Shown: positions 1-64,000 of the stretch, piece after piece
Position numbering within the stretch: position 1 is the first letter of the stretch
Layout of the letters: each line of letters opens with the position of its first letter
From: Elusimicrobiota bacterium
GTDB taxonomy: Bacteria; Elusimicrobiota; Elusimicrobia; F11
Length of the DNA stretch: 64,000 bases
Assembly (NCBI GenBank): GCA_022072025.1
Contig: JAJVIP010000010.1
Span: 242,050 to 306,049, forward strand
Reading direction: 5' to 3'
Program-made: the position numbers and the translations under genes
Notes under the pieces: model-generated
Databases searched by the model: none
Told to the model about the DNA's origin: nothing
What the model saw: the letters and a program-made list of their open reading frames with translations, nothing else

Positions 1-3000
1 AGGAAGCGCCAATACCTTCAGCCGGCCCCCCCACCCGATTCTGATCCAACCGGCCGTTTCGCTCGTTGTAGAAATACCGAACGGTATTCAAAGAATGGCT
101 GGGGCTGCCGTCGGCGGATGAACTGTCCGACACCGTTGTTTGGGAATGGAGCCGGGCCTGTTGGCCCCGCACCACGCGGAATTTTTGTTCGATGGCGCCC
201 GTTGTGAGCGCACCGGTTCCATCTTGCGAACCAAAGGTTCCTTCTCCATAGGCGCCCAAGAGCAAAGGCCCTTTGTCGTCCGCGTCCTCCACTCGAGTGG
301 AGGTCAAAGCCTGGTCCCATTCGGATTCCGCGTCCACCGCTTTGGGAGACACCGGCCGCTCGCGTCCATATTTATAGTTCACGGTCATCTCTTGCCAATT
401 GGTGCTCAAATCTTTGGATTGGCTGTTGGAGCGGGTGACGGTTTGTGTAATTTTTTGTTGGTTGTAGATGATCTTGTAGGTTTGATCGGTGTGAGAAAAT
501 CCCACGTCCCACCACTGCGTGTCGTTTTCGGCGATCTGTTTCCAACTGGATTGATCATTTTCAAAATCAGTGACCTGGTTGTTTTGAGTCAATGGATTTG
601 AAAATAACGGGTTGTTGCGGCCGGAATGCGTAAGCGCGTCCACCGTTCCAGTGGCGCTTTCCAAGCGGAGTGTTTTGGCATTGTAGCTTTGCTCGTTCAC
701 GGATTTGGAATGGCTGTAAGACAGGTCCCTCCCCACCGTATCCGCAATTGAAATCGTCCGAGTCAGACGCGCGATCCCCACTGGTTGTTCGCCATTTACA
801 TCCTTCGGTCCAAAGTTGAAAACGGTGTAGAACTGTTTCAGCGCGCCTTTGGTGGTGTCCCAGATATCATTCTGACGTGAGGCCAACGTGGTTTCCCAGG
901 ACACATCTTCTCGGTCCCGCCCGGAATGACTGACAAAATCACCCCCACCTGAAGCGCCACGCAACTTCGCTGTCACATGGTCCCAATCATAATCCACCAA
1001 CACATTTTGGTTGTTGTAGGAACCGTCCATTCCATAGGTTTTGGAGTTGGTGTTGGTTTTTGTTCGACGAACCACCCGATTGTCGCCTTTGATCTCATAC
1101 GTTTCATGCGTGTAAAAAACAGTTTTTTCGAGTTCTTGGGATTGATCGATGAATCCGCTGTCGGACTCATAGTCATAACGCAAGGTTTGACCATTGATAT
1201 ATCCATCAGTTCGAACCCAGCGGTTGAGCGCCGAATTGAACTCTCGCGCGTACACCGATTTTTGCCAAGCGCTCGTCATGATTTCATCCACGCTGAAATT
1301 GTTCGAGGCCGATTGCGCGAGCGTGAGCACGCCATCTTCATCAAAAAAACTTTCTTGGTAATTTTCAGAGTGCGCAAAAACCGGACCAGAGACCTGATCA
1401 AACAACGGAACCGAAATGCCCGTGAATTCACCGGTGGCGGGATCCCGCGTGACGTTGGGAGTGAGGCGAACATTCCCGACATTTTGTTGGCTGCGGATCA
1501 CGCGCGCTTGGCCAATCACAATATCGAAATCTTGCCAGAGCGTGCCGCGCGTGGCGTTCCCCAAAGCGCCGGCTCCCGTTCCCTGCCTGTCATAACTCAC
1601 CCAGGTTCCGGTTCCTTTGGTTTCAACGCCATTGTGGTTCAGCGCCGTTTGTCCGATGGCGCTGTAGGCCTGGGTCGTGAGTGATTTTTGGATTTGAACA
1701 GATCCGTCGGATCCGTCCACCCGCGTGATTCCTTCCGTTGAAGCCACGCGAGCGGCACCATTAACCAATTTATAGGTCTGCCGTGTTCCATATTTTCCAA
1801 TGATATCTTCGGCCGCGTTGACCGGCGCTTCCCCGCTGATCTCCGAGGCAAACGGCAATATTTTTTCATCGGTCACGTCATAGGGCGTGCTCTCTGCGGC
1901 GGACTTGGTCCCGATCACACCCCCCGTTGTGATGTTGCCGTCACCATCAATCGCGAAACTGGCGCCAAAGCCTTCCGCGGGTTTCATTGCGTCCAAACGG
2001 CCCGTACGCGATGAATAGAAATATCGAATCCCATTCAATTGATGAGACACGCCGCCATCCGAACTGGAAGAATCAGACACGGTCAGCGTCTCTCCCACTT
2101 GGGCCCGCTGACCGCGCGTGACCACAAATTTTTGTTCGGTGAGCCCCGTGGTCAAATTGCCATTACCGTCATCTTGAATGAAACTGCCTTTGCCGTAGGC
2201 TCCCAACAGCAACGCGCCATCGTTGGCCGCGTTGTAAATCAACGGAGAACTCAGAGGCGTTCCCGCGGGCAAACGCGTGCGTCCATATTTATAGGTCACC
2301 ACATTGTTTTGAATATTTTGAGATCCGTCCCGGCTGAGGGTGATGGAATTCGAGGTTTGACTGTCAATTTTTAAGGTGTTGAAGACCTTGGCAGGGTCCA
2401 CATAGGTGGTTTGGTTGGTGGTGTTGGTGGTGTCCCACCATTTTGTGTATCGGCCTTGCTCCCTATAAAGAGATTCATTCAAAATGTGAATTTGCTCGTC
2501 ATTCATGCCCTGTAAATCACTCAGCTGGGCCGGGAAAATTGTGAAAGGGTTCGGGTCCGTGACGTTTCGACCACTGTGCGAAAGACTGGTTCCCGCAGTC
2601 TCTGTTTTTTCGTACACGTTGCTTCCATCCACGTTTTCATCAATCACTCCATTGCCGTTCAAATCAAACTCAAGCACAAGCCGCAGCGGATGAAAGGCCT
2701 GACCGGCTGGCCAATCGACCGGTTTCTTGGCGGGCGTGAACGCCTGATAGGTGATTTGTTCGGAATGGGAATAGCCCAAGTCGCGGCCCAGCGTGTTGCT
2801 GACACTCTTGGAACGCACCTGACGCGCGATGCCCACCTCGTTGTTGGGTCCAAATTTTTCGATGCGAAAATTGTTTTCCAAGGTGCCCACGGTCGTATCC
2901 CACACTTCTTGCGGCGCATTTTGAAGCGTGTTGGTCCAAGAGTCTTCAATCGTTTGCCCCGCCGCCACCGTTTCATTGTCGCGGCCCGAATGACTCACGA

Positions 3001-6000
3001 AAGTTCCTTTTCCCGACGCATCCGCCAAAACAGCGCGAGCGTCGTAGGTGTAGTCAGTCTTCACATGTTGTTTGTTGAAGCTGCCGGCCAAATCATAGGT
3101 GCGGGAGTTTGTATCCACCTGGGTTCGACGCGTCACTTTAAACGGCCACTGCACCGCGTCCAATTGTTGGTAGGTTTCAACCGTGTTGAAGTAAGTGAGC
3201 TCGAGCGTGGTCGAGGTGTCGATGGCGCCAGAGGGCGAATCATAGTCAAACCGTTCCGTTCGACCGTCGATGCGGCCTTCGGTTCGGACCCAGCGACCAT
3301 CGGGCAATTGAATACGGTCGTACACCGCTTTTTGAACCGAATGCGTCAGAAAACCTTCATTGTTGAAAACATCACTCGCGTTTTGGTTCCAGAGCAGAAC
3401 GCCGTTTCTGTCATACCGGGATTGAGAATAATTTTCTTGATGCGCGTAAATGGGACCTGTCGGTTGGTTGTAGAGAGGTTTCCCCACGGTGGTCCAAATT
3501 CCATTGGCATCGGCATTAATGTTGGGAGTTTGAGGCGTGTCGCCGCGATATTGAGCGGAGGTCATCAGTCGGTTTTGTCCGGCGATAAAGTCGTAATCTT
3601 GCCGAATCCCTCCGTTCATGGTGTTTCCCATCCCGTCCTCGCTCATCCAGGTTCCCGTGCCCACACCGTCTTTGAGTCTCCCGAGAAAACGGCCATTCTC
3701 TGGTTCATGACTTGTCTCGTAAATATTTTTCACGTCCAGCGTTTGCTGGGTAGAAGAACCATCGATGTTGTCTGTGCGGCTCTCTGTGCGGGTCACGTCC
3801 ACTTTGGCTTGACCGTTTAGGAGAACAAAGGATTGGTTGTTGGGAGAAGGTTTCGTGATATCCACATAACCCTCGGCGTCCAATTCACCCGAGGTCGTGA
3901 TATTGCCTTCCGAATCAATCGACCAACTGGCCGTTTGACCCACGGAGGCTGAAACGTCCACGCGACCCTCTCGCGTGTAACCGGTTTTTTGATAGGAGGC
4001 TTGATGCGACACCGATCCGTCAGAAGAAGCGGGATCAGACTGCGAAAAACTTTCCGTCACGCGGGCTTGCCCGTTCACGGCCGCCATCACCTGCCGGGAG
4101 GTGGTCAAAGAATAATTGCCATTCCCGTCATCGCTGACCTGGGATCCCGTCGACAACCCTCTCGCCAACCGGTTTCGCCGGTCGTAGGTGTTTTCAACGC
4201 GGTTGGTCGCGATCGTCAAACTCCCGTCAACAGAAAAGGTGTCGGTTTCTGTTTCGCTTGAAAGCACGCGCGCTTGCTGCCCTCGCAATATGCCGTAGGT
4301 GGAACGCGTGGTCGAGGTGGTGGAATCCCACCAAGGGTCCGAGGGATCGGCGTTCACATGCGCGTCATGTTCTCTCGCTTCCTCTTTAAGAGCGTTCATA
4401 AATTCAGCGCGCTCTTCTTTTGTTTTTGATTTCCAATTCGAATGGATCACCCGCGCCGTGTCGGAAGAATCCACGTCAAACAAGAACAAGCGGTCGGAAC
4501 CCGAATGACTGGTTTGCGTGCCTTCTGAGTTGGCCCCGGACAATCTCCCATACTCCGTGTAATCATTGGATTGTTCGGACACCGAATGGCTATACGCCCC
4601 TTCGCGGGTGAGGTTGATGGAATCGTTGGTCACTTTGCTGAGCTTGGCGAGCGAACCGAAGAAGATCTGATATTCCTGTTTGATGGTTCCCACCGTGGTG
4701 TCCCACCAGGCATGCTCATCCACGGCGCTCGTGTTGGCGGCCCCTTGGGCGGTGACTCCGCCGTCTCGTCCGGAATGGGCTTCTAAAATTTCCCCCAAAC
4801 CGTTCGAGGCGGTGAGCAGGACGCGCAAGCCATTCACGGCGTAATCATTTGAGACCGTCATCACTTGGTGGTTGTAAGAACTGTCGCGGCCCACGGTTTC
4901 ACTTTGGGTGCGCGTGTCGGCCAGTTTGGCGATGTTGATCTGATACGAACCCAAGTTGATGATGAAAACGCGGAACGTCTGATCAATGAGGGCTGTGGTG
5001 GTGTCCCACCAATCTTGGGCCGCCACGTCTCTCCAATTTTTATCGGGCGTGTCGTTACCGGAATGGCTCACACTCGTTCCTTCGCCGCGCGTGCGTTCAT
5101 TGGCTTCAATCGCTCCATTTCCGTTCACATCCAACCCTTCCACCACTTGGCCGTTTCGGGCGTCATAAAAATAATAGTTGCGCATGTCTTGTTGGCTGTA
5201 GCTTGAATCGAGGCTGGATTGATTCGACACATTGTGAACGAAGGTGCGGCGTGTGCGCTCTCCCACCTGTTCATACCGTTCGAAAGAGGTGGAGTCGACG
5301 GTTTCGACGGCCAAGCTGAGGTCCGGGCCGGCAAACGGGTCGTAATCGTAGCGTTGAACCTGAGAATTGATGGTGCCGCTGATCCGTTTTTTATTGGCGT
5401 CGTAGTCGTAAACAGATTCACTCTGCGAAACGCTCAAAATACCGTCGGTGCTGTAATTCTCGCTTTCAGAGATCCCGCGCAAGAGCATCCCGTTTTCGTT
5501 GTAGCTGTTCTCGACATGGGAGTTGCTGTGCGCCCACAAAGGCCCCGAGGAGGTGCGTTGGGAATCGGACAAAGTCAGCCGCGCTTGCCCCGTGATAACG
5601 GAAAATTGTTGTCGCACTTCTCCTTGGGTTTGGCGGCCCAACGGGTCAACGGTCTCCCAGACGCCGTCAGCGCGCTGCGCGTTTAACCGCCCTGAGTCCA
5701 ATCGATATTCGGTGTAGGTCAACAAATCCTGCGTGGTCACACTGCCGTCCACACTGCTTGTTTTGGTTCGGGTGTCGTTGAGCACTTGTTTGGCTTGACC
5801 ATACATCACCAAATAGGTGGACCGTCCTCCCACTTGAGATATTTCCGCGGCGGGTTCGCCCCCCACCAACGGTTTTTCTTGAAGCGCTCCTGACTCCGTC
5901 ACATTGCCTTCGCTGTCCACCGACCAGGAAGCGCTCTGACCGCTGGCCCCTTCAAGTTTTCCGGTCAACTGGTTGTTCGTGTAAAACGTTTCGCTCATGG

Positions 6001-9000
6001 ATCGACTGGGACTGCCGTCAACCGCGCTCGAATCAGACAACGATGTGCTTTTGACGAGACGAGCTTGGTTGTTGATCACCTCATATTCCAAGAAATTACC
6101 GGTGCCCGCCAAGGGATCTCCCACCGTGGTGGTCAAATTCTGATCTTCACTGATGAACCGCCCGGTCCCTCGCGCAGAGGTCAAATGGCCCAAAGCGTCA
6201 TAGCTGTAGTTCGTGATGGATTCTTGATTTTGGAATCCCCCATCCAAACTTCGGGTTTCACTGAGAGACGTATTTTTCTGAACACGCGCTTGTCCCAAAA
6301 TGACCACCAGGGTCTGAACGGTTCCGGCGCTGAGGAGCTCTTGAGCATTCGAGCTCAAAACGCCCGACCGGGTGATGTTGCCCCAACCGTCATCTGAAAT
6401 TGAAGCGGATTCCGAGGTGGTCAACTCAGTCCCATTTTGGAGGACGAGCTGTCCCTCATCGTTATAGGCATTGTGGGTTTTTGTGACGGATCGCGTGGTC
6501 GCCCCATCGCGCGCTTCGGTGAACGACACCGATTGGCTTTCCACCTGACGCAGGGCGCCGCGAATCACACGGAAGGAAAGTTCGTTCGTTCCGCTGGTCA
6601 GGTCCCAGGCGGTTCCATCGGGTTCGAACCCGGAACTGGAAGTAAAACGGCCTTGGCCTTGGGCCCGGAGGAGCTGCCCCACCGCGTTGTAAGCGAAGGA
6701 CTGTTCTGAATTCTGTTCCTGAAGTGAACCGTCGGCGCCTCGCGTGATCGACTGGGTAAATGTTTTTTCCACCCGAGCTTGACCGTTAATAATAAGGAAG
6801 CGCGAATCACTTTCGCTCGAGGTGGTGTCCCACGCCAAACCAGACGCGTTAAAACCGTTGTGCGCCACCGATTCCGCATGGGAGAACGCTTCCTCCAACC
6901 GGCCTTGACGGTCATAGATATTGAACGTCCAATTGTTGGATTGGGTGAAAGCGCCATCAATTCCCCGTGTTTCGCCCGATGACAGCGACCGGGTCAGCCG
7001 CGCTTGATTGTTGATCACAGAAAATTTCTGAAGGACAAGGGATTCCGTGGTGGAGGTGGCGGTCAAACGTTGATCGGCATCGGCATATTCATAAGACTTC
7101 TGCCGCACCTCCACGTCGCCTCCGCTGGTTCCCACCACATCCATCAAGAGTCCAATGCCGTCCAAGAGCCGAACGGTTTTGGGGCCGGTATAGACCACGC
7201 GGCTTACGCCATCGGAATAGAGGTTGAATTGCTGGGTGGGGCTCACCAACTCCGAGATGATTCGCCCCGCGAAATCAACCGTGGTCGATTGGGTGTTGAG
7301 TTGCGACGCCACGCGCGCTTGTCCCGCAATCACCTCATAGGCCTGTTCATTGGTTGAGAAAGTGCGGGACGTATATTCATCTGGACGCTCCGCATCTGAA
7401 TAATCAAACGATTCATTGACCACCGCGACAACTTGATCGAACGGATCATTGGAAAGCGCGTCGTACACGCGAACCAGCCGGCCCAAGCCGTCATAGTCAT
7501 AGGCCAATTTAAAAGAGGATTGGCGGTTCACCAAATGCCCGTTCGGAGATAAGGGGGTTGAATGATTGTCGAACGTATCCGTTTGAGATTCTTGCGTCGC
7601 TATCCGCGCTTGTTGGCGATTCACCACCACATAGGTTTGGATGGTGGTGGTAAGGGAACGGCTCACCTGTTTGCTCTCAAGAACACCGCCGAATTCGTCG
7701 TTTCCATATTCATATCCATGGGTCACGCTGCGAATGTTCGTGTCACCGAAAGCGTCGGTGACTCCGGTCAAATGGCCCACCGCGTCATAATTGTAGACCA
7801 ACGACACCGGCAGTTGGTGCGAGGTGAGATGCCCTTCCGCGTCATACGACTTCACTTCCGTCGATTGGGTGGCCAATCGCGCTTGATCGCGCACCACTTT
7901 GAAACTCTGTTTGATGATGGAATCGACATGGCCGCCCACAGTGTCCTCGGTTCGGGTGGTAATGGTGCCGAGAGCCCCCAACAACAAACCCCGCGCTGAA
8001 AACGTGTTTTCAAAGGTGGTGCGTTGCGTGGAAATGGATCCATCGGATTGAATGGACCGCGCCTCGTTCAGTGATTCGATCATGCGGGCTTGTTCTTCAA
8101 TGACCACAAACCGTTGACGAATCACGCTTTCGGTCACGCTCACGGCCTCTTGAAGCGCCACTCCCTTGTGATAACCATATTCAAAACTGAGTTGGCGAAG
8201 TTGAACCGTGTCGTTCCCTTTTTCGTCGGTCACTTGAATCAAACGGCCGTTCCCGTCATAGCGGTTCAATTGGGTATAGGGATCGGTCACTGACGTCAGG
8301 CGTTCTTCAGGGGTCCCAAACAATTCATAGGATTCGGATTTCGTTACCTGTTTCACAAGGCGCGCTTGCCCGGCCACCATTTCATAGGTGCGGTCCACGG
8401 TGGTGAATTGACTGGCGCCCACGCCGTCATCGCTGCGTGTCACCACGCGCCCGATCGCGCCACGTTGAATGCCGGTCGCGCGATCAAAATCATTGAGCGT
8501 CTCTTCATCGACCGTGGTGAGAGATCCATCCAAATTGGTCGTCACCAGATGCCGCGTCGCCAATACAACTTTGGCCTGGTTGTTGATCACCTCATGAATA
8601 TTTTCGAGAGACCCAACCGTTTTGTCCCCACCGCCCGTTTCACCCACAAAGTTTCCCCGGCTCCAGGCTTGGACCAAGAGCCCATTCTGGTCATATTGAA
8701 AATGGGTGGCCAGCACCTGCATCTGGTTGTCGCGCCCTTCCAATCGTTCAAACTCAATCAAGGTGGCCAATGTACCCGTCTCATTGGGGAGAGCCGTCAT
8801 GATCTCAAGAGAGTCAGGACCGCTGGCGGTTAAACGGACAAAAGCCGATGAAAATCCATCCGCTATAAATTCAACCCCGTCAAAGGTTCCTTGAAAAACA
8901 TATTCGACATAATCGCGAGCGTCGCCGTCCCACACCACATATCGCAAACTGCCCCGGTTGTTGGTGTCACGCTCCAAAACAAAATGAAGACCATTCGCGT

Positions 9001-12000
9001 CCAAATATCCGACCAGGCCCACGCGACCATCATCGGCTTGAGACAAGGCCAGTTCGGTGAAACCTTCTCTGAAGCGGATATTTTCACGAACCATGGTGAC
9101 AGGCGCTTGAGCGCCAAATAAATAGACGGTATCGGCCCCACCGGGTCGGCGGAGCTCAAGCCGGGGCGATATCACTTGGCCATCGGTTAAGAGTCCGCTT
9201 AATTCGAACGTGATTTCAGAATTGGATATTCGAAGTCCAAGCGCTCCGGTCACGGAGTCTTGGAGGGAGGAAAGTTCATAGCGTGATGTGGATCCATCGG
9301 CCCGTTTAAACTTTATCACCCAGAGACCTTGGTCTTTTGAAACGATGTAGCTGTCGCCATGGACCTGGTCGTTAAAATCACCGCCCAAGAATTGACCGTT
9401 TTCGTCCCAGAAAAGAGTGGACCGCAAACCTTGCGCCGCATCATTTAAGTCCCGTTGGGTGGATTTCTCTCCGGTGGGCGACTCTGACAAACGTTGCGTG
9501 TCCACCACTTTGGGGCGGCCGCGCACCACCTCGAACTTTTGAACGAGAGAGCCCACGCTGGTGACTTTGTATTGGCCTTGGGTCAACAGCGAACTTCTAA
9601 AAGTTCCTCCGCCCGATGCGGACAACAATTTCCCGCCGGAGGCATAGACATAACGGACGCGGGAATCGTCTTCGTTTTTTGTGTTGTCTCGTCCGAGCGT
9701 GGTTGAAACGGTGTGGGACTCCACTCTCTTCAATTGCCCGTGTTGGTTGAGCACATACGTGTCTTCGGTGTGACTGGTGGTGAGATTGCCCGATCCATCG
9801 TTGGACTCCGCGTCCGACACCCCTGCGCCCCCGATCAGTTTGGAGGAACTCACGTCATAAATATTGGTCGTGAGCGAAACCGCCTTTTGGCTCGACTTAT
9901 CAAGGTTGCGTGTCTCAGATTGGGTGATGATTCGGGCCACTTTGACCTGCCCGAAAGCCGCCTCCACATCCAAATAATCCTGTTGAATAACGGAGGTGGT
10001 GTTGTTGTTGAACCCATCGTTGGATTCCCCACGGCCAAAGCCGCGCACCGATACCAATTTCCCGCCCTCGCTGAAGGTCTGCGCGACAATCATCTCCTGG
10101 GAATTTTGAGAGAGATCATCGTCCCGTTCAGGGGCGGAATACGACCCCTTAAATTCATTCAGGCGTGAAAAATCATCCAACCGAGCGGTAAACGAACGGT
10201 TTTTGGATTGAACCAAAAACGACCGCCCATTTTGGATCACATAATCTTGGAGCGTTTCCCCGCCGGTGAAATTATTGAATCCATCAGAGTTGAGCGATTG
10301 TCCATTTCCACTCGCTCCCGCCAACCGTCCATACGAATCATAGGCATTGACAACCACGGTCTCGCTCCAGCCCCAAGTCTCGTCAGGATTGACGCGTCCG
10401 ACCCACGTGGCGCCATTCCAACTGACGAAATTGTCGATTCGAACCGATGAATCGAGATCGTCCCCGATTTGGCGCGCGTTAAAACTTTGGGTCCTTGTTT
10501 CCGTGAGAAGCGCTCGCCCCAAAAGAACAATGGTTTCATGATCAAAAGTTTGCTGGGTGATGGATTTGGTGAGATTGCCGAAACCGTCGCTTGAAAGACC
10601 CGTGCCTGAGCCTTCAGCATTTTTTAAACGGCCGGAATCGTAGTAGGTATAGTCCACCGCCAAACGTTGACGGTTCCAAGAGTCGTCTCGGTTGGTGGAA
10701 GGCTGGGAAAAAGAGCCCGTCACGCGGTCGGTTTCTCGGTTATAACTCGCTGTAAAACTCTCGGTAATATTTTGGCTGAGCTTGGCTTCGCCATTGAGAA
10801 TGACGTAGGTTTGTCTCAAGTCCGCGGCGACATAATTGTCGAATCCATCGTTCGAAAGAGAAGTGCCCGTGCCTTGAGCGGAACTTAGTTTTCCACCGGC
10901 GTCATAACCATACGCCACCGTCATGGCCTGGCGGTTCCACGTGTCATCCGATAAACGCAAGGGGCCGACCCATCCCCGGGCCAGGTCCACCTCATAGCTG
11001 CCGCGCCCCGCGGCATCAGATGAAAACGAAAAAGACTGATTGGTCTTTAATTTTGACAATCCCAATCGGTTTTGAATCTCTTCATCAAAATCCTGAACGG
11101 CCACCGTGAGAGTGAAGCGTCCAAAGCCGTCATCGCTCAGAGAACGACCCACCCCCACCGCGTCCATCAAAATTCCGTTGCGGTTCTCGGCGCGTTGAAC
11201 GGAAAGAACACCCGCCGACACCGCATACGAATCTCCGTCATAGAGATTGGCTTGCAGATTGTTGCTTTCCGTGACGCTGCCGTCCACATTGCGCGTGACC
11301 GCATGGGTTTGGGTCTCCAACACCTTGGTCAGGCCTCGCGCCAAAAGGCCGAGATCGTAAATCTGTTTGAATTCACTGTCGGTTCGGTTTCCAAAGCCAT
11401 CATCATTCAGCGAAGTTCCGCCGCCCGAGACGGAGACCAACTTCCCCCATTCGTTGTAGGTATTTTCAACGGTGTTGATGGACCGGCTGAAACTGCCGTC
11501 AAAATGACGCAACGGAGACAAAGTGGAACCTTGGGACAGCGCATTGGAAGTAAAACTTTCCGTCACTGTTTTGGCCACGCGGGCCTGGCCTTTCACAATC
11601 AAATAATCTTGATGACCTTGATTGGCGGTGAAACGGTTGTGTCCATCCGAACTCAGCCCTTTGAGGGCGCCCACCGCTTGGTTGAGCCGGCCCTCCGCAT
11701 CATAACCGTAACGAACGGTGTTGGTATTCGATGTCCAGGTCCCATCGGTGCCCAAGAGGGGCTGCGCCGCACTCCCTTCGCCCGCCGCATTTGAGGTGAA
11801 AGATTCATTTACACTTTCGCGAAGTTTGGCTTGGCCATGCACCACCGCGTAACTTTGAGAAATGTTGAGCGCTTGATAATTTCCCGATCCATCCGCCCGC
11901 GAGCCATCATTCGACAATCCTTTTCCTTCTCCACGCGCCGTTAACAACAAACCCTTTTCATTGTATTCATAGCTGGTTGTGACATCTTGACGGGTCCAGG

Positions 12001-15000
12001 AGCGATCGATGTTGGGGCGGGGGCTCTCAAAAGCGCCTCCCATTTCACCGTCGGAGGTGTGGGATTGACTGCGCGTTCGCACCAACCGGGCTTGCCCCCG
12101 AATCACGTCATATTGCTGTTCAACGCCGGCGATTAATATTTGCCCCAGATTGGCGCCGGCATTTAAATCCATTCGTCCCGAAGCCGTCCAATTCCCAGAT
12201 CCATCGTTTGAGAGGGACGCCGCGCGCCCCTTCGTCCCCACCAAACGTCCCCCCACCGAATATTCATTGGTCACAATATTGGACTGAAACACAAAACTGC
12301 CGTCGGGGTTGGTGACACGCGGCGCGCCAGTCAGAATATCTTCAAAAGAGCCCTCTCCATTGGCGTTGGAGGTGAAACTGCGGGTGATGGTTTGAGTGAG
12401 TTTGGCTTGGCCGCGAATCACGAGATAAATTTGAGAGAGGAGGCCTTTGATGAAATTGCCATGTCCATCATTCGACAAATTCCAGCCGGATCCACTGGCG
12501 GAAACAAGCCGCGTGTCGAGATAAGCATACCGAACCTCGGAGACTTGTCGCGACGTTGAACCGTCCCGATTTTCGGTCAAAGAGTCGGAGGTTGTCAGTC
12601 CGACCTTCAGTTGTCCCGTTTGATTCAAAATATCCTGATCGTAGCTGGTGGTGTTCGAGCCGCGGGTTCGATTTCCAAAGCCGTCATCGGTTTCAAACGT
12701 CCCTCGCCCTTCGGCTTGGATCATTACTCCATTCACGTCGTAACGGCTGTAGACAAAATTTTCTTGCCGGTTGGTGGAAAGGTCTGGGTTGGCCAAGGGC
12801 TGGGCGTAACGGCCCTCTCCGCGTTCATTCGAACTGAAGCTTTGAGTGACGTTCACCAAAACTTTTTGAAGGCCCAACGTTCGCAAAAGAACCAAGTCAT
12901 ATTCTTGCGTGGTCCGGTTTGCGACATAATTAAAACCATCAAAGGTCAGGCCGGTGCCTTCTCCTCGGACAAATGTGACCCGCCCAAATCCGTCATACGT
13001 TGAGATGACACGGTTCGTTGAACGGGTCCAGGTTCCATCCGTTTGGAGATGGGGATTGTCAAAAGAAGCCGGGGCATTGAGCGAGCTGGAATAGCTGCGG
13101 CTCTCCACTTCAATCACTTTGGCGGCGCCTCGAATCACTTGGTACGAAAGAGTCTGTTCTTGCGCCACATAATTTTGGTTCCCATCATCAGAGAAGGAAC
13201 GACCCCTCCCCTGGGCCTCCACCAACTCGCCAATCTCATTGTACGCATAGGTGGTTTCATTGGTGCTCCTCGTCCATGAGCCATCACGATTCACCCGGGG
13301 TGTTGAATAGGAACCTTCGCCCGCCGCGTTCGATGTCCACGACATTTGACGGGCCGTTTCCACCACCGCTTGTCCATGAACCACCTTGTAAGTCTGCGCC
13401 AATATTCCAGCGGTGTATTCTTCATATCCATTGAAGGCCAAAGAGGCGCCGTTCCCCACCGCGCCCAAGAGCACCCCATTTTCGTCGTAATAATTGATCA
13501 CGGTGAGATTTTGCCGTTGGGTGGTTCGATCCCTGTTTTCGGTGAGCGAGTCGGTGGTATTGGAAACCAATTTGGCTTGGCCGGCGATAATGGAAAAGGT
13601 TTGGGCAATGGTGGTTCGCGTTAGATTCCCATAGCCGTCATTCGCCACCGATGTTCCCACGCCGCTCGCGGAGAGCAAACGCCCCGTCAAACCATCATGG
13701 GTATTCGTCACCACCATGCGGGTGCTCGAATTCGAACCGTCCAAGTTGAACGTATGGGAGAGGGTGGTGGTGTCCACCACTTTCGCCTGACCATTAATCA
13801 TGTTGTAAACCAGACTCGTGGTTCCCAAAGTTCGATTGCCATAGGCATCTTCAGAATTGAACCGCCCTTCCCCTTGAGCGGAGAGCGTTTTTCCCAACCG
13901 CGGGTCCAATATATAGAACACCTGTTGCTCGGAGTGACTGCGGGACCGGTTCACATTCATCGTGTCAGAAATGGTGAAGGTGCCGGTTAAGCGAGACTGA
14001 TTTCGAATGACCGCGTAGGATTGCCGGACCTCGCCTGTCGTTAAATTGTTGTAACCATCGTTCGAGGTAAAAAGGGCCGAACCCGCCGTGGCCGCCAAAA
14101 GACCTGTGGTGGTTTGATACCGGTTGAAAACGCGCGCCGTTTGCTCATTGGTGGATCCATCCCGATTTTTTGTTGAGGAACGGGTCACCGTTTCAGTCAC
14201 CCTAGCCTGCCCCGCAAATACGCCATATTTTTGTTCGAGGTCAATCGTCGTTAAATTTCCATCACCATCGTCCGACACACCACGACCTCGGCCTTCGGCC
14301 CCTTCTATGATGCCGTACCCATCATAAAAATAAGAAACCACCATTCGCTGAGAAGCGGTAGAACCATCCAGATTTCGCGTGTCGGTGAAGGTATCGGTGG
14401 CAGAAATTTTGGAGAGGCCATGAAGAATCGCGAAGGTTTGTGAGAGTCGGCCTGTGGTGAGATTGTTGTAACCATCGTTCGAAACAAAAGATCCCTGTCC
14501 CGTGGCCGCGATCAGTCGGCCCCGCGCGTCATATTGGTTCGTGATGGTGACTTCCTGATGATTGGTCGGGCCTTGCGGATCCCACGTGTCCACCGTATCA
14601 GTGACATTGGCGGAAGAAAGAACACGCGCGACCCCGGCAATCACCACATAACTTTGGGTCCCGGCCCCGGTTGTTTCATTTCCGAAATTATCGTTTGAGA
14701 GAAACGTGCTGGTTCCTGCGGTAGCGCCCTCCATCCATTGCCCCCCCAACGCCACAGCCAAACCGAATTCATTATAGGCGAAGGTGGTGTCGCTGTTTTG
14801 AGACGAGGTGCTCCCATCGCGATTTCTTGTGGTGGTCACGGTGTTCGCGCGGTTCACGCGCATCAATCCTTTGGCGGCTATCAAAACGTCGTCATAATCT
14901 TGGCTGGTCACGCCACTACTTATATTGCCCGCTTCATCAACCGAAGTGAATTCCACTCGTCCGACGGCATCCACCAACTGCCCTCCCTCTGAATAAAGGT

Positions 15001-18000
15001 TGGTTTGCTCCGAGTGAGACAGCGTTCGACTGCCATCCTTATTAATAAGAGAAGTATCCGACACATTGAATCTGACTTTCTGCTGCCCGCGCTGACGAAG
15101 CAACCGTTCGTCATACTCTTGACGAGTGGTGCCAGTCGTGATGTTGCCATAACCATCATCGCTGCGAAGCGTTCCCTCTCCCATCACGCTTCGGTATCGT
15201 CCTCTTTCATCATATTCGGTGACCAGGACCGAGGATTGAAGACCAAAGGATCCATCAATATTCTGGTTTTGGGTTTCAGAGATCACACGCGTCACTTTGG
15301 GTTGCCCCAACACATCGCTCAATATTTGGACTGTGCGTCCGGTGGTCACGTTTCCAAAAGAGTCTGAAGTCGCCGAAAAACCTTGCCCCCATCCGCTGAT
15401 GAATCGTCCCGCATTGTCATAGGTGTAACGGATCACCATGTCCTGATCGGAACGGACCTGATCCACCGAGTTTGACCACGAACGGGTTCGTTGCTCAAAC
15501 AGCCGAGGCTGGCCAAATGAAACCGTATAAATCTGGACCGTTTCATTGTAAGTGACAATATCCGCTTGGGTTCTCAATTCATGGGATTCGCCTCGGCTGA
15601 AACCCGTGGAGTCGATCAACCGGCCCAAACCATCGTAAGTGTTCATTTGGGTGGCCGAAGACAGGGTATAGGTATTGTCGGAATTCTGTCCCGGAACCCG
15701 AGGGTCCCCTTCCATATAACCGGTGTCCAACGTATAGGAATTGGTATCGGTTTGGTAAATCCGATGTTGCCCGTTGACGACGGTGTAGATTTGACGCCCA
15801 TCGGAAGCCACCCAATTGTTGTAACCATCATTGGCGTCGGTGGTGACCGTTCCCTCCGTGATCGTTTCGCGGCCTTGACCCCCTGTAACCACAGCGAGCG
15901 CGTTTGAATCATAGGCAAAACGGGTGTCGGTCAATTGCGCCACGCGCGATCCGTCCCGGCTGACCAATGTGTCGGTTCGGGTGATCGATTGATTGATGCG
16001 TGTAAGGCCCGTCCGCGCCAAAATCACTTCATCAAATTCTTGCGTGGTGGAGCTGGTGGTGCTGTTTTTATAGATGTCCACACTCACCGCGGTGACGAGG
16101 CCGTTCACATCCTCCAATTTTCCTGAAAGGGCATTCATCACATTGGTCGTCACTGAGGTTGAGTCAACCGTGGATCCATCACGGTTATAGGTTCGACCCT
16201 CGCTGCGAGTTCGGAGCAATTTGCCCGTTCCCAAATCTTGCGAAAGCGCTTGATCGTACTCTTGGGTCACTTGGGTCATGGTGATGTTGTTGTAACCGTC
16301 ATTGGATTGTCCAGTGCCTTGGCCGCTTACCGATAACAATCGGCCCTCGCTGTCATAGAGCGTTGTCACCGTGGTGTTTTGAGTCGCGCTGGAACCGTCG
16401 GCGTTAAGCGTGTTGCTTAAGGTCACCACCTCTTTCACTTTGGCCTGGCCCGTGCGCCGCATGAGATCCAAATCATAATTCTGTGTGATTCGGCCTTGCG
16501 TCACATTTCTGAACAGGTCCCGAGATTCGAAAGAGCCCACCCCTTGAGTCGACATGAGCACGCCATTGTCGTCATAAGCGTTCATGACCAACATGGTTTG
16601 GCGGTTCGTGGAGAAGTCCTTGAAGGCGGTCTCGGTGAGGCTCAGCGTGCTCTGAATTTTGGCTGTGTTGTTGATCACCAGGTAACGTTGCTCCAGCGAA
16701 CCCACTGCCAAATTCCCAAAGCCGTCATCGCTGGTTGAATTTCCAAAACCCTGGGCCGCCGTCAATTTCCCTCGGTTGTCGTAGATGTAATTCACCGTTA
16801 GATTTTGATGGGTCCATGTGCCGTCCAAGTTTTTATGGGTCGTGACTGAAGGATCGGGGTTTTTCATTTTGATGAGTTCAAATTGAGCGCGAGCCGCGGC
16901 CAAGCTGGCGGTATCGGTTGGATGGAACAAACCACTTTGAATGTCCAACGCGTCAGCCGTTGTGGTTTCACTGACCGAGGAAATCAGTTTGGCTTGACCT
17001 TGAACCAAGGTATAGACCTGATTCAGAATTCCCACCGTGTGACCGCGATAACCATCAAAAGAATTGGTGATTCCTTCCCCAAGAGAAGATTCCAGTTCCG
17101 CCGTAAAAGTGTTGTGGGTGTTGCGCTGCTCCAGATATTGGAAGTTGGTGGAACGGTCCCGGTTCGAACTCGTCGAGCGCGTGGTTTGGAGTCGAACCCG
17201 CGATTGACCGGTTTCTTGGAGGATATTGCCGGGCCCAAAACGGCTGTCATCATAGGTTTGGCGAGTTTCTCCCTGTGTGATGTTTCCAAAGCCGTCGTTG
17301 GACTTAAAGTTCCCAACGCCATCCACTTGGATCAGTTTTGTCTTGGCGTCATAGGTGTTCGTGGTGACATTGTTGGATTCGTTATAAGAACCGTCGCGAT
17401 TAAAGGTTTCCGATATATTGGTGGTCGCCTCCACCCGGGCCAATTGATAACGGCGGATGAATTCTTGAACATAGGTCTGCTGCTGAACGCCGACAGACAC
17501 ATTGCCCTCCCCATCATCAGAGAGAACGGTGCCGTTACCATTGATATTGAGAATACGCCCCGTGCGGCGGTTCAAGGTGTAATCAGTCGTCATTTCTTGA
17601 TGACTGGTTGAACCGTCACTGTTCCGGGTGTCAGAAATATTGAACGTCTTTTCAAGTCGAGCCTGATTGGCAATCCCCGCATAGGACTGAATTTGGCGTC
17701 CCTCCGTCACATTGCCGTATTTGTCTTTTTGAGAGGAAGCGCCCACGCCTTGGCCGCTCACCACGCGCGCCCGCTTGTCGTTTTGGTAAGTGATCAACAT
17801 TTCTTGTTTGATGATCGTTCCGGCTCGGTCTCCTTCTGTGGCTGTTCCCACATCAAGGCCGCTCAGGCCCACCGCCGCCATGCGACCGAGATTTTTTCCG
17901 CTTCGATTTTCAAGGATGGTTCGCTGGGCGTCCCAGTCAGCGGCGGTGGCATAGTGAAAGGTATTCGAAACAGATTTGTTGGTTTTGAGTTTGGCCACAC

Positions 18001-21000
18001 CATTGCCGATCGGAATCACTTCATAGGTTTGCTCCACTTCCGTTCGTGTTTCGGACCAAGGATTTCCATTCGAGCTGAACCCTTCATGACCCACGGTGAA
18101 CCCGCGTCCAAAGGTGCGTTTTCCCTGCTCATTTTGTTCCACCAAACGCCCTGTCTCATTGTAAGCGTAGAAGGTTTCCATTTCAGAATGCTGCCGGCCG
18201 CCGTCCATATTTTCGGTGGTGCTGCGCGCGAATGTTTTGGTTCGCCGGGAACGTTCCACGGTTTGACCGCTCAAGGTTTGATAGGGCAAAAGCGCGTAAT
18301 CTTCTTCGGTATTCGAATAGGTTGTTTCAATGACAGCGCCATCGGTGCCAAGCCTTTCGGAAAGACCGTACAAATGGCCTGCGGTTCGCTGGCCATTTAC
18401 CACCTCGTAAACCGAATTCTGTTTTTGATAAGTGATCTCACCGGCGACGCTGATTTGCTGAGAAACCGAAAGAGATGAAAGAAGCACTCCGCGCTCGTCG
18501 TAGGTGTTGGTTGTGACACTGTTCGAGTGCGCCCCGGAAGGAACATTGCTGAATTTTTGGGTGGTTGCGTCAAAAGTCACGCCAGCGGCCAGGCTTCTTT
18601 GTTCCAGAAGTTTAATTTGACCCGTGCGGGTCAAAAGACCCAAGTCATAGGTTTGCGTGACCGTTCCATTGACAGACCCCCCACTCGGATCACGTGTGGT
18701 CCAATCACCACTTCCGCTGACGTTGACCACCAGACCATTCACGGCGCTGTTGGTATAAACGACAGTGAGCGTTTGATCGGTGATGGCATCGTCAACACCA
18801 ACCACATGGGTGAAGTTGGTGGAAGTTTTGAGGCGCGCGCTGTTTAAAAGTATTTCATAGGTTTGGCGAATGCGCCCCGTTGTGACATTGCCTTGCGCGT
18901 CAAAGACCTCGCTTGTTCCCTCTCCCTCCGCGCCCGTCAATCGACCCACTCCGTCATAGCGATAACTGACCGTGACGGACTGTGAACTGGTTCCTCCATC
19001 AGAGCCCGGACTGAAGGTATCGGTGGTGGAAGTGGCCAAACGGGCCTGACCTTGGATAATAAAGAAAGTTTGAACCACGTCCCCCTCTGACACATCGCCA
19101 AAACCGGTGTCAGAAAGAAAATATCCCGTGCTGGAAGCCTCTATCAAGAAACCATTGGCCGCGTAAATATTTTTTAAGGTGGTGGTTTGATGTGTGGTTG
19201 AGAAATCCAAGTTTTCAGTGTCGGATTCGGTCACGCTTTCAACCATGCGGGCCTGGTTGGCCACCACTTTGTAGCTTTGCGAAATTTTACTGAGCGTCAA
19301 ATTGCCATAGAAGTCCACCGATCGAGAAGATCCGTTGCCGCGCGCGTCCAGCACGCGGCCCGTGGCGGGGTCGTAAACATAATCAATCCGGATCGTTTGG
19401 TCGGTCGATCCCAAGGGGGAGCCATTCACGTCTTGAGGAATGGTGCGGGATTGGGTGAGAGAATAGAGCGCTTTGGCTTCGCCCACCACCATTACCAGTT
19501 TTTGCGTGGTGTCTGATGTGGTTTGGCTGACCACCACATCATTCAAATCTTTTTCTTGACTTTCGGAGCGGGTGGTAGAAGTGGCTCCGATTTGTTGGCC
19601 CAAGGCGTTGAATTCGTTGAGTGTTGTGTTTGTGGCGTTTACAACATTGCCATCGTTCGTGACGGTTTGGCTGGTGGTGATACTTCGGCGAATTTTCGCT
19701 TCGCCGCGAACCACGTCATATTCCTGAGTTAAGGTTCCGCGGGTGAGGCTCACTTCTCCGGTCAAGGTGGGCCCCGCGCGGGAATCAATGAGTCCCCAGT
19801 CACGGTTCACAAAATCTCCTTCTCCCGAAGCGCTCAACACCCGGCCTGTTTGTCGGTCATTTTCATAGGTCACCCGGGTATTTTGGACCGCGGTTCCTCC
19901 GTCTCCCGCGAGGCGGTTGCGCGTCGTGCTGGTGGACTCAGAACGGCGAACGCGCGCCTGATCGTTGATCACTTCATAGAAGAATTGGGTGTTGGCCGTC
20001 ACTTCGCTGTTGAGAGCCCCCGTTTCTGTAAAAGTTTGAGTCCACGTATTCGATTCACCCTCCGCGTCCGTGAGACGCCCTTGATTGTTGTACCGGTAGC
20101 GGGTGACGCGGTTATCGCGTGAGGTGGTTCCGTCGGGACGAACGCTGTTGGAGACTGTCCCCGAGCGGGTCAGTTTGACTTGGCCAAAATAAACTTCATC
20201 GTAATTGTTGGTGGTGGTTCCAGTGGTGACGGATTCACGGGAAGAAAGGATTGAACCTTGTTCATCTGTGGTGATCAAATTTTCTTTCGTGGTAAAGGTT
20301 CCGTTTTCGAGAGCCGACAGAACCACCCCGTCCCAGCGCAAGGCGTAATCGGTCACAGTGTTGCTTTCGGTGGTGCCGCCGTCGACGCGGGTGGTGAGCG
20401 ATTGGGCCCCAACTTGTTTCAGGCGGGCCCGGTCTCCAATCACCGTGTAACTTTGGCGGCCGGTGGTGCGGGTGAGATTTCCATAACCATCGTTCGAAAT
20501 GGATTCTTCGTATCCAACGGATCCCACCAAATGCGCGTCGAGACCATACCGAAACACTTGGGCGGAAGTGGCGTGGCGGGTGGAGCCGTCGGCATTATCG
20601 GTGCGGGAACTGTTCAATGAGAACATGTTTTTGAGCTCGCCGTTCACCGCTCCTGAAATTTGGCGGGTCTGCGTGCTGGTGCGAGATTTGGATATTCCGT
20701 CGACCGTCATAGACCGCCCCAATTCATAGGAGCCCAACAACTGACCGTCAAGTTGGTTGTAATGATTCAGCCGAGTGGATTGGGAGAGAACTTCGCTTCC
20801 ATCCCCATTGAGCGTGCGGGAGGTGGACTCAGAAATCAGATTTCTGGCTTGGGATCCAATGAGCGTGTAAACATCATTTCCTTCGCTGAAGGTTCGGCTT
20901 TGAGAAACACGGTCGAGCGTGTTGGTGGAAGTTCGCCCGGCGGCCCCTTTGATATTTCCGCCCGCGTCGTAAAAATAAGTCACGACATTGTTGGCTTCAA

Positions 21001-24000
21001 TGAGCGTCTGTTCCGATTCTTGCGTTCCCAACGCCACACCCTGGCGAGTTGTGGTGCGGGTGGTTTGAAGAGCCACTTTGTTGAAGCGATTGTAGAGGCT
21101 ATCAACCATCGTTTTTTGTTCCAACACGCCGCTGGCCAAATCAGTGGAGGTGTCTTCGTAATGGGCCAAATTTCCATTGGCGTCATACACCATGTTGTCG
21201 CGAATGGTTTCAACTCGATCGAAAAGTTCGGTGGGCCGCTGAACGACCGTAATGATTCCCTGGTCGATGGCATCCCAGACGGAGAGGGAGGGCGTCCCAA
21301 ACATCTGGACCAAAACATCCGGGCTTATTTCTTGCCCCCCATAATAATAGGAGAGACCTCGGCCCGAGGATTGGGTTTTGGTGTGAAACCGGATTTGGCG
21401 GCCTTGGGCATCGAAACCGATTCCGTCGGTTAGAGTGCGCGTGAACACCTGGCCCGGAGCGAACGTTTCTTCCGTGTAAGCGATCTCGCGGTCCAATGAA
21501 TCGCGTTGGATGTTGTGTCTGTAAGTCACCGACACTTCACTCACGCGGTGAGGAACCCCATCGACCCGATCGATGATTTTCGCGTTCACCAAATCTTCGA
21601 TGGTGGCGCCAGGGAACATTTCCAACAATTGCGCCAATTCGAGCGCGGTCAACTCTTCTCCATTCGATGCGCTCACATAACTGGTGCGCGTGGTGTCGCC
21701 TTCGGTGATGGTGGTGGTGCGCGTTTCGAGCGCGCGGCCCTTGGAATCAGTGGCCAAAGTTTTTTGAATGCTGGTGGTGCGAAGGTCGCCTTCAACCGTA
21801 TCCGTGATGGCGGAAGTTTCTATTCCGGAAAGGGAATATTCGATGTTGTGTCTGAAACCCATTTGCAGACGGTTGACTTCCTGGCCCGGAACTTGACCAA
21901 TTGTTTGAGTTTGAGACCCAAAACTGGTTCGGCGGCCCAGGTCATATTCGATCCCAACAGTTTTCGTGATCGTCTCAAGCGCGCTCGTGTTGGTTTTGGC
22001 AATTTCTTTATAGGTCGAGAGAAGGCCCCCTCGTGTTCCGTCCGCTCCATAATAATGGGATCCTGATCGAACCACGGCTTGCGCGGTTTCAAGAACACGG
22101 GCTCCTTGAGAGGCTTCCGTCACCACTTGCCGCCCACTTTGGAATTGGAAATTCATGGAGGCCGATTGCCGTCCATTCAAATCATATTGGGCCCCCCGCA
22201 ACGACGTGACGCTCACGACATGGTTCGAAGTCGCGCGCCCCATGCTGAGCTGAAAACGTTGATCCTCATTCAAGATCGGCTCATCAGAAAAATGATTGTC
22301 CCACGCGTAGAGATTCCCGTCCACCTCAAGCCCCAAACGGTCATATTGAATTTGGTCATAACCGCGCTGTTGATCGAACAAGTTGTACGTGATCCCGCGA
22401 AGAAGCGCGGTGAAACTTCGATTGATTCCTCCACCGGCCTGCGATACCTCGGTTCCCATTCGGTCCTGCTCGGACATGCGCCCAAGCGCATCGTAATGAA
22501 TGAATACCACTTGGTCGGTTAAGAGGTCATTGAAATTGGTGGTCGAAATTTCGTGATAACCCAACACGCGCGATTGAAAGTCGTAAAGAATCCTGTCCCG
22601 GTTGGAGGTGGTGATTTCTCCTGTGGCGCCCGTCGTTATTTCCCGTGTTTCGCTGGCCCGTCCCCTTAAATCAAATTGTTGGCCGGTCCAATTTCGGGTC
22701 GTTATTAAATTGTTGTCATCCACTCTTTCTTCATAGGCCACCACGAGTCCTTGATCATTGAGCACAGTCCCCGTTCGGGTGGTGATGGAGATTGAATTGA
22801 TGCGGCTTTCCACGTCCAAATCTCGTAATCGCAGGATTCGGCCCAGGATCAACTTATCGGTTCGACCCGTATTGAGGAGTTCTTCGCGAGCTTCACTCGA
22901 GATATCCCGCCACGCCAACAAACGCCCATCGGGCAAAACAATCAAGAGAGAACTTAGCCACTCGACCCGCTGAAGGGCTGAAAGCAAATACCACTCCGGA
23001 GGGAGCCCCACGATTCCCCGAGCGAAACCAGAGCGATTATTGGTTTGTTTGAAATCGACCACGGTTCCTTTTTCGTCAAATCGGGTGGCGATCCACTCTG
23101 TTGTTTCGGAATTTTGGAATGATTCTCTGAGAGAATCGCTCAAAGTGGTTTGTTGATAGCTGGCCAATCGACCATTGCGCGCGTAAGCAGCTTCTCCGCG
23201 AGACCCGCCGGCGCGCCATTGGGTTTGAACCATTTGTTCGCGAAGAATGATTCCAGATTGCCAGGTGAGGCTTTGGCCTTGTTCGGTCCAGAAACTGAGT
23301 TGCCCTTCGCTGTTGTAAAGAATGCCTCTTCGAGAAAGATCGGTATAAGTCTCGGCCCCATCGGCCCAACGCGTGTGCACATTTTCCCTGTAAGAAGCTT
23401 CTTGACCATGCCTGTTATAGCGGGCTTCGGACCGGTTTGTGATCGTGGTGCGACGGGGAAGCGGACCGCCATTTTCATCCAGCTCCGTTTCAACCCGGCG
23501 AAAACCCAATTCGCGTCCATCGCCATTAAATCCCAGCGAATTAAACGCCACGGTTCGGCCCAAAAGAATTCCGGACCCATTGATCGCTTCTTCGTTGATA
23601 TTTTCTTGATAAGAAATCAGGTGGGAGAGATTGTCATACACCATTCCGCTTCGCGTGGTGAAGGTGCTGAGGCCATAGGCGTTGGTGGAATGTTGATTGT
23701 ACCCGGTGACCCTGTTGTAAAGGTCATAGGTCACATTGGACTGCGCTTCGGTGGTGAACGCATTCAGGCCTGAACCGGTCTCATGGGCCGTCATCTCATA
23801 GGCCGTGCGTTGTCCCACAACATTGAACACCTGATTTTGAAAATCCTGCTGAATGGTGACGTCCAATATCTCCCCATTTGAAGAAAGATCTTTTCGATGG
23901 GTGATCTGTCGCGCCAACAGTTGATCCCCCACAGATGAATAATCAAACGTTGAATCAATCGTTTCCTCAAGATTGGGAGAGCCACTGTCCACCCTGACTT

Positions 24001-27000
24001 CCCGATAGGACTTTTCTTGACCCGCTTCGGTATAGATCAGGTTCGAGCGCGAGGTGGTGATCGTTTGGTCCAATTCGAGTCCCACCCGTTTTTCAATCTG
24101 TGAAAAACCCGCCAACAGGCCATTCGACCCATACCCCTCTCGCTCTCCGCCTTGGGCGGCCCATTCGATGGTGGTCACCAATGAGGGATGTTCAGTGGAC
24201 GTTTGTGTTTCGAGGTAAGAGGCCTGCTCACCGCGTTTCGTGAAATGAATGTTGGAGCGATGGGTTTCCGTGACGATCCCGGTTCCACGGGTGCTCACTT
24301 TCTCTCGCGTGTCATTCACCCGTCCGGTGCCGTCATAGGATTGGGTTCGAACGCGGTCCCGCGTGGCGCCATAAATGTCCCGCTCCTCGCTTTCATCTCT
24401 CATGAGACGCGCGAAATCGTCATAGTCCAATTTCGAGTGAATGACTTGCGATGTGGTATCGCGGCGGCCGTCCCCTGAGGTGCGGTGAGTGGATTCGGTG
24501 TATCCTGTTAAAAGGCCCCGATTTAAAGTTACGGCGGAGCGGGTGATCGTTTCAGTGATATCGGGAGCCACATTATCTCGAACGGTGTCCACATAGGTCA
24601 TTTCGATGCCGTTCATGTCGTAAGTAATTTGGGAACGGGTGACGTTGCGATTGTGGTTCAAACCGCCGCCTCTTTCGGAGGTGCGTTGAACATTTCCGAG
24701 CGACAATCCGCTTCTCTCGTCAAACGTGGTTTCCAAAAGCTCGGTGGTCCGAACGACCTCATTCGAGTCAAGGAAAGTGCCATCGAACGTTTGTTCGGAG
24801 TAGGAAGCCAGACGGCTGAGGTTATAAGCCATGTTGGAGCGCGTGGTGGTGAAGGTGTTATCGATGTCGCCTCCCAACTCGTGAACCACATCTTGATATC
24901 CGGTTTGTTGACCATTCAAGGCATAGGTGATATTGGAACGCGTGGTGGTGGTCACCAAGTCGGGATTTTCAAGCGTGGTCACCGTCTGATCAAAACCAGT
25001 TTCTCGGCCCACATTGTTGTAAGCAATTTGGGTTCGACGCGTGCGGGTCTCACGCGCATAAATGTTCCCATTGGGCAGCGGGCCTTCCGTCCGATTGACT
25101 TCTGTCGATTCGCTCACGCGGGCATGTTGATCATAAACAGATTGTTGGTGGACATTGGTCACCACCCCGGTGTTCACATTGGTGGTTCTGTCACGGCGAG
25201 AGCCAACCAAACCCAAAGTGTTGAACTGGGTGAGCACTTGGCGGGTGGTGCGAATATCAAGTTCTCCCAAAGGCCCCACCGACGGCCCCCGTTTCACAAG
25301 GTCTTCTTCGGTGTGAAGCGCGCGCCCGAAACGATCAAACTCCATAATCCGGTAATCGGTTTCGGTGGTGACTCCTGTGGCCTCATTGTTGAAGGAACCT
25401 GTGTGCCGAGAGAGGACTTGATCATTGACGCCCCAGTCGGTCCAAACAAGGTTGGTGTGCAAGTTGGTGGTTTCAAGACCTTCCGGTGACAAAACCGTTT
25501 CCCGGTATCCATCCAAGACCCCATGGACATTAAAAGAGAGTTGATCGCGACGAGTGACGGTCGTTTCGAGCATGCCGGCCCCCTCGCGCGTGGTGGTTTG
25601 GTTAATGCCGGCTTGATGATCGCGCGTGTCATAGGTGATACCGCTCACCACATTGGTCACCCGAAGATCTGTAGCGTCATCCGAGGTTATTTTCTCCGTG
25701 TATCCGGTTAAACGGTTGCGATCGTCATAGGCCATATCGGAAGTGAATGTGGTGCGTCGGGTGTTGAGCAAAGAACCATCGGGATCTTCTCCGGACCGGG
25801 TCACAGTTTGGTTCGATGTTTTTAGGCGTCCCAACACACTATAAGCCAATCCTTGCCAGTGGGTCAGCTCAGTCAAGTTGGGGCTCGCCTCTGACACCAC
25901 CGTTTCCACGTAGTTCGAAATATCGCCCAACGCATTGTAAAGAACCCCCGAACGATTCGCGGTTACGCTCACATCGGTACCGGAGGTCAAAGTGCGGGTT
26001 TTTGTTTTTACGCTTGAGATCCGGTCAAAGGCGTCGTAGACCAAAGCGCTCCGTTCAATGGTCCGCTGAACTCTTGCCAGCGGATCGGCATCGCCATTGG
26101 CCAACAAAAAAGATTCCTCTGTTTCTTCTTTGGATTTAAGCAACCGGTTCTGCGGGTCATACACGAGATCCGTAAAAAGAGAAGCCGTGATTCGGTTGGT
26201 ATTTGAATCGGTGGCGACTTGGTTGTATTGAACCACGCGCCCGCTTCCATCATACACCGTGTTCGTTTGAAGGTTCGTGGTGGTCGCCCGGATGGTTTCT
26301 GAGACGTCTTGACCCCGTTCCATCCGTTTGCCCCCCCCTTCTGTCAACCGGGTTTCACGGTGTCCCTGCAAAGAAATATCGTCTCGCGTAACCGCAATTG
26401 TTAAATCCCGAACAATTTCCTGAGTTTTGTTGTTGATTCCCCAATCGAGAATCTGGTTTCTGTAAGAAGACACCTGTCCGTCTCGCGCGTACTGTGTGTC
26501 CAACCGTTGAGTTTCGATGGTGTGGGTCACATCCTCCCCCGCCCCCGAAGTGTGAATCACCTCTTTGGATCCGGCGCGGCCCCCTCGCGCGTCAAAGGTG
26601 ATGTCGGTCGTCAAGCGAGAGACGGTGGTTCCTTCCACACGGGTGGTTTCTTCAAATCCAATCAAACGGCCCCGCGCGTCATAGCCCTTCTCTCCAAAAT
26701 TGGCGACAGCGTCGTCTTTGAGACCTGCCTGAAGGGCGGACCAATCGACATCAATCAATCGCCCCAATTGATCCAAGCGGGTTTCACGGTAGGACAGTTG
26801 TTGTCGTTTTCGGTTATAGGTAATGCCATAACGATCGGTGCGAACCTTGTAATCGTCATCTCCCTCAACCACCTCCGTGTAAGCCGTGGTATCTCCGATG
26901 GCGTTCAACGTGGTGTTGAGGCGTGTGGTGTGCACTTTGCTTCCATTGGCAAAAGTGTCGAACCGCTCAAACCCGATTTGCCGGCCGTACTTGTCATAAC

Positions 27001-28315
27001 GGCCGTTTCTAAATTCAATTTCGGTGGCCCATTGGTTATCGGCGTTCAAGTTGGTCTGATCATAATCCACCAAATTGTCGTTCACGTTATAGCGCGCGTT
27101 GCGCCAGAATTGAGTGCTGGTCAGTCCTCTCGCGTCGGTTGTAATTTGGGTGTAATGGTTCAGCAAAAATTCCTGCCGCGTGGTCCGAGCCCCTCCCTTT
27201 AATTTTTTGAAGTTGGGGTTGAACACGTAACCGGCATCGCGGCGGCGGGTGAGGGTGGTGTTTCGGTCCGCGTCGGTTTCAATCTGATCAAAATCCGTCA
27301 AATACCAATTGTCGCCCAGCCGGACATATTTGCCGTTCTCAAACCGCCGTGTTGTTTTATTTCCATACTGATCCGTTTCAATCTCGTCATAGGACGTGAC
27401 ATATTGACCCCGTTTGTCTTCTCCGTTGATCCGTTTGACTCCCACTTCATGATAGGTGATGTTCGATCTTTCAATGGTGGACACATTTCCGTTGGGATCC
27501 AAAATAGTTTCAACGTAACCCGTGACAATTTGTTTGCCATGCTCATGGGAATCCGGGGTGTAGGTAACGTTGGAACGAATGGTGGTGGTGATATTCCCCA
27601 GCGTATCGCGCGCGATGCGCGTACTGCCCTTTTGAAGACGCGTGTCTTTGTGATACTTGATGCGGCGGGTGTCGACCGTTGTAATTTGGTTGTTGCCATC
27701 CACCAACCGTTGGCCAATAATCGCCACCAAAAGTCCGTGGATATAATAATACCGGCCCCCGTCCAATTCGGTTTTGACCGTGCCTCCCGCCCCCTTGATG
27801 GCCTTGCGTAAATTTTCGATATCGATATCGTAGGTCTTTTGTTTGCGCGATATCTCCTCACGGACCAAACGCAATTCATTCGCGATGTTGATGTTGAGCT
27901 TATAGGTGCTAACCGTATCGAGAATATTGGCCTCGCTGCCGGGAAGAGAGGGACGGTTGTTAAAAGTCTCTTGTTGAAAAATTTCGAGTTCTTCCATTTG
28001 CCGGAGAATGTCGAATTGTTTTTTTTCTTGCTGGACCACTTGTTCGGGAGTGCTGCGGGATTCTTGAGGATTATCGGACCCGCGGTGGGGATCAAACTGC
28101 AGGTTATTGGATTGAGGAAAAGCGTGGAAAATGGTGAGACTGGATTCGATTGATTTTTTCCCGATTTTCAAGGCCGCATGGCCCAGTTCTGAAACTCCGG
28201 GAGGAAACCCCATCCAAAGAGGAAGCCCGGCAAAAACGACCTGGGTTTGGGTGATGGCCATCACCAACGTTAAGGCCGTTATTTTTTTTAGTTTTAGTTT
28301 CAGTTCTGAATTCAT
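1..28315 (-). CDS. Giant secreted YD/RHS-like repeat protein (C-terminus beyond window)
   Basis: The frame opens with ATG at 28315 and runs without a stop I could find to base 1: at least 9,438 codons, about 1 MDa, with the C-terminus outside. Codon phase was re-checked near 28.3, 21.3, 14.9, 9.3 and 0 kb and is consistent. Residues 1-29 form a signal peptide (basic N-terminus, hydrophobic core, V-F-A cleavage). Residues 30-210 are non-repetitive and partly helical. The rest is repeats: type A with a YD-x-x-G-R core, then type B with G-Q-A-R/K, YD-x-x-G-x-L and S-x-D-G-x-G-N cores. The composition is rich in Thr, Ser, Asn, Gly and Asp, and I noticed no cysteine. The YD motif recalls RHS/teneurin YD repeats, but the spacing is much longer than their roughly 21 residues. 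Function is unknown; an extracellular filament, adhesin or envelope layer is an inference. No toxin or RHS core domain is visible in the window. Confidence 0.9.
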   Translation of the reverse strand, partial: MNSELKLKLKKITALTLVMAITQTQVVFAGLPLWMGFPPGVSELGHAALKIGKKSIESSLTIFHAFPQSNNLQFDPHRGSDNPQESRSTPEQVVQQEKKQFDILRQMEELEIFQQETFNNRPSLPGSEANILDTVSTYKLNINIANELRLVREEISRKQKTYDIDIENLRKAIKGAGGTVKTELDGGRYYYIHGLLVAIIGQRLVDGNNQITTVDTRRIKYHKDTRLQKGSTRIARDTLGNITTTIRSNVTYTPDSHEHGKQIVTGYVETILDPNGNVSTIERSNITYHEVGVKRINGEDKRGQYVTSYDEIETDQYGNKTTRRFENGKYVRLGDNWYLTDFDQIETDADRNTTLTRRRDAGYVFNPNFKKLKGGARTTRQEFLLNHYTQITTDARGLTSTQFWRNARYNVNDNLVDYDQTNLNADNQWATEIEFRNGRYDKYGRQIGFERFDTFANGSKVHTTRLNTTLNAIGDTTAYTEVVEGDDDYKVRTDRYGITYNRKRQQLSYRETRLDQLGRLIDVDWSALQAGLKDDAVANFGEKGYDARGRLIGFEETTRVEGTTVSRLTTDITFDARGGRAGSKEVIHTSGAGEDVTHTIETQRLDTQYARDGQVSSYRNQILDWGINNKTQEIVRDLTIAVTRDDISLQGHRETRLTEGGGKRMERGQDVSETIRATTTNLQTNTVYDGSGRVVQYNQVATDSNTNRITASLFTDLVYDPQNRLLKSKEETEESFLLANGDADPLARVQRTIERSALVYDAFDRISSVKTKTRTLTSGTDVSVTANRSGVLYNALGDISNYVETVVSEASPNLTELTHWQGLAYSVLGRLKTSNQTVTRSGEDPDGSLLNTRRTTFTSDMAYDDRNRLTGYTEKITSDDATDLRVTNVVSGITYDTRDHQAGINQTTTREGAGMLETTVTRRDQLSFNVHGVLDGYRETVLSPEGLETTNLHTNLVWTDWGVNDQVLSRHTGSFNNEATGVTTETDYRIMEFDRFGRALHTEEDLVKRGPSVGPLGELDIRTTRQVLTQFNTLGLVGSRRDRTTNVNTGVVTNVHQQSVYDQHARVSESTEVNRTEGPLPNGNIYARETRTRRTQIAYNNVGRETGFDQTVTTLENPDLVTTTTRSNITYALNGQQTGYQDVVHELGGDIDNTFTTTRSNMAYNLSRLASYSEQTFDGTFLDSNEVVRTTELLETTFDERSGLSLGNVQRTSERGGGLNHNRNVTRSQITYDMNGIEMTYVDTVRDNVAPDITETITRSAVTLNRGLLTGYTESTHRTSGDGRRDTTSQVIHSKLDYDDFARLMRDESEERDIYGATRDRVRTQSYDGTGRVNDTREKVSTRGTGIVTETHRSNIHFTKRGEQASYLETQTSTEHPSLVTTIEWAAQGGEREGYGSNGLLAGFSQIEKRVGLELDQTITTSRSNLIYTEAGQEKSYREVRVDSGSPNLEETIDSTFDYSSVGDQLLARQITHRKDLSSNGEILDVTIQQDFQNQVFNVVGQRTAYEMTAHETGSGLNAFTTEAQSNVTYDLYNRVTGYNQHSTNAYGLSTFTTRSGMVYDNLSHLISYQENINEEAINGSGILLGRTVAFNSLGFNGDGRELGFRRVETELDENGGPLPRRTTITNRSEARYNRHGQEASYRENVHTRWADGAETYTDLSRRGILYNSEGQLSFWTEQGQSLTWQSGIILREQMVQTQWRAGGSRGEAAYARNGRLASYQQTTLSDSLRESFQNSETTEWIATRFDEKGTVVDFKQTNNRSGFARGIVGLPPEWYLLSALQRVEWLSSLLIVLPDGRLLAWRDISSEAREELLNTGRTDKLILGRILRLRDLDVESRINSISITTRTGTVLNDQGLVVAYEERVDDNNLITTRNWTGQQFDLRGRASETREITTGATGEITTSNRDRILYDFQSRVLGYHEISTTNFNDLLTDQVVFIHYDALGRMSEQDRMGTEVSQAGGGINRSFTALLRGITYNLFDQQRGYDQIQYDRLGLEVDGNLYAWDNHFSDEPILNEDQRFQLSMGRATSNHVVSVTSLRGAQYDLNGRQSASMNFQFQSGRQVVTEASQGARVLETAQAVVRSGSHYYGADGTRGGLLSTYKEIAKTNTSALETITKTVGIEYDLGRRTSFGSQTQTIGQVPGQEVNRLQMGFRHNIEYSLSGIETSAITDTVEGDLRTTSIQKTLATDSKGRALETRTTTITEGDTTRTSYVSASNGEELTALELAQLLEMFPGATIEDLVNAKIIDRVDGVPHRVSEVSVTYRHNIQRDSLDREIAYTEETFAPGQVFTRTLTDGIGFDAQGRQIRFHTKTQSSGRGLSYYYGGQEISPDVLVQMFGTPSLSVWDAIDQGIITVVQRPTELFDRVETIRDNMVYDANGNLAHYEDTSTDLASGVLEQKTMVDSLYNRFNKVALQTTRTTTRQGVALGTQESEQTLIEANNVVTYFYDAGGNIKGAAGRTSTNTLDRVSQSRTFSEGNDVYTLIGSQARNLISESTSRTLNGDGSEVLSQSTRLNHYNQLDGQLLGSYELGRSMTVDGISKSRTSTQTRQISGAVNGELKNMFSLNSSRTDNADGSTRHATSAQVFRYGLDAHLVGSVGYEESISNDGYGNLTRTTGRQSYTVIGDRARLKQVGAQSLTTRVDGGTTESNTVTDYALRWDGVVLSALENGTFTTKENLITTDEQGSILSSRESVTTGTTTNNYDEVYFGQVKLTRSGTVSNSVRPDGTTSRDNRVTRYRYNNQGRLTDAEGESNTWTQTFTETGALNSEVTANTQFFYEVINDQARVRRSESTSTTRNRLAGDGGTAVQNTRVTYENDRQTGRVLSASGEGDFVNRDWGLIDSRAGPTLTGEVSLTRGTLTQEYDVVRGEAKIRRSITTSQTVTNDGNVVNATNTTLNEFNALGQQIGATSTTRSESQEKDLNDVVVSQTTSDTTQKLVMVVGEAKALYSLTQSRTIPQDVNGSPLGSTDQTIRIDYVYDPATGRVLDARGNGSSRSVDFYGNLTLSKISQSYKVVANQARMVESVTESDTENLDFSTTHQTTTLKNIYAANGFLIEASSTGYFLSDTGFGDVSEGDVVQTFFIIQGQARLATSTTDTFSPGSDGGTSSQSVTVSYRYDGVGRLTGAEGEGTSEVFDAQGNVTTGRIRQTYEILLNSARLKTSTNFTHVVGVDDAITDQTLTVVYTNSAVNGLVVNVSGSGDWTTRDPSGGSVNGTVTQTYDLGLLTRTGQIKLLEQRSLAAGVTFDATTQKFSNVPSGAHSNSVTTNTYDERGVLLSSLSVSQQISVAGEITYQKQNSVYEVVNGQRTAGHLYGLSERLGTDGAVIETTYSNTEEDYALLPYQTLSGQTVERSRRTKTFARSTTENMDGGRQHSEMETFYAYNETGRLVEQNEQGKRTFGRGFTVGHEGFSSNGNPWSETRTEVEQTYEVIPIGNGVAKLKTNKSVSNTFHYATAADWDAQRTILENRSGKNLGRMAAVGLSGLDVGTATEGDRAGTIIKQEMLITYQNDKRARVVSGQGVGASSQKDKYGNVTEGRQIQSYAGIANQARLEKTFNISDTRNSDGSTSHQEMTTDYTLNRRTGRILNINGNGTVLSDDGEGNVSVGVQQQTYVQEFIRRYQLARVEATTNISETFNRDGSYNESNNVTTNTYDAKTKLIQVDGVGNFKSNDGFGNITQGETRQTYDDSRFGPGNILQETGQSRVRLQTTRSTSSNRDRSTNFQYLEQRNTHNTFTAELESSLGEGITNSFDGYRGHTVGILNQVYTLVQGQAKLISSVSETTTADALDIQSGLFHPTDTASLAAARAQFELIKMKNPDPSVTTHKNLDGTWTHQNLTVNYIYDNRGKLTAAQGFGNSTSDDGFGNLAVGSLEQRYLVINNTAKIQSTLSLTETAFKDFSTNRQTMLVMNAYDDNGVLMSTQGVGSFESRDLFRNVTQGRITQNYDLDLMRRTGQAKVKEVVTLSNTLNADGSSATQNTTVTTLYDSEGRLLSVSGQGTGQSNDGYNNITMTQVTQEYDQALSQDLGTGKLLRTRSEGRTYNRDGSTVDSTSVTTNVMNALSGKLEDVNGLVTAVSVDIYKNSTTSSTTQEFDEVILARTGLTRINQSITRTDTLVSRDGSRVAQLTDTRFAYDSNALAVVTGGQGRETITEGTVTTDANDGYNNWVASDGRQIYTVVNGQHRIYQTDTNSYTLDTGYMEGDPRVPGQNSDNTYTLSSATQMNTYDGLGRLIDSTGFSRGESHELRTQADIVTYNETVQIYTVSFGQPRLFEQRTRSWSNSVDQVRSDQDMVIRYTYDNAGRFISGWGQGFSATSDSFGNVTTGRTVQILSDVLGQPKVTRVISETQNQNIDGSFGLQSSVLVTEYDERGRYRSVMGEGTLRSDDGYGNITTGTTRQEYDERLLRQRGQQKVRFNVSDTSLINKDGSRTLSHSEQTNLYSEGGQLVDAVGRVEFTSVDEAGNISSGVTSQDYDDVLIAAKGLMRVNRANTVTTTRNRDGSTSSQNSDTTFAYNEFGLAVALGGQWMEGATAGTSTFLSNDNFGNETTGAGTQSYVVIAGVARVLSSANVTDTVDTWDPQGPTNHQEVTITNQYDARGRLIAATGQGSFVSNDGYNNLTTGRLSQTFAILHGLSKISATDTFTDTRNLDGSTASQRMVVSYFYDGYGIIEGAEGRGRGVSDDGDGNLTTIDLEQKYGVFAGQARVTETVTRSSTKNRDGSTNEQTARVFNRYQTTTGLLAATAGSALFTSNDGYNNLTTGEVRQSYAVIRNQSRLTGTFTISDTMNVNRSRSHSEQQVFYILDPRLGKTLSAQGEGRFNSEDAYGNRTLGTTSLVYNMINGQAKVVDTTTLSHTFNLDGSNSSTRMVVTNTHDGLTGRLLSASGVGTSVANDGYGNLTRTTIAQTFSIIAGQAKLVSNTTDSLTENRDRTTQRQNLTVINYYDENGVLLGAVGNGASLAFNGYEEYTAGILAQTYKVVHGQAVVETARQMSWTSNAAGEGSYSTPRVNRDGSWTRSTNETTYAYNEIGELVEAQGRGRSFSDDGNQNYVAQEQTLSYQVIRGAAKVIEVESRSYSSSLNAPASFDNPHLQTDGTWTRSTNRVISTYDGFGRVTFVRGEGTGLTFDGFNYVANRTTQEYDLVLLRTLGLQKVLVNVTQSFSSNERGEGRYAQPLANPDLSTNRQENFVYSRYDVNGVMIQAEGRGTFETDDGFGNRTRGSNTTSYDQDILNQTGQLKVGLTTSDSLTENRDGSTSRQVSEVRYAYLDTRLVSASGSGWNLSNDGHGNFIKGLLSQIYLVIRGQAKLTQTITRSFTSNANGEGSFEDILTGAPRVTNPDGSFVFQSNIVTNEYSVGGRLVGTKGRAASLSNDGSGNWTASGRMDLNAGANLGQILIAGVEQQYDVIRGQARLVRTRSQSHTSDGEMGGAFESPRPNIDRSWTRQDVTTSYEYNEKGLLLTARGEGKGLSNDGSRADGSGNYQALNISQSYAVVHGQAKLRESVNESFTSNAAGEGSAAQPLLGTDGTWTSNTNTVRYGYDAEGRLNQAVGALKGLSSDGHNRFTANQGHQDYLIVKGQARVAKTVTESFTSNALSQGSTLSPLRHFDGSFSRSINTVENTYNEWGKLVSVSGGGTSLNDDGFGNRTDSEFKQIYDLGLLARGLTKVLETQTHAVTRNVDGSVTESNNLQANLYDGDSYAVSAGVLSVQRAENRNGILMDAVGVGRSLSDDGFGRFTLTVAVQDFDEEIQNRLGLSKLKTNQSFSFSSDAAGRGSYEVDLARGWVGPLRLSDDTWNRQAMTVAYGYDAGGKLSSAQGTGTSLSNDGFDNYVAADLRQTYVILNGEAKLSQNITESFTASYNRETDRVTGSFSQPSTNRDDSWNRQRLAVDYTYYDSGRLKNAEGSGTGLSSDGFGNLTKSITQQTFDHETIVLLGRALLTETRTQSFNARQIGDDLDSSVRIDNFVSWNGATWVGRVNPDETWGWSETVVVNAYDSYGRLAGASGNGQSLNSDGFNNFTGGETLQDYVIQNGRSFLVQSKNRSFTARLDDFSRLNEFKGSYSAPERDDDLSQNSQEMIVAQTFSEGGKLVSVRGFGRGESNDGFNNNTTSVIQQDYLDVEAAFGQVKVARIITQSETRNLDKSSQKAVSLTTNIYDVSSSKLIGGAGVSDAESNDGSGNLTTSHTEDTYVLNQHGQLKRVESHTVSTTLGRDNTKNEDDSRVRYVYASGGKLLSASGGGTFRSSLLTQGQYKVTSVGSLVQKFEVVRGRPKVVDTQRLSESPTGEKSTQRDLNDAAQGLRSTLFWDENGQFLGGDFNDQVHGDSYIVSKDQGLWVIKFKRADGSTSRYELSSLQDSVTGALGLRISNSEITFELSGLLTDGQVISPRLELRRPGGADTVYLFGAQAPVTMVRENIRFREGFTELALSQADDGRVGLVGYLDANGLHFVLERDTNNRGSLRYVVWDGDARDYVEYVFQGTFDGVEFIADGFSSAFVRLTASGPDSLEIMTALPNETGTLATLIEFERLEGRDNQMQVLATHFQYDQNGLLVQAWSRGNFVGETGGGDKTVGSLENIHEVINNQAKVVLATRHLVTTNLDGSLTTVDEETLNDFDRATGIQRGAIGRVVTRSDDGVGASQFTTVDRTYEMVAGQARLVKQVTKSESYELFGTPEERLTSVTDPYTQLNRYDGNGRLIQVTDEKGNDTVQLRQLSFEYGYHKGVALQEAVSVTESVIRQRFVVIEEQARMIESLNEARSIQSDGSISTQRTTFENTFSARGLLLGALGTITTRTEDTVGGHVDSIIKQSFKVVRDQARLATQSTEVKSYDAEGHLTSHQLPVSLVYNYDAVGHLTGVTDAFGDTNIRSVTHGYEYGNDEFGGVLESKQVSRSLTTTIQTYVVVNRQQARIATQESQTDTFDNHSTPLSPNGHLVNRQSSFKLAYDYDGLGRLVRVYDALSNDPFDQVVAVVNESFDYSDAERPDEYTSRTFSTNEQAYEVIAGQARVASQLNTQSTTVDFAGRIISELVSPTQQFNLYSDGVSRVVYTGPKTVRLLDGIGLLMDVVGTSGGDVEVRQKSYEYADADQRLTATSTTESLVLQKFSVINNQARLTRSLSSGETRGIDGAFTQSNNWTFNIYDRQGRLEEAFSHAESVAHNGFNASGLAWDTTSSESDSRFLIINGQARVEKTFTQSITRGADGSLQEQNSEQSFAYNAVGQLLRAQGQGRFTSSSGFEPDGTAWDLTSGTNELSFRVIRGALRQVESQSVSFTEARDGATTRSVTKTHNAYNDEGQLVLQNGTELTTSESASISDDGWGNITRSGVLSSNAQELLSAGTVQTLVVILGQARVQKNTSLSETRSLDGGFQNQESITNYSYDALGHLTSARGTGRFISEDQNLTTTVGDPLAGTGNFLEYEVINNQARLVKSTSLSDSSAVDGSPSRSMSETFYTNNQLTGKLEGASGQSASWSVDSEGNVTESGALQEKPLVGGEPAAEISQVGGRSTYLVMYGQAKQVLNDTRTKTSSVDGSVTTQDLLTYTEYRLDSGRLNAQRADGVWETVDPLGRQTQGEVRQQFSVITGQARLTLSDSQRTSSGPLWAHSNSHVENSYNENGMLLRGISESENYSTDGILSVSQSESVYDYDANKKRISGTINSQVQRYDYDPFAGPDLSLAVETVDSTSFERYEQVGERTRRTFVHNVSNQSSLDSSYSQQDMRNYYFYDARNGQVVEGLDVNGNGAIEANERTRGEGTSVSHSGNDTPDKNWRDVAAQDWWDTTTALIDQTFRVFIINLGSYQINIAKLADTRTQSETVGRDSSYNHQVMTVSNDYAVNGLRVLLTASNGLGEILEAHSGRDGGVTAQGAANTSAVDEHAWWDTTVGTIKQEYQIFFGSLAKLSKVTNDSINLTREGAYSHSVSEQSNDYTEYGRLSGANSEGTQTSHSGSDRLFLFDVDSSDTARVIHSNWKSKTKEERAEFMNALKEEAREHDAHVNADPSDPWWDSTTSTTRSTYGILRGQQARVLSSETETDTFSVDGSLTIATNRVENTYDRRNRLARGLSTGSQVSDDGNGNYSLTTSRQVMAAVNGQARVTESFSQSDPASSDGSVSHQASYQKTGYTREGRVDVSASVGQTASWSIDSEGNITTSGELDAEGYVDITKPSPNNQSFVLLNGQAKVDVTRTESRTDNIDGSSTQQTLDVKNIYETSHEPENGRFLGRLKDGVGTGTWMSEDGMGNTMNGGIRQDYDFIAGQNRLMTSAQYRGDTPQTPNINADANGIWTTVGKPLYNQPTGPIYAHQENYSQSRYDRNGVLLWNQNASDVFNNEGFLTHSVQKAVYDRIQLPDGRWVRTEGRIDGRTERFDYDSPSGAIDTSTTLELTYFNTVETYQQLDAVQWPFKVTRRTQVDTNSRTYDLAGSFNKQHVKTDYTYDARAVLADASGKGTFVSHSGRDNETVAAGQTIEDSWTNTLQNAPQEVWDTTVGTLENNFRIEKFGPNNEVGIARQVRSKSVSNTLGRDLGYSHSEQITYQAFTPAKKPVDWPAGQAFHPLRLVLEFDLNGNGVIDENVDGSNVYEKTETAGTSLSHSGRNVTDPNPFTIFPAQLSDLQGMNDEQIHILNESLYREQGRYTKWWDTTNTTNQTTYVDPAKVFNTLKIDSQTSNSITLSRDGSQNIQNNVVTYKYGRTRLPAGTPLSSPLIYNAANDGALLLGAYGKGSFIQDDGNGNLTTGLTEQKFVVTRGQRAQVGETLTVSDSSSSDGGVSHQLNGIRYFYSSRTGRLDAMKPAEGFGASFAIDGDGNITTGGVIGTKSAAESTPYDVTDEKILPFASEISGEAPVNAAEDIIGKYGTRQTYKLVNGAARVASTEGITRVDGSDGSVQIQKSLTTQAYSAIGQTALNHNGVETKGTGTWVSYDRQGTGAGALGNATRGTLWQDFDIVIGQARVIRSQQNVGNVRLTPNVTRDPATGEFTGISVPLFDQVSGPVFAHSENYQESFFDEDGVLTLAQSASNNFSVDEIMTSAWQKSVYAREFNSALNRWVRTDGYINGQTLRYDYESDSGFIDQSQELEKTVFYTHETYEIKGDNRVVRRTKTNTNSKTYGMDGSYNNQNVLVDYDWDHVTAKLRGASGGGDFVSHSGRDREDVSWETTLASRQNDIWDTTKGALKQFYTVFNFGPKDVNGEQPVGIARLTRTISIADTVGRDLSYSHSKSVNEQSYNAKTLRLESATGTVDALTHSGRNNPLFSNPLTQNNQVTDFENDQSSWKQIAENDTQWWDVGFSHTDQTYKIIYNQQKITQTVTRSNSQSKDLSTNWQEMTVNYKYGRERPVSPKAVDAESEWDQALTSTRVEDADDKGPLLLGAYGEGTFGSQDGTGALTTGAIEQKFRVVRGQQARLHSQTTVSDSSSADGSPSHSLNTVRYFYNERNGRLDQNRVGGPAEGIGAS
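2630..2665 (-). other. Degenerate EF-hand-type loop in the giant protein
   Basis: The codons spell DLNGNGVIDENV. The first nine positions match the EF-hand loop, but the usual Glu at position 12 is Val. It lies before another S-H-S-G turn, about 2.5 kb from the intact loop. Confidence 0.4.
5096..5131 (-). other. EF-hand-type calcium loop in the giant protein
   Basis: The codons spell DVNGNGAIEANE. This fits the canonical 12-residue EF-hand loop D-x-N-x-N-G-x-I-x-x-x-E at every ligand position. The loop sits between a YD core and an S-H-S-G turn. Calcium binding is inferred from the motif alone. Confidence 0.6.
8760..9440 (-). other. Non-repetitive domain interrupting the type B array
   Basis: About 225 residues break the repeat pattern. 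They lack the G-Q-A-R and YD cores and read as alternating hydrophobic/polar beta strands (LWVIKFKR, ITFELSGLL, GLHFVLERD, LRYVVWDGD). A beta-sandwich or binding domain is plausible, but I do not recognise a family. Type B units resume immediately on both sides in the same frame. Confidence 0.6.
9440..20960 (-). repeat. Type B repeat array, first block
   Basis: About 48 units of roughly 210-290 bases (70-95 residues). Each has an aromatic-x-[V/I] strand ending in G-Q-A-[R/K]-[L/V], then [S/T]-x-[S/T]-x-N-x-D-G-S, then YD-x-x-G-x-L-x-x-A-x-G-x-G, then S-x-D-G-[F/Y]-G-N-x-T-x-G. Two forms of the first strand alternate: a short one (such as YAVIRNQSRL near 14.0 kb) and a longer one (such as YDLDLMRRTGQAKV near 16.47 kb). 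Between about 13.4 and 10.1 kb many units share an extra S-N-A-x-G-E-G-S insert, which suggests local duplication. Confidence 0.8.
20960..27690 (-). repeat. Type A YD-like repeat array (about 60 units)
   Basis: On the minus strand, about 60 diverged units average about 110 bases (35-40 residues). The core is a hydrophobic residue, then [Y/F]-[D/N]-x-x-G-[R/Q/L], then about four residues and [Y/F]-x-E. The linker commonly carries [T/S]-T-x-R-S-N before the next core. Examples of cores are YDARGRLIGFEE near 26.68 kb, YDDRNRLTGYTE near 25.74 kb and YDALGRMSEQD near 22.49 kb. The units are imperfect at DNA level, so the array is old and under coding constraint. It ends where type B begins, near 20.96 kb. 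Confidence 0.8.
22790..23080 (-). other. Helical insert within the type A array
   Basis: About 95 residues without the YD core. They include a helix-like stretch (PPEWYLLSALQRVEWLSSL), then DGRLLAWRDIS and a run of charged residues (LRLRDLDVESR). This is a non-repeat island in the giant protein. Shorter islands of the same kind occur near 21.6 and 21.25 kb. Function is unknown. Confidence 0.5.
28229..28315 (-). other. Signal peptide of the giant protein
   Basis: Residues 1-29 start with a Lys-rich stretch, followed by a hydrophobic core (ALTLVMAI) and a likely signal peptidase I site after V-F-A, before G-L-P. This implies Sec export. The upstream ribosome-binding site is weak (a G-rich GGGTGGGA about 14 bases before ATG). 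Confidence 0.75.
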
Positions 28316-28349
28316 TTTTTAGTGGTCATCCCACCCCGAGCTTTATGAA

Positions 28350-28374
28350 TGTAAAGGTGTAAACAAATTGTAAA
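28350..28374. promoter_or_regulatory. Three TGTAAA hexamers upstream of the giant gene
   Basis: TGTAAA occurs at 28350, 28358 and 28369 on the plus strand (TTTACA on the coding strand), 35-59 bases before the giant gene's ATG. Two of them extend to an 8-base direct repeat TGTAAACA, 11 bases (one helical turn) apart. TTTACA also resembles a -35 box, with TACATT about 15 bases downstream as a possible -10. It may be a promoter, an activator site, or both. The same hexamer forms a perfect dyad at 31683. Confidence 0.4.
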
Positions 28375-28423
28375 CACCCCTTCTTAAGTTGGCCTTAAGT
28401 CGAGATTAATTTCTAACGAAGAA

Positions 28424-28441
28424 AAGGGGCCAAAACCCCTT
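28424..28441 (-). terminator. Hairpin between the giant gene and the upstream small gene
   Basis: A perfect inverted repeat AAGGGG / CCCCTT with a six-base loop is followed on the minus strand by TTCTT. It lies about 175 bases after the stop of the small secreted gene at 28616 and could end its transcript. The rest of 28316-28615 holds the TGTAAA cluster and an A-C-T-T-A-A-G repeat pair near 28383-28400; I see no gene in it. Confidence 0.45.
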
Positions 28442-28615
28442 GTGTTTCCAACTCGTTAGCGTAAGGGGACGGGACCCCAAATTCAAGGGAAGAGGGGCAG
28501 GATTCGAGGAAGGGAATTGGCGGAAATAAGGAAAAGGAAAATAGGGACCGAAAAACAGAAAATGGCTGGCAGGAATGGGGTTGGTGCGGTTTTTGAAGCG
28601 TTAAATCAGCTTAAA

Positions 28616-28954
28616 TCAGTTTTTGAGTTGAGGAACCTCGATCTTTTTCGGAGACACCTTGGCCGGCGCGGAGCGCTTTGATTTCGACTTCTCAGGCTTA
28701 GAGCCAGACCCCGCTTCAACCGTAGGCGCAGGAAGTATGGTGGGGGAAGGACTCGCCGTTGGGGAAGGGATAGCGGTTGAGGAAGGACTGGCGGTGGGCG
28801 ATGGGTGACCTTCCATAGACGGTTCAGGTTGTGGGGGCACCGGCGTGTTGGCTTCCAATGATCTGGGGTCTTCATCGCTCCAACTCATGGTGGCATTGGA
28901 GGCGAAAAGATTCGTTGCTGCCATCGTCAATATCATCACAAGGACGTGCTTCAT
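28616..28954 (-). CDS. Small secreted Pro/Ser/Thr-rich protein
   Basis: 112 residues. The N-terminus MKHVLVMILTMAATNLFA is a signal peptide, probably cleaved after N-L-F-A. The mature part is low-complexity: repeated P-S-P-T-A-S-P-like segments at about residues 50-85, then a Lys-rich tail (KPEKSKSKRSAPAKVSPKK). The composition suggests an extended, wall-spanning or glycosylated linker. It is the gene directly upstream of the giant ORF on the same strand, 300 bases away, with a possible terminator between them. GAGG about 10 bases before ATG serves as the ribosome-binding site. It diverges from the plus-strand gene at 29039. No family recognised. Confidence 0.6.
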   Translation of the reverse strand: MKHVLVMILTMAATNLFASNATMSWSDEDPRSLEANTPVPPQPEPSMEGHPSPTASPSSTAIPSPTASPSPTILPAPTVEAGSGSKPEKSKSKRSAPAKVSPKKIEVPQLKN

Positions 28955-29038
28955 GGGAAAATAACCTCACTTTCTTCACGAATTTTGCTTGGGGTTGTCA
29001 CGCTTCTGTCATGGGTCAGGGGTCAAACTGATCCCGTT

Positions 29039-29527
29039 ATGGGAGACATGTGCGATATACCAAACTTTCACCGCAACTGGTTTCAACGTCTTGGACTCTT
29101 CAAAATTATTCTTGGAGCGTTGGGAATCCTTTTGGCGGCCCTGGTATGGAGTTTTTCAGAAGAACCGATTGATAGCGGCCTCTCTCTAAGCCTTGATCCC
29201 CAAAACCGCCCCGTCATGATTGGGTCCCCCTATTCAGTTAAAGCGGTCTTAAAAAATGAGGCCGATCAAACCATGTCCGTTGAACTTCAAGTGGTTCTCT
29301 ACTCCAAAGAAAGCACCTGTATGGAAAAAGGGAAAAATTTAAAATTTTCCCATCTCCTCAAGCTCCGGATCGCGCCCAATGACAGCGTGACCACCAATCT
29401 CAATTTCGACAATATTGTTGTGCCCTGCGAAATGTCGGCCGGACTCAAAGCCTTTGTAAATGGCGAAATCGACGGAAAACGATTTCCTTTGACTCAAGAT
29501 ACCGATCTGTCCATCGAAATCCTGTAA
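29039..29527 (+). CDS. Membrane-anchored Ig-like domain protein
   Basis: About 162 residues from the ATG at 29039. A GTG-initiated extension to 28946 would overlap the divergent gene's start, so I reject it. One transmembrane helix (LGLFKIILGALGILLAALV) is followed by a beta-rich extracytoplasmic domain resembling an Ig/transglutaminase-type fold: V-K-A-V-L-K-N-E, then V-E-L-Q-V-V-L-Y, then L-K-L-R-I-A-P-N-D. Two cysteines (in STCME and VPCEM) could pair. It sits 58 bases before an ABC exporter on the same strand and may be an accessory to it. The ribosome-binding site is weak, so the start is uncertain (ATG at 29048 is an alternative). Function unknown. Confidence 0.6.
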   Translation: MGDMCDIPNFHRNWFQRLGLFKIILGALGILLAALVWSFSEEPIDSGLSLSLDPQNRPVMIGSPYSVKAVLKNEADQTMSVELQVVLYSKESTCMEKGKNLKFSHLLKLRIAPNDSVTTNLNFDNIVVPCEMSAGLKAFVNGEIDGKRFPLTQDTDLSIEIL

Positions 29528-29585
29528 ATCTCCCATTGTTGCGCCGTTCTCCGCGGTCTGGTGGTCCCATCGAAAAAATATCACA

Positions 29586-30425
29586 ATGCGGACCATGAAA
29601 AAGCATTCCACTCCTCCAGGGGACGCAGAACCTTCGTCTCACCGCAAAGGTTCAACACCCCATGGCACAATTGAATCACCCCCCATTGCCGTCGACATCA
29701 AAGACATGTCCAAAAAATATGGCTCTTTCGAGGCCCTCAAAAACATTAATCTTCAGGTCGCGATGGGAAAAGTGTGCTGTTTGCTTGGCCCCAATGGATC
29801 TGGGAAAACAACTCTCTTGAAAATTCTTGCGGGCCTTTTGGATCCCACGACCGGATCACTTAACATTCACGGCATCGACAGAATGGCCGACCCTCGCAGC
29901 GCCCGAGCCGATATTGGATGGATGCCGGCAGAAGAAAGAAGCGGACTGTATGGGCGCATCACAGGCCGAGAAAACTTAAATTTTTTTGGCACCCTTCATG
30001 GCCTCACAGCGGAGGAATTAAACCGAACCATCGGAAACATCTCGTTTCAGATTGGAATTGATGACGAATTGGATAAAAACGTTCAACGTGTTTCATCTGG
30101 AACCAAACAAAAAATTGGCCTCGCGCGAGCCTTGTTGCACAACCCCCCCATTCTTCTTTTGGACGAACCGATCCGGAATTTGGACCCAGAAACCACGGTT
30201 CGGTTTCGGCGTCTCCTCAAAGATCATTTGACCCGCATTCAAAAGAAAACAGTGTTGCTCTCCACGCATTTACTGGAGGAAGCCCGTCGCGTGGCCGATA
30301 TGATCGTCATTATCCGAAAAGGCGAAATTGTCAAAGTCATCGAAGGCCTCGACCTGGAGAATGAACTCAAGGCGGCCACCTTGGAAGAAATCTATTTAAA
30401 GACTGTGGGGAAAAACGTCTCATGA
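29586..30425 (+). CDS. ABC transporter ATP-binding protein
   Basis: 279 residues. It hydrolyses ATP to power the permease encoded next. Walker A is GPNGSGKT (68-75), the signature loop is V-S-S-G-T-K-Q (a variant of LSGGQ), Walker B is ILLLDEP, a D-loop N-L-D-P follows, and the H-loop is LLSTHLLEE. This matches the ABC-2/DrrA-NatA exporter class. About 30 Pro/Ser-rich residues precede the ATPase domain; ATG at 29595 is an equally possible start, and neither has a strong ribosome-binding site. The stop overlaps the permease start by four bases (ATGA), so the two are translationally coupled. The substrate is unknown: a polysaccharide, lipid or peptide exporter are all possible. Confidence 0.9.
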   Translation: MRTMKKHSTPPGDAEPSSHRKGSTPHGTIESPPIAVDIKDMSKKYGSFEALKNINLQVAMGKVCCLLGPNGSGKTTLLKILAGLLDPTTGSLNIHGIDRMADPRSARADIGWMPAEERSGLYGRITGRENLNFFGTLHGLTAEELNRTIGNISFQIGIDDELDKNVQRVSSGTKQKIGLARALLHNPPILLLDEPIRNLDPETTVRFRRLLKDHLTRIQKKTVLLSTHLLEEARRVADMIVIIRKGEIVKVIEGLDLENELKAATLEEIYLKTVGKNVS

Positions 30426-31231
30426 TTTTCAGAACATTTGCCGCCTTCTTCATGAGAGATCTTCGCCAAATGATCAGCTACCGGTTCGCCTTTCTTTTGG
30501 ACGTCGCGAGCGTGGTATTCACCGCCACGACCTTCTTTTATGTGGCTCGACTGTTTGACACTGGCGCCCTTCCGGCGCTTCAAAATTACGCGACGGGTTA
30601 TTTCCCCTTTGTTTTGGTGGGAATCGCCTTTTCCACCTATCAAACGGTGGGCCTGAATGCCTTCTCCCAGTCTCTTCGGCAAGAGCAATATGTAGGAACG
30701 TTGGAATCGGTTTTGGTCACGCCCATTCGAATTCCCGCGTTCCTCGCCGGGTCTGCTCTGTGGGATTTTCTTTATGCTTCCGCGGAAGTGACCATCTATT
30801 TTATTGTCGCGGTGACGGTTTTCGGTTTAAGTTTGGCTCAAGCCAACATCCCGGTCGCAACGTTGGCCATTCTGCTCACCTTGAGCACATTTATGGGGCT
30901 GGGCATTTTGGCGGCCGCCTTCATTCTCAGGTTTAAAAAAGGAAATCCGGTGACCTGGCTGATTGCCTCCACCGGCGAATTGTTCGGAGGCGTCTACTTT
31001 CCAACGGATATCCTGCCGGATTGGATGAGGTCAGTGGCCCAATGGATTCCCATGACCCACGCGCTCTCAGCGCTCCGCAAAACCTTGCTGCTAAACGCCG
31101 ATTTCATGACGGTTCGAGACGATTTATTGTTCCTGCTCTTTTTTACTCTTCTCGTATGGCCCATCGGGGTTCTGGCTTTTCTTTGGGCTCTTAAAAAGTC
31201 CCAAGAAGATGGAACATTGGGGCATTATTAG
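30422..31231 (+). CDS. ABC-2 type permease
   Basis: 269 residues with about six hydrophobic helices. It has the ABC-2 family hallmarks: an amphipathic N-terminus (FRTFAAFFMRDLRQMI), the segment VTPIRIPAFLAGSALWDF after the second helix, and a C-terminal FGGVYFPTDILPDWM followed by W-I-P-M-T-H-A. It forms the membrane channel for the ATPase encoded at 29586, with which it overlaps by four bases. It converges on the minus-strand gene ending at 31244, with only 12 bases between the stops and no clear terminator. Export is inferred from the family; the cargo is unknown. Confidence 0.88.
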   Translation: MIFRTFAAFFMRDLRQMISYRFAFLLDVASVVFTATTFFYVARLFDTGALPALQNYATGYFPFVLVGIAFSTYQTVGLNAFSQSLRQEQYVGTLESVLVTPIRIPAFLAGSALWDFLYASAEVTIYFIVAVTVFGLSLAQANIPVATLAILLTLSTFMGLGILAAAFILRFKKGNPVTWLIASTGELFGGVYFPTDILPDWMRSVAQWIPMTHALSALRKTLLLNADFMTVRDDLLFLLFFTLLVWPIGVLAFLWALKKSQEDGTLGHY

Positions 31232-31243
31232 CCGGACTTGGGC

Positions 31244-31672
31244 TTAAAGGGCTTCTTCGCAGGTGGAATAGAGCACGATGGGGCCTTTGAGTTGACCGGC
31301 CGGGAGAACATTCACTTCACCGCTGCATTTCAAATGGCGATTCTTGGTGTGAGCCACAAAGGTTGTCTGAAGATTAAACGGATTGTCAAGGAACACGGAT
31401 TCTTCGGGGAGGCTGATGTCGGCCCCAATCACATTGTTCTTTTTTTCCAATGGCCATTCATACGCGCCATTCAAAATTTCCGGCTCAAAAGAGTAAATTT
31501 TTCCGTGAACCTCATCAACCATCGAAGTGGGGATCCCTTCCATCTTAACGATGGCCCGGCAGGTTTTCCTTTCTTGAATACCAGCGTTTCCCGACGGAGC
31601 CAGCAAATGCGCCAAACAACCGACGGAAAAAACAATCATGAGCAACAACCCCACCCGTTCTCTCAATTTCAT
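31244..31672 (-). CDS. Putative exported or lipoprotein, hypothetical
   Basis: 142 residues from ATG at 31672, preceded by a G-rich ribosome-binding site (GGGGGG). The N-terminus MKLRERVGLLLMIVFSVGC looks like a lipoprotein signal, though the box S-V-G-C is not canonical because position -3 is Ser; an ordinary signal peptide is an alternative. Three more cysteines (in KTC, LKC and STC) are compatible with disulfides in the periplasm. The rest is beta-rich and matches no family I know. A perfect TGTAAA-N5-TTTACA dyad lies 11 bases upstream of the start codon. A long overlapping plus-strand frame is its shadow. Confidence 0.6.
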   Translation of the reverse strand: MKLRERVGLLLMIVFSVGCLAHLLAPSGNAGIQERKTCRAIVKMEGIPTSMVDEVHGKIYSFEPEILNGAYEWPLEKKNNVIGADISLPEESVFLDNPFNLQTTFVAHTKNRHLKCSGEVNVLPAGQLKGPIVLYSTCEEAL

Positions 31673-31682
31673 ACCCCCCAAA

Positions 31683-31699
31683 TGTAAATGGTCTTTACA
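31683..31699. promoter_or_regulatory. Perfect TGTAAA-N5-TTTACA dyad
   Basis: TGTAAATGGTCTTTACA is a 6+5+6 perfect inverted repeat 11 bases before the start codon of the gene at 31672, a position suited to an operator. The half-site equals the hexamer found three times upstream of the giant gene. A shared regulator is a guess. Confidence 0.45.
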
Positions 31700-31754
31700 A
31701 GATCCTCAAGTAGATTTTGGTCACAACTGATCAAGGGCAACCACAGACTCTTTG

Positions 31755-33773
31755 TTATTTCGTGGTCATTTCGTAACTGCCGTCCCATTGGGGCGGCGGC
31801 GGATGAGCCACAAACGAACGGGCACGTTCCAAATAAACCCGGGTCACATGATCGTTGGGTTGGTAATCGAACACACTTTCGAAGGCCTCGATGGCTTCAG
31901 AAAAATGCCGTTGCCGGTAAAGCGCCAACCCTTGATGGTATCTCTTCCGGCCTTCTGCAATTTCTTCGAGGAGTTCCCCTTTTTTGCAGAGAACCTCAAA
32001 CACTTTACGGGGCTCTTTTTTTCCTTTAACGCGAATCAAATCCAAATCTCTTGCTTCGATATGGTCACGGGCTTTTTCGAAGGTTACATCCGAGACCATG
32101 ATGTGCGTGTGGTATTGTTTGTTGGCTCCTTCCAATCTTGAGGCGAGGTTGACCGCGTCTCCCATGACCGTGTAATCGAATTTTTCAATGGATCCCATAT
32201 TCCCCACCACCACCGTTCCGGTATTTATACCAACACGACAATCAATACTGGGGAGTCCTTTTTCCTGAAACTGCCGGTTAATCTCTGGCAATGCTTTTAA
32301 ACAATCCAGCGCAGCCAAACAGGCTTGCGTGGCGTGATTGGGTTGATCCACAGGCGCGTTCCAAAAGGCCATGATGCAGTCTCCGATGTATTTGTTAATA
32401 AGGCCATCATGTTGATGAATCACTTTGCTGAATTCATTGAGGCAATGATTCATAACTTCTACCAACTGAGTGGGTTTGAGCGCTTCGGACATGGACGTAA
32501 AACCGGCAATATCCAAAAAGAAAATAGAGACTTCTCTTTCTTCTCCTCCCAACTGTAATTTGCTGGGATCTTTGGTCAAAATATCAATAATTTTCGGAGA
32601 CAAATACTGCCGGAAACTTCCCTTAATCTTTCTTTTCTCTTTTTCTTCCACGAATAATCGATAGATCAACACGCCGCCATAGGACCCCACCATGACCAAC
32701 AGAGGCCCCACCATCGGCAGAATCAGATTCGAATGAGAAAAAAACCACAAGCAGAGCGCCAAATGGCTCCCCATCATAAAAGTGAAAAAAACCAACTTAA
32801 CCCAAGGAGAAAAACGGGTCAAAAGAAAACCCATCAACAAACCGACCACTAAAATATAAAGAGCCGCCCCATGGGTGGAGGTTTCATGCATGTAATTTTT
32901 GGTCAACAAATTGTCAACAATGTTGGCGTGAATGAGAACTCCCGGGTAAATGGGGACATAGGGAATGGCCTTAATATCAAACAGAGCGGCTGCCGTTCCC
33001 CCGACAAAAACAATTTTGTCTTTGAAGGCTTGAACGGTATTTATTTTTCTCTCTACCACATCGACGAATGAATAAGTTTTATAACTCTCTTCATGGGGGG
33101 AATAGGCGTAATTGATGAACAATTGGTTTTCGGCAAGAAGAGGATTGTTCGAAACCACCACTGGCAAAGAAGGCAACAAATCTTGGAATGTCACTTTTTG
33201 GGCCGCCGCCAAAGCAGCCACCGGAAGAGACGGATAAACTTCATCGCCCACAATTGAAAAGAGGTGCCCCCGCCTTGATACTCCATCGCGATCAGGAATA
33301 AAGTTAACAAAGCCCAAATAACTGTTTTCTCTTAAACTTTCGAAAGGAAACATGGGATCTTTTCCCAAAAGATGATGCTCCATAGAACCGCTAAAGAAAA
33401 AGGCGGAGGTCATAATTCCCGAATCTCCGGCGGATTTGGCAAGTTGAGCGTCTGACTCAGGATGCTGCTCGTCTTTTTCCGTGAAAAGCACATCAAAAGC
33501 CACCGATTTGGCGCCGGCGGCTTTTAGTTCATCAATGACTTTCGCATGATAGGAGCGAGGCCAAGGCCATCGCCCCAATTGGGCAATGGATTGTTCATCA
33601 ATGGCCACCACCACAATGTCTTTGTTAACGGGTCGTGAACCTCGTTTTTGAAAACGAAAATCCACGGACTTGAGTTCAAGGGAATCCAATCCATTAAAAG
33701 CATACAGGGCCAATACAAGAAGCGTTACAAATAAGCAGATGGCAAAACCCCGGAAAGAATGGTTTTTCAACAT
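31755..33773 (-). CDS. CHASE2-domain adenylate cyclase with C-terminal TPR-like helices
   Basis: 672 residues. One helix (10-28) anchors a CHASE2 sensor (about 30-295; V-D-x-[21 protein letters not shown] and [13 protein letters not shown] are typical). Three helices follow (303-319, 325-345, 352-372), then a class III cyclase domain (about 412-595). Metal ligands Asp421 and Asp465 are present. Lys461 and Asp539 fit adenine selection, and Asn542 and Arg546 are the transition-state pair, so it should make cAMP from ATP. Residues 610-655 resemble a TPR pair. ATG at 33773 overlaps the preceding gene's stop by seven bases (ATGTTGA), which fixes the start and implies coupling. It probably senses an envelope signal; the link to pili or glycans is inferred from position. 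Confidence 0.9.
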
Positions 33774-34717
33774 GTTCGGAACCATTGGATGGTGGCCTTT
33801 AATCCCTCCATTGGCGTAACTTTCGGTTTCCAATTTAAGATTTTACGCGCCGTCGAAATATCCGGTTGGCGAACTTTGGGGTCATCGATGGGAAGAGGGC
33901 GACGGACCAATTTACTTTTGCTGTGGCATAAACGAATAACAAGCCGGGCACATTCCTCAATGGTCATTTCTTTCGGGTTTCCGATGTTCACAGGAGAAGC
34001 ATAATCTGACAACAACAATCTCACAATACCTTCAATTTGATCATCGATGTAACAAAAGGACCGGGTTTGGCGGCCATCTCCGAAAATGGTGACCGGTTTA
34101 TTTTTAAGCGCCTGACTGATAAACGCTGGAATGGCGCGCCCATCCTTGGGTCGCATGCGGGGTCCGTAGGTATTAAATATTCTCACAATACGGGTGGGGA
34201 TTTTGTGGACGCGGTGATAGGCCATCACCAGGGCTTCAGCGAAACGCTTGGCTTCGTCGTACACGCCTCGCGGCCCCACCGGGTTGACATTGCCCCAATA
34301 GCTCTCCGGCTGCGGGTGAATCAGTGGATCCCCATACACTTCCGAGGTCGATGCCAACAAAAACCGTGCTTTTTTTTCTTTCGCCAACCCAAGCATTTTA
34401 TGGGTTCCAAGCGCGCCCACTTTGAGGGTCTGGATGGGAAACTCCAGATAGTCGATCGGACTGGCGGGACTAGCGAAATGCAAAATGGCATAGAGCGGAC
34501 CGGAGAGATAAAAATCATTCGTCACGTCGTGTTTGATGAATTCAAAATTCGCATGTTTGAAAAAGGATGCGATGTTGTCTTTGTTGCCCGTGATGAAATT
34601 GTCGACGCAAACAACTCGGGCCTCAAGACTTAAAAGTTTTTGGCACAAGTGGCTTCCCAAAAATCCAGCTCCGCCCGTTACCACCACCCGTTTGCCCTTC
34701 AAATTATTGATGTTCAA
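33767..34717 (-). CDS. uxs: UDP-glucuronate decarboxylase (UDP-xylose synthase)
   Basis: 316 residues, a short-chain dehydrogenase/reductase of the extended type. It converts UDP-glucuronate to UDP-xylose with bound NAD+. The NAD motif [10 protein letters not shown] is at residues 14-23. H-F-A-S-P-A-S-P, the T-S-E-V-Y-G-D-P catalytic Thr/Glu segment and Y-D-E-A-K (YxxxK) are all diagnostic for this enzyme over simple epimerases. I chose the TTG at 34717 because GGGAGG lies eight bases upstream and the length then matches the family. Longer frames run into the tadC 3' end. It follows the tad genes by 56 bases and overlaps the cyclase gene. It implies xylose- or uronate-containing surface glycans, perhaps decorating pili. 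Confidence 0.9.
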
Positions 34718-34773
34718 GACCGCGCCCTCCCAAAAATACTTGCGGCGCATTAGAACAAAAGAGTGAAAGCAGT

Positions 34774-35403
34774 TCAGTAAAAAAGTTTTCCTTGAGCGAG
34801 AGTCAGAAAAATGGGCGCAAGCAAGATGATCAAGACCGCCGGCAAAATAAAAACAAACATCGGGAACAACAAACGTAACCCAACCGTCTGCGCTCGCCTT
34901 TCCATTTGAGCCCATCTTTGTTGTCGGTGAGATCGGGCCTGATGCCTCAAAACTTCTCCCAATTTTTGGCCGTGATTCATGGCTTGTTCTATTAAGACAA
35001 GGGTTAAAGCCAAGGTTTCATCATCGAGACGCTCGGCGACTTCTCGAAAGGCCCGTTGACGAGGATACCCCCAATCAATGACTTTTTTTAAGACCGACAA
35101 ATCCTCTTTTAATATTCCCGGAACGCATTTTTCTACTCCCAGGGACCACGCTTGCTCCAAGGTGAGGCCCGCCGAAAGACCCACGCTAAACAAATCCAGA
35201 AAATCCGGAAATTGCTCCCGTCTTTGATCCCGGTGTGTTTTCCTGGAGAAAAAAAATTGCCGCCGACTCTTCAAAGCTCTCACGGGATCAATCGCGATAA
35301 AAAATTGTTGGCGGGCTCTTCTCTCTATGACCACGTCAAACCCCACCCAAACTATTTGACCCATCAACAATCCCGCCCCTATCGCGAACAACCCAGCCAT
35401 CAT
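34774..35403 (-). CDS. tadC: Tad pilus assembly inner-membrane protein TadC
   Basis: 209 residues. It has a GspF/T2SF domain: an N-terminal helix ([18 protein letters not shown]), a soluble helical part with [22 protein letters not shown] (the typical D-x-x-x-x-x-x-x-A-G-L-x-x-x-x-A pattern) and [20 protein letters not shown], and two C-terminal helices ending P[11 protein letters not shown]. With TadB it forms the platform through which TadA drives pilin assembly. ATG at 35403 overlaps the tadB stop (ATGA). It is shorter than typical TadC (about 300 residues) because the N-terminal region is reduced. Confidence 0.85.
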
Positions 35404-35891
35404 TTGAGTTGCGCCATCCTTTGAACAAGGGTGAGCCCCACTCCAATCGAAACACTCGACAACAGAATCAACGCCCACCCCAAAGAGGATTGAAACATGA
35501 CTTGAAGATATTCCGGAACAAAACAGGCATATCCCATCAAAAGCCCCACGGGCGTCAATCCCACCACCCAGGCTGACACTCGACCTTGGGCGGTAAGAGA
35601 TTTCAAACGATCCTTAAATTCTTTATTGGTTTGTAAAATCTGAGCGCATTCCTCCAGCAAGGGAACCGCTTGTCCTCCCATTTCTTGTGTGATGAGAAGT
35701 GTCGTTTTGGCCAATGTAAATTCAGAGCCTGGCATCAATTGATTGAGGCGTTCCTCCAATGATTTCCCGTCCTGTTTCTTTTCATAGCGACCGCCTTCTT
35801 GATCAAGCACATCCATAATTTTTTCCAGGGTTAAACCCGCCTTGAGCCCCCCGGCAATAAAAAACAACAAAGCTGGTCCTGGTTTAAACAT
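35400..35891 (-). CDS. tadB: Tad pilus assembly inner-membrane protein TadB (short)
   Basis: 163 residues. GspF/T2SF family: FFIAGGLKAGLTLEKIMDVL, then E-F-T-L-A-K-T-T-L-L-I-T-Q-E-M-G-G and EFKDRLKSLTAQGRVSAWVV (the R-x-x-A-Q-G-R-x-S-A-x-x-x motif is characteristic of TadB), and two C-terminal helices. Typical TadB proteins are about 300 residues; here the N-terminal third is missing, so the protein starts almost directly at the T2SF domain. ATG at 35891 lies inside the tadA stop region (eight-base overlap). It pairs with TadC downstream. Confidence 0.85.
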   Translation of the reverse strand: MFKPGPALLFFIAGGLKAGLTLEKIMDVLDQEGGRYEKKQDGKSLEERLNQLMPGSEFTLAKTTLLITQEMGGQAVPLLEECAQILQTNKEFKDRLKSLTAQGRVSAWVVGLTPVGLLMGYACFVPEYLQVMFQSSLGWALILLSSVSIGVGLTLVQRMAQLK

Positions 35892-37467
35892 GGAGAATTT
35901 CTTGAAGCTTCCGCTCTTGTCCATCCCGTTTCAAATAAACCACGAGATCTATTCCCGTCCGCACCTGTTCCCGAACCACGTCAAGAGGCCACTGTGGCGC
36001 ATGGAGCAAAATAAGAGATTCCAATCGTTTGAGGGCATCATGTGCTGAATTGGCATGGAGCGTCGTCATGGACCCATCATGCCCCGTGTTCATGGCCTGA
36101 ATCATGGGTATGACCTCCGCCCCGCGACATTCTCCAACGATCAATCGGTCAGGCCTCATGCGCAGCGCATTGACCACCAAATCCGCCATCGATATCGCGC
36201 CCAATCCTTCAGAGTTTCCGGATCGAGTCTCCATTCGAACCACATGAGGTTGTTGAATCTGAAGTTCAGCGGCATCTTCCAATGTGATGATTCTTTCGAA
36301 GGGAGGAATGCAAGCTGATAACACATTTAACAACGTGGTCTTCCCCGCCCCTGAATTGCCGGCCACAAGAATATTTTTTCTTTCGTGAACGGCGCGTTTT
36401 AACTGATCCGCCTGCCCGCCATTCAAGGTGCATGTCTTAAGCAAATCATTGAGTGATCGAAACAACGGTTTGAACCGCCGAATGGTCAGAAGAGGTCCGT
36501 TTAGTGACAAGGGAGGTAAAACCACGTTCACCCGCGATCCATCGGGCAATCGCACATCGCACAAAGGCGACGCATGATCCACGCGTCGTCCCATTTTTCC
36601 CACCACCCGATTCACAATTGTTCGCAATTGTTGTTCATTTTCAAAAACCACCGACGTTTTTTCCAGCACACCTTCTTTCTCCACAAATACATCTCTTATT
36701 CCATTGACCATGATCTCATTGAGCGAGGAGTCTTTCATTAATTTTTCGATGGGGCCCAACCCTTGGACTTGATCAAATATTTGTTGGCGAAGGTCGGCCA
36801 GATGCGAAACCGGACAAGATTCAATCTTCCATTCAGCCAATGTCGCATGAAGCGTTTGATCAAGCATTCCTTCCAAATCTCCATTTGGAATTGTGTCGAG
36901 AGCCCACAACTTCCTCGCCACTTGATCTCCCAACATTCGCCAATCCATTTCCTTCTCCCCAACCGAGACGACCGGTGTTTGTTCTTGAACCCAAGTTTTA
37001 ACCTGAGCCGCCATTTGGTGAATCGCTTGGAGCAAAGCAGAAGTGGAGTCCAATTCTTGGAGAGACTTCTTTTGGTTCACGGCCAAGGTGATCAACACCG
37101 GATCAAAAGGAAGTTTTGCCAAACAGGCTCCCAATGCACTCTCAATAATTTGAGAATCCAATTCCCCTTTGATTCCTTTATTCCAAAGAACCCACTGAAT
37201 ATCGGACTTACGAATCCCAAGAAACATCAATCGCCCCATCAACACCTGAGCTTGCCGAATATCGTCTATGTGAGGAGAGACGCCCACCAAACACTTGATC
37301 CTTCCGGGATCGCCCTCTTTGGGTAACTCCTCCAAACAGCGGGGCCAAACAACAAAAATTTCCTCTTTCCCAATAGCTTCGACAAATGATTCATATATAA
37401 CACCATCACCAAAACGCATGGGACGCGACGGGAAAAATGCCACGGTAGGACAATCTGAATGCGACAT
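35884..37467 (-). CDS. tadA: Fusion of a degenerate TadZ/CpaE-like domain with TadA/CpaF ATPase
   Basis: 527 residues from ATG at 37467, with AGGAGG ten bases upstream. Residues 1-165 look like a MinD/ParA-type TadZ domain: it has the family's C-terminal pattern (A-L-G-A-C-L-A-K-L-P-F-D-P, then L-A-V-N-Q-K-K-S-L-Q-E). The deviant Walker A (K-G-G-x-G-K-T) is absent; TVAFFPSRPMRFG stands in its place. Residues 180-527 are a CpaF/TadA secretion ATPase: Walker A GNSGAGKT (370-377), Asp box L-E-D-A-A-E-L, Walker B DRLIVGECRG (440-449) and the His box TGHDGSMTTLHAN (461-473). It powers pilus assembly at the inner face of the membrane. TadZ normally localises the complex at the pole as a separate protein; here localisation and motor appear joined. 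Confidence 0.88.
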   Translation of the reverse strand: MSHSDCPTVAFFPSRPMRFGDGVIYESFVEAIGKEEIFVVWPRCLEELPKEGDPGRIKCLVGVSPHIDDIRQAQVLMGRLMFLGIRKSDIQWVLWNKGIKGELDSQIIESALGACLAKLPFDPVLITLAVNQKKSLQELDSTSALLQAIHQMAAQVKTWVQEQTPVVSVGEKEMDWRMLGDQVARKLWALDTIPNGDLEGMLDQTLHATLAEWKIESCPVSHLADLRQQIFDQVQGLGPIEKLMKDSSLNEIMVNGIRDVFVEKEGVLEKTSVVFENEQQLRTIVNRVVGKMGRRVDHASPLCDVRLPDGSRVNVVLPPLSLNGPLLTIRRFKPLFRSLNDLLKTCTLNGGQADQLKRAVHERKNILVAGNSGAGKTTLLNVLSACIPPFERIITLEDAAELQIQQPHVVRMETRSGNSEGLGAISMADLVVNALRMRPDRLIVGECRGAEVIPMIQAMNTGHDGSMTTLHANSAHDALKRLESLILLHAPQWPLDVVREQVRTGIDLVVYLKRDGQERKLQEILHV

Positions 37468-37541
37468 AAAAAATCTCCCTCCTATATCTTCAGCGGAAGG
37501 AGGGATTCGCTGGGGAATTGCGTTCAACCCAAAAATTCGGG

Positions 37542-37886
37542 TTATTTATTCATTTTGATGCGAGGGTTTTTGAGGGAAGAATCATACCGAGGAGATTGAA
37601 CCATACTTCCATCGAAGTTCATGTTAACTTGGGCTTCAACCACGTCGACAAAATGTTTTACTTTATAAACACCCAACAAAAGAATGCCAATGACAATGAT
37701 GCCCACGGGGCCCTTGATGCGAAAGGAGGTTTGCCACCAATGAATCTTTATTTTGGGGGTCATCTCATTAAAACAATACAGACAGCAATAGGCTGATCGG
37801 GGGTTTTCCTTTTCACAGGATGGACAGATCCTGAAGGCATAAACCCTATTGGTTGATAATCTTTCATTTTGCATAGTTATGTTCAT
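37542..37886 (-). CDS. Zinc-ribbon single-pass membrane protein
   Basis: 114 residues. A cytoplasmic zinc ribbon with C21-P-S-C24 and C35-L-Y-C38 is followed by one helix (GPVGIIVIGILLLGVYKV, about 59-76) and a short extracytoplasmic tail. It lies between cpaB and the TadZ-TadA gene in the same direction and overlaps the cpaB 3' end by 23 bases, so it belongs to the operon. GAGG about ten bases upstream of ATG 37886 supports this start; ATG 37874 is possible. No family assignment; it may be a scaffold or quality-control factor for the Tad machine, by position only. Confidence 0.7.
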   Translation of the reverse strand: MNITMQNERLSTNRVYAFRICPSCEKENPRSAYCCLYCFNEMTPKIKIHWWQTSFRIKGPVGIIVIGILLLGVYKVKHFVDVVEAQVNMNFDGSMVQSPRYDSSLKNPRIKMNK

Positions 37887-38571
37887 ATAGAGGCGACCTC
37901 AAAATTAGACTTAACAATCCTGTGTGCATATTCTGATGCATCACTATGGCCTCGTCTGAACCAATCATAAGTGTAACCAGAATCGTGTCGGCCGCCAGAG
38001 GGGAGGAGAAGGGGGTGGTGGACCCACCCGAAGTGGCCTCCCATATTCGATCCCCCACCGCCAACACCCGAATTTGAGATAACACCCGCCTCGAATATCC
38101 CTTTGAAAATCCAACGACATCCACCACATCCCCTGGTTGGAGGAGACCGGCCACAGCCTGCTCAAGAGGTAGACGCAGAGACATTGCCACCTGCCCCGGT
38201 TCGAGAGACCAAGAAACCCCGATAAATTCCTGGGAATCGGAAATCACATGCCGGGTGACAAACTCTCCTTTTGGAATTCCCACCAACGCCATAAATTTGG
38301 GCACCCCCTTGGCATCGAGAAGCTCGTTTTTATTTTTCAAAACCCCTTTGGTTTCAAAGGGAGCTGGAATTTCAACTTCTTCGATCCAATCCATCAGAAG
38401 AGGCTTGCCAGAGGGAATAAATTTACGCGCCCTGAGAACCGTCGTCATTCTCAATGCTTCATTTTGTCGATTTTCTCTATTGCGGAAATAACCCAAAGCT
38501 CCCCCCATAAAAAAGATTCCACCCAAGATTGAGATCGCCATTTTTTTTTGAATCAACGAAAGTTGCGGCAC
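37864..38571 (-). CDS. cpaB: Flp pilus assembly protein CpaB/RcpC
   Basis: 235 residues. One N-terminal helix (MAISILGGIFFMGGALGYF), then an SAF domain (V-L-R-A-R-K-F-I-P-S-G-K-P-L, with LVGIPKGEFVTRHVI) and a C-terminal RcpC part with M-S-L-R-L-P-L-E-Q-A-V-A-G-L-L-Q-P-G-D-V-V-D, the family's most conserved segment. CpaB is a periplasmic protein that supports the outer-membrane secretin. I chose GTG at 38571: AGGAGG sits six bases upstream and the codon overlaps the preceding stop (TAGTG). A TTG 24 bases earlier lacks a ribosome-binding site. Confidence 0.9.
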   Translation of the reverse strand: MPQLSLIQKKMAISILGGIFFMGGALGYFRNRENRQNEALRMTTVLRARKFIPSGKPLLMDWIEEVEIPAPFETKGVLKNKNELLDAKGVPKFMALVGIPKGEFVTRHVISDSQEFIGVSWSLEPGQVAMSLRLPLEQAVAGLLQPGDVVDVVGFSKGYSRRVLSQIRVLAVGDRIWEATSGGSTTPFSSPLAADTILVTLMIGSDEAIVMHQNMHTGLLSLILRSPLYEHNYAK

Positions 38572-38954
38572 TAATTGCCTCCTTCTCTTTGACAAACAAC
38601 CCTATCAGACACCACCCATTTGGTGCGGGGAACAGGGGCTGTAACCTGGGTCTGGACCAGGTAATAAAATCGTGAAGCTGGCGTTTCCAGGTATCGTCCC
38701 AATCGAATTTTCCAAGCGCTCGCCTTGCCACCGGATAGAACGTTGGAAAATCCCTCACATTGATCAAAAACCAATGAATCGCTAACGCGTTTCGTGGATT
38801 GCAATAACGTTCCGTAACGAGCGACTTGATGGACGTGTTGCTTGAGCAATAAAATCTTTCCGATAAAAATAAATCCCAGAAAAAGAGCCCCCCAAATCCA
38901 CAAACTTAGAACGAATTCCACCATGAATTGTCCGCGCAGCTTCCTATATTTCAT
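38571..38954 (-). CDS. TadE-like pseudopilin
   Basis: 127 residues. The N-terminus R-G-Q-F-M-V-E-F-V-L-S-L-W-I-W-G matches the TadE pattern (short basic lead, G-Q, hydrophobic helix with Glu at +5). It is followed by a small periplasmic domain with two cysteines. TadE-type pseudopilins are processed by a prepilin peptidase and prime or adorn Flp pili. The start overlaps the upstream TadG-like gene by 11 bases. It lacks the A-A-V-E-x-A-L of the other TadE at 39675, so the two are distinct minor pilins. Confidence 0.75.
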   Translation of the reverse strand: MKYRKLRGQFMVEFVLSLWIWGALFLGFIFIGKILLLKQHVHQVARYGTLLQSTKRVSDSLVFDQCEGFSNVLSGGKASAWKIRLGRYLETPASRFYYLVQTQVTAPVPRTKWVVSDRVVCQREGGN

Positions 38955-39678
38955 GAGAGTCCTTTTTTAACTTCGCCCTATAATAAGGATACCGATGCGG
39001 TTGTAACGACTTCCCCAGCACCGCCTCTTTCCAAGAAAGCGGAAATCCTCCATTTCCGTGATTTTTTATCGCTAGATCATTTTCATCCACATCCCACACC
39101 AATTCTCCAAGCGCTGCTTGTTGGAAAATCCAATTGACTCCTTGGCGCACTGATAAGGAGCCTCGAACCACGTGCTGGGAATTCCCACTGGGATGGGGCG
39201 TACTCCACAGCCTTCTAAACCATCCTCCCTGAATAGTTTTCTGATTTCCATTTTCGTCTTCTATTACCAAAGGCTCCGCCACCACACCCAACCGAGAGGC
39301 CGACGGGTCGATGGTATTCAATGTTGTTCCCTGCGCCCCATTTGCATCATGAACCACCTTGATCACCGAGGTGATTCTTCCTTCGTATCCGGGAAGGGCT
39401 CTCTTGAGATCTCCGGCTTTCCTTTCGACCCTCTCCCATTCCACGGAAGGCAAAAACACCCGCGGCGTTGTTCCCGGTTCTCCAAAAGAAGCCCCATAAT
39501 CCCACCACCGTTCAGAGATCAATCGCAAGGCTTCGCCCCGCATTCGAAAAGAAGATAGGACCGAAACGTCGGCCATTGTCTGAGCTTTCTCGCTTGCCAG
39601 GATTCCTCGCCCAACATCCCCCCAAAACCAACCCAACGAAATTAAAGCCAGACTGATCAAAAGCATCATCCCGCTCAT
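38944..39678 (-). CDS. TadG-like minor pilin / Flp assembly protein
   Basis: 244 residues from ATG 39678, which overlaps the preceding stop (ATGA). An N-terminal helix (MMLLISLALISLGWFWGDVG) is followed by L-A-S-E-K-A-Q-T-M-A-D-V-S-V-L-S, echoing the L-Q-x-A-A-D-A-A-A-L-A segment of TadG. The remainder is a periplasmic domain of about 200 residues with no recognisable von Willebrand fold. The position between two TadE-like genes supports the assignment; sequence alone is weak. Confidence 0.65.
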   Translation of the reverse strand: MSGMMLLISLALISLGWFWGDVGRGILASEKAQTMADVSVLSSFRMRGEALRLISERWWDYGASFGEPGTTPRVFLPSVEWERVERKAGDLKRALPGYEGRITSVIKVVHDANGAQGTTLNTIDPSASRLGVVAEPLVIEDENGNQKTIQGGWFRRLWSTPHPSGNSQHVVRGSLSVRQGVNWIFQQAALGELVWDVDENDLAIKNHGNGGFPLSWKEAVLGKSLQPHRYPYYRAKLKKDSHEI

Positions 39679-40040
39679 AAACAAACTTCCCGCGCGTGAG
39701 CGGTCAAGGTCACCGCGTTGTAAAAAGATCGGATTAAGGTGACTGAGAAAACTCGGAGAGGACGATTGTGAAGGGGAAAACCGCGGGGTAAGGTGGGAAG
39801 ATCACGAATCTCAACTGTGCTGACCACCTCTACAGGCGCCACGGGAGACCCCGTTTGAAAAGGTTCAGAATCCATATCCATGGCCAACCTTCGCGCCAAC
39901 TGGGCGGCTTGGTGCTCAAGTTGCAGCTGACTTAGGAATAGATGCCCCAAGAGGACAAAAAAAACAATCAGAAGAGAAAGGAGAGGCGTGAGAAGAGCCA
40001 ACTCGACTGCGGCGGTGCCTCGGTTTCTTTTGGACTGCAT
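39675..40040 (-). CDS. tadE: TadE-like pseudopilin
   Basis: 121 residues. R-N-R-G-T-A-A-V-E-L-A-L-L-T-P-L-L is the canonical TadE signature: a basic leader, Gly before the cleavage site, Glu at +5 and a hydrophobic helix. L-E-H-Q-A-A-Q-L-A-R-R follows, then a short beta domain. ATG 40040 has GGAGA five bases upstream and is preferred over ATG 40052. It is the first clear pseudopilin in the cluster. Confidence 0.82.
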   Translation of the reverse strand: MQSKRNRGTAAVELALLTPLLSLLIVFFVLLGHLFLSQLQLEHQAAQLARRLAMDMDSEPFQTGSPVAPVEVVSTVEIRDLPTLPRGFPLHNRPLRVFSVTLIRSFYNAVTLTAHAREVCL

Positions 40041-40099
40041 AGGATTCTCCATCGAGGAGAGGGAAGGAAGGGTTAAACGTCGACGGTGCGGATCTTAAA

Positions 40100-40915
40100 T
40101 TATTTTCCTGATTCGTCAAACATTTTTTTTGATCGACGCTCCAGTCCCAACTGCTTCTTCTCAGCCAAGGATTTCAATTGAGTGAACAATTGATTGCTTT
40201 CCAAACGAAGCGCGGATTCGTCTTTGGCTCGTAGCGTGGAAAGTTGTTCCGCGAAAGATTCTTCCGATGAGTAATAAAGATCCCGCTTATTTTGAAAATG
40301 GGAAATTGACGCAGTGGAATCTGGAACCACCTGGGTGATCGTAGATCGCACAAGGGCCCATTTCCATTTAAACTGATCATTCTCCTTATCGGCTTCTCCT
40401 GACCAAGAAATGTCCCAACTCATTTTCGAATAAAGAGCCTCGTTCGAAAGGGATTTTTTTTCTGAGATAACGAGAGTTCGGTTCACGGTCACGGCATTTT
40501 TAACAAGAGTGGATTGTTGAACAACACCCCGAACAGGCGCAGAGGGGACATGGGTGGGGACCTGAACCTTTTCCGGAGAAGAGAGGGGCGTCGGAGATGT
40601 TGGAGAACCCGGCATGACTGAAACCGGAGCCCTGGGATTGGCCACCGTCACCGATGATGCTGCGATCACGGGAGCCTGGCTATCACTGCGAATAATGGGT
40701 CGGGTGGATTTGGGAACAATATCTCGATTGACCTTTTGGACTTTGTCTTTGTGAACCCGCAACACCATGTTCGAACCCATCAGGATGGTGTATTCCTGAG
40801 AATCTTCTCCTGTTATTTTACCCTGGATGGTTTTTCCTTCTTTAAGAATAATTTCATCAGAGAACAAAAGCGGAGAAATGAGCATCATCATTGATGCCAA
40901 TCTCAACACAGGCAT
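40100..40915 (-). CDS. Secreted protein with N-terminal beta domain and proline-rich linker
   Basis: About 271 residues from ATG 40915. MPVLRLASMMMLISPLLFS is a signal peptide, followed by D-E-I-I-L-K-E-G-K-T-I-Q-G-K-I, a small beta domain seen at the N-terminus of many exported proteins of unknown function in delta-proteobacteria and candidate phyla. A Pro/Ser/Val-rich linker (about 75-130) precedes a helical C-terminal half rich in Lys, Glu and Ser (about 180-271), possibly a coiled coil. No cysteine is seen in the mature part. A longer TTG-initiated form would overlap the Omp85 gene by about 50 bases. It lies between the barrel gene and the pseudopilins, so a periplasmic role in the Tad envelope complex is possible but unproven. 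Confidence 0.65.
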   Translation of the reverse strand: MPVLRLASMMMLISPLLFSDEIILKEGKTIQGKITGEDSQEYTILMGSNMVLRVHKDKVQKVNRDIVPKSTRPIIRSDSQAPVIAASSVTVANPRAPVSVMPGSPTSPTPLSSPEKVQVPTHVPSAPVRGVVQQSTLVKNAVTVNRTLVISEKKSLSNEALYSKMSWDISWSGEADKENDQFKWKWALVRSTITQVVPDSTASISHFQNKRDLYYSSEESFAEQLSTLRAKDESALRLESNQLFTQLKSLAEKKQLGLERRSKKMFDESGK

Positions 40916-40952
40916 GAAAAGATTCTTTCGTCCGGTTGGCTTATGCGCAATG

Positions 40953-42587
40953 TTACTGATCAAATTTTCGTACACGTCTGTCTCCAAATGAAAGGTCGGC
41001 TCCAATATTTAAAACAAAACGAGACTTTCGGTCATTGTCTTGAAGCGCGTAAGCCACATCGATGCGAATCAACCCCGGGTCAACCGATCGGGAAGGGGCC
41101 AATCTCAATCCCAAACCCACATCCGATTTAAATTGTGGAAATTTTGGAAATACTCCATCGGCCCACACAGCGCCCGTATCCGCAAAGAGGGCCCAGCCGA
41201 TGTTTACCAGGTGCAGCCATTCATACAATACGACTTGTCGATTCTCAAGCGCCAACAACATTTTATTGGGGCCACTGAATTGTCGAACCGAATAACCGCG
41301 CAAGCCATTTTCCCCACCCAACAAAAACTGTTTTTCTGGATCCAAATTTTTGGAATGAATATATTCACCTCGTAAACTTGCCGTGTTTTCTGGCATCCAA
41401 TTCAAAAGGAAATATTGACTGCGAATTCGCATCACCCCATCACGAACCGCCTCTTCTTCTTGTCGCCCATCCATTTTCAATAAATTGAACCACACCTGAT
41501 TTTCTTGAAAATGAAAAGTTTTTCCCGCCGTCAATCTTAAAACAACAGAGTCGTCTGTGGCTCCAAAATGCTTATTGGAAGGGCCCCCTTCAAATGAAAT
41601 CATTTCTCCCAAGTTAATATCTTCATCTCGGTCAAAGGTGGTCACGCCACGGACCTTATGAAAAATATATTTTTCATAATCAAAACCCAACAAAACAGGA
41701 TTGATGGCGCGCTTCGAAGGGAGCGTGGGAGCCGCCGGGCCTTGAACGTCGTAAAATTCATCGATATTGTGCTCATGCGCTAAGCTGATGCGGAGCGTGT
41801 GTTTTTGTTTGGCCAACAAGGCAACCGAAGAAAAAATCCTCATTTCACGGGTTTTCTGTCCGAAACTGGCCACTTCTTCGCCCCCGCTGAACATACGCCC
41901 TTCGTCTTCCCGGTCCACAATTGACACACCCTCTGAATGGCGCGACAGCGCAGAAAAATAAGGACGTTCCAAGTTTCCTTCCCATTCCCGCCCTTTCTCA
42001 TCTTTACCGTACCCGCCGAACAAGTCCCAACGTGTTCCGAAAAGCTGAGGGTCCTGATAGGAAAATCCCCGCGTGGTGCGATCGATGTTTTTTCGTAAAA
42101 AAGCGCCAAGCACCTTGCCTTGACCCAAAAAGTTTTTTTCCAGAAATCCAATCCCGTAGGAATTTCTTCCGCCGGCCACACTGTAGGACATTTGAACGGA
42201 GGTGGTCCAAACGTCCTCTGTTTGAATCAGAATGTCCACCCGGCCATCATAAGGAGTTTGTGGAATGACATTTACATAGCGAAAAATGGGTCGTCCACGC
42301 AGAATGCGTTCGGATTCTTTAATCAATTCAGGGTTGAACTCATCTCCCTCTTTAAATAGCAATTCCTGGCGAATGTAGGTTTCCTGAGTGACGATGTGTA
42401 ATTTATTGGCCCATGAGTAGGGGAAACGGTGATCAATTGCGGTGCCCGTATCAAAAACATTTTTTCGATTGACGACAATCCGGCCGATCACAAGACGAGA
42501 GTTTTCTGCTGGGAGATTTGGGGTAACAGAAAAAATTAAAAAGAGAAATAAGTAAGACGGCCGTTTCAAAACAAGAGAAACAATCAA
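40953..42587 (-). CDS. Omp85/BamA-superfamily outer-membrane beta-barrel protein
   Basis: Up to 544 residues. Residues 8-27 form a signal peptide (KRPSYLFLFLIFSVTPNLPA). One POTRA-like domain covers about 31-130 (TYIRQELLFKEGDEFNPELIKESERILR is typical). A 16-strand-type barrel follows, with the conserved L-G-G-E-N-G-L-R-G-Y (the VRGF/Y lid-lock motif) about 110 residues from the end, and a C-terminal strand ending near R-V-R-K-F-D-Q. With one POTRA rather than five, it is closer to TamA/ShlB/D15-like translocators than to full BamA. No ATG exists near the 5' end; TTG at 42587 or TTG at 42569 must be used. It could insert or export surface proteins. Confidence 0.85.
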   Translation of the reverse strand: MIVSLVLKRPSYLFLFLIFSVTPNLPAENSRLVIGRIVVNRKNVFDTGTAIDHRFPYSWANKLHIVTQETYIRQELLFKEGDEFNPELIKESERILRGRPIFRYVNVIPQTPYDGRVDILIQTEDVWTTSVQMSYSVAGGRNSYGIGFLEKNFLGQGKVLGAFLRKNIDRTTRGFSYQDPQLFGTRWDLFGGYGKDEKGREWEGNLERPYFSALSRHSEGVSIVDREDEGRMFSGGEEVASFGQKTREMRIFSSVALLAKQKHTLRISLAHEHNIDEFYDVQGPAAPTLPSKRAINPVLLGFDYEKYIFHKVRGVTTFDRDEDINLGEMISFEGGPSNKHFGATDDSVVLRLTAGKTFHFQENQVWFNLLKMDGRQEEEAVRDGVMRIRSQYFLLNWMPENTASLRGEYIHSKNLDPEKQFLLGGENGLRGYSVRQFSGPNKMLLALENRQVVLYEWLHLVNIGWALFADTGAVWADGVFPKFPQFKSDVGLGLRLAPSRSVDPGLIRIDVAYALQDNDRKSRFVLNIGADLSFGDRRVRKFDQ

Positions 42588-42623
42588 GGGGTATGAAATA
42601 TATTGGCGAACATTATTACGTCA

Positions 42624-43466
42624 TCAAATAGCGATATAGCGAGAGAGAATCTTAAAAACGGTGTAAGGAATGGCTTCAGCTCGAAGAGTCTCACGTGTGC
42701 TGTTGATGAGGGTATCAAACTTCAATTGGAATTCCGAGAATTTGGTCAATTGAGAGGCCATCGATGAATACACGACCGCACAAGAGGCATGATCTGGATT
42801 AAGCGGAGAGGAGTAAAGGGCATACCAATCGACCACTGTGGCCAAATCTTGTGATCGATTGTTATTGGGACGAATAAGCAAATTGGTGACTTGCGGCAAT
42901 TTTTTAATATCCGAAAGCTGAAAAAACCCGATACTGTTCGCCACATCATCGTTACGGGATCCAACAAACATCGACCAAAGAGCTGAAAAAGAAGGATCCT
43001 TAATAATCACCTGAGGTTGCGCAAAGGGAACCCAATTAATACTTAGTTTTGAATTGTAGGCCCCCTCCAAACGGAACACACAGCTTTGACCATGCAAATA
43101 AGACTGCCGCGCCTGGTCGGTGAGCTTGTCCCATCCCTCCGTCCTCAAATATCCAGGTGCAATCATATAGAGACTTGATCCTGCCAATCGTTTAAATTGC
43201 GATAAAAACAAACAATCAAAAAGACCTTGATCCGAGGTTACGGACCACAAATCGCTCAGCCGTTTGATATCTTCATCCAAATTAGCTTTGTAGGTCCACC
43301 ATGGAAATAAGGACATTTTGGGGGTCAAGGACATCATCCAAATCGAGAGGGAAGGATTGGTCACATGGTGAGTCACAAAAGAGAGTTTTGAAAGCTCCTT
43401 GAGCCGACTCTCAATCGGCTTTTCAACCTTTTGTTCATTATTAAGACGAATTAAGTCTATCCCCAT
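42624..43466 (-). CDS. Hypothetical protein
   Basis: 280 residues, soluble, with no signal peptide or transmembrane helix. AGAGGA six bases upstream of ATG 43466 supports the start. The sequence is rich in Ser, Leu and aromatic residues and looks like an alpha/beta fold (LPQVTNLLIRPNNNRSQDLA and SCVFRLEGAYNSKLSINWVP). It matches no family I know. It is the first gene of the minus-strand run leading into the Omp85 and Tad genes, separated by 36 bases from the barrel gene, and probably shares their transcript. Confidence 0.65.
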   Translation of the reverse strand: MGIDLIRLNNEQKVEKPIESRLKELSKLSFVTHHVTNPSLSIWMMSLTPKMSLFPWWTYKANLDEDIKRLSDLWSVTSDQGLFDCLFLSQFKRLAGSSLYMIAPGYLRTEGWDKLTDQARQSYLHGQSCVFRLEGAYNSKLSINWVPFAQPQVIIKDPSFSALWSMFVGSRNDDVANSIGFFQLSDIKKLPQVTNLLIRPNNNRSQDLATVVDWYALYSSPLNPDHASCAVVYSSMASQLTKFSEFQLKFDTLINSTRETLRAEAIPYTVFKILSRYIAI

Positions 43467-43793
43467 GATTTTTCCTCTTTAAGGAGTGTAAGAGGAATGT
43501 CATCAAAATGCCACAGGGTGTGACAGATATCAACCATGAATCAAGCTTCATTTTTGGGGCGAAAAATAAGGTCAAATTAATCCGAATTTTTTCAATTGAG
43601 GCGAATTTACCATCGACAATGACCAAAACATTTTTTTCGAATGTCATTCCCGCTTTCGCCCAGATCAACGATGATCATGATGTTCTGGGCAGTACCAGCG
43701 ATAATTCAAAATTATTGATGTGGTACGCGGGAGTGACGACCACAACAACAACAGAATTCCGGTTAACCCGACGTCAGTTGGCGGGGGCGAAAT
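43467..43793. other. Gene-free interval between the Tad and propionate modules
   Basis: 327 bases with no convincing gene. A plus-strand frame crossing it continues antisense into the CoA-transferase gene and is judged a shadow. It holds GCCCAG / CTGGGC arms at about 43657-43692 with a partly palindromic ATGATCAT centre, next to GTCATTCCCGCTTTCG at about 43643-43658, which resembles half of a common intergenic palindrome. The promoter of the 43466 gene should also lie here; I could not pick it out. Confidence 0.5.
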
Positions 43794-45296
43794 TCACCCG
43801 TTCGACCAGCGAACATATTGCATGGATCCGGTTTTTGCAAATTGCTCGTGCATCAAAAAAGCAGCGGATAACACTTGGGGTTGGTGGGACTTCAATGACA
43901 TCTCCAGATAATGATGCAGCGCCTCGCGGTAATCTGGGTGAGCGCAATTGTTAATGATGAGTCGCGCGTGCTCTTTGGGGCTTTTTCCACGAAGATCGGC
44001 GACTCCATTCTCAGTCACGATAACTTGAACGGAATGCTCGCTGTGATCAAGATGACTCACCATGGGAACGATGGCGCTGATCTTGTTGTCTTTCGCGGTT
44101 GAAGGGCAGGTGAAGATGGAAAGAAACGAATTCCGCGCGAAATCCCCGCTGCCGCCAATCCCATTCATCATGCTTTTTCCGAGAATGTGCGTTGAATTAA
44201 CATTCCCGGCGATATCCACTTCAATGGCAGTATTAACGGAGATGATCCCAAGGCGGCGTATCACTTCGGGGTTGTTGGTTATCTCTTGAGGTCGCAAAAC
44301 AATTCGAGTGCGATAGAACTCCAGATTCTCGTAGACCTGTTTGAGGACGCTCGGCGCCACCGTTAGAGAACACCCGCTGGCAAAAGATATTTTCCCGCTT
44401 TGGAGGAGCGCCACGGCGGAGTCTTGTATCACTTCCGAATACATTTGAAAGGCGGGGATATCGGGGATTTCCGCCATGGCGCCCATGACCGCATTGGCAA
44501 TGTTTCCCACTCCCGATTGGACCGGAAGAAACCCAGAAGGGATGCGGCCCGACTTGATTTCTGCCGCCAAGAAATTGGCCACATGCTCACCAATTTTGGC
44601 GGTAATCGCGTTCGGTTCATCAAAAGAACTTGTTTCATCCGGCAAATGAGTTTCAACAACTCCAGCGATTTTCCGAGGATCCACTTTAATAACATGAGAA
44701 CCAATCCGGTCCGAGGGCGCGTAGATTGGAATCTCCCGACGGTGCGGCGGATCCAAGGGTTCGTAAATGTCGTGAAATCCGCGCAATTGCGGCGGATGAA
44801 AACGATTGAGCTCAACGAGAATTTTATCCGCCATTCGACAATAAGACGGCGAGGCCCCCACAGAAGAACTCAAAACGATTTCACCGTCTTCCGTGACATC
44901 GGAGGCTTCCACAATCGCCCAATTGAATTTCCCGAGAAATCCGTAACGGGCATTTTGGGGAACGAGCGAGAGATGCATGTCAAAGAATTCTGTTTTCCCC
45001 TCGTTGATGCTTTTTCGCATGTGGGGATCCGATTGATAGGGCGCTCGGAACGATACCGCTTCAGCCTTGGCCAACGCGCCATCCAGAGAAGGTCCCGTAG
45101 AAGCACCGGTCAGAACTCGGATTCTAAACTCCCGTCCCTCCTTGTGTTCCCGAACCGCTTTGGCCGCAATGGCGAGAGGAATCGCTTTGGCGGCACCGGC
45201 GGGAGTGAACCCACTAAAGCCTATTTGATCTTGGTGAGAAATCATTCCCGCCGCTTCTTCCGCCGTTATTTTTGGAATTCTCGATACAATCCCCAT
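43794..45296 (-). CDS. Acetyl-CoA hydrolase/CoA-transferase family (succinyl-CoA:acetate or propionyl-CoA:succinate type)
   Basis: 500 residues, the usual length for the AarC/Cat1/ScpC family. It swaps CoA between succinate and acetate or propionate through a glutamyl-CoA intermediate. The catalytic Glu is E288 in M-Y-S-E-V-I-Q-D-S. The G-S-G-G/D-F-A-R-N segment and V-T-E-N-G-V-A-D-L-R-G near the C-terminus are family markers. AAGGAG six to seven bases before ATG 45296 overlaps the end of the biotin ligase gene, so the pair is co-transcribed. In the Wood-Werkman pathway this enzyme links propionyl-CoA release to succinyl-CoA formation, which closes the cycle without ATP cost. Substrate preference cannot be read from sequence. 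Confidence 0.9.
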   Translation of the reverse strand: MGIVSRIPKITAEEAAGMISHQDQIGFSGFTPAGAAKAIPLAIAAKAVREHKEGREFRIRVLTGASTGPSLDGALAKAEAVSFRAPYQSDPHMRKSINEGKTEFFDMHLSLVPQNARYGFLGKFNWAIVEASDVTEDGEIVLSSSVGASPSYCRMADKILVELNRFHPPQLRGFHDIYEPLDPPHRREIPIYAPSDRIGSHVIKVDPRKIAGVVETHLPDETSSFDEPNAITAKIGEHVANFLAAEIKSGRIPSGFLPVQSGVGNIANAVMGAMAEIPDIPAFQMYSEVIQDSAVALLQSGKISFASGCSLTVAPSVLKQVYENLEFYRTRIVLRPQEITNNPEVIRRLGIISVNTAIEVDIAGNVNSTHILGKSMMNGIGGSGDFARNSFLSIFTCPSTAKDNKISAIVPMVSHLDHSEHSVQVIVTENGVADLRGKSPKEHARLIINNCAHPDYREALHHYLEMSLKSHQPQVLSAAFLMHEQFAKTGSMQYVRWSNG

Positions 45297-45306
45297 AATG
45301 GTCTCC

Positions 45307-46053
45307 TTAAATTTCTCTCATCATTCGAATGTCTTCCGGAGCAAATTCTTCAATGGACCCCTCGCTGGATTTTAATCGAACCCACCCTTGGTTATTGACC
45401 CCACAAAACATCCGCTTGAGAATCTTTTCGTTGATATGCATTTCGACCAGCGTCGGAATTTTCCAGAGCAGATCCAGTCGATGAATTAGTTCCAACGCCC
45501 CCCCCTTCTCCATTCGCATCAAAATAAATCTCAAGTTGGCCAATATCCGCTCCGCCACCTGGTCCAAATCCGGACATTTTTCCAATACATCGGCGAGCCG
45601 AACCGAGCAGTCTTTCAGGGCGGGATCCTGGAGAGCCGGATCATTGAACACGTTCACCCCCATTCCCACCACGCATCGGTCAACATGGAATCGGTCCACC
45701 AAAATACCAGCGCATTTGCGCGCCCCCACCATTACATCGTTCGGCCACCTAAGCTTCACCGAGGCGACGCCCAATTCCATGATCGTTGTGGCGACCGCGT
45801 GGCCCGCCGCAAGTGGCATCATTTTCCAGAGAGGTTCACTCACTGGCGCAGGGACCACGGCGGACATCCAGACGCCGCCTTCCCCCGATTGCCACGTTCG
45901 ACCAAACCGACCGCGCCCAGCCAATTGCCGTCCCGCGAGCACCGCATGCCACACCGGTAAATCCTTCGCCACATCGTTGGTGGAAGAACATTCCTCCAAC
46001 CGAGAGATCGTCCATCCCAATTCGTTAACAGCTCGGGATGATTCAGGGAACAT
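45307..46053 (-). CDS. birA: Biotin--[carboxyl carrier protein] ligase
   Basis: 248 residues. It joins biotin to the lysine of the carrier protein encoded next to it. Motifs: E-E-C-S-S-T-N-D-V-A-K, the biotinyl-AMP loop G-R-G-R-F-G-R-T-W, L-R-W-P-N-D-V-M-V and K-C-A-G-I-L-V-D. The N-terminal DNA-binding winged helix of bifunctional BirA is absent, so it is a pure ligase. It starts six bases after the carrier gene and ends ten bases before the CoA-transferase. The dedicated ligase inside the cluster supports an active biotin-dependent enzyme. Confidence 0.92.
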   Translation of the reverse strand: MFPESSRAVNELGWTISRLEECSSTNDVAKDLPVWHAVLAGRQLAGRGRFGRTWQSGEGGVWMSAVVPAPVSEPLWKMMPLAAGHAVATTIMELGVASVKLRWPNDVMVGARKCAGILVDRFHVDRCVVGMGVNVFNDPALQDPALKDCSVRLADVLEKCPDLDQVAERILANLRFILMRMEKGGALELIHRLDLLWKIPTLVEMHINEKILKRMFCGVNNQGWVRLKSSEGSIEEFAPEDIRMMREI

Positions 46054-46059
46054 TTGGCT

Positions 46060-46443
46060 TTATTCCATGAGCAAGAGAATGTCGCCCTCTTGCACAGCCG
46101 CACCCACAGTCGTTTTTATTTCTTTAATTTTTCCTCCCTTGGGCGCGAAGACGAACGTATTCATTTTCATGGCCTCAAGTGTGAGCACATGGTCCCCCTC
46201 TTTGACCTCATGCCCAAGTTCAACTCCAATGGAAATCACACGGCCAGCCAAAGGGCTGACAATTTCTCCCGGGCCTGCTGGTTTTCCAGCGGAGGAGGAC
46301 GCGGCCGGAGGCGAGGCCGTGGGCGTTGGAGGCGGAGCATTCGTCTCCTCGGTTTTTCTGACGACCTCTTTTGGCTCATCAGGTAACTCAACAGAAACTT
46401 CGTAACTTTTTCCATCAACGGTAATTTTTAATTTTTTAATCAT
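46060..46443 (-). CDS. Biotin carboxyl carrier protein (1.3S-like)
   Basis: 127 residues. An N-terminal strand segment (KITVDGKSYEVSVE) is followed by a Pro/Ala/Thr-rich hinge (about 36-60) and a biotinyl domain with the site E-A-M-K-M-N, biotinylated on Lys93. The architecture matches the 1.3S subunit of transcarboxylase and the carrier of sodium-pump decarboxylases. ATG 46443 overlaps the preceding stop as TGATG. It should shuttle carboxyl groups between the 12S-like subunit (46918) and the 5S-like subunit (57641). Confidence 0.93.
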   Translation of the reverse strand: MIKKLKITVDGKSYEVSVELPDEPKEVVRKTEETNAPPPTPTASPPAASSSAGKPAGPGEIVSPLAGRVISIGVELGHEVKEGDHVLTLEAMKMNTFVFAPKGGKIKEIKTTVGAAVQEGDILLLME

Positions 46444-46655
46444 CAACGCACCTTGTGTGAACCAAAATGATGGAAGCGCCCTTCCATCGACCAGGGATTC
46501 AAGACATACATCGGCGCTTCCAACTGTAGAGACGTTTCTTCCACTGTAAGGATTTTATGCGGCCGCTTAAGCGAGATCGCCACCGCCGCCGCAATGGCCG
46601 CTAAAACTTCCCCTTCAATCGCGGTTTTCTTGGGGTCGACGGATGTTTCACTCAT
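46443..46655 (-). CDS. Small carboxylase/decarboxylase accessory subunit
   Basis: 70 residues. A short hydrophobic helix (EVLAAIAAAVAISL, about 16-29) is followed by a tail with N-P-W-S-M-E-G-R. Small proteins of this kind, with an Ala-rich helix and a W-x-x-x-G-R end, sit between the carboxyltransferase and carrier genes of methylmalonyl-CoA decarboxylases and acyl-CoA carboxylases. The helix is too short to be a clear membrane anchor. GGAG seven bases before ATG 46655 supports the start. It overlaps the preceding small frame (ATGA) and the carrier gene (TGATG). Confidence 0.65.
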   Translation of the reverse strand: MSETSVDPKKTAIEGEVLAAIAAAVAISLKRPHKILTVEETSLQLEAPMYVLNPWSMEGRFHHFGSHKVR

Positions 46656-46921
46656 AGCGCGGCTCCGCCGTAACCCAACAAGGAATCAACCATAGCCGTC
46701 GTCCCGGCCCATTTTTTAAAGGATGTAAGCATTGAGAAGAGTATAAGCCGGGACCCAGCCTCTCCGGAGAGGGAGGTGATCCCACCACACCTTCTGCCGG
46801 AACGACTGGGCCCCGGCTTATACATTTGCCAACAATCACTCCATTTAAAAGCCGGGCCGGGGCGACGGCGACCTTCAAACATTTCTTCGTATAAAAACAA
46901 GACCCCGCGATTCCCTTTCAT
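46652..46921 (-). CDS. Small coupled ORF containing an in-frame palindromic element
   Basis: 89 residues. Its ATG (46921) overlaps the carboxyltransferase stop and its TGA overlaps the next gene's ATG, both as ATGA. This is what a real, translationally coupled operon gene looks like. Yet residues about 18-76 are encoded by a long inverted repeat (46695-46869), and the peptide (such as KPGPSRSGRRCGGITSLSG) looks unstructured. Either a short subunit gene was invaded in frame by a palindromic element, or the whole frame is a by-product of the insertion. No family resemblance; membrane subunit OadG would be expected here in a decarboxylase, but its helix is not visible. Confidence 0.4.
   Translation of the reverse strand: MKGNRGVLFLYEEMFEGRRRPGPAFKWSDCWQMYKPGPSRSGRRCGGITSLSGEAGSRLILFSMLTSFKKWAGTTAMVDSLLGYGGAAL
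46695..46869. repeat. Nested inverted-repeat (REP/MITE-like) element
   Basis: Two nested pairs of arms. The outer pair is GCCGTCGTCCCGGCC with a T/A-rich end (46695-46720) against 46843-46869. The inner pair is GTATAAGCCGGGACCCAG (46741-46758) against 46806-46823, 17 of 18 matching. The centre has CCTCTCCGGAGAGGG, itself palindromic. It shares the 12-mer GCCGGGGCCCAG and a near-identical GCCGGGA[C/T]GACG with the interval at 57.4-57.6 kb. It lies within a coupled operon. Confidence 0.65.
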
Positions 46922-48468
46922 AACGGTATCGTCCCGTGTTTCTTGGGTGGCCGTGTTTCACGTTTGGCCATGGAATAACGCAACGCCCGCGAAACAATGG
47001 CCCGTGTTTCCGCCGGTTCGATCACATCGGTGACCAAGTTGCGTCCGGCCGATTCGTACGGTGTGCAGAATTTCGAGCGGTATTCGGCAACATACTCCGC
47101 TTCTTTGGCTTTCGGATCCGCCGCTGAGGTAATGTCTTTTTTGTAGAGGATTTGGACCGCCCCTTCCGCCCCCATCACGGCAATTTCAGCGCAGGGCCAA
47201 GCGAACACCATGTCAGCGCCCATATCACGCGAACACATCGCCAAATAGGCCCCCCCATAGGCCTTTCGCATGATCACCGTTATTTTCGGAACGGTAGCAG
47301 CGGCATAGGCGAACAGCATTTTGGCGCCGTGACGAATAATGCCCCCGCGCTCCTGAGACACACCCGGCAGAAACCCAGGGACGTCCACCAGCGTAACGAT
47401 CGGAATATTAAAGGCATTGCAGAACCGAATGAACCGCGCCGCCTTGTCAGAAGCATCAATATCCAGCGTCCCCGCTTTCACCATCGGCTGATTGGCCACA
47501 ACACCGGCCACCACGCCTTGAAACCGACCGAATCCAATCACAATATTTTTCGCCCACTGTTGATGCACCTCGAGAAAATCTCCCGCGTCCACCAATCGTC
47601 CAATAATTTTCAGAACATCCATCGGAGATTTGGGATCCTCCGGAACCAAGGCGCTCAGACCGGGGTCAGGCTTCAAGTCCAAGGTTGAGGTGGGGCGATG
47701 AGGAGGATCCATCACGTTATTGGAAGGCAAAAACGACAGGAGTTTTTTGACCAACGAAATTGCTTGAGCATCGCTGTCCACGGTGAAATGGGTATTGCCG
47801 CTCACAGAGGCATGCGCGTCCGCCGATCCGATTTCTTCCATCGTGGTTTTTTGCCCGGTGGCAGCCATGATCACATCCGGTCCGCAGATAAACATGTTCG
47901 CCGATTTCCGGACCATGATCAAAAAGTCCATGAGCGCCGGCGAATAGGCCGCTCCTCCCGCGCACGGCCCCGCGATCACCGCAATTTGCGGCACCACGCC
48001 GGACAAAAGCACGTTGCGGAAAAAAACCTGCCCGTAACCGGACAAAGATTCCACGCCTTCTTGAATTCGGGCTCCTCCCGAATCATTAAAACCAACGACG
48101 GGCATACCCATTTGCTGAGCGTAGGTCATCAATTCCGAAATTTTCTTTGCGTGCACACGGCCCAACGCGCCACCGCCGATCATAAAATCCTGGCTAAAAG
48201 AGGCCACCGACCGGCCGTCCACGAGGCCGACCCCTGTGATCACGCCGTCTCCGGGCATCGACTTCGATTCCATTCCGAAATTGTGGCAATCATGCTGGGC
48301 GTGCAACCCAAACTCCTGAAAGGACCCCGCGTGAAACAATCCATCGACTCGGTCGCGCGCGGTCATCAGCCCTTTTTTCCGACGCTCCTCTGTTTTTTTC
48401 TCCATCCCGCTCACCGCTTGTTTGCGACGGCTTCTCAATTCCGAAATAAATTTTTCTTTTATCGCCAT
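46918..48468 (-). CDS. Methylmalonyl-CoA/propionyl-CoA carboxyltransferase (12S-like)
   Basis: 516 residues, crotonase-fold carboxyltransferase of the PccB/MmdA/12S family. It moves the carboxyl group between methylmalonyl-CoA and biotin. Two oxyanion regions are present: N-D-S-G-G-A-R-I-Q-E-G-V with A-G-P-C-A-G-G-A-A-Y-S-P-A, and V-D-V-P-G-F-L-P-G with R-K-A-Y-G-G-A-Y-L-A-M. ATG 48468 is nine bases after the epimerase stop, with AGGAGG four bases upstream. No biotin carboxylase gene accompanies it, and the 5S-like gene at 57641 supplies the second half reaction, so transcarboxylase is more likely than ATP-driven propionyl-CoA carboxylase. Confidence 0.92.
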   Translation of the reverse strand: MAIKEKFISELRSRRKQAVSGMEKKTEERRKKGLMTARDRVDGLFHAGSFQEFGLHAQHDCHNFGMESKSMPGDGVITGVGLVDGRSVASFSQDFMIGGGALGRVHAKKISELMTYAQQMGMPVVGFNDSGGARIQEGVESLSGYGQVFFRNVLLSGVVPQIAVIAGPCAGGAAYSPALMDFLIMVRKSANMFICGPDVIMAATGQKTTMEEIGSADAHASVSGNTHFTVDSDAQAISLVKKLLSFLPSNNVMDPPHRPTSTLDLKPDPGLSALVPEDPKSPMDVLKIIGRLVDAGDFLEVHQQWAKNIVIGFGRFQGVVAGVVANQPMVKAGTLDIDASDKAARFIRFCNAFNIPIVTLVDVPGFLPGVSQERGGIIRHGAKMLFAYAAATVPKITVIMRKAYGGAYLAMCSRDMGADMVFAWPCAEIAVMGAEGAVQILYKKDITSAADPKAKEAEYVAEYRSKFCTPYESAGRNLVTDVIEPAETRAIVSRALRYSMAKRETRPPKKHGTIPL

Positions 48469-48476
48469 ACTGCCTC

Positions 48477-48893
48477 CTAATGCGGCCCGTTGGATTTTGG
48501 CATGCAAAATTCGGTTAATACCCCATGCGTGGATTTGGGATGCAAAAACGCCACCCATTTCTGACCCGCTCCTTCAAATGGTTTTTCATGAATCAGTTTG
48601 CAACCAGCGCTGGCCGCCTTCCCCAATTGGTTGCCGATGTCATCGGTGGCGAAAGCCACGTGATGTATCCCCTCGCCATTTTTCTCAATGAATTTCGCGA
48701 TCGTGCTGTCGTCCGATGTCGGAACCAGCAGTTCCAAATGACATTCCCCGACGTTCAAAAAAGCGGTGATCACTTTCTGCGACGCCACTTCCTCCCGGCG
48801 TTCGCATTTTATTCCCAATGCCTTTTCATAGTAGGACACGGCCTGATCCAGATTTTTTACCGCAATGCCCAAATGGTCAATTCGTTGAATCAT
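48477..48893 (-). CDS. mce: Methylmalonyl-CoA epimerase
   Basis: 138 residues, vicinal-oxygen-chelate fold with two beta-alpha-beta-beta-beta modules. It interconverts (R)- and (S)-methylmalonyl-CoA. Likely metal ligands are His7 (I-D-H-L-G-I-A-V), Glu54 (C-H-L-E-L-L), His77/78 (G-I-H-H-V-A-F) and Glu128 (L-T-E-F). ATG 48893 has GGAGGG six to seven bases upstream and overlaps the meaB stop by 17 bases. It bridges the mutase product and the carboxyltransferase substrate in this operon. Confidence 0.93.
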   Translation of the reverse strand: MIQRIDHLGIAVKNLDQAVSYYEKALGIKCERREEVASQKVITAFLNVGECHLELLVPTSDDSTIAKFIEKNGEGIHHVAFATDDIGNQLGKAASAGCKLIHEKPFEGAGQKWVAFLHPKSTHGVLTEFCMPKSNGPH

Positions 48894-49875
48894 GTGAAAC
48901 CCTCCTCTTTTCAAATGCGTCCAATAAATTTGCAACGCCCTGCGAAACGCTGATGGAGTTGTTCAAGAGCAACTTATCAACCTCCTGCAGGCGCGCTTGC
49001 ATCGTTTCATCTTGAAAAAATTGGGAGATGAGTTCTTCCCGGACCATGTCCCGAAGCCAGGATTGGGTCTGCTCCCGTCGCCGCTGCGCGATAAAACCCG
49101 CCCCCTCCATATCCTCAAAAAATCGCTCGATGACCCTCCACATCTCGGGCAAACCTTCGCCCGTTTTGGCCGAGCCGATGTACACCTCGCTATGCCAGCC
49201 CCGTGTGGCCGGGCGCAAACCGCGCACCGCGCCAGCGTATTCGCGCTGTGAAATTTCCGCCAGCTCTTTATTGGGCCCATCGGCCTTGTTGACGAAAAGA
49301 GAGTCGGCCAACTCCACCACCCCTTTTTTTATTCCCTGAAGTTCATCCCCTCCGCCGGGAAGCAGCATCAAAAGAAAAAAATCCACCATGGACCGGACCG
49401 TGGTTTCACTTTGGCCCACGCCCACCGTCTCGACCAACACCACATCAAAGCCAGCCGCTTCGCAGAGCATCATGGCCTCACGCGTTTTGCGCGCGACCCC
49501 GCCCAACGTTTCTCCCGCCGCTGAAGGGCGGATGAACGCATTTTCATGGCGTGACAACTGTTCCATTCGCGTCTTGTCTCCCAAAATACTTCCTCCTGAA
49601 AGCGCGCTCGTGGGGTCCACAGTCAACACCGCCACGTGATGCCCCCTTGTACACAACTGGCACCCCAACGCTTCGATAAAGGTGCTTTTTCCAACCCCCG
49701 GAACGCCGGTGATTCCCACACGTTTGGCTTTCCCTGTCCATTTCATGATGCTCTGTAAAACAAGGTCCGCTTTTTCCCGATGCGCCGGAACGCGGCTCTC
49801 AATGAGTGTAATGGCCCGGGCCAAAATAGAACGATTGCGCGCCTGTAGCCCTTTCACATAATCCTCGACGTTCAA
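48877..49875 (-). CDS. meaB: Methylmalonyl-CoA mutase chaperone GTPase (MeaB/ArgK)
   Basis: 332 residues. A G3E-family P-loop GTPase that protects and reloads the B12 cofactor of the mutase. Walker A is GVPGVGKST (57-65). V-D-P-T-S-A-L-S-G-G-S-I-L-G-D-K-T-R-M is the switch region unique to this family, V-E-T-V-G-V-G-Q-S-E is Walker B, and N-K-A-D is the guanine-specificity motif. No ATG is available. TTG 49875 gives the family N-terminus and starts ten bases after the mutase stop. A GTG 15 bases further on has GAGG at good spacing and is an alternative. A longer frame upstream overlaps mutB and is unlikely. Confidence 0.9.
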   Translation of the reverse strand: MNVEDYVKGLQARNRSILARAITLIESRVPAHREKADLVLQSIMKWTGKAKRVGITGVPGVGKSTFIEALGCQLCTRGHHVAVLTVDPTSALSGGSILGDKTRMEQLSRHENAFIRPSAAGETLGGVARKTREAMMLCEAAGFDVVLVETVGVGQSETTVRSMVDFFLLMLLPGGGDELQGIKKGVVELADSLFVNKADGPNKELAEISQREYAGAVRGLRPATRGWHSEVYIGSAKTGEGLPEMWRVIERFFEDMEGAGFIAQRRREQTQSWLRDMVREELISQFFQDETMQARLQEVDKLLLNNSISVSQGVANLLDAFEKRRVSHDSTN

Positions 49876-49885
49876 TGATGAAAAC

Positions 49886-52060
49886 TTAAAGTCTGCGATG
49901 GAGCTCCTCCAATATAATCCGCGCGGCCTCCGGAAGCACGGTGCCCGGTCCAAAAATCGCGGCGGCGCCATTGTCCTTGAGAAATTCATAATCCTGCGGC
50001 GGTATTACGCCCCCGACAATGATCATAATGTCGGGCCGTTCGTGTTTTTTCAGTTCCGCCAACAGTTGCGGCACCAGCGCTTTGTGCCCTCCGGCCAGAG
50101 AACTGACCCCAATGACATGAACGTCATTTTCAACGGCCATGCGCGCGGCCTCCTCCGGAGTTTGAAACAACGGGCCCATGTCCACATCGAACCCCATGTC
50201 CGCGTAGGCGGTGGCCACCACTTTAGCGCCCCGGTCGTGACCGTCTTGCCCCATTTTCGTGATCAAGATGCGCGGACGCCGTCCATCTTTTTGAACAAAC
50301 GATGCAACCAGTTGTTGAATTTTTTCCATGTGATTTGTGTTGGCGTATTCCGATTGATACACGCCCGAGACCGTTTTAATCAGGGCTTTGTGTCGCCCGA
50401 AAACCTTTTCCAAGGCGGCCGATATTTCTCCCAAAGACGCGCGGGCGCGCGCCGCCTCCACCGCCAGCGCCAACAAGTTCCCCTCGCCTTTGTCGGCGCC
50501 TCGCGTAAGAGCCTCCAAGGTCGACTTCACAAGCGCGCCATCGCGGTTTTCCCGAAGAGTTTCGAGCCGTTTCATTTGCGATTCGCGCACCGCCGCATTG
50601 TCAACTTCCAAAAGGTCCAAGGGCTCAAATTTTTCCAACCGATACAGATTCACTCCCACGATGGACTCGACTCCCGAATCAATCCGGGCCTGGCGGCGAG
50701 CGGCGGCCTCCTCGATGCGTAATTTGGGAAGACCTGATTCTATGGCCTTGGCCATCCCGCCCATCCTTTCCACTTCTTGGATGTGATCCCACGCGCGTTT
50801 TGTCAAAGCCGTGGTCAATGCCTCGACTAAAAACGATCCCCCCCAAGGGTCAATCACTTTGCAAAGATCGGTTTCCTCCTGCAAAAACAACTGGGTGTTG
50901 CGGGCGATGCGCGCTGAAAACTCCGACGGCAAGGCAATGGCCTCGTCCAAGGAGTTTGTGTGGAGGGACTGCGTGTGCCCGTGCGTCGCCGCCATCGCCT
51001 CCAGACAGGTTCGCACCACGTTGTTAAACGGGTCCTGCTCGGTGAGGCTCCAGCCCGATGTTTGGGAATGCGTCCGGAGAGCCATCGACTTCGGGTTTTT
51101 CGGATGATAGGCCCGGATAATCTGTGCCCACAAGGCTCTGGCCGCGCGCATTTTGGCGATCTCCATGAAAAAGTTTTTCCCCTGCGCCCAAAAGAAAGAG
51201 AGGCGCGGCGCGAAGGAATCAATATCAATGCCGGCTTTGAGTCCTGTGCGCACGTATTCCCAGCCGTCCGCCAACGTGTAGGCCATCTCCAAATCCACGG
51301 TGGCCCCCGCCTCCTGCATGTGATAACCCGATATGCTGATGCTGTTGAACTTCGGCATGTGCTTTGAGGTAAACGAAAAAATGTCCGCCACGATTCGCAT
51401 CGACGAGCCGGGTGGGTAAATGTAGGTATTGCGCACCAAATATTCTTTCAAGATGTCATTTTGGATGGTGCCGGAGAGTTGATCCATCTTGACCCCTTGT
51501 TCTTCGGCGGCCACGATGTAAAAAGCCAGGATCGGCAGCACCGCGCCATTCATGGTCATCGAAACGGAAATCCGATCCAATGGAATCTGGTCGAATAAAA
51601 TTTTCATGTCCAAAACGGAATTGATGGCGACACCGGCCTTTCCCACATCCGCAAAAGCGCGCGGATGATCAGAATCGTAACCGCGGTGAGTGGGCAAATC
51701 AAAGGCCACCGACAACCCTTTCTGGCCAGCCGCCAAGTTCCGACGGTAAAAGGCGTTGCTTTCTTCAGCCGTCGAAAACCCCGCGTATTGCCGAATTGTC
51801 CACGGACGCGTGACATACATGGAGGGATAGGGCCCGCGTACATAGGGAGGAAAACCAGGCATGGAGTTTAACATCCCGGCCTCAGGCAAATCCTCCGACC
51901 GATAGAGCGGTTTCACATCCATCTGGTCAATCGTTTGGGCCACCCATTCTTGGAAGGGACGGCCGGTTTCTTTTTCCACGGCGTTCTGCCACTCTTTAAA
52001 TGAAACATCCCGCAGAGGTGGGTTGAAGGGAATCTTTGTGAAGTCGGGATGGGCGGTCAT
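49886..52060 (-). CDS. mutB: Methylmalonyl-CoA mutase large (catalytic) subunit
   Basis: 724 residues. An adenosylcobalamin enzyme that interconverts succinyl-CoA and (R)-methylmalonyl-CoA. The TIM barrel has [18 protein letters not shown] and [14 protein letters not shown] for substrate. The C-terminal B12 domain has D606-G-H608-D-R-G with His608 as lower axial ligand, and [10 protein letters not shown] and G-G-V-I-P for the nucleotide tail. ATG 52060 overlaps the mutA stop (ATGA), with GGAGGAG upstream. The B12 dependence means cobalamin must be made or imported by genes outside this window. Confidence 0.97.
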
Positions 52061-54195
52061 GACTTTCTCTCCTCCAGTTCAACCAACCGACTTAAAACAT
52101 CGAGTGCGTTTGCTTTCAGGTGAATGAATTCGTCCACTCCCAGTTTTTTAAAACCCTCCACTTGTTCGGCGGGATAGCCCGCCAGCACGACGCGAACACC
52201 CGGAACTCTATTTTTAAGTCCCTCGACCAGCGGCGGAACCAGGTGCGGATAGGTTTCATCGGTTGAGCATATCACCACAATTGAAGACTTCGCCTCCGCG
52301 GCGGCCGCAAGGGCCTTCTCGGGGGTCTCAAATCCTTTGGGGTAAATGACTTTGAATCCGGCCACCTCAAAAAAGTCCCTCGAAAAGTCGGCGCGCGCCC
52401 GATGCTGAGAAGCAGGCCCCATGGTCGCCAAAAAAACCGTCAGCGGTTGAGATCTTTTTTCTCCGATCGATTCAACCGCGTCTCTCAACCTTTCAAAGGG
52501 TTGGGCCGAACGTTCCAGTTTCACCGAACGGATCGATTTGAGCGGTGTGTCACTGATGCGAATGGAACGCGTTACTTCTCCGAGCGTGGCCCCTTTTTCA
52601 ATGGCCGCCACACAGGCCTCAAAAACCGCCTGATCCTGCGACTCGACAATATGCTCCAACTGTTGGAGCACCGCCTGATTGGCAATGTCTTCGGATTGCG
52701 TCCGGTAGGAGATAATCTGTTGGCGACGTTTGAGCTGAAATGCCGCGCTGTCACCTTTCATTTGAGATGATTTTTTTTCTTGGGGGTTGGCGTATTTTGT
52801 TGTTCCAACGATGACGGATTTTCGCGTCGCGACGGCTTGGCACCGTTCTTTCTGAACCTTTTCGATTTCATCTTGGACAAAACCCTTCCGCAGGGCTTGC
52901 GTCATGCCGCCGATCGCCTCCACTTTCTGAAACAATTCCCAGGACGCGTGAGCCAACTGATGGGAAAGTTTTTCAAGATAGAAAGAGCCTCCCGCAGGAT
53001 CTATGAAGGGAGTCAAATTCGATTCTTTCTCCAAGATAAGTTGGGTGTTACGAGCCAGACGCCTTGAAAAATCGTCCGGCGTTCGAAACGTTTCATCAAA
53101 GGCCCCGACTTGAAGGCTGTCGACCCCACTCAAGACAGCCGCGAAGGCTTCGACCGTTCCTCTCAATAAGTTCACGGTGGGGTCATAAACCGTTTTATTT
53201 CGATGCGAGGTCCGGGCATGAATATGGAGGCGCTGCGCGCTTTCATCGCCTCCCAACGTTGAAACCACCTGGCTCCACAACATGCGAAGCGCGCGCAGTT
53301 TCGAAATTTCCATAAAAAACTGGTTCCCCACCGTCATGGCGAACCGAAGTCGCGGAGCCACGTCATTGATCGGGAGATGATGGTCCATCATAGCGCGCAG
53401 ATATTCAACGCCGGTGGCCAAACCAAACGCCAGCTCTTGAACGGCATGGCCGCCACTTTCATGCCAAGCGCGGGTGTGAACGCATATGGTTTGAAGCTTC
53501 GGCGATTTTTCTTGCGCCCAGCGCGTGAGCACGCTCATTTCGCGGTAAGATCCTTCCAACGATTGTGGCAATCCCCCCTCATGCGAAATGACGCCCAACG
53601 GGTCCATCTCGATACATCCGCGGAGGTTTTCCGGATTTTGTCCCCGACGGCGAACCAACGCCATCAACAGCGCCGCAATGGGCATTGCCGAAGAACCGGA
53701 TCGGATAAAAAGAGAGGTCTTGGATAAATCGATTCCCGCCAACGCCCGATCCAAATCCTCGATGGTTGCGATGGAAAGACCGCCCACTCCCACCTCGCCG
53801 GGTTCCGCCCAATCGGGATCGTGGCCATTTCGTGTCGCTTTGTCCAACACGACATTGAGAGCCGTGAGACCGCGTTCAACGGAATTCCGCGCGGCTTCAT
53901 TGAATTCCGCGGCGCTGGAAAAATCCATCTCCTGCGATATCTCCCACCCCTTTTCCGTATATCCGGAGGCTCGCCCACCCCTAATATAGGGCGGAAACCC
54001 GGGAAAGGATTGAAGGGTTGTTATTCCCTCCAAGTCGGAGGCGGTATAAAGAGGCTTAAGTGGAATTCCTTCAAAAGTGGAGGAGACAAGCTTTTTTTCA
54101 AAAGACACGCCCTTAAGATCCTTCTCAACCAAAGCGCGCCACGTTTCGTAAGAAACAGGATCAAAGTCACTCATGGAAACATTGTGAGAATTCAT
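52057..54195 (-). CDS. mutA: Methylmalonyl-CoA mutase small subunit
   Basis: 712 residues, homologous to MutB throughout. The B12-binding box is degenerate: the D-x-H-x-x-G of the large subunit is replaced by [10 protein letters not shown], as expected for the non-catalytic partner in the heterodimer. The N-terminal linker ([11 protein letters not shown]) and barrel ([13 protein letters not shown]) are conserved. The start is either ATG 54195 or ATG 54174; neither has a strong ribosome-binding site, and the gene begins three bases after the pyrophosphatase stop, suggesting coupling. Confidence 0.94.
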
Positions 54196-54198
54196 CGC

Positions 54199-56541
54199 CT
54201 AGAAAAAGAGCCTCTGGAATAGATTCCCATACGCGACGATGACCCCTGAGGTCACGATCGCCACCATCGCCATGAGTTTGATCAAAATGTTGAGTGACGG
54301 GCCGGAGGTGTCTTTAAACGGATCTCCCACGGTGTCCCCGACCACGGCCGCCTTGTGCGCCGCCGACCCTTTTCCGCCGAAATGCCCTTTCTCAATAAAT
54401 TTTTTCGAATTGTCCCAGGATCCGCCCGCGTTGTTCATCATAATGGCGATGACAAATCCTCCCCCCATCCCCCCCGTAAGAAGTCCGATAACCCCTGGAA
54501 TTCCCAAAAGTAGTCCGGTGGCCAGCGGAATCCCCAACGCGAGGAGCGCAGGAGCAATCATTTCTCGTTGGGCCCCCCCGGTGGAGATGGCCACGCAGCG
54601 GGCATAATCCGGTTTTTCGGTTCCTTTCATGATGCCGGGATGATCCTTAAATTGCTGGCGAACTTCCTCGACCATTCGGCCGGCCGCGCAACCGACCGCT
54701 TTCATGGTGAGGCCGCTGAAATAAAAACTGCCCATCACGCCTATGAAAAGGCCGCTCAGGAGCATGGGATTCATGATCGTTAGATCGTAGGCTTTTACGA
54801 AATCCGACATTTGACTCTGGAGCAATGGAATGAGGATGGCACCATCAACAGAATCCGGCGATCCCGGGACCGAAAAAGCGTAGCCCGAACCCTTGACGAC
54901 AAAGAATCCTCCGTTCTCGTTGGCGAACCGCCCAATCCAAAGTTTAATCTCCTCCAGATAAGCGGCCAAAAGAGCCAGCGCGGTGAGGGCCGCGGAGGCC
55001 ACAGCAAACCCTTTCCCCGTCGCAGCCGTGGTGTTGCCCAACATGTCCAACGTATCCGTGCGCGCCCGAACATCCGGCCCAAGGCCCGACATCTCCGCAT
55101 TTCCGCCCGCGTTATCAGCAATTGGGCCGTACGCGTCGGTGGCCAGTGTAATGCCCAAAGTCGAAAGCATTCCCACCGCCGCTATGGAAATTCCATAGAG
55201 TCCATAACTCGGACTTGAAAATCCACCCGCAAACCCATAGGAGGCTAGGATGGCCACCACCACCGCCAGGACCGGAATCGCCGTCGAATTCATTCCCACC
55301 GCCAGGCCCTCGATAATCGTTGTGGCCGGCCCCATACGCGCCTGATCCGAAACGCTTTTGGTCGGTGAAAACCCATCCGAGGTGTAATATTCAGTTGATC
55401 GACCGATGACAATACCCGCCCCCAAACCCATGACCACCGCGCCAAATATCCCCCACCCCAAGTTAAGAACGCGACAAAGAACAGCGGAGGTCATAACAAT
55501 AAGAATCGACGAGACCCAAACGCCGCGACCCAAAGCCGCCAACAGTTCTTTTTGCCCATCTTCTTCTTTGCAACGAACCACAAAAATTCCAATCAAGGAA
55601 AGAATATTTCCAATGCCCGCGATGAGAAGAGGCGCCATGATATACGCCAATAAGGTTGTCCCCTCTTTTGGCGCCAGCGCGGCGCCGAGAGCCGCCGTCG
55701 CCAAAATGGATCCGCAATAAGATTCATACAGGTCCGCGCCCATTCCGGCGACATCTCCCACATTGTCTCCAACGTTATCGGCAATCACGGCCGGGTTGCG
55801 AGGATCATCTTCCGGAATTCCCGCTTCCACCTTCCCCACCAAGTCCGCACCCACATCCGCGGCTTTGGTAAAAATCCCTCCTCCCACACGGGCGAATAGA
55901 GCTTGGGTGCTGGCCCCCATTCCAAAGGTGATCATCACCGTTGTCATCTCAACGAGTTTTGCGTGGCCCACTTCAGCGGTTCGCATCAATTCCGGCGACC
56001 AGGGCCCTATGAGACCGGCGTGCGTAATCAATTGCTGCCCCAAACCAAACCAATTGTTTTCGTATATGAAGTCGAGCAGGGTATACCACAACGAAATGTC
56101 AAAAAGACCAAAACCAACCACGACCAACCCCATGACCGCGCCTGACCGAAAAGCCACTTGGAGACCTCTGTTGAGTGACATCTTCGCGCCCCACGCCGTC
56201 CGGTTGGACGCCATGGTCGCGGTTTTCATTCCCAAAAATCCGCACAAGCCCGAAAAGAACCCCCCGGTTAAAAATGCGATCGGAACAAACACATTTTGAA
56301 CACCGGCCCAAGCCAGAATTGAAAACAGCGCGAACAGCACCATAAAAACAATCCCGACCACCTGGTACTGTTTTTGCAAGTAGGCGTGGGCTCCTTCACG
56401 GACGTAGCGGGCTATTTCTTTCATTTTTTCCGTGCCCTCTTCCGCTTGGGTCATCCGCCAGTAAAAATAAAACGCGAAACCAAGTGCCATCAGAGAAGAA
56501 AGCGGCGCAATGAGAAAATAAACAGGTAAATCATGGTTCAT
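54199..56541 (-). CDS. hppA: Membrane-bound ion-pumping pyrophosphatase
   Basis: 780 residues with about 16 helices. It hydrolyses cytoplasmic pyrophosphate and pumps Na+ and/or H+. The catalytic D-V-G-A-D-L-V-G-K-V-E, D-N-V-G-D-N-V-G-D and C-terminal D-T-V-G-D-P-F-K-D-T-S-G-P motifs are intact. G-N-T-T-A-A-T-G-K-G has Ala where potassium-independent enzymes have Lys, so it should need K+. The G-A-D-L-Y-E-S-Y glutamate is typical of Na+-pumping relatives; the ion is not certain. AAGGAG lies 11 bases before ATG 56541. Its place in the propionate operon suggests recovery of energy from pyrophosphate made by acyl-CoA synthetases or PPi-dependent reactions. Confidence 0.95.
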   Translation of the reverse strand: MNHDLPVYFLIAPLSSLMALGFAFYFYWRMTQAEEGTEKMKEIARYVREGAHAYLQKQYQVVGIVFMVLFALFSILAWAGVQNVFVPIAFLTGGFFSGLCGFLGMKTATMASNRTAWGAKMSLNRGLQVAFRSGAVMGLVVVGFGLFDISLWYTLLDFIYENNWFGLGQQLITHAGLIGPWSPELMRTAEVGHAKLVEMTTVMITFGMGASTQALFARVGGGIFTKAADVGADLVGKVEAGIPEDDPRNPAVIADNVGDNVGDVAGMGADLYESYCGSILATAALGAALAPKEGTTLLAYIMAPLLIAGIGNILSLIGIFVVRCKEEDGQKELLAALGRGVWVSSILIVMTSAVLCRVLNLGWGIFGAVVMGLGAGIVIGRSTEYYTSDGFSPTKSVSDQARMGPATTIIEGLAVGMNSTAIPVLAVVVAILASYGFAGGFSSPSYGLYGISIAAVGMLSTLGITLATDAYGPIADNAGGNAEMSGLGPDVRARTDTLDMLGNTTAATGKGFAVASAALTALALLAAYLEEIKLWIGRFANENGGFFVVKGSGYAFSVPGSPDSVDGAILIPLLQSQMSDFVKAYDLTIMNPMLLSGLFIGVMGSFYFSGLTMKAVGCAAGRMVEEVRQQFKDHPGIMKGTEKPDYARCVAISTGGAQREMIAPALLALGIPLATGLLLGIPGVIGLLTGGMGGGFVIAIMMNNAGGSWDNSKKFIEKGHFGGKGSAAHKAAVVGDTVGDPFKDTSGPSLNILIKLMAMVAIVTSGVIVAYGNLFQRLFF

Positions 56542-56562
56542 AATATTTAACACTCCTTGGTA

Positions 56563-57330
56563 TTAAAATGCGGACCGCCACCATGTGTAGTATTGGCCCT
56601 TCAAATCAGCTTCGTCTGGAAATGGATAAAATAACCCCTGCCCCTGCTCCGCCAAATAAACTCCGTCCACGATGGCGCTATAAACAAAATCATCGTAAGA
56701 ATAACGTTCGTAGGTCTTTGTCACTTTTTTGGCGTCGACCAGCTCTTGGATGCAATTTTGCAAATGGGGCAAATTGCCGTAGGGCAAATCGGGTTCATTG
56801 AGCACATGCAAAGGATCTCGACCGAGCTTCATGCGCGCGTAAAGAATCTTTGGAAGCCGCAGAGGGTTTTTGCCGTCCGTCAAGAATTGCCCAAAATCCA
56901 AAGGGTCCAGTTGGGAAACAACCATGGGTCGGACCGGGGCCAGTTCCTGATAGAAGAAGACGCCCCCGCGGTGCGGATGCTCACTGGTCGGTTGAATCTT
57001 CTGGGGCGCAATAGCCAAATCGCGGCCATCTTTGGTCACCAAATGAATCGTCCGCAGGAATTCCATCGGTATTCTCTCAATCACGCGGTACAACGAAAGA
57101 TAAACAGACTTTTTTGGGGCTCCAAACTCATCCGGTTTGCATTCATTTCGCCCGCGCTCCAGATCGAAATCTTTGGAATGAAAATCATCCGCCAGTTCCA
57201 AATAAACAATTTTTCCGCGGGACATTTGATGGATTCCAATGGCCATATAGGCGCCAAATTCTTCGGGCGGCAGCATCGAAGCCAGCAACGCCTCCATGGG
57301 ATAGGCCAATAAATAGAAATAAACTTTCAC
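56563..57330 (-). CDS. Conserved-looking hypothetical protein in the propionate operon
   Basis: 255 residues from GTG 57330, chosen because AAGGAGGT lies seven bases upstream; an ATG 24 bases earlier would place that site inside the gene. It is soluble, with no signal peptide: KVYFYLLAYPMEALLASMLPPEEFG, then K-I-V-Y-L-E-L-A, and a C-terminal Y-S-Y-D-D-F-V-Y-S-A-I-V-D-G-V-Y. It ends 21 bases before the pyrophosphatase start, in the same direction. I do not recognise the family. Its tight placement between the 5S-like and pyrophosphatase genes suggests a role in the same pathway, perhaps regulatory. Confidence 0.7.
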   Translation of the reverse strand: MKVYFYLLAYPMEALLASMLPPEEFGAYMAIGIHQMSRGKIVYLELADDFHSKDFDLERGRNECKPDEFGAPKKSVYLSLYRVIERIPMEFLRTIHLVTKDGRDLAIAPQKIQPTSEHPHRGGVFFYQELAPVRPMVVSQLDPLDFGQFLTDGKNPLRLPKILYARMKLGRDPLHVLNEPDLPYGNLPHLQNCIQELVDAKKVTKTYERYSYDDFVYSAIVDGVYLAEQGQGLFYPFPDEADLKGQYYTWWRSAF

Positions 57331-57354
57331 ACCCTTACCTCCTTGTTTACTCAC

Positions 57355-57640
57355 TCAATTAAAACCGCTGAAACATGCTTAACGGGAATGCTCAGTTGAA
57401 TCGTACCTAAAGGACCTGCACAAGACGCTGTCGCCCCAGCGATCTTTTGGCCGGGGCCCAGGTTTACGCTCGAAGGCAAAACCTGGATCCCGTACCGTTC
57501 CACAATGATCTTGGTCGGTACGTACCGGCATTATGTAAATCAATGTATCGGTACGGCCAAAAAGCATGCCGGGATGACGATTTCGTAACTTAATTTTCTG
57601 CGTTTGTATTAGTAATGGCCTTTTAACTGAATTATTCGGG
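57355..57640. repeat. Palindrome-rich intergenic interval
   Basis: About 290 bases without a gene between the 5S-like gene and the 57330 gene. It holds CCAGGTTT / AAACCTGG (57458-57465, 57479-57486), a perfect CGGTACGTACCG (57516-57527), TTTTGGCC / GGCCAAAA (57445-57452, 57555-57562) and GCCGGGATGACG (57568-57579). It shares GCCGGGGCCCAG (57450-57461) with the element at 46.7 kb. It is probably a related dispersed palindromic element; it could also act as an attenuator between the two transcripts. I saw no B12-box, so a cobalamin riboswitch is not supported. Confidence 0.55.
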
Positions 57641-59071
57641 TTAATTCAAAATCTCCTCTACCAACACCTCGTGCTTATTTCCATTGATGGTCATGGAAAA
57701 ATGTTTGGCGTTGGGCGGGACCTGAACAGGTGGCGGAACCGGTTTTAACAGCGCTTCCACCTGCTGCGGGAACATGGCGTAGAGAACCGCCACTTCATCG
57801 CTGACAGGCAAACCTTTGGCCTTTATCTCCGCGCGCCACTTGTTCATACCGGGAGACAATAGATCGGCCGGCCGTCCTTCGATTGATTTTTTCCCGGATT
57901 GCCGCTCAACCTCTTTAAGAACGTCTGGGTCAATCCTCCCGGGCGTGCGGCCATACTGCCCCAACGCCACATCCATCGCGGGTTGGGAAATGACCTTCCA
58001 GCGGCCGAACTTCACGTTGAGCATCGCTTGCGTTCCGACGATTTGAGAGGTGGGGGTCACCAGAGGCACCCAACCCAAACATTGGCGGACGTAGGGAACT
58101 TCCTGCATCACCAGGTCAAATTTGTCCATCATGTTTTGCTCTTTAAGCTGGGTGCGAAAATTACTCAACATACCGCCGGGAACCTGGCAGGTCAGCGCGT
58201 CACAATCGATGCGTTCATTGGCCGGACTCGTGAATTCGCCCAGTTCCTTATAAACCTTTTCAAAATGTGTCCTTAAGCGCGCCAAACGGTCCCGGTCGAA
58301 ATCCGGGCATCGGGGATGACCCTCCAGCATGACCAGCATCCGAAGTGTGTCCGGCTGGGCCGTTCCATTGGCAAAGGGCGCGATGGATGTTTCAATGGTG
58401 TCCGCGCCGGCTTCAATCCCGGCCAAGTAGGATTGCGCGGCCAGACCCGCCGTGTCATGACAATGCATCACCACCGGTATTTTTATTTTCTCTTTCAATT
58501 TTTTAACGAGATTGTAGGCCACCTGCGGCGCCAATATTCCGGCCATGTCTTTAATGCCCAGCGAATCGCAACCCATCGCTTCCAGCTGAATGGCCATATC
58601 AACAAAGGCATCTACGGTATGGACGGGGCTAATGGTGTAACAGATCTCGCCTCGAGCGTGCTTGCCGGATTTTTTGACAGCATCGATCGCCACTCCCATG
58701 TTTCGAAGGTCGTTTAACGCGTCGAACACACGGAATATATCCATCCCAGCCTCGGCGGTGCAGCGAACAAATGTTTGCACCACATCATCAGGGAAACTGG
58801 CGTATTGGACAATGTTTTGGCCGCGCAACAACATTATTTGGGGGGTCTGTGGCGCCTCCTTTTTCAAAGTTCGTATGCGGTCAAAAGGATTTTCCTGTAA
58901 AAAACGGAGACACGAATCAATGGTCGCGCCGCCCCAAGTTTCAAGGCCGGCAAATCCCAACGCATCCAAATCCGCGGCGGCCGGCACCATCTGAGAGGTT
59001 TTCATGCGCGTAGCGGCCAAGGATTGCTGGCCGTCTCGCAAAACCGTGTTATTAATCAGAACCTGTTTCAT
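57641..59071 (-). CDS. Pyruvate/oxaloacetate carboxyltransferase (transcarboxylase 5S-like)
   Basis: 476 residues. A TIM-barrel carboxyltransferase that exchanges CO2 between carboxybiotin and pyruvate/oxaloacetate. Metal site: Asp13 (L-R-D-G-Q-Q), His203 and His205 (M-H-C-H-D-T-A-G) and the carbamylated Lys174 (S-L-G-I-K-D-M-A-G). The C-terminal domain (R-T-P-G-R-I-D-P and G-R-P-A-D-L-L-S-P-G) is that of 5S/OadA, but no biotinyl domain follows, so it needs the separate carrier (46060). No membrane subunit OadB is nearby. ATG 59071 has AAGG six bases upstream and starts eight bases after the preceding stop. Confidence 0.92.
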   Translation of the reverse strand: MKQVLINNTVLRDGQQSLAATRMKTSQMVPAAADLDALGFAGLETWGGATIDSCLRFLQENPFDRIRTLKKEAPQTPQIMLLRGQNIVQYASFPDDVVQTFVRCTAEAGMDIFRVFDALNDLRNMGVAIDAVKKSGKHARGEICYTISPVHTVDAFVDMAIQLEAMGCDSLGIKDMAGILAPQVAYNLVKKLKEKIKIPVVMHCHDTAGLAAQSYLAGIEAGADTIETSIAPFANGTAQPDTLRMLVMLEGHPRCPDFDRDRLARLRTHFEKVYKELGEFTSPANERIDCDALTCQVPGGMLSNFRTQLKEQNMMDKFDLVMQEVPYVRQCLGWVPLVTPTSQIVGTQAMLNVKFGRWKVISQPAMDVALGQYGRTPGRIDPDVLKEVERQSGKKSIEGRPADLLSPGMNKWRAEIKAKGLPVSDEVAVLYAMFPQQVEALLKPVPPPVQVPPNAKHFSMTINGNKHEVLVEEILN

Positions 59072-59079
59072 TTTTAACC

Positions 59080-59406
59080 TTAGGCTATCTGACAACGGAC
59101 CTCATTGGATTGATGCCATTTTCCCTGATCAACCCGGGCCCGCGCTCTTAACCGCTTTTCACCTTGGTTGACTGGACTCCAATCAAACCACCAATGCCCC
59201 ACCGCGTATCGGCAGGACATCCAATCTCCGTCATCAAACGAAATTTCAACTTCCGCCCCACCCTCCGCCGAAATCCGAACTGCGTAATGACCTCCTCCCA
59301 CCACTTCGCCGTCACGCGGGAAATCAATTTGGGGAGATTTCCATTTCTCGCTCTTTTTATCAGTGGGAAATTCAATTTTCTTTACGGATCGATTTTTGGT
59401 TGCCAT
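59080..59406 (-). CDS. Small beta-sandwich-like protein, hypothetical
   Basis: 108 residues. AAAGGAGGGGG before ATG 59406 gives a strong ribosome-binding site. After a Lys-rich lead the protein reads as an Ig-like or carbohydrate-binding-module-like fold: H-Y-A-V-R-I-S-A, then V-E-I-S-F-D-D-G-D-W, then W-W-F-D-W-S-P and R-L-R-A-R-A-R-V. It has no signal peptide. It is the first gene of the propionate transcript, divergent from the LysR gene. Function is unknown; a small regulatory or stabilising partner of the carboxyltransferase is a guess from position. Confidence 0.7.
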   Translation of the reverse strand: MATKNRSVKKIEFPTDKKSEKWKSPQIDFPRDGEVVGGGHYAVRISAEGGAEVEISFDDGDWMSCRYAVGHWWFDWSPVNQGEKRLRARARVDQGKWHQSNEVRCQIA

Positions 59407-59430
59407 GCCCCCCTCCTTTATTGGATGACT

Positions 59431-59450
59431 ATTAACCGGAATGCGTTAAT
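59431..59450. promoter_or_regulatory. Perfect dyad in the lysR/propionate intergenic region
   Basis: ATTAACcggaatgcGTTAAT is a 6+8+6 perfect inverted repeat 25 bases upstream of ATG 59406. It is a candidate site for the divergent LysR regulator or overlaps the operon promoter. Part of it (TTAACCGGAAT) nearly matches the 3'-end motif seen at 57632 and 60551. Confidence 0.5.
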
Positions 59451-59478
59451 CATGGAGTATTAAAATCTATTTCTCCAG

Positions 59479-59495
59479 GGTATTGCGCTAATACC
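59479..59495. promoter_or_regulatory. LysR-type dyad (T-N11-A class)
   Basis: GGTATTGCGCTAATACC is a 6+5+6 perfect inverted repeat containing T-N11-A, the form recognised by LysR-type regulators. It lies 24 bases before the lysR start and 73 bases before the divergent operon, the usual geometry for autoregulation and activation. Confidence 0.6.
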
Positions 59496-59518
59496 TCCGA
59501 TAAGTAATTCTAATCCCC

Positions 59519-60418
59519 ATGAAAGGCGCGCATCTCTCTCTTGAATATTTAAAAACGTTCCGCAATTTGGCGAAGACCCACAGTTTTCGCAAGGCGGCCG
59601 CGCTCAGTTTTCTGACCCAATCGGCGATCAGCCAACAACTGGCTTACCTGGAGAGACATTTTGGGAAGAAGCTCATTGAACGTGAAAAAGGGCAGTTCAT
59701 TCTCACGCCAGAAGGGTTCCTTTTATTGGAAGCGGCCAATTCCATTTTGCAAACGGAACAAAATGTGCGGGAAGCGATGAAAAAGCTGCCGAACGAAATC
59801 AATGGCTCCGTTCAAATGGAATCCGCCTACAGCGTGGGGCTTCACCTGTTGCCGCCTCTCCTGAGAACTTTTATGAAGAATCACCCCAAGATAACGCTGA
59901 ATTTGGAATACGTTCATTCCGACCGAATTTTGGCCGACCTTCTCGCGGGAAACTGTGACATGGGCATCATCATTCTGCCTCCCAACGAACCCGACAAGTT
60001 TGACATCCATCCCTTTATCAAAGAGAAGCTGATGTACATTTGTTCGCCGTACCATCCCAACGCCAAGAAAAAAAGCGTATCCATAAAAGATTTGAATCAG
60101 GCTCCGTTCGTCACCTTCAATAAAAATCTGCAGACGCGCCAATTAATCGACGGAATATTCTACAAACAGGGCGTTTCCGTTAATGTCATTCATGAGGGAG
60201 AAAACATCGAGACATTAAAACGCGTGGTGGAGGTAGGCGGCGGTGTTTCTATTTTACCGGAGGCGACCGTTTTGCTGGAGGTCAAAAACAAAACTTTGAG
60301 GAGCCTTCCCCTAGCCGAGGGGCCCTTTTACCGCGAAGCCGGAATAGCGATCAAACGAGGCAGACAATTGTCGCGCGCGGAACAAACGGTGCTGCATTGG
60401 TTTCTCAGCAAAAAATAG
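59519..60418 (+). CDS. LysR-family transcriptional regulator
   Basis: 299 residues. Winged helix-turn-helix at about 6-65 (LEYLKTFRNLAKTHSFRKAA, then L-T-Q-S-A-I-S-Q-Q-L-A-Y-L-E) and a two-lobed effector domain (about 95-299; G-N-C-D-M-G-I-I-I, V-V-E-V-G-G-G-V-S-I-L-P-E). It resembles the CysB/CbbR-like branch. It is divergent from the propionate operon and shares a 112-base control region with two perfect dyads. An acyl-CoA or organic-acid effector is likely by context but not shown. The start lacks a clear ribosome-binding site. Confidence 0.92.
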   Translation: MKGAHLSLEYLKTFRNLAKTHSFRKAAALSFLTQSAISQQLAYLERHFGKKLIEREKGQFILTPEGFLLLEAANSILQTEQNVREAMKKLPNEINGSVQMESAYSVGLHLLPPLLRTFMKNHPKITLNLEYVHSDRILADLLAGNCDMGIIILPPNEPDKFDIHPFIKEKLMYICSPYHPNAKKKSVSIKDLNQAPFVTFNKNLQTRQLIDGIFYKQGVSVNVIHEGENIETLKRVVEVGGGVSILPEATVLLEVKNKTLRSLPLAEGPFYREAGIAIKRGRQLSRAEQTVLHWFLSKK

Positions 60419-60420
60419 AC

Positions 60421-60440
60421 CGGGGAACCCCCGTTTCTCT
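60421..60440 (+). terminator. Probable terminator of the lysR gene
   Basis: CGGGG-AAC-CCCCG followed by TTTCTCT, starting two bases after the lysR stop. The stem is short but all G-C; the U-tract is interrupted once. Confidence 0.55.
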
Positions 60441-60507
60441 ATGAAATGGAGTCGTGGAATCTTGTTTTTATACGACGAAATGGTGGGCGTACGCCGTCAC
60501 CCCGACT

Positions 60508-60532
60508 AAAAAATCCACCGTTGATAAACGGT
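60508..60532 (-). terminator. Probable terminator of the fibronectin-III gene
   Basis: On the minus strand ACCGTT-TATC-AACGGT is followed by GGA and six T. It lies 50 bases after the stop of the gene at 60583, facing the lysR terminator, so the two transcripts converge and both end here. Confidence 0.6.
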
Positions 60533-60582
60533 AACGGCCGATCAACTAACTTATTCGGGTTAAAGAAAAATCAAAACGCTTC

Positions 60583-63500
60583 TTACTTCGCGACGACGAC
60601 GGATCCGTTGACCAGCGTTCCATCCACGCTCAGTTGATAGATGTAGATGCCGGCGCCCACCGCTTCTCCGCTGTCGGTTTTTCCGTCCCACATGAGCGTC
60701 GTCTCAGGGTCGGGGCCGGGCTTGAGCGTGGCCACCTTGGCGGAATTCAAATCAAAGATCTCGCCCGTCGGGTTCTTCCCGGCCAACGGACCCTCTCCAT
60801 ATTGGAAGATCACCACATCATTGGCTCCATCCCCATTCGGCGTGATGATCCGCGGATAAACTTGCACCAAAGAGGTGTCGCCCGTCTGCTGCGCTTGACG
60901 CAATTGATAGGTTCCCAAACGCGACGTTCGGATGGTCACCTTTTGATTTGTCGCGTCCACCTCCCCTCCGGCTTTAATCCATTTCGCGCCATTGTTCCAG
61001 AAGAGGGCCAATTTTTTGTTCACATTGCTTGACGGAAGCACCGCCCGCCCAATGTTGTCTGTCACAGCGCTGAGGGTAACCGCGCTCTCTCGCAGGCCAT
61101 CGGTCACCTCCTCATTTTGCGCTGCTGAACTTCTCAGCGAACCGTCTGTTGATGCAAACAAATTCGTGAAATAGGAAAGCCTCGACGGGCTTCCTTGCAC
61201 CACCTCTCCATTGACGACCTCATACACAATATTCACCAGCCCGCCCGCCTGCTCAAACACACGATCGGTGTCCGACACCACCGTGTCATCCCGGTAAGCC
61301 CGGAACTTAACGGACTTGACCACTTTCCCGTTCGTGTAGTGCTCCACCATCTCAAACCCTTGAACCCAATAGTTCACGCCTTCGTTGGTCGCATAATTTC
61401 CTCGCAGTTGAGAGGCCATATCTGAGGTGTATTCATACCAGCTCAGACGGTCATCGGCCATAGAGAAGTATTGGAGGTCTGGCGCTCGTAGAATGTTCGA
61501 AGTCATGGATTGGTTCCCTGTCACGTCCACCGCCCTCACGCCGATGTAGGTTGCGGAGTTAAGCGGCACGGTGATTGTCGCGGTGCTCGTGGTAATCACG
61601 GTTCCCACCCAGGGATCTTCCGGCAATCCCATCGACGCGTAGGTGGTGACGATATAGCCCGCCAAATCGGTCAGCGCAGTGCCGTCCACATTTTTCTTAG
61701 GGATTCCCCAAGTCAAGGTCACCTCCGCCGAGTTGGCCGAGACCGGTGTCAGCGCTCCCCACAAGCCGCCCACGGGCGCGGGGGCCAAACGGTCCCTCTG
61801 AACTTCGGTGCGTGTTGTAAGTGTCACGTCATAGGAAGTCGCCACCCCGTCGCCATTTAAGGCGCGCACCCGAATGTAATAGAGAGTATCTGGCACCAAA
61901 TTGTTGAGAGTCGATTGTGAAATGAGCGCCTGAACCGTGGTTGAATTGGTAAAGGAATTGTTGAGCGCATATTCGATTTGATAGGTGGGTGTCCCCACAT
62001 TTCCGTTTTCGGACCAATCGAGAGAAATCGTAAAGTCCGAGACCCCGGTCACGGCTGAATTAACCGGCGGATTGGCCCTGGCATAACGCGTGAAAGGAAC
62101 CGACAAAGTTCCGCCGGCACTGTTGTAAGCCATCACCTGCGCCGTCACTCCCTGATTGGGCAACAAACCAATTTGTAAATAACTGGTGGCCGAAGAGGAC
62201 AGGGCCCCAGAGATGTCCACACTGGCCACCATCACCCTGAATCCGTCGACTGTGGGCGGCACCTCCCCGCTCCACACCCATCGAATCGAGAAAGTATTGT
62301 TGGATATCGTTTCGGACGATGAGATCACGGGCGCGTTCGGCGCTTGATTTCCCGTGGCGGCCGTGATCACCGCGGTGGCGCTTGTGAGCGCCACCCCTGG
62401 ATAATCGGGCGCGCCTTTATCCACTGTGACCATTTGATAGTAATAGGTCACCCCATTTCCGAGCCCCAGATCCACATAGGACCCCTGATTCATTGTGGTT
62501 ATTTCCGCCTGCAACGAAAGCGACGCCGGCGAAACGGAGGATCGATAAAGCTGATATTTCCAGAAATCCACATGTGACACCGGTGTCCACACGAGCGCGA
62601 TCTGAGCATTGCCTCCCACACCCAAGAAATTTGTGACCGCGTTCGGCCGGTTATCAAAAGAAGCGGCCTTGGCCTGCGTGGCCACCCCCGCCGCAGCGGT
62701 ATCAATCGCCGAAACATTTCCGCTTGCATCCTCGCTTTGGATGGCAAAGTAATAGGTCACTCCATACTCCGGCATGCTCAGGAGAAGCGTTTCGCCCACT
62801 CCCGGCGCGGCCGGCGTTCCAATGGAAGGAGTTGATTGCGCTTGAGACCACCACGCGTTCACATCTCCCCCAAGATCACTGATGCTTCGGGTTGAGTATC
62901 TCAAGTCGTAGGACGCCACACTCTGACCGGTCTCAGATCCGCCATCTCCATCCGGCGCCGTCCAGGTCAACTCGATCTCCCCCTCCACCGATGTCGAGGA
63001 GGCCACCAAATCCGCAACCGCCGCAGGAGCAATACTGTCGTCCAATTTTAAACTCGCCGTGCTCGAATATCCCGACCATCGTCCCACATCATCGACTGTG
63101 TTGATGCGGAAATAATAGGTTACGCCAAATTGGAGTGAAGACACCGCCGTGCTAACGGTCACACCCGGATTCACTCCATTCGTAGAGAGCACAACTTGAG
63201 CCGTGGCCGTCGACCAAGCCACTTGTCCTGTTCCATATTGAATGTAATAGGTTCCCGAGAGGGATAAACCAGAAGCCCCATCATCCGCCGGAGCCGGCCA
63301 GGCTATTGTGATCTGACGCGCTCCAGGGCCCGCCGATAAAGTCAAGGTCGACACCGCCGGAGCCGCGAAATCCCAATTCCGATTGTTTCCAGAATCGACG
63401 GAATCATAGGCCACAATCTGCGTTCCGCCGGAGGCATTGTTGTCTTTCACATCCACGTAATTCGCCCGGAACGCCCCCGTCGAAACAATCAGATGCGATT

Positions 63501-64000
63501 GAATGCCGGACGCGGTTGATCTCAACACCACATATTGACCAGCCGAGCCTTGCAGATTCAGAACTCCTGTGACGGTGGCGGTGGTTCGAGCGGTAAAATA
63601 AATCGTGGCGGAGGACGACAAGCCTGTGGCATTGAGATTGACCGCTGTGAAACTGCTCACGAACGTCAACCCGCCCGCCGAGGTGTTATGCGTGTACACC
63701 GTTGCCAATGATCCGCCGAAGAGTTCCACCCATTGCGCGCCGGTTCCTTGGAAGGTCACGGTGGATGTACCGGCGCGGAACGTACCGGTGGACCCGCCAT
63801 ACAAGAAGTTTCCATCGATGCGCGTGCCGGTAGATGTCCCCAGATCAAGCGCCGACCCGCCATGACGGAACAACACGCTGCTCGACACATACAGGTTTCC
63901 GCTCCCGACAGCAAGCATCCCGATCCCGGCGTTTGTGGAGAGTCCCAACTCCAACCATCCTGTGTTCAAGTTGTAACCGCCCATCAAAAGAGTGGTCTGT
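60583..64000 (-). CDS. Large fibronectin type III surface protein with FlgD-like C-terminal domain (partial)
   Basis: At least 1,138 residues; the frame stays open past base 64000, so the N-terminus is missing. The visible N-part (about 200 residues) is Ser/Thr/Gly-rich with beta-helix or adhesin-like repeats. About seven fibronectin III-like domains follow, with recurring V-T-Y-Y-[F/Y]-x-[I/V/M] strands and W-x-x-[P/V]-x-x-D/V segments. A non-repeat segment holds F-R-A-Y-R-D-D-T-V. The last 95 residues (Y-P-R-I-I-T-P-N-G-D-G-A-N-D, then G-x-G-I-Y-I-Y-Q-L) are the FlgD-Ig / gliding-motility-associated C-terminal fold, common on secreted proteins of Elusimicrobiota-like and Bacteroidota-like lineages. 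Probably a cell-surface adhesin or enzyme scaffold. A terminator lies 50 bases beyond the stop. Confidence 0.85.
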   Translation of the reverse strand, partial: QTTLLMGGYNLNTGWLELGLSTNAGIGMLAVGSGNLYVSSSVLFRHGGSALDLGTSTGTRIDGNFLYGGSTGTFRAGTSTVTFQGTGAQWVELFGGSLATVYTHNTSAGGLTFVSSFTAVNLNATGLSSSATIYFTARTTATVTGVLNLQGSAGQYVVLRSTASGIQSHLIVSTGAFRANYVDVKDNNASGGTQIVAYDSVDSGNNRNWDFAAPAVSTLTLSAGPGARQITIAWPAPADDGASGLSLSGTYYIQYGTGQVAWSTATAQVVLSTNGVNPGVTVSTAVSSLQFGVTYYFRINTVDDVGRWSGYSSTASLKLDDSIAPAAVADLVASSTSVEGEIELTWTAPDGDGGSETGQSVASYDLRYSTRSISDLGGDVNAWWSQAQSTPSIGTPAAPGVGETLLLSMPEYGVTYYFAIQSEDASGNVSAIDTAAAGVATQAKAASFDNRPNAVTNFLGVGGNAQIALVWTPVSHVDFWKYQLYRSSVSPASLSLQAEITTMNQGSYVDLGLGNGVTYYYQMVTVDKGAPDYPGVALTSATAVITAATGNQAPNAPVISSSETISNNTFSIRWVWSGEVPPTVDGFRVMVASVDISGALSSSATSYLQIGLLPNQGVTAQVMAYNSAGGTLSVPFTRYARANPPVNSAVTGVSDFTISLDWSENGNVGTPTYQIEYALNNSFTNSTTVQALISQSTLNNLVPDTLYYIRVRALNGDGVATSYDVTLTTRTEVQRDRLAPAPVGGLWGALTPVSANSAEVTLTWGIPKKNVDGTALTDLAGYIVTTYASMGLPEDPWVGTVITTSTATITVPLNSATYIGVRAVDVTGNQSMTSNILRAPDLQYFSMADDRLSWYEYTSDMASQLRGNYATNEGVNYWVQGFEMVEHYTNGKVVKSVKFRAYRDDTVVSDTDRVFEQAGGLVNIVYEVVNGEVVQGSPSRLSYFTNLFASTDGSLRSSAAQNEEVTDGLRESAVTLSAVTDNIGRAVLPSSNVNKKLALFWNNGAKWIKAGGEVDATNQKVTIRTSRLGTYQLRQAQQTGDTSLVQVYPRIITPNGDGANDVVIFQYGEGPLAGKNPTGEIFDLNSAKVATLKPGPDPETTLMWDGKTDSGEAVGAGIYIYQLSVDGTLVNGSVVVAK

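Follow-up and report, generated by a model that had tools for sequence, protein, structure and literature searches.

The analysed stretch of DNA (the window; 64,000 nucleotides, G000:C10:242050-306049) lies in an assembly of 3.64 Mb in 43 contigs, and its left end is occupied by a single minus-strand reading frame that begins with ATG and is still open at the window edge after 9,438 codons (window 2-28315), exactly as the initial annotation had described it. In the neighbouring DNA of the same contig the frame could be followed to a stop codon at contig position 215936, reached after 18,142 codons and thus at nearly double the in-window length, with zero N and zero internal stop codons; a stop within window positions 1-28315, one of the observations named earlier as counting against the gene if confirmed by long reads, is likewise absent from the assembled sequence. 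The complete giant gene spans contig positions 215936-270364 on the minus strand as a frame of 54.4 kb, and the encoded protein has a calculated mass of 2.0 MDa and a pI of 5.1. The features of the locus are as follows (window coordinates unless stated otherwise).

2..28315, minus strand: 5' part of the giant gene, codons 1-9438; ATG start, open at the window edge
From the left window edge, 26,114 bases further, to contig position 215936: rest of the giant gene
28229..28315, minus strand: putative signal peptide, residues 1-29 (by eye: Lys-rich start, hydrophobic core, VFA-G end)
26417..28228, minus strand: N-terminal conserved region, residues 30-633, including the first YD-like repeats of 33-38 residues
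21080..27808, minus strand: divergent YD-like repeats of ~33-38 residues, residues ~170-2412
2..21079, minus strand: tandem 69-residue repeats, 76 of the 133 significant copies being in the window; four antiparallel beta-strands per unit
12638..15514, minus strand: residues 4268-5226, 13 repeats, modelled with AlphaFold2
29586..31231, plus strand: ABC-2 type transporter pair (ATPase and membrane protein), divergent, conserved neighbour
31755..33833, minus strand: CHASE2-adenylate/guanylate cyclase, conserved upstream neighbour
35884..38595, minus strand: Tad/Flp-pilus genes (T2SSE ATPase; RcpC/CpaB), conserved upstream

The longest exact direct repeat within the giant coding sequence is only 44 nt, which makes collapse of the repeats unlikely, and since, in addition, even the most similar pair of 245-residue units is at most 85% identical at the DNA level, the units should be separable by short reads. 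A frameshift near the C-terminus, considered on account of the odd last ~35 residues, was ruled out, as the orthologues also have the WD-R/Q end. To the extent that sequence can decide, chance and misassembly are excluded, and we regard it as virtually certain that the gene is real and intact. With its export signal, judged by eye, and an uninterrupted frame well above 20 kb, the gene falls among those for giant secreted proteins of Elusimicrobiota/Omnitrophota.

Conservation of the gene and its surroundings

Orthologues of the giant gene were found in three other genera of the same family, to which the source genome also belongs according to the kinship table. The G002 orthologue aligned in one piece to residues 1-9967 (43% identity, 10,700 columns), up to the end of the G002 contig, and the G003 orthologue aligned to residues 1-3545 and 3550-10757 (46%), the sole break being an NN gap; a second G003 contig aligned to residues 14754-16713. 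The orthologues are split by contig ends, and the alignments cover ~10,000 codons at 43-46% identity. Mismatch against the orthologues at codon positions 1, 2 and 3 was ~0.40, 0.35 and 0.64, with fourfold sites near saturation, a pattern that indicates purifying selection; judging from these alignments, the giant gene is maintained by selection in the sister genera.

Both ends of the gene keep their genetic context. The C-terminal 140-180 residues are present in all four genera, on contigs with the same downstream genes as here, namely a histidine kinase, an MshE-type ATPase (79-85%) and an HD-domain gene, and on the upstream side the ABC-2 transporter, CHASE2 cyclase, epimerase and Tad-pilus genes recur on the contigs that hold the N-terminal part in G002 and G003. 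Pilus genes are thereby found on both flanks, Tad upstream and the MshE-type pilus ATPase downstream. The N-terminal alignment identified the orthologue-bearing named records as Candidatus Obscuribacterium magneticum DUR003 and other Elusimicrobiota MAGs. The closest relatives that bear a name thus fall in this phylum and not in Omnitrophota, with which the gene had initially been compared. A contig scan with the C-terminal 2,037 residues gave no match, although the N-terminal alignment did find relatives, and there was no match among plasmid records.

Organisation of the protein and predicted structure of the repeats

The first 29 residues look by eye like a Sec-type signal peptide, in agreement with the initial annotation, and are conserved in relatives. 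Residues 30-633 are 49-56% identical in the sister genera and 26-33% identical in other families of the class. The YD-like units (residues ~170-2412) are divergent, with only six of them significant in a search with a dedicated profile. The greater part of the protein is made up of a 69-residue repeat with the consensus GQARLTESTTESETSNRDGSTSRSESVTTYAYDENGRLLGAVGEGTSLSDDGFGNVTRGETTQTYEVVN, of which the repeat profile found 133 significant copies between residues 2413 and 16030; the copies themselves cover 63% of the protein and their span 75% of its length. From residue ~10,300 to ~14,600 long insertions are present in the copies, which together make up a Trp-rich, higher-order repeat of ~240 residues. 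A Pro-rich linker after the repeats leads into the C-terminal region. No transmembrane-like segments were seen in the repeat part, as had been noted from the in-window sequence in setting this protein apart from other giants. There is one cysteine in the 18,142 residues, at position 18119, against 0.87% Cys in the neighbouring genes. A very low Cys content is usual for extracellular repeat proteins.

AlphaFold2 modelling of residues 4268-5226 with a 12-row alignment yielded a nearly all-beta structure (mean pLDDT 85.3, pTM 0.57) in which each repeat contributes four antiparallel strands of ~13 residues in nearly uninterrupted succession. Over the whole array the repeats are predicted to form one continuous beta-meander of about 530 strands; at a pTM of 0.57 its overall shape may be a ribbon, a spiral or a tube. 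Positions in the repeat alternate between small residues (S/T/G) and variable, often charged ones, and the sheet therefore has two distinct faces. The repeat profile matches itself at shifts of 33 and 36 columns, so that two YD-sized hairpins appear to make up the 69-residue unit. A PDB fold search with the repeat model gave no clear relative, the matches including LptD barrels, the ApoB100 beta-belt and the porin-like 4ghb, and a viral fold library gave weak local matches only, among them a MORN-repeat protein. MORN-repeat proteins, ApoB100 and 4ghb share with the giant a long antiparallel beta-meander and weak local fold matches, but no homology is shown and TM-scores are low overall. Neither the repeats nor the C-terminal region had a meaningful match in PDB sequence searches (4ghb at E 0.32). 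Taken together, the gene very probably encodes an exported beta-repeat protein.

The C-terminal domain

The last ~210 residues contain an invariant PFHTH.G.P..F.G.ARFAPT..D block common to the four genera, and in a search across the class this domain was present only in the source family. It has no Pfam match. The structure model of this region is of low quality, with a pLDDT of 40 overall and roughly 50-75 near the conserved block, and a fold search with this poor model as query came back empty. The order of motifs, E-x-A-G, PFHTH and APT-x-x-D, resembles that of the zinc-site motif of JAMM proteins (Glu, HxH and S/T-x-x-D), with a first Glu whose placement depends on the alignment (invariant in alignment A4, not in A6). 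Identity as a JAMM/MPN metalloprotease was not confirmed: the likeness is one of motif order only, and comparison by hhalign with eight Prok-JAB proteins gave no profile match (2.9%). Since this profile test failed, JAMM membership is not claimed, and since there is neither a Pfam nor a Prok-JAB match and the model is poor, it is the motif by itself that points to enzyme activity. The domain is possibly metal-dependent. Domain profile searches found no named toxin domain in this giant.

Related giant proteins

The repeat model had matches in 16 of 341 Elusimicrobiota genomes at E 1e-6, all of them in the source class and distributed over five of its families. Among the other repeat-bearing giants are frames of 18,984 (open at the contig start), 17,466, 15,714 and 9,313 codons. 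The present giant belongs to a family of such proteins that is specific to this lineage. The source genome encodes two further giants, one of 9,977 codons at G000:C6:178957-208887 (minus strand) and one of 7,808 codons at G000:C17:23341-46764 (plus strand), whose N-terminal region is 21% identical to that of the main giant and which are without the 69-residue repeat. Both have an Ntox10 toxin domain over the cut-off, and one of them also has a weak match to a Tle3-like hydrolase; toxin domains thus sit in similar giants and not in the main one. In the giants of G008 and G010, the C-terminal half matched nothing convincing in Pfam. In G008 two giant frames lie close together (G008:C8:2339-71167), the one of 15,714 codons and another of at least 6,575 codons that runs to the contig end and is without the 69-residue repeat.

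Proposed function and alternatives

We propose, with about even confidence, that the protein is exported by Sec and forms a beta-sheet stalk or ribbon, with which it presents its C-terminal domain at cell contacts. After Sec export it would be displayed on the cell or released from it as a very long beta-sheet ribbon or spiral, in which the S/T/G-lined face would pack and the variable, charged face would meet the surroundings. By analogy with giant contact and toxin proteins, the stalk would hold the C-terminal domain some way off, where it could touch nearby cells or surfaces. We infer display, contact and any enzymatic function from the toxin-domain giants, from the pilus genes that lie to either side of the locus and from the PFHTH/T..D motif. 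A role at the cell surface, where the protein would make contact with other cells, is probable.

The strongest competitor, which we consider possible though clearly less probable, is a passive surface adhesin or coat in which the repeats themselves are functional, through adhesion, S-layer-like armour or binding of flat surfaces via the S/T/G face, and the C-terminal domain serves only for anchoring or processing. The 69-residue repeats do span three-quarters of the length, giant bacterial surface proteins are commonly adhesins (PMC11573180), and the Omnitrophota giants have been proposed as adhesins or coat (PMC10066038). However, profile searches of the giant matched neither adhesin nor carbohydrate-binding domains of any known type, the C-terminal motif block is conserved more strictly than an anchor would need, and similar giants carry toxin-type domains. 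Of the earlier suggestion of an extracellular fibre or armour, the fibre holds up as a possibility; armour is no better placed than a contact or effector role, because of the conserved C-terminal domain and the toxin-bearing giants in the genome.

It is improbable that the protein is a giant Rhs-type cocoon, with repeats that spiral into a closed shell around a C-terminal toxin in the manner of TcC and Rhs effectors. The RHS_repeat profile (PF05593) does match over the cut-off (E 1.7e-5), in one part of the giant only, and the YD..G turns, the internal two-fold pattern of 33+36 residues and Ntox10 in similar giants would all suit such a shell. Nevertheless, YD_repeat_2x (TIGR01643) stays below the cut-off (E 0.028), most of the 133 repeats go unrecognised by the RHS/YD profiles, and their number is far above a cocoon's needs. 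The Rhs core (TIGR03696) is absent from the giant in profile searches, whereas the genome's sole match in that search, over the cut-off, lies outside the giant, at G000:C10:25633-25770 (minus strand) in a 364-codon frame of the same contig, and for this reason we do not claim Rhs membership. No Rhs, Tc or teneurin structure was among the 50 best PDB fold matches. In general, the giant is like Rhs/YD proteins (PF05593, TIGR01643, Rhs effectors, TcC, teneurins) in its YD..G-type turns and beta-hairpin repeats, and a variable C-terminal domain is seen in similar giants; it is unlike them in its marginal profile matches, the missing core and structural match, and a four-strand unit of 69 residues in 133 copies. 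The initial description as one exported repeat polypeptide, YD-like in style, is right, but by profile the repeat is only marginally YD/RHS.

That the frame is an assembly artefact, or a decaying gene open by chance, is scarcely credible: the assembly is fragmented and the locus rich in repeats, but the exact repeats are short, codon-position bias is present, the orthologues are colinear, and ends and synteny are conserved.

Beyond the stalk proposal, we suggest tentatively, and with more doubt than belief, that the protein represents a new class of extracellular structure, a single-polypeptide beta ribbon or tube of ~530 strands and hundreds of nanometres in contour, with a functional domain at its far end, occurring in several families of one Elusimicrobiota class.

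Relation to known giant proteins

The giant of Velamenicoccus archaeovorus (Omnitrophota) has 39,678 amino acids and 42 predicted transmembrane helices (PMC10066038). The Omnitrophota giants resemble the present one as single giant frames with few recognisable domains and a proposed role at the surface or in contact, and the genomes also have Tad and type IV pili (PMC10066038). They belong to another phylum, and the 42 helices, compared with none in the present repeats, set that giant apart by description. The SecA-like segments attributed to such giants in the initial annotation could not be traced, the term 'SecA' being absent from the main text of PMC10066038. Elusimicrobiota have themselves already been reported as rich in huge proteins (PMC11573180 and PMC12057145, the latter of which cites a preprint on giant genes). 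The surveyed proteins share phylum and size class with ours; in the accessible text of the two papers they are mostly uncharacterised, and no comparable repeat family, structure or orthologue series is described. The RHS protein of Ca. Menyafoubacter (~6,000 aa), from a related superphylum, is similar in its signal peptide, extracellular prediction and RHS-type part, but has carbohydrate-active beta-helix and lyase domains and is three times smaller (PMC12057145). Giant proteins in the phylum are thus already known, whereas no description of the 69-residue repeat family was found in open-licence PubMed Central papers.

The usual view of giant bacterial genes is that they are isolated and poorly conserved curiosities, and it is doubted that they are real or put to use. 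The 54-kb gene described here is colinear between genera, its ends are conserved and selection is seen along some 10,000 aligned codons, and its product is built largely from one predictable structural unit; whether giants are single functional molecules, and what they build, is therefore directly testable.

Neighbouring genes

No secretion partner was identified. An Omp85-superfamily protein is encoded near the Tad-pilus genes (window 40953-42587, minus strand); it was ruled out as a secretion partner, as the gene is not conserved beside the G002 and G003 orthologues. On the 3' side of the giant gene there are two close AAA_14/DUF4143 genes (L003:12123-13376 and L003:9197-10516, plus strand), a pair not found beside the orthologues. 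Directly 5' of the giant gene lies a Pro/Ser-rich ORF of ~110 codons (window 28620-28954, minus strand), whose product, by eye, is possibly secreted.

What the first reader, a model, noticed from the sequence alone, without database searches (positions are those of the whole stretch)
35884..37467. TadZ-like domain fused to the TadA motor, with its own Walker A lost
The first 165 residues match the C-terminal part of MinD/ParA-type TadZ but lack the nucleotide loop, and continue directly into a complete CpaF ATPase. In most Tad systems these are separate proteins. The fusion would fix the motor to the localising module and make localisation independent of ATP.
Basis: partly seen in the sequence, partly recalled or inferred. 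Interest (0 to 1): 0.62.

Follow-up and report, generated by a model that had tools for sequence, protein, structure and literature searches.

The report
Pilus motor fused to degenerate positioning domain
A bacterial pilus motor carries, in the same protein, the remains of the partner protein that normally positions it; the fusion turns out to be usual in this phylum and to have lost its ATP-binding loop repeatedly, with this copy the most reduced of those examined.

Summary
The minus-strand ORF 37467..35884 (527 aa) is a TadA/CpaF motor with its motifs intact (residues ~226-527), preceded by a domain whose residues ~58-163 are homologous to the C-terminal half of a MinD/ParA-type TadZ. It has no P-loop. 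The homology needed bridging profiles: the three family N-domains match fused domains from other classes of the phylum (hhalign E 9e-12), and those match the ParA-family structure 3ea0 (E 4e-28).

The fusion is not peculiar to this genome. TadZ-TadA fusion is the common architecture of the phylum (probably Elusimicrobiota). In the window's class, 46 of 52 sampled TadA loci carry a full domain with a P-loop. In other classes, 18 of 18 fused loci read have lost the canonical loop. The window's family lost the loop; the window's copy is the smallest seen. No stand-alone TadZ was found in its genome.

A published survey of 292 CpaF orthologs lists three architectures and no TadZ fusion. Best reading: a non-nucleotide-binding TadZ module built into each motor subunit as a docking or assembly domain. 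ATP-independent localisation is inference. New variant of a known kind.

The parts
35884..37467 (-). Fused degenerate-TadZ/TadA motor ORF, 527 aa plus stop
   Evidence: ORF and translation; conserved order in two family members
37478..37483 (-). Shine-Dalgarno AGGAGG, 10 nt before the ATG
   Evidence: read directly
37297..37467 (-). Residues 1-57: possible remnant of beta1-(lost P-loop)-alpha1-beta2
   Evidence: position in multiple alignment; pairwise not significant
36979..37296 (-). Residues 58-163: C-terminal half of a MinD/ParA-type TadZ domain
36793..36978 (-). Residues 164-225: linker and the region where CpaF has its three-helix bundle (assignment by position and by comparison with PMC12019362)
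   Evidence: inference
35887..36792 (-). Residues 226-527: TadA/CpaF NTD and ATPase domain
   Evidence: PF00437, TIGR03819
36337..36360 (-). TadA Walker A GNSGAGKT (residues 370-377)
36124..36162 (-). TadA RMRPDRLIVGECR, Walker B region (residues 436-448)
36052..36081 (-). TadA His box HDGSMTTLHA (residues 463-472)
35400..35924 (-). TadB-like platform protein (T2SSF)
   Evidence: PF00482 E 3.4e-6
34774..35478 (-). TadC-like platform protein (T2SSF)
   Evidence: PF00482 E 1e-14
37542..37886 (-). Small protein: CxxC...CxxC ribbon plus one hydrophobic helix, between cpaB and the fusion
37864..38595 (-). CpaB/RcpC
   Evidence: TIGR03177 E 5.8e-21, PF16976 E 1.5e-12
38571..38954 (-). TadE-like protein (weak)
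   Evidence: PF07811 E 0.012, below cut-off
38944..39684 (-). Tad/TadG-like protein (weak)
   Evidence: PF13400 E 0.048, below cut-off
39675..40052 (-). TadE
   Evidence: PF07811 E 2.4e-6

Best explanation
The gene encodes a Tad pilus motor subunit to which TadZ, the MinD/ParA-type positioning protein, has been fused at the N-terminus. The fusion is old and phylum-wide. In this lineage the TadZ part has become a non-nucleotide-binding module: P-loop gone, middle of the fold deleted in the window's copy, C-terminal half kept. Because TadA works as a hexamer, the fusion delivers six TadZ modules per motor by construction. I propose that they form a permanent ring or collar docked on the motor, which tethers it to membrane or platform partners and helps assemble it there. 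Separate, ATP-switched TadZ dimers would then not be needed. Shown: the fusion, homology of residues ~58-163, loss of the loop, an intact motor active-site sequence, conserved gene order, and no stand-alone TadZ found in the genome. Inferred: lack of ATP binding, ring formation, docking role, ATP-independent placement.
For: Homology by two profile routes with controls. The bridging family is MinD/ParA fold: A3 hits 3ea0 at E 4.1e-28, MinD at 3e-18, FleN at 2e-10. Same fusion in 46 of 52 sampled class loci with a P-loop, 3 of 52 without (two of the window's family, one other), and in 18 of 18 other-class loci read. The domain has stayed in frame in three genera of the family while the TadAs diverged strongly (tree branches 0.5-0.8), so it is probably under selection. 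ParA-like proteins of the window's genome are Soj beside ParB, two Mrp and a Wzc/CpsD-like one, not TadZ. Gene order CpaB - small ribbon protein - fusion - TadB - TadC is kept in three of three family members with readable context. In Caulobacter, six CpaE (TadZ) dimers were fitted as a ring around the CpaF hexamer in situ, and predicted CpaE-CpaF contacts are reported (PMC13170226, passages).
Against: No structure of the domain: single-sequence AlphaFold2 gave mean pLDDT 54.9 and pTM 0.49, Foldseek found nothing at E <= 1e-3, and VIA-align's best rows were TIM-barrel enzymes at Z <= 7. The class-standard fused domain alone does not match the window domain, so descent from it is indirect. One relative (G016) has a TadA of this group with no extension at all, so the domain can be lost. 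No localisation, binding or pilus data exist for these organisms here.
Confidence: 0.6

Rival explanations
1. Relic: once TadZ was fused, its ATPase became unnecessary and the domain is decaying without a function, on the way to complete loss.
For: The window copy is the most reduced one read (about 165 aa against 237-249 in its two relatives), and a related TadA in G016 has no extension. P-loops in other classes are in many stages of decay.
Against: Residues 58-163 are conserved across three genera far beyond shuffles (0 of 2000 against L014 and against a different class; W hit at 1.9e-13 by a profile of the other two) and never broken by a stop. A neutral relic should not keep half of a fold across that divergence.
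Confidence: 0.2
2. Motor regulator: the domain no longer has to do with placement but gates TadA's own active sites or the switch between extension and retraction.
For: In CpaF, loss of the disordered N-terminal segment (aa 1-78) reduces retraction, and extensions could reach the nucleotide pockets (PMC11300603, passages). The domain sits at that end of the motor.
Against: Nothing in the sequence points to it; the kept part is the TadZ fold and not a disordered gate.
Confidence: 0.15
3. The fusion in the window's family is a separate event: a TadZ-like protein was joined to a divergent TadA independently of the fusion seen in the rest of the phylum, or the whole gene was acquired.
For: The family's TadA sits on a long branch away from class-standard TadAs, and G007 has both a class-standard intact fusion (C53) and a TadA of 56% identity to the window's with a degenerate N-domain (C73).
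Against: The window's domain matches fused domains of other classes far better (E 9e-12) than the mixed profile of class-standard and stand-alone TadZ (E 1.8e-5); one old fusion is simpler. Long branches make the tree's placement unsure.
Confidence: 0.25
4. The domain is a MinD/FleN- or other ParA-type protein and not TadZ proper.
For: It lacks the receiver-like domain of TadZ/CpaE; MinD and FleN structures are also hit by the bridging profile.
Against: The best structure is 3ea0, ten orders of magnitude ahead of MinD; class-standard fused domains match stand-alone TadZ encoded next to tadA at E 2e-16; it is joined to TadA, where TadZ acts.
Confidence: 0.1

Closest known systems
TadA/CpaF motor ATPase of Tad pili
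   Same: Full motor domains, Walker A, Walker B region and His box; followed by tadB and tadC genes
   Different: An extra ~150-residue TadZ-type domain at the N-terminus; none of the three architectures (no extension, disordered, FHA) reported for 292 orthologs in PMC12019362 (section 10 read)
TadZ/CpaE, MinD/ParA-type positioning protein
   Same: Homologous C-terminal half of the fold; same partner
   Different: Not a separate protein; no receiver domain; no nucleotide loop; middle of the domain deleted. Stand-alone TadZ keeps an atypical loop (KGGxG, canonical Lys replaced in 4 of 4 read)
Intact TadZ-TadA fusions of the same class (for example G051)
   Same: Same order of domains, same downstream tadB/tadC
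   Different: Full ~250-aa domain with PKEG[VA]G[KR][TS] loop; secretin gene directly upstream in G051, elsewhere in the window's genome
Fused TadZ-TadA of other classes of the phylum (for example G328, G334)
   Same: Nearest relatives found of the window's domain outside its family; canonical loop also lost
   Different: Domain full length (about 250 aa) and loop decayed rather than deleted

Membership tests
TadA/CpaF motor ATPase | T2SSE/TadA-family domain with Walker A, Walker B region and His box | tested here: met
   PF00437 E 8.6e-54; TIGR03819 E 2e-91 but 306.7 bits, under its curated cut-off of 373; motifs at 370, 436, 463
TadA/CpaF motor ATPase | Encoded with tadB and tadC | tested here: met
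   PF00482 in both downstream genes; order conserved
TadZ/CpaE | MinD/ParA-type domain related to TadZ by sequence profile | tested here: met
   For residues ~58-163 only, by profiles
TadZ/CpaE | Deviant Walker A loop (atypical in TadZ) | tested here: not met
   No KGGxG or GK[TS] in residues 1-165
TadZ/CpaE | N-terminal receiver-like domain | tested here: not met
   ORF starts 57 residues before the TadZ-like half; upstream gene is unrelated and conserved
TadZ/CpaE | Separate protein | tested here: not met
   One ORF with TadA; no stand-alone TadZ among ParA-like hits in the genome
TadZ/CpaE | Binds ATP, dimerises, goes to a cell pole | not testable with these tools
   Biochemistry and microscopy needed
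CpaF architecture classes I-III (PMC12019362) | N-terminus is absent, disordered, or disordered plus FHA | tested here: not met
   N-terminus is a TadZ-type domain; no FHA hit in Pfam
Phylum-wide TadZ-TadA fusion | TadZ-type domain N-terminal to TadA in one frame | tested here: met
MinD/ParA fold by structure | Predicted fold matches a MinD/ParA structure | tested here: inconclusive
   Low-confidence model; ArsA/Get3-type chains lead Foldseek at E >= 0.09, VIA-align lists TIM barrels

The most novel reading that the evidence does not exclude
A fourth architectural class of Tad motor, standard in a whole phylum: TadZ is a structural ring of the motor hexamer at 6:6 stoichiometry. Once fused, its ATP switch becomes dispensable and is lost repeatedly, in a reductive series from intact loop, through lost lysine and lost loop, to half a domain (the window) and finally to no domain (G016). 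TadZ's essential job would then be docking to the motor and not ATP-driven self-positioning.
Probability: 0.35. Interest if true: 0.7.

Novelty: new variant of a known kind. Interest (0 to 1): 0.5.

Why it matters
TadZ/CpaE is thought to mark where Tad pili are built and to recruit the rest of the machine, but what its weak, atypical ATP site contributes is unclear. A phylum in which it is covalently part of the motor, with natural versions from an intact loop to half a domain, is a ready-made series for asking whether placement needs ATP switching or only docking. It also gives a fixed stoichiometry to compare with the six CpaE dimers fitted around CpaF in Caulobacter. The fusion may also make TadZ look absent in gene inventories that expect a separate tadZ gene (inference).

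Tried and rejected
Single-sequence searches of residues 1-161 against PDB and of N-domains against Pfam found nothing useful; only profiles worked. An early hhalign of the three N-domains against class-standard domains failed or was weak (E 0.69; 0.0031 and 0.0012), and the class-standard HMM alone does not hit the window domain. I keep these as results against simple descent from the class-standard form. Structure prediction was uninformative. A first frame extraction ignored strand and was discarded (redone); a motif filter was too strict.

Rejected: frameshift or missing upstream half (the upstream gene is unrelated and conserved in two relatives, which also lack a loop); ordinary TadA N-terminal domain; a second intact TadZ in the genome.

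Rows and choices: the TadA tree used 47 rows, including 18 of the 46 class loci with a loop plus G007:C53. A3 used 11 of 18 other-class loci. The 52 class loci are the best-scoring ones fetched of 208 genomes with a match, not a random sample. The 18 other-class loci were found with TadZ-domain queries, so they do not measure how often TadA is fused there. Two class loci were cut by contig ends. Outside the phylum I looked only at four loci (L009-L012) and at plasmids (one weak record); the fusion elsewhere is untested.

Full report
WHAT IS THERE. Its C-terminal 300 residues are a Tad pilus motor: PF00437 E 8.6e-54 and TIGR03819 E 2e-91, the latter under its curated cut-off. Walker A (GNSGAGKT, 370), RMRPDRLIVGECR (436) and HDGSMTTLHA (463) are intact (that these are the motor's catalytic boxes is recalled). 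It lies among CpaB, TadE/TadG-like, TadB and TadC genes.

THE EXTRA DOMAIN. Four ordinary TadAs have 63-85 residues before a common point in the motor; the window's has 217, so about 150 residues are extra. Alone they match nothing in Pfam or PDB. Two relatives of the same family (G001, G002) have longer versions of 237-249 aa, also without a loop. The profile of the three (A1) hits 3ea0, a ParA-family ATPase, at E 0.011, over its C-terminal half. In 340 genomes of the phylum, A1's matches outside its own family include ten loci that are 590-744 aa TadA frames of other classes, E from 4e-8 to 0.027; a few weaker, broken or short matches elsewhere look like chance.

A profile of 11 such fused domains (A3) hits 3ea0 at E 4.1e-28, MinD at 3e-18 and FleN at 2.4e-10. 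A1 against A3 gives probability 97.4%, E 9.1e-12, over window residues 55-159. An HMM of 18 fused domains hits the window at E 3.5e-7; the best of 2000 shuffles and 152 window ORFs is E 17. Adding G001 and G002 brings the window to 4.3e-14, residues 60-155. So residues ~58-163 are the C-terminal half of a MinD/ParA-type TadZ. The first 57 residues fit beta1-loop-alpha1-beta2 in the alignment, but shuffles do not support this. The loop, its signature lysine and the middle of the domain are gone.

HOW UNUSUAL. The fusion is the rule here. In the window's class, 208 of 235 genomes have a TadA match. Of 52 TadA loci read, 45 carry an N-terminal MinD/ParA domain with a PKEGxGK[TS] loop, one with GR in place of GK, 3 an extension without a loop, 1 none, and 2 are cut by contig ends. 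A fused domain of another class matches in 202 of 334 phylum genomes at E <= 1e-3, mostly in long frames (list truncated). In 18 of 18 other-class fused loci read, the loop is decayed: KGGxGQT in five, more altered in the rest. Four of four stand-alone TadZ from other phyla, encoded just upstream of tadA, also replace the canonical lysine but keep KGGxG. PMC6668835 describes TadZ as having an atypical Walker A that binds ATP with low ATPase activity (passages). The window's family goes further: whole loop lost, and in the window's copy the domain is shortest.

The phylum is probably Elusimicrobiota. G051 is a single contig of 1,643,562 bp, which I recall as the size of the Elusimicrobium minutum genome; no call confirms it. 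PMC6668835 reports Tad systems in Elusimicrobia.

ORIGIN. On a TadA tree the family is one clade (100/100) on a long branch; next come G007:C73, with a degenerate N-domain, and G016, with none (95/70). G007 also has a class-standard intact fusion. Whether the window's family descends from one old phylum-wide fusion or from a second one is open. The domain evidence favours kinship with other-class fusions over class-standard ones. A reductive series from intact loop to no domain is visible, but its order is inferred.

CONTEXT. CpaB - small ribbon protein - fusion - TadB - TadC - epimerase - CHASE2 cyclase is kept in G001 and G002. The genome's other ParA-like proteins are Soj beside ParB, two Mrp and a Wzc/CpsD-like protein (names by eye). 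A short Tad-type secretin lies elsewhere (C7:242850, beside tpiA and rpiB, names by eye; also in G002), whereas in G051 it directly precedes the fusion. No Flp pilin was recognised in G000-G002 or G051.

HOW IT MAY WORK. In situ, six CpaE dimers were fitted around the CpaF hexamer of Caulobacter (PMC13170226, passages). A fusion imposes one TadZ per motor subunit. With no loop, ATP-switched dimerisation is unlikely, so a fixed docking or assembly ring is my best reading; relic and motor-regulator readings remain.

NOVELTY. PMC12019362 (section 10 read) sorts 292 CpaF orthologs into three classes: no extension, disordered, and FHA. No TadZ fusion is named. Searches for TadZ+TadA+fusion, CpaE+CpaF+fused, TadZ+'single polypeptide', Elusimicrobi+'Tad pil', and Elusimicrobiota/'type IV pil'/TadA (listings only, plus passages of PMC6668835) showed no report of it. 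Subscription papers, including the TadZ structure paper, were not held. Verdict: a new variant of a known kind, moderately interesting.

Noticed in passing
37542-37886: Small conserved protein with CPxC-x10-CxxC ribbon and one hydrophobic helix, between cpaB and the fusion in all three readable family members. It recalls the bitopic zinc-ribbon pilus-pole protein ZitP of Caulobacter (PMC5182063, passages), with different spacing and no DUF3426 shown; a candidate membrane partner of the fused motor.
   Followed up: partly
31755-34915: An epimerase and a CHASE2-adenylate-cyclase-like gene (domain names by eye) follow tadC in the same order in G001 and G002 (about 73% and 60% identity).
   Followed up: partly
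L157:6836-7579 (G000:C7): Short Tad-type secretin separated from the pilus cluster and sitting beside tpiA and rpiB (by eye), also in G002.
   Followed up: partly
L025 / L074 (G051): In G051 the fused TadZ loop reads GPKEGAGRTT: arginine in place of the canonical lysine, unlike 45 other class loci.
   Followed up: no
L073:432-1709 (G016): TadA directly after what looks like the end of a CpaB gene with no TadZ extension; possible complete loss of the domain (genome 81% complete).
   Followed up: partly
L072 and L071 (G007): One genome with two long Tad motors: an intact-loop fusion (GPQAGVGKTT) and one with a degenerate N-domain.
   Followed up: partly
40100-41005: Conserved gene upstream of the Tad cluster with an LA_0442-type N-terminal domain (NF047433 E 6e-10, below cut-off), kept in order in G001 and G002.
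   Followed up: no
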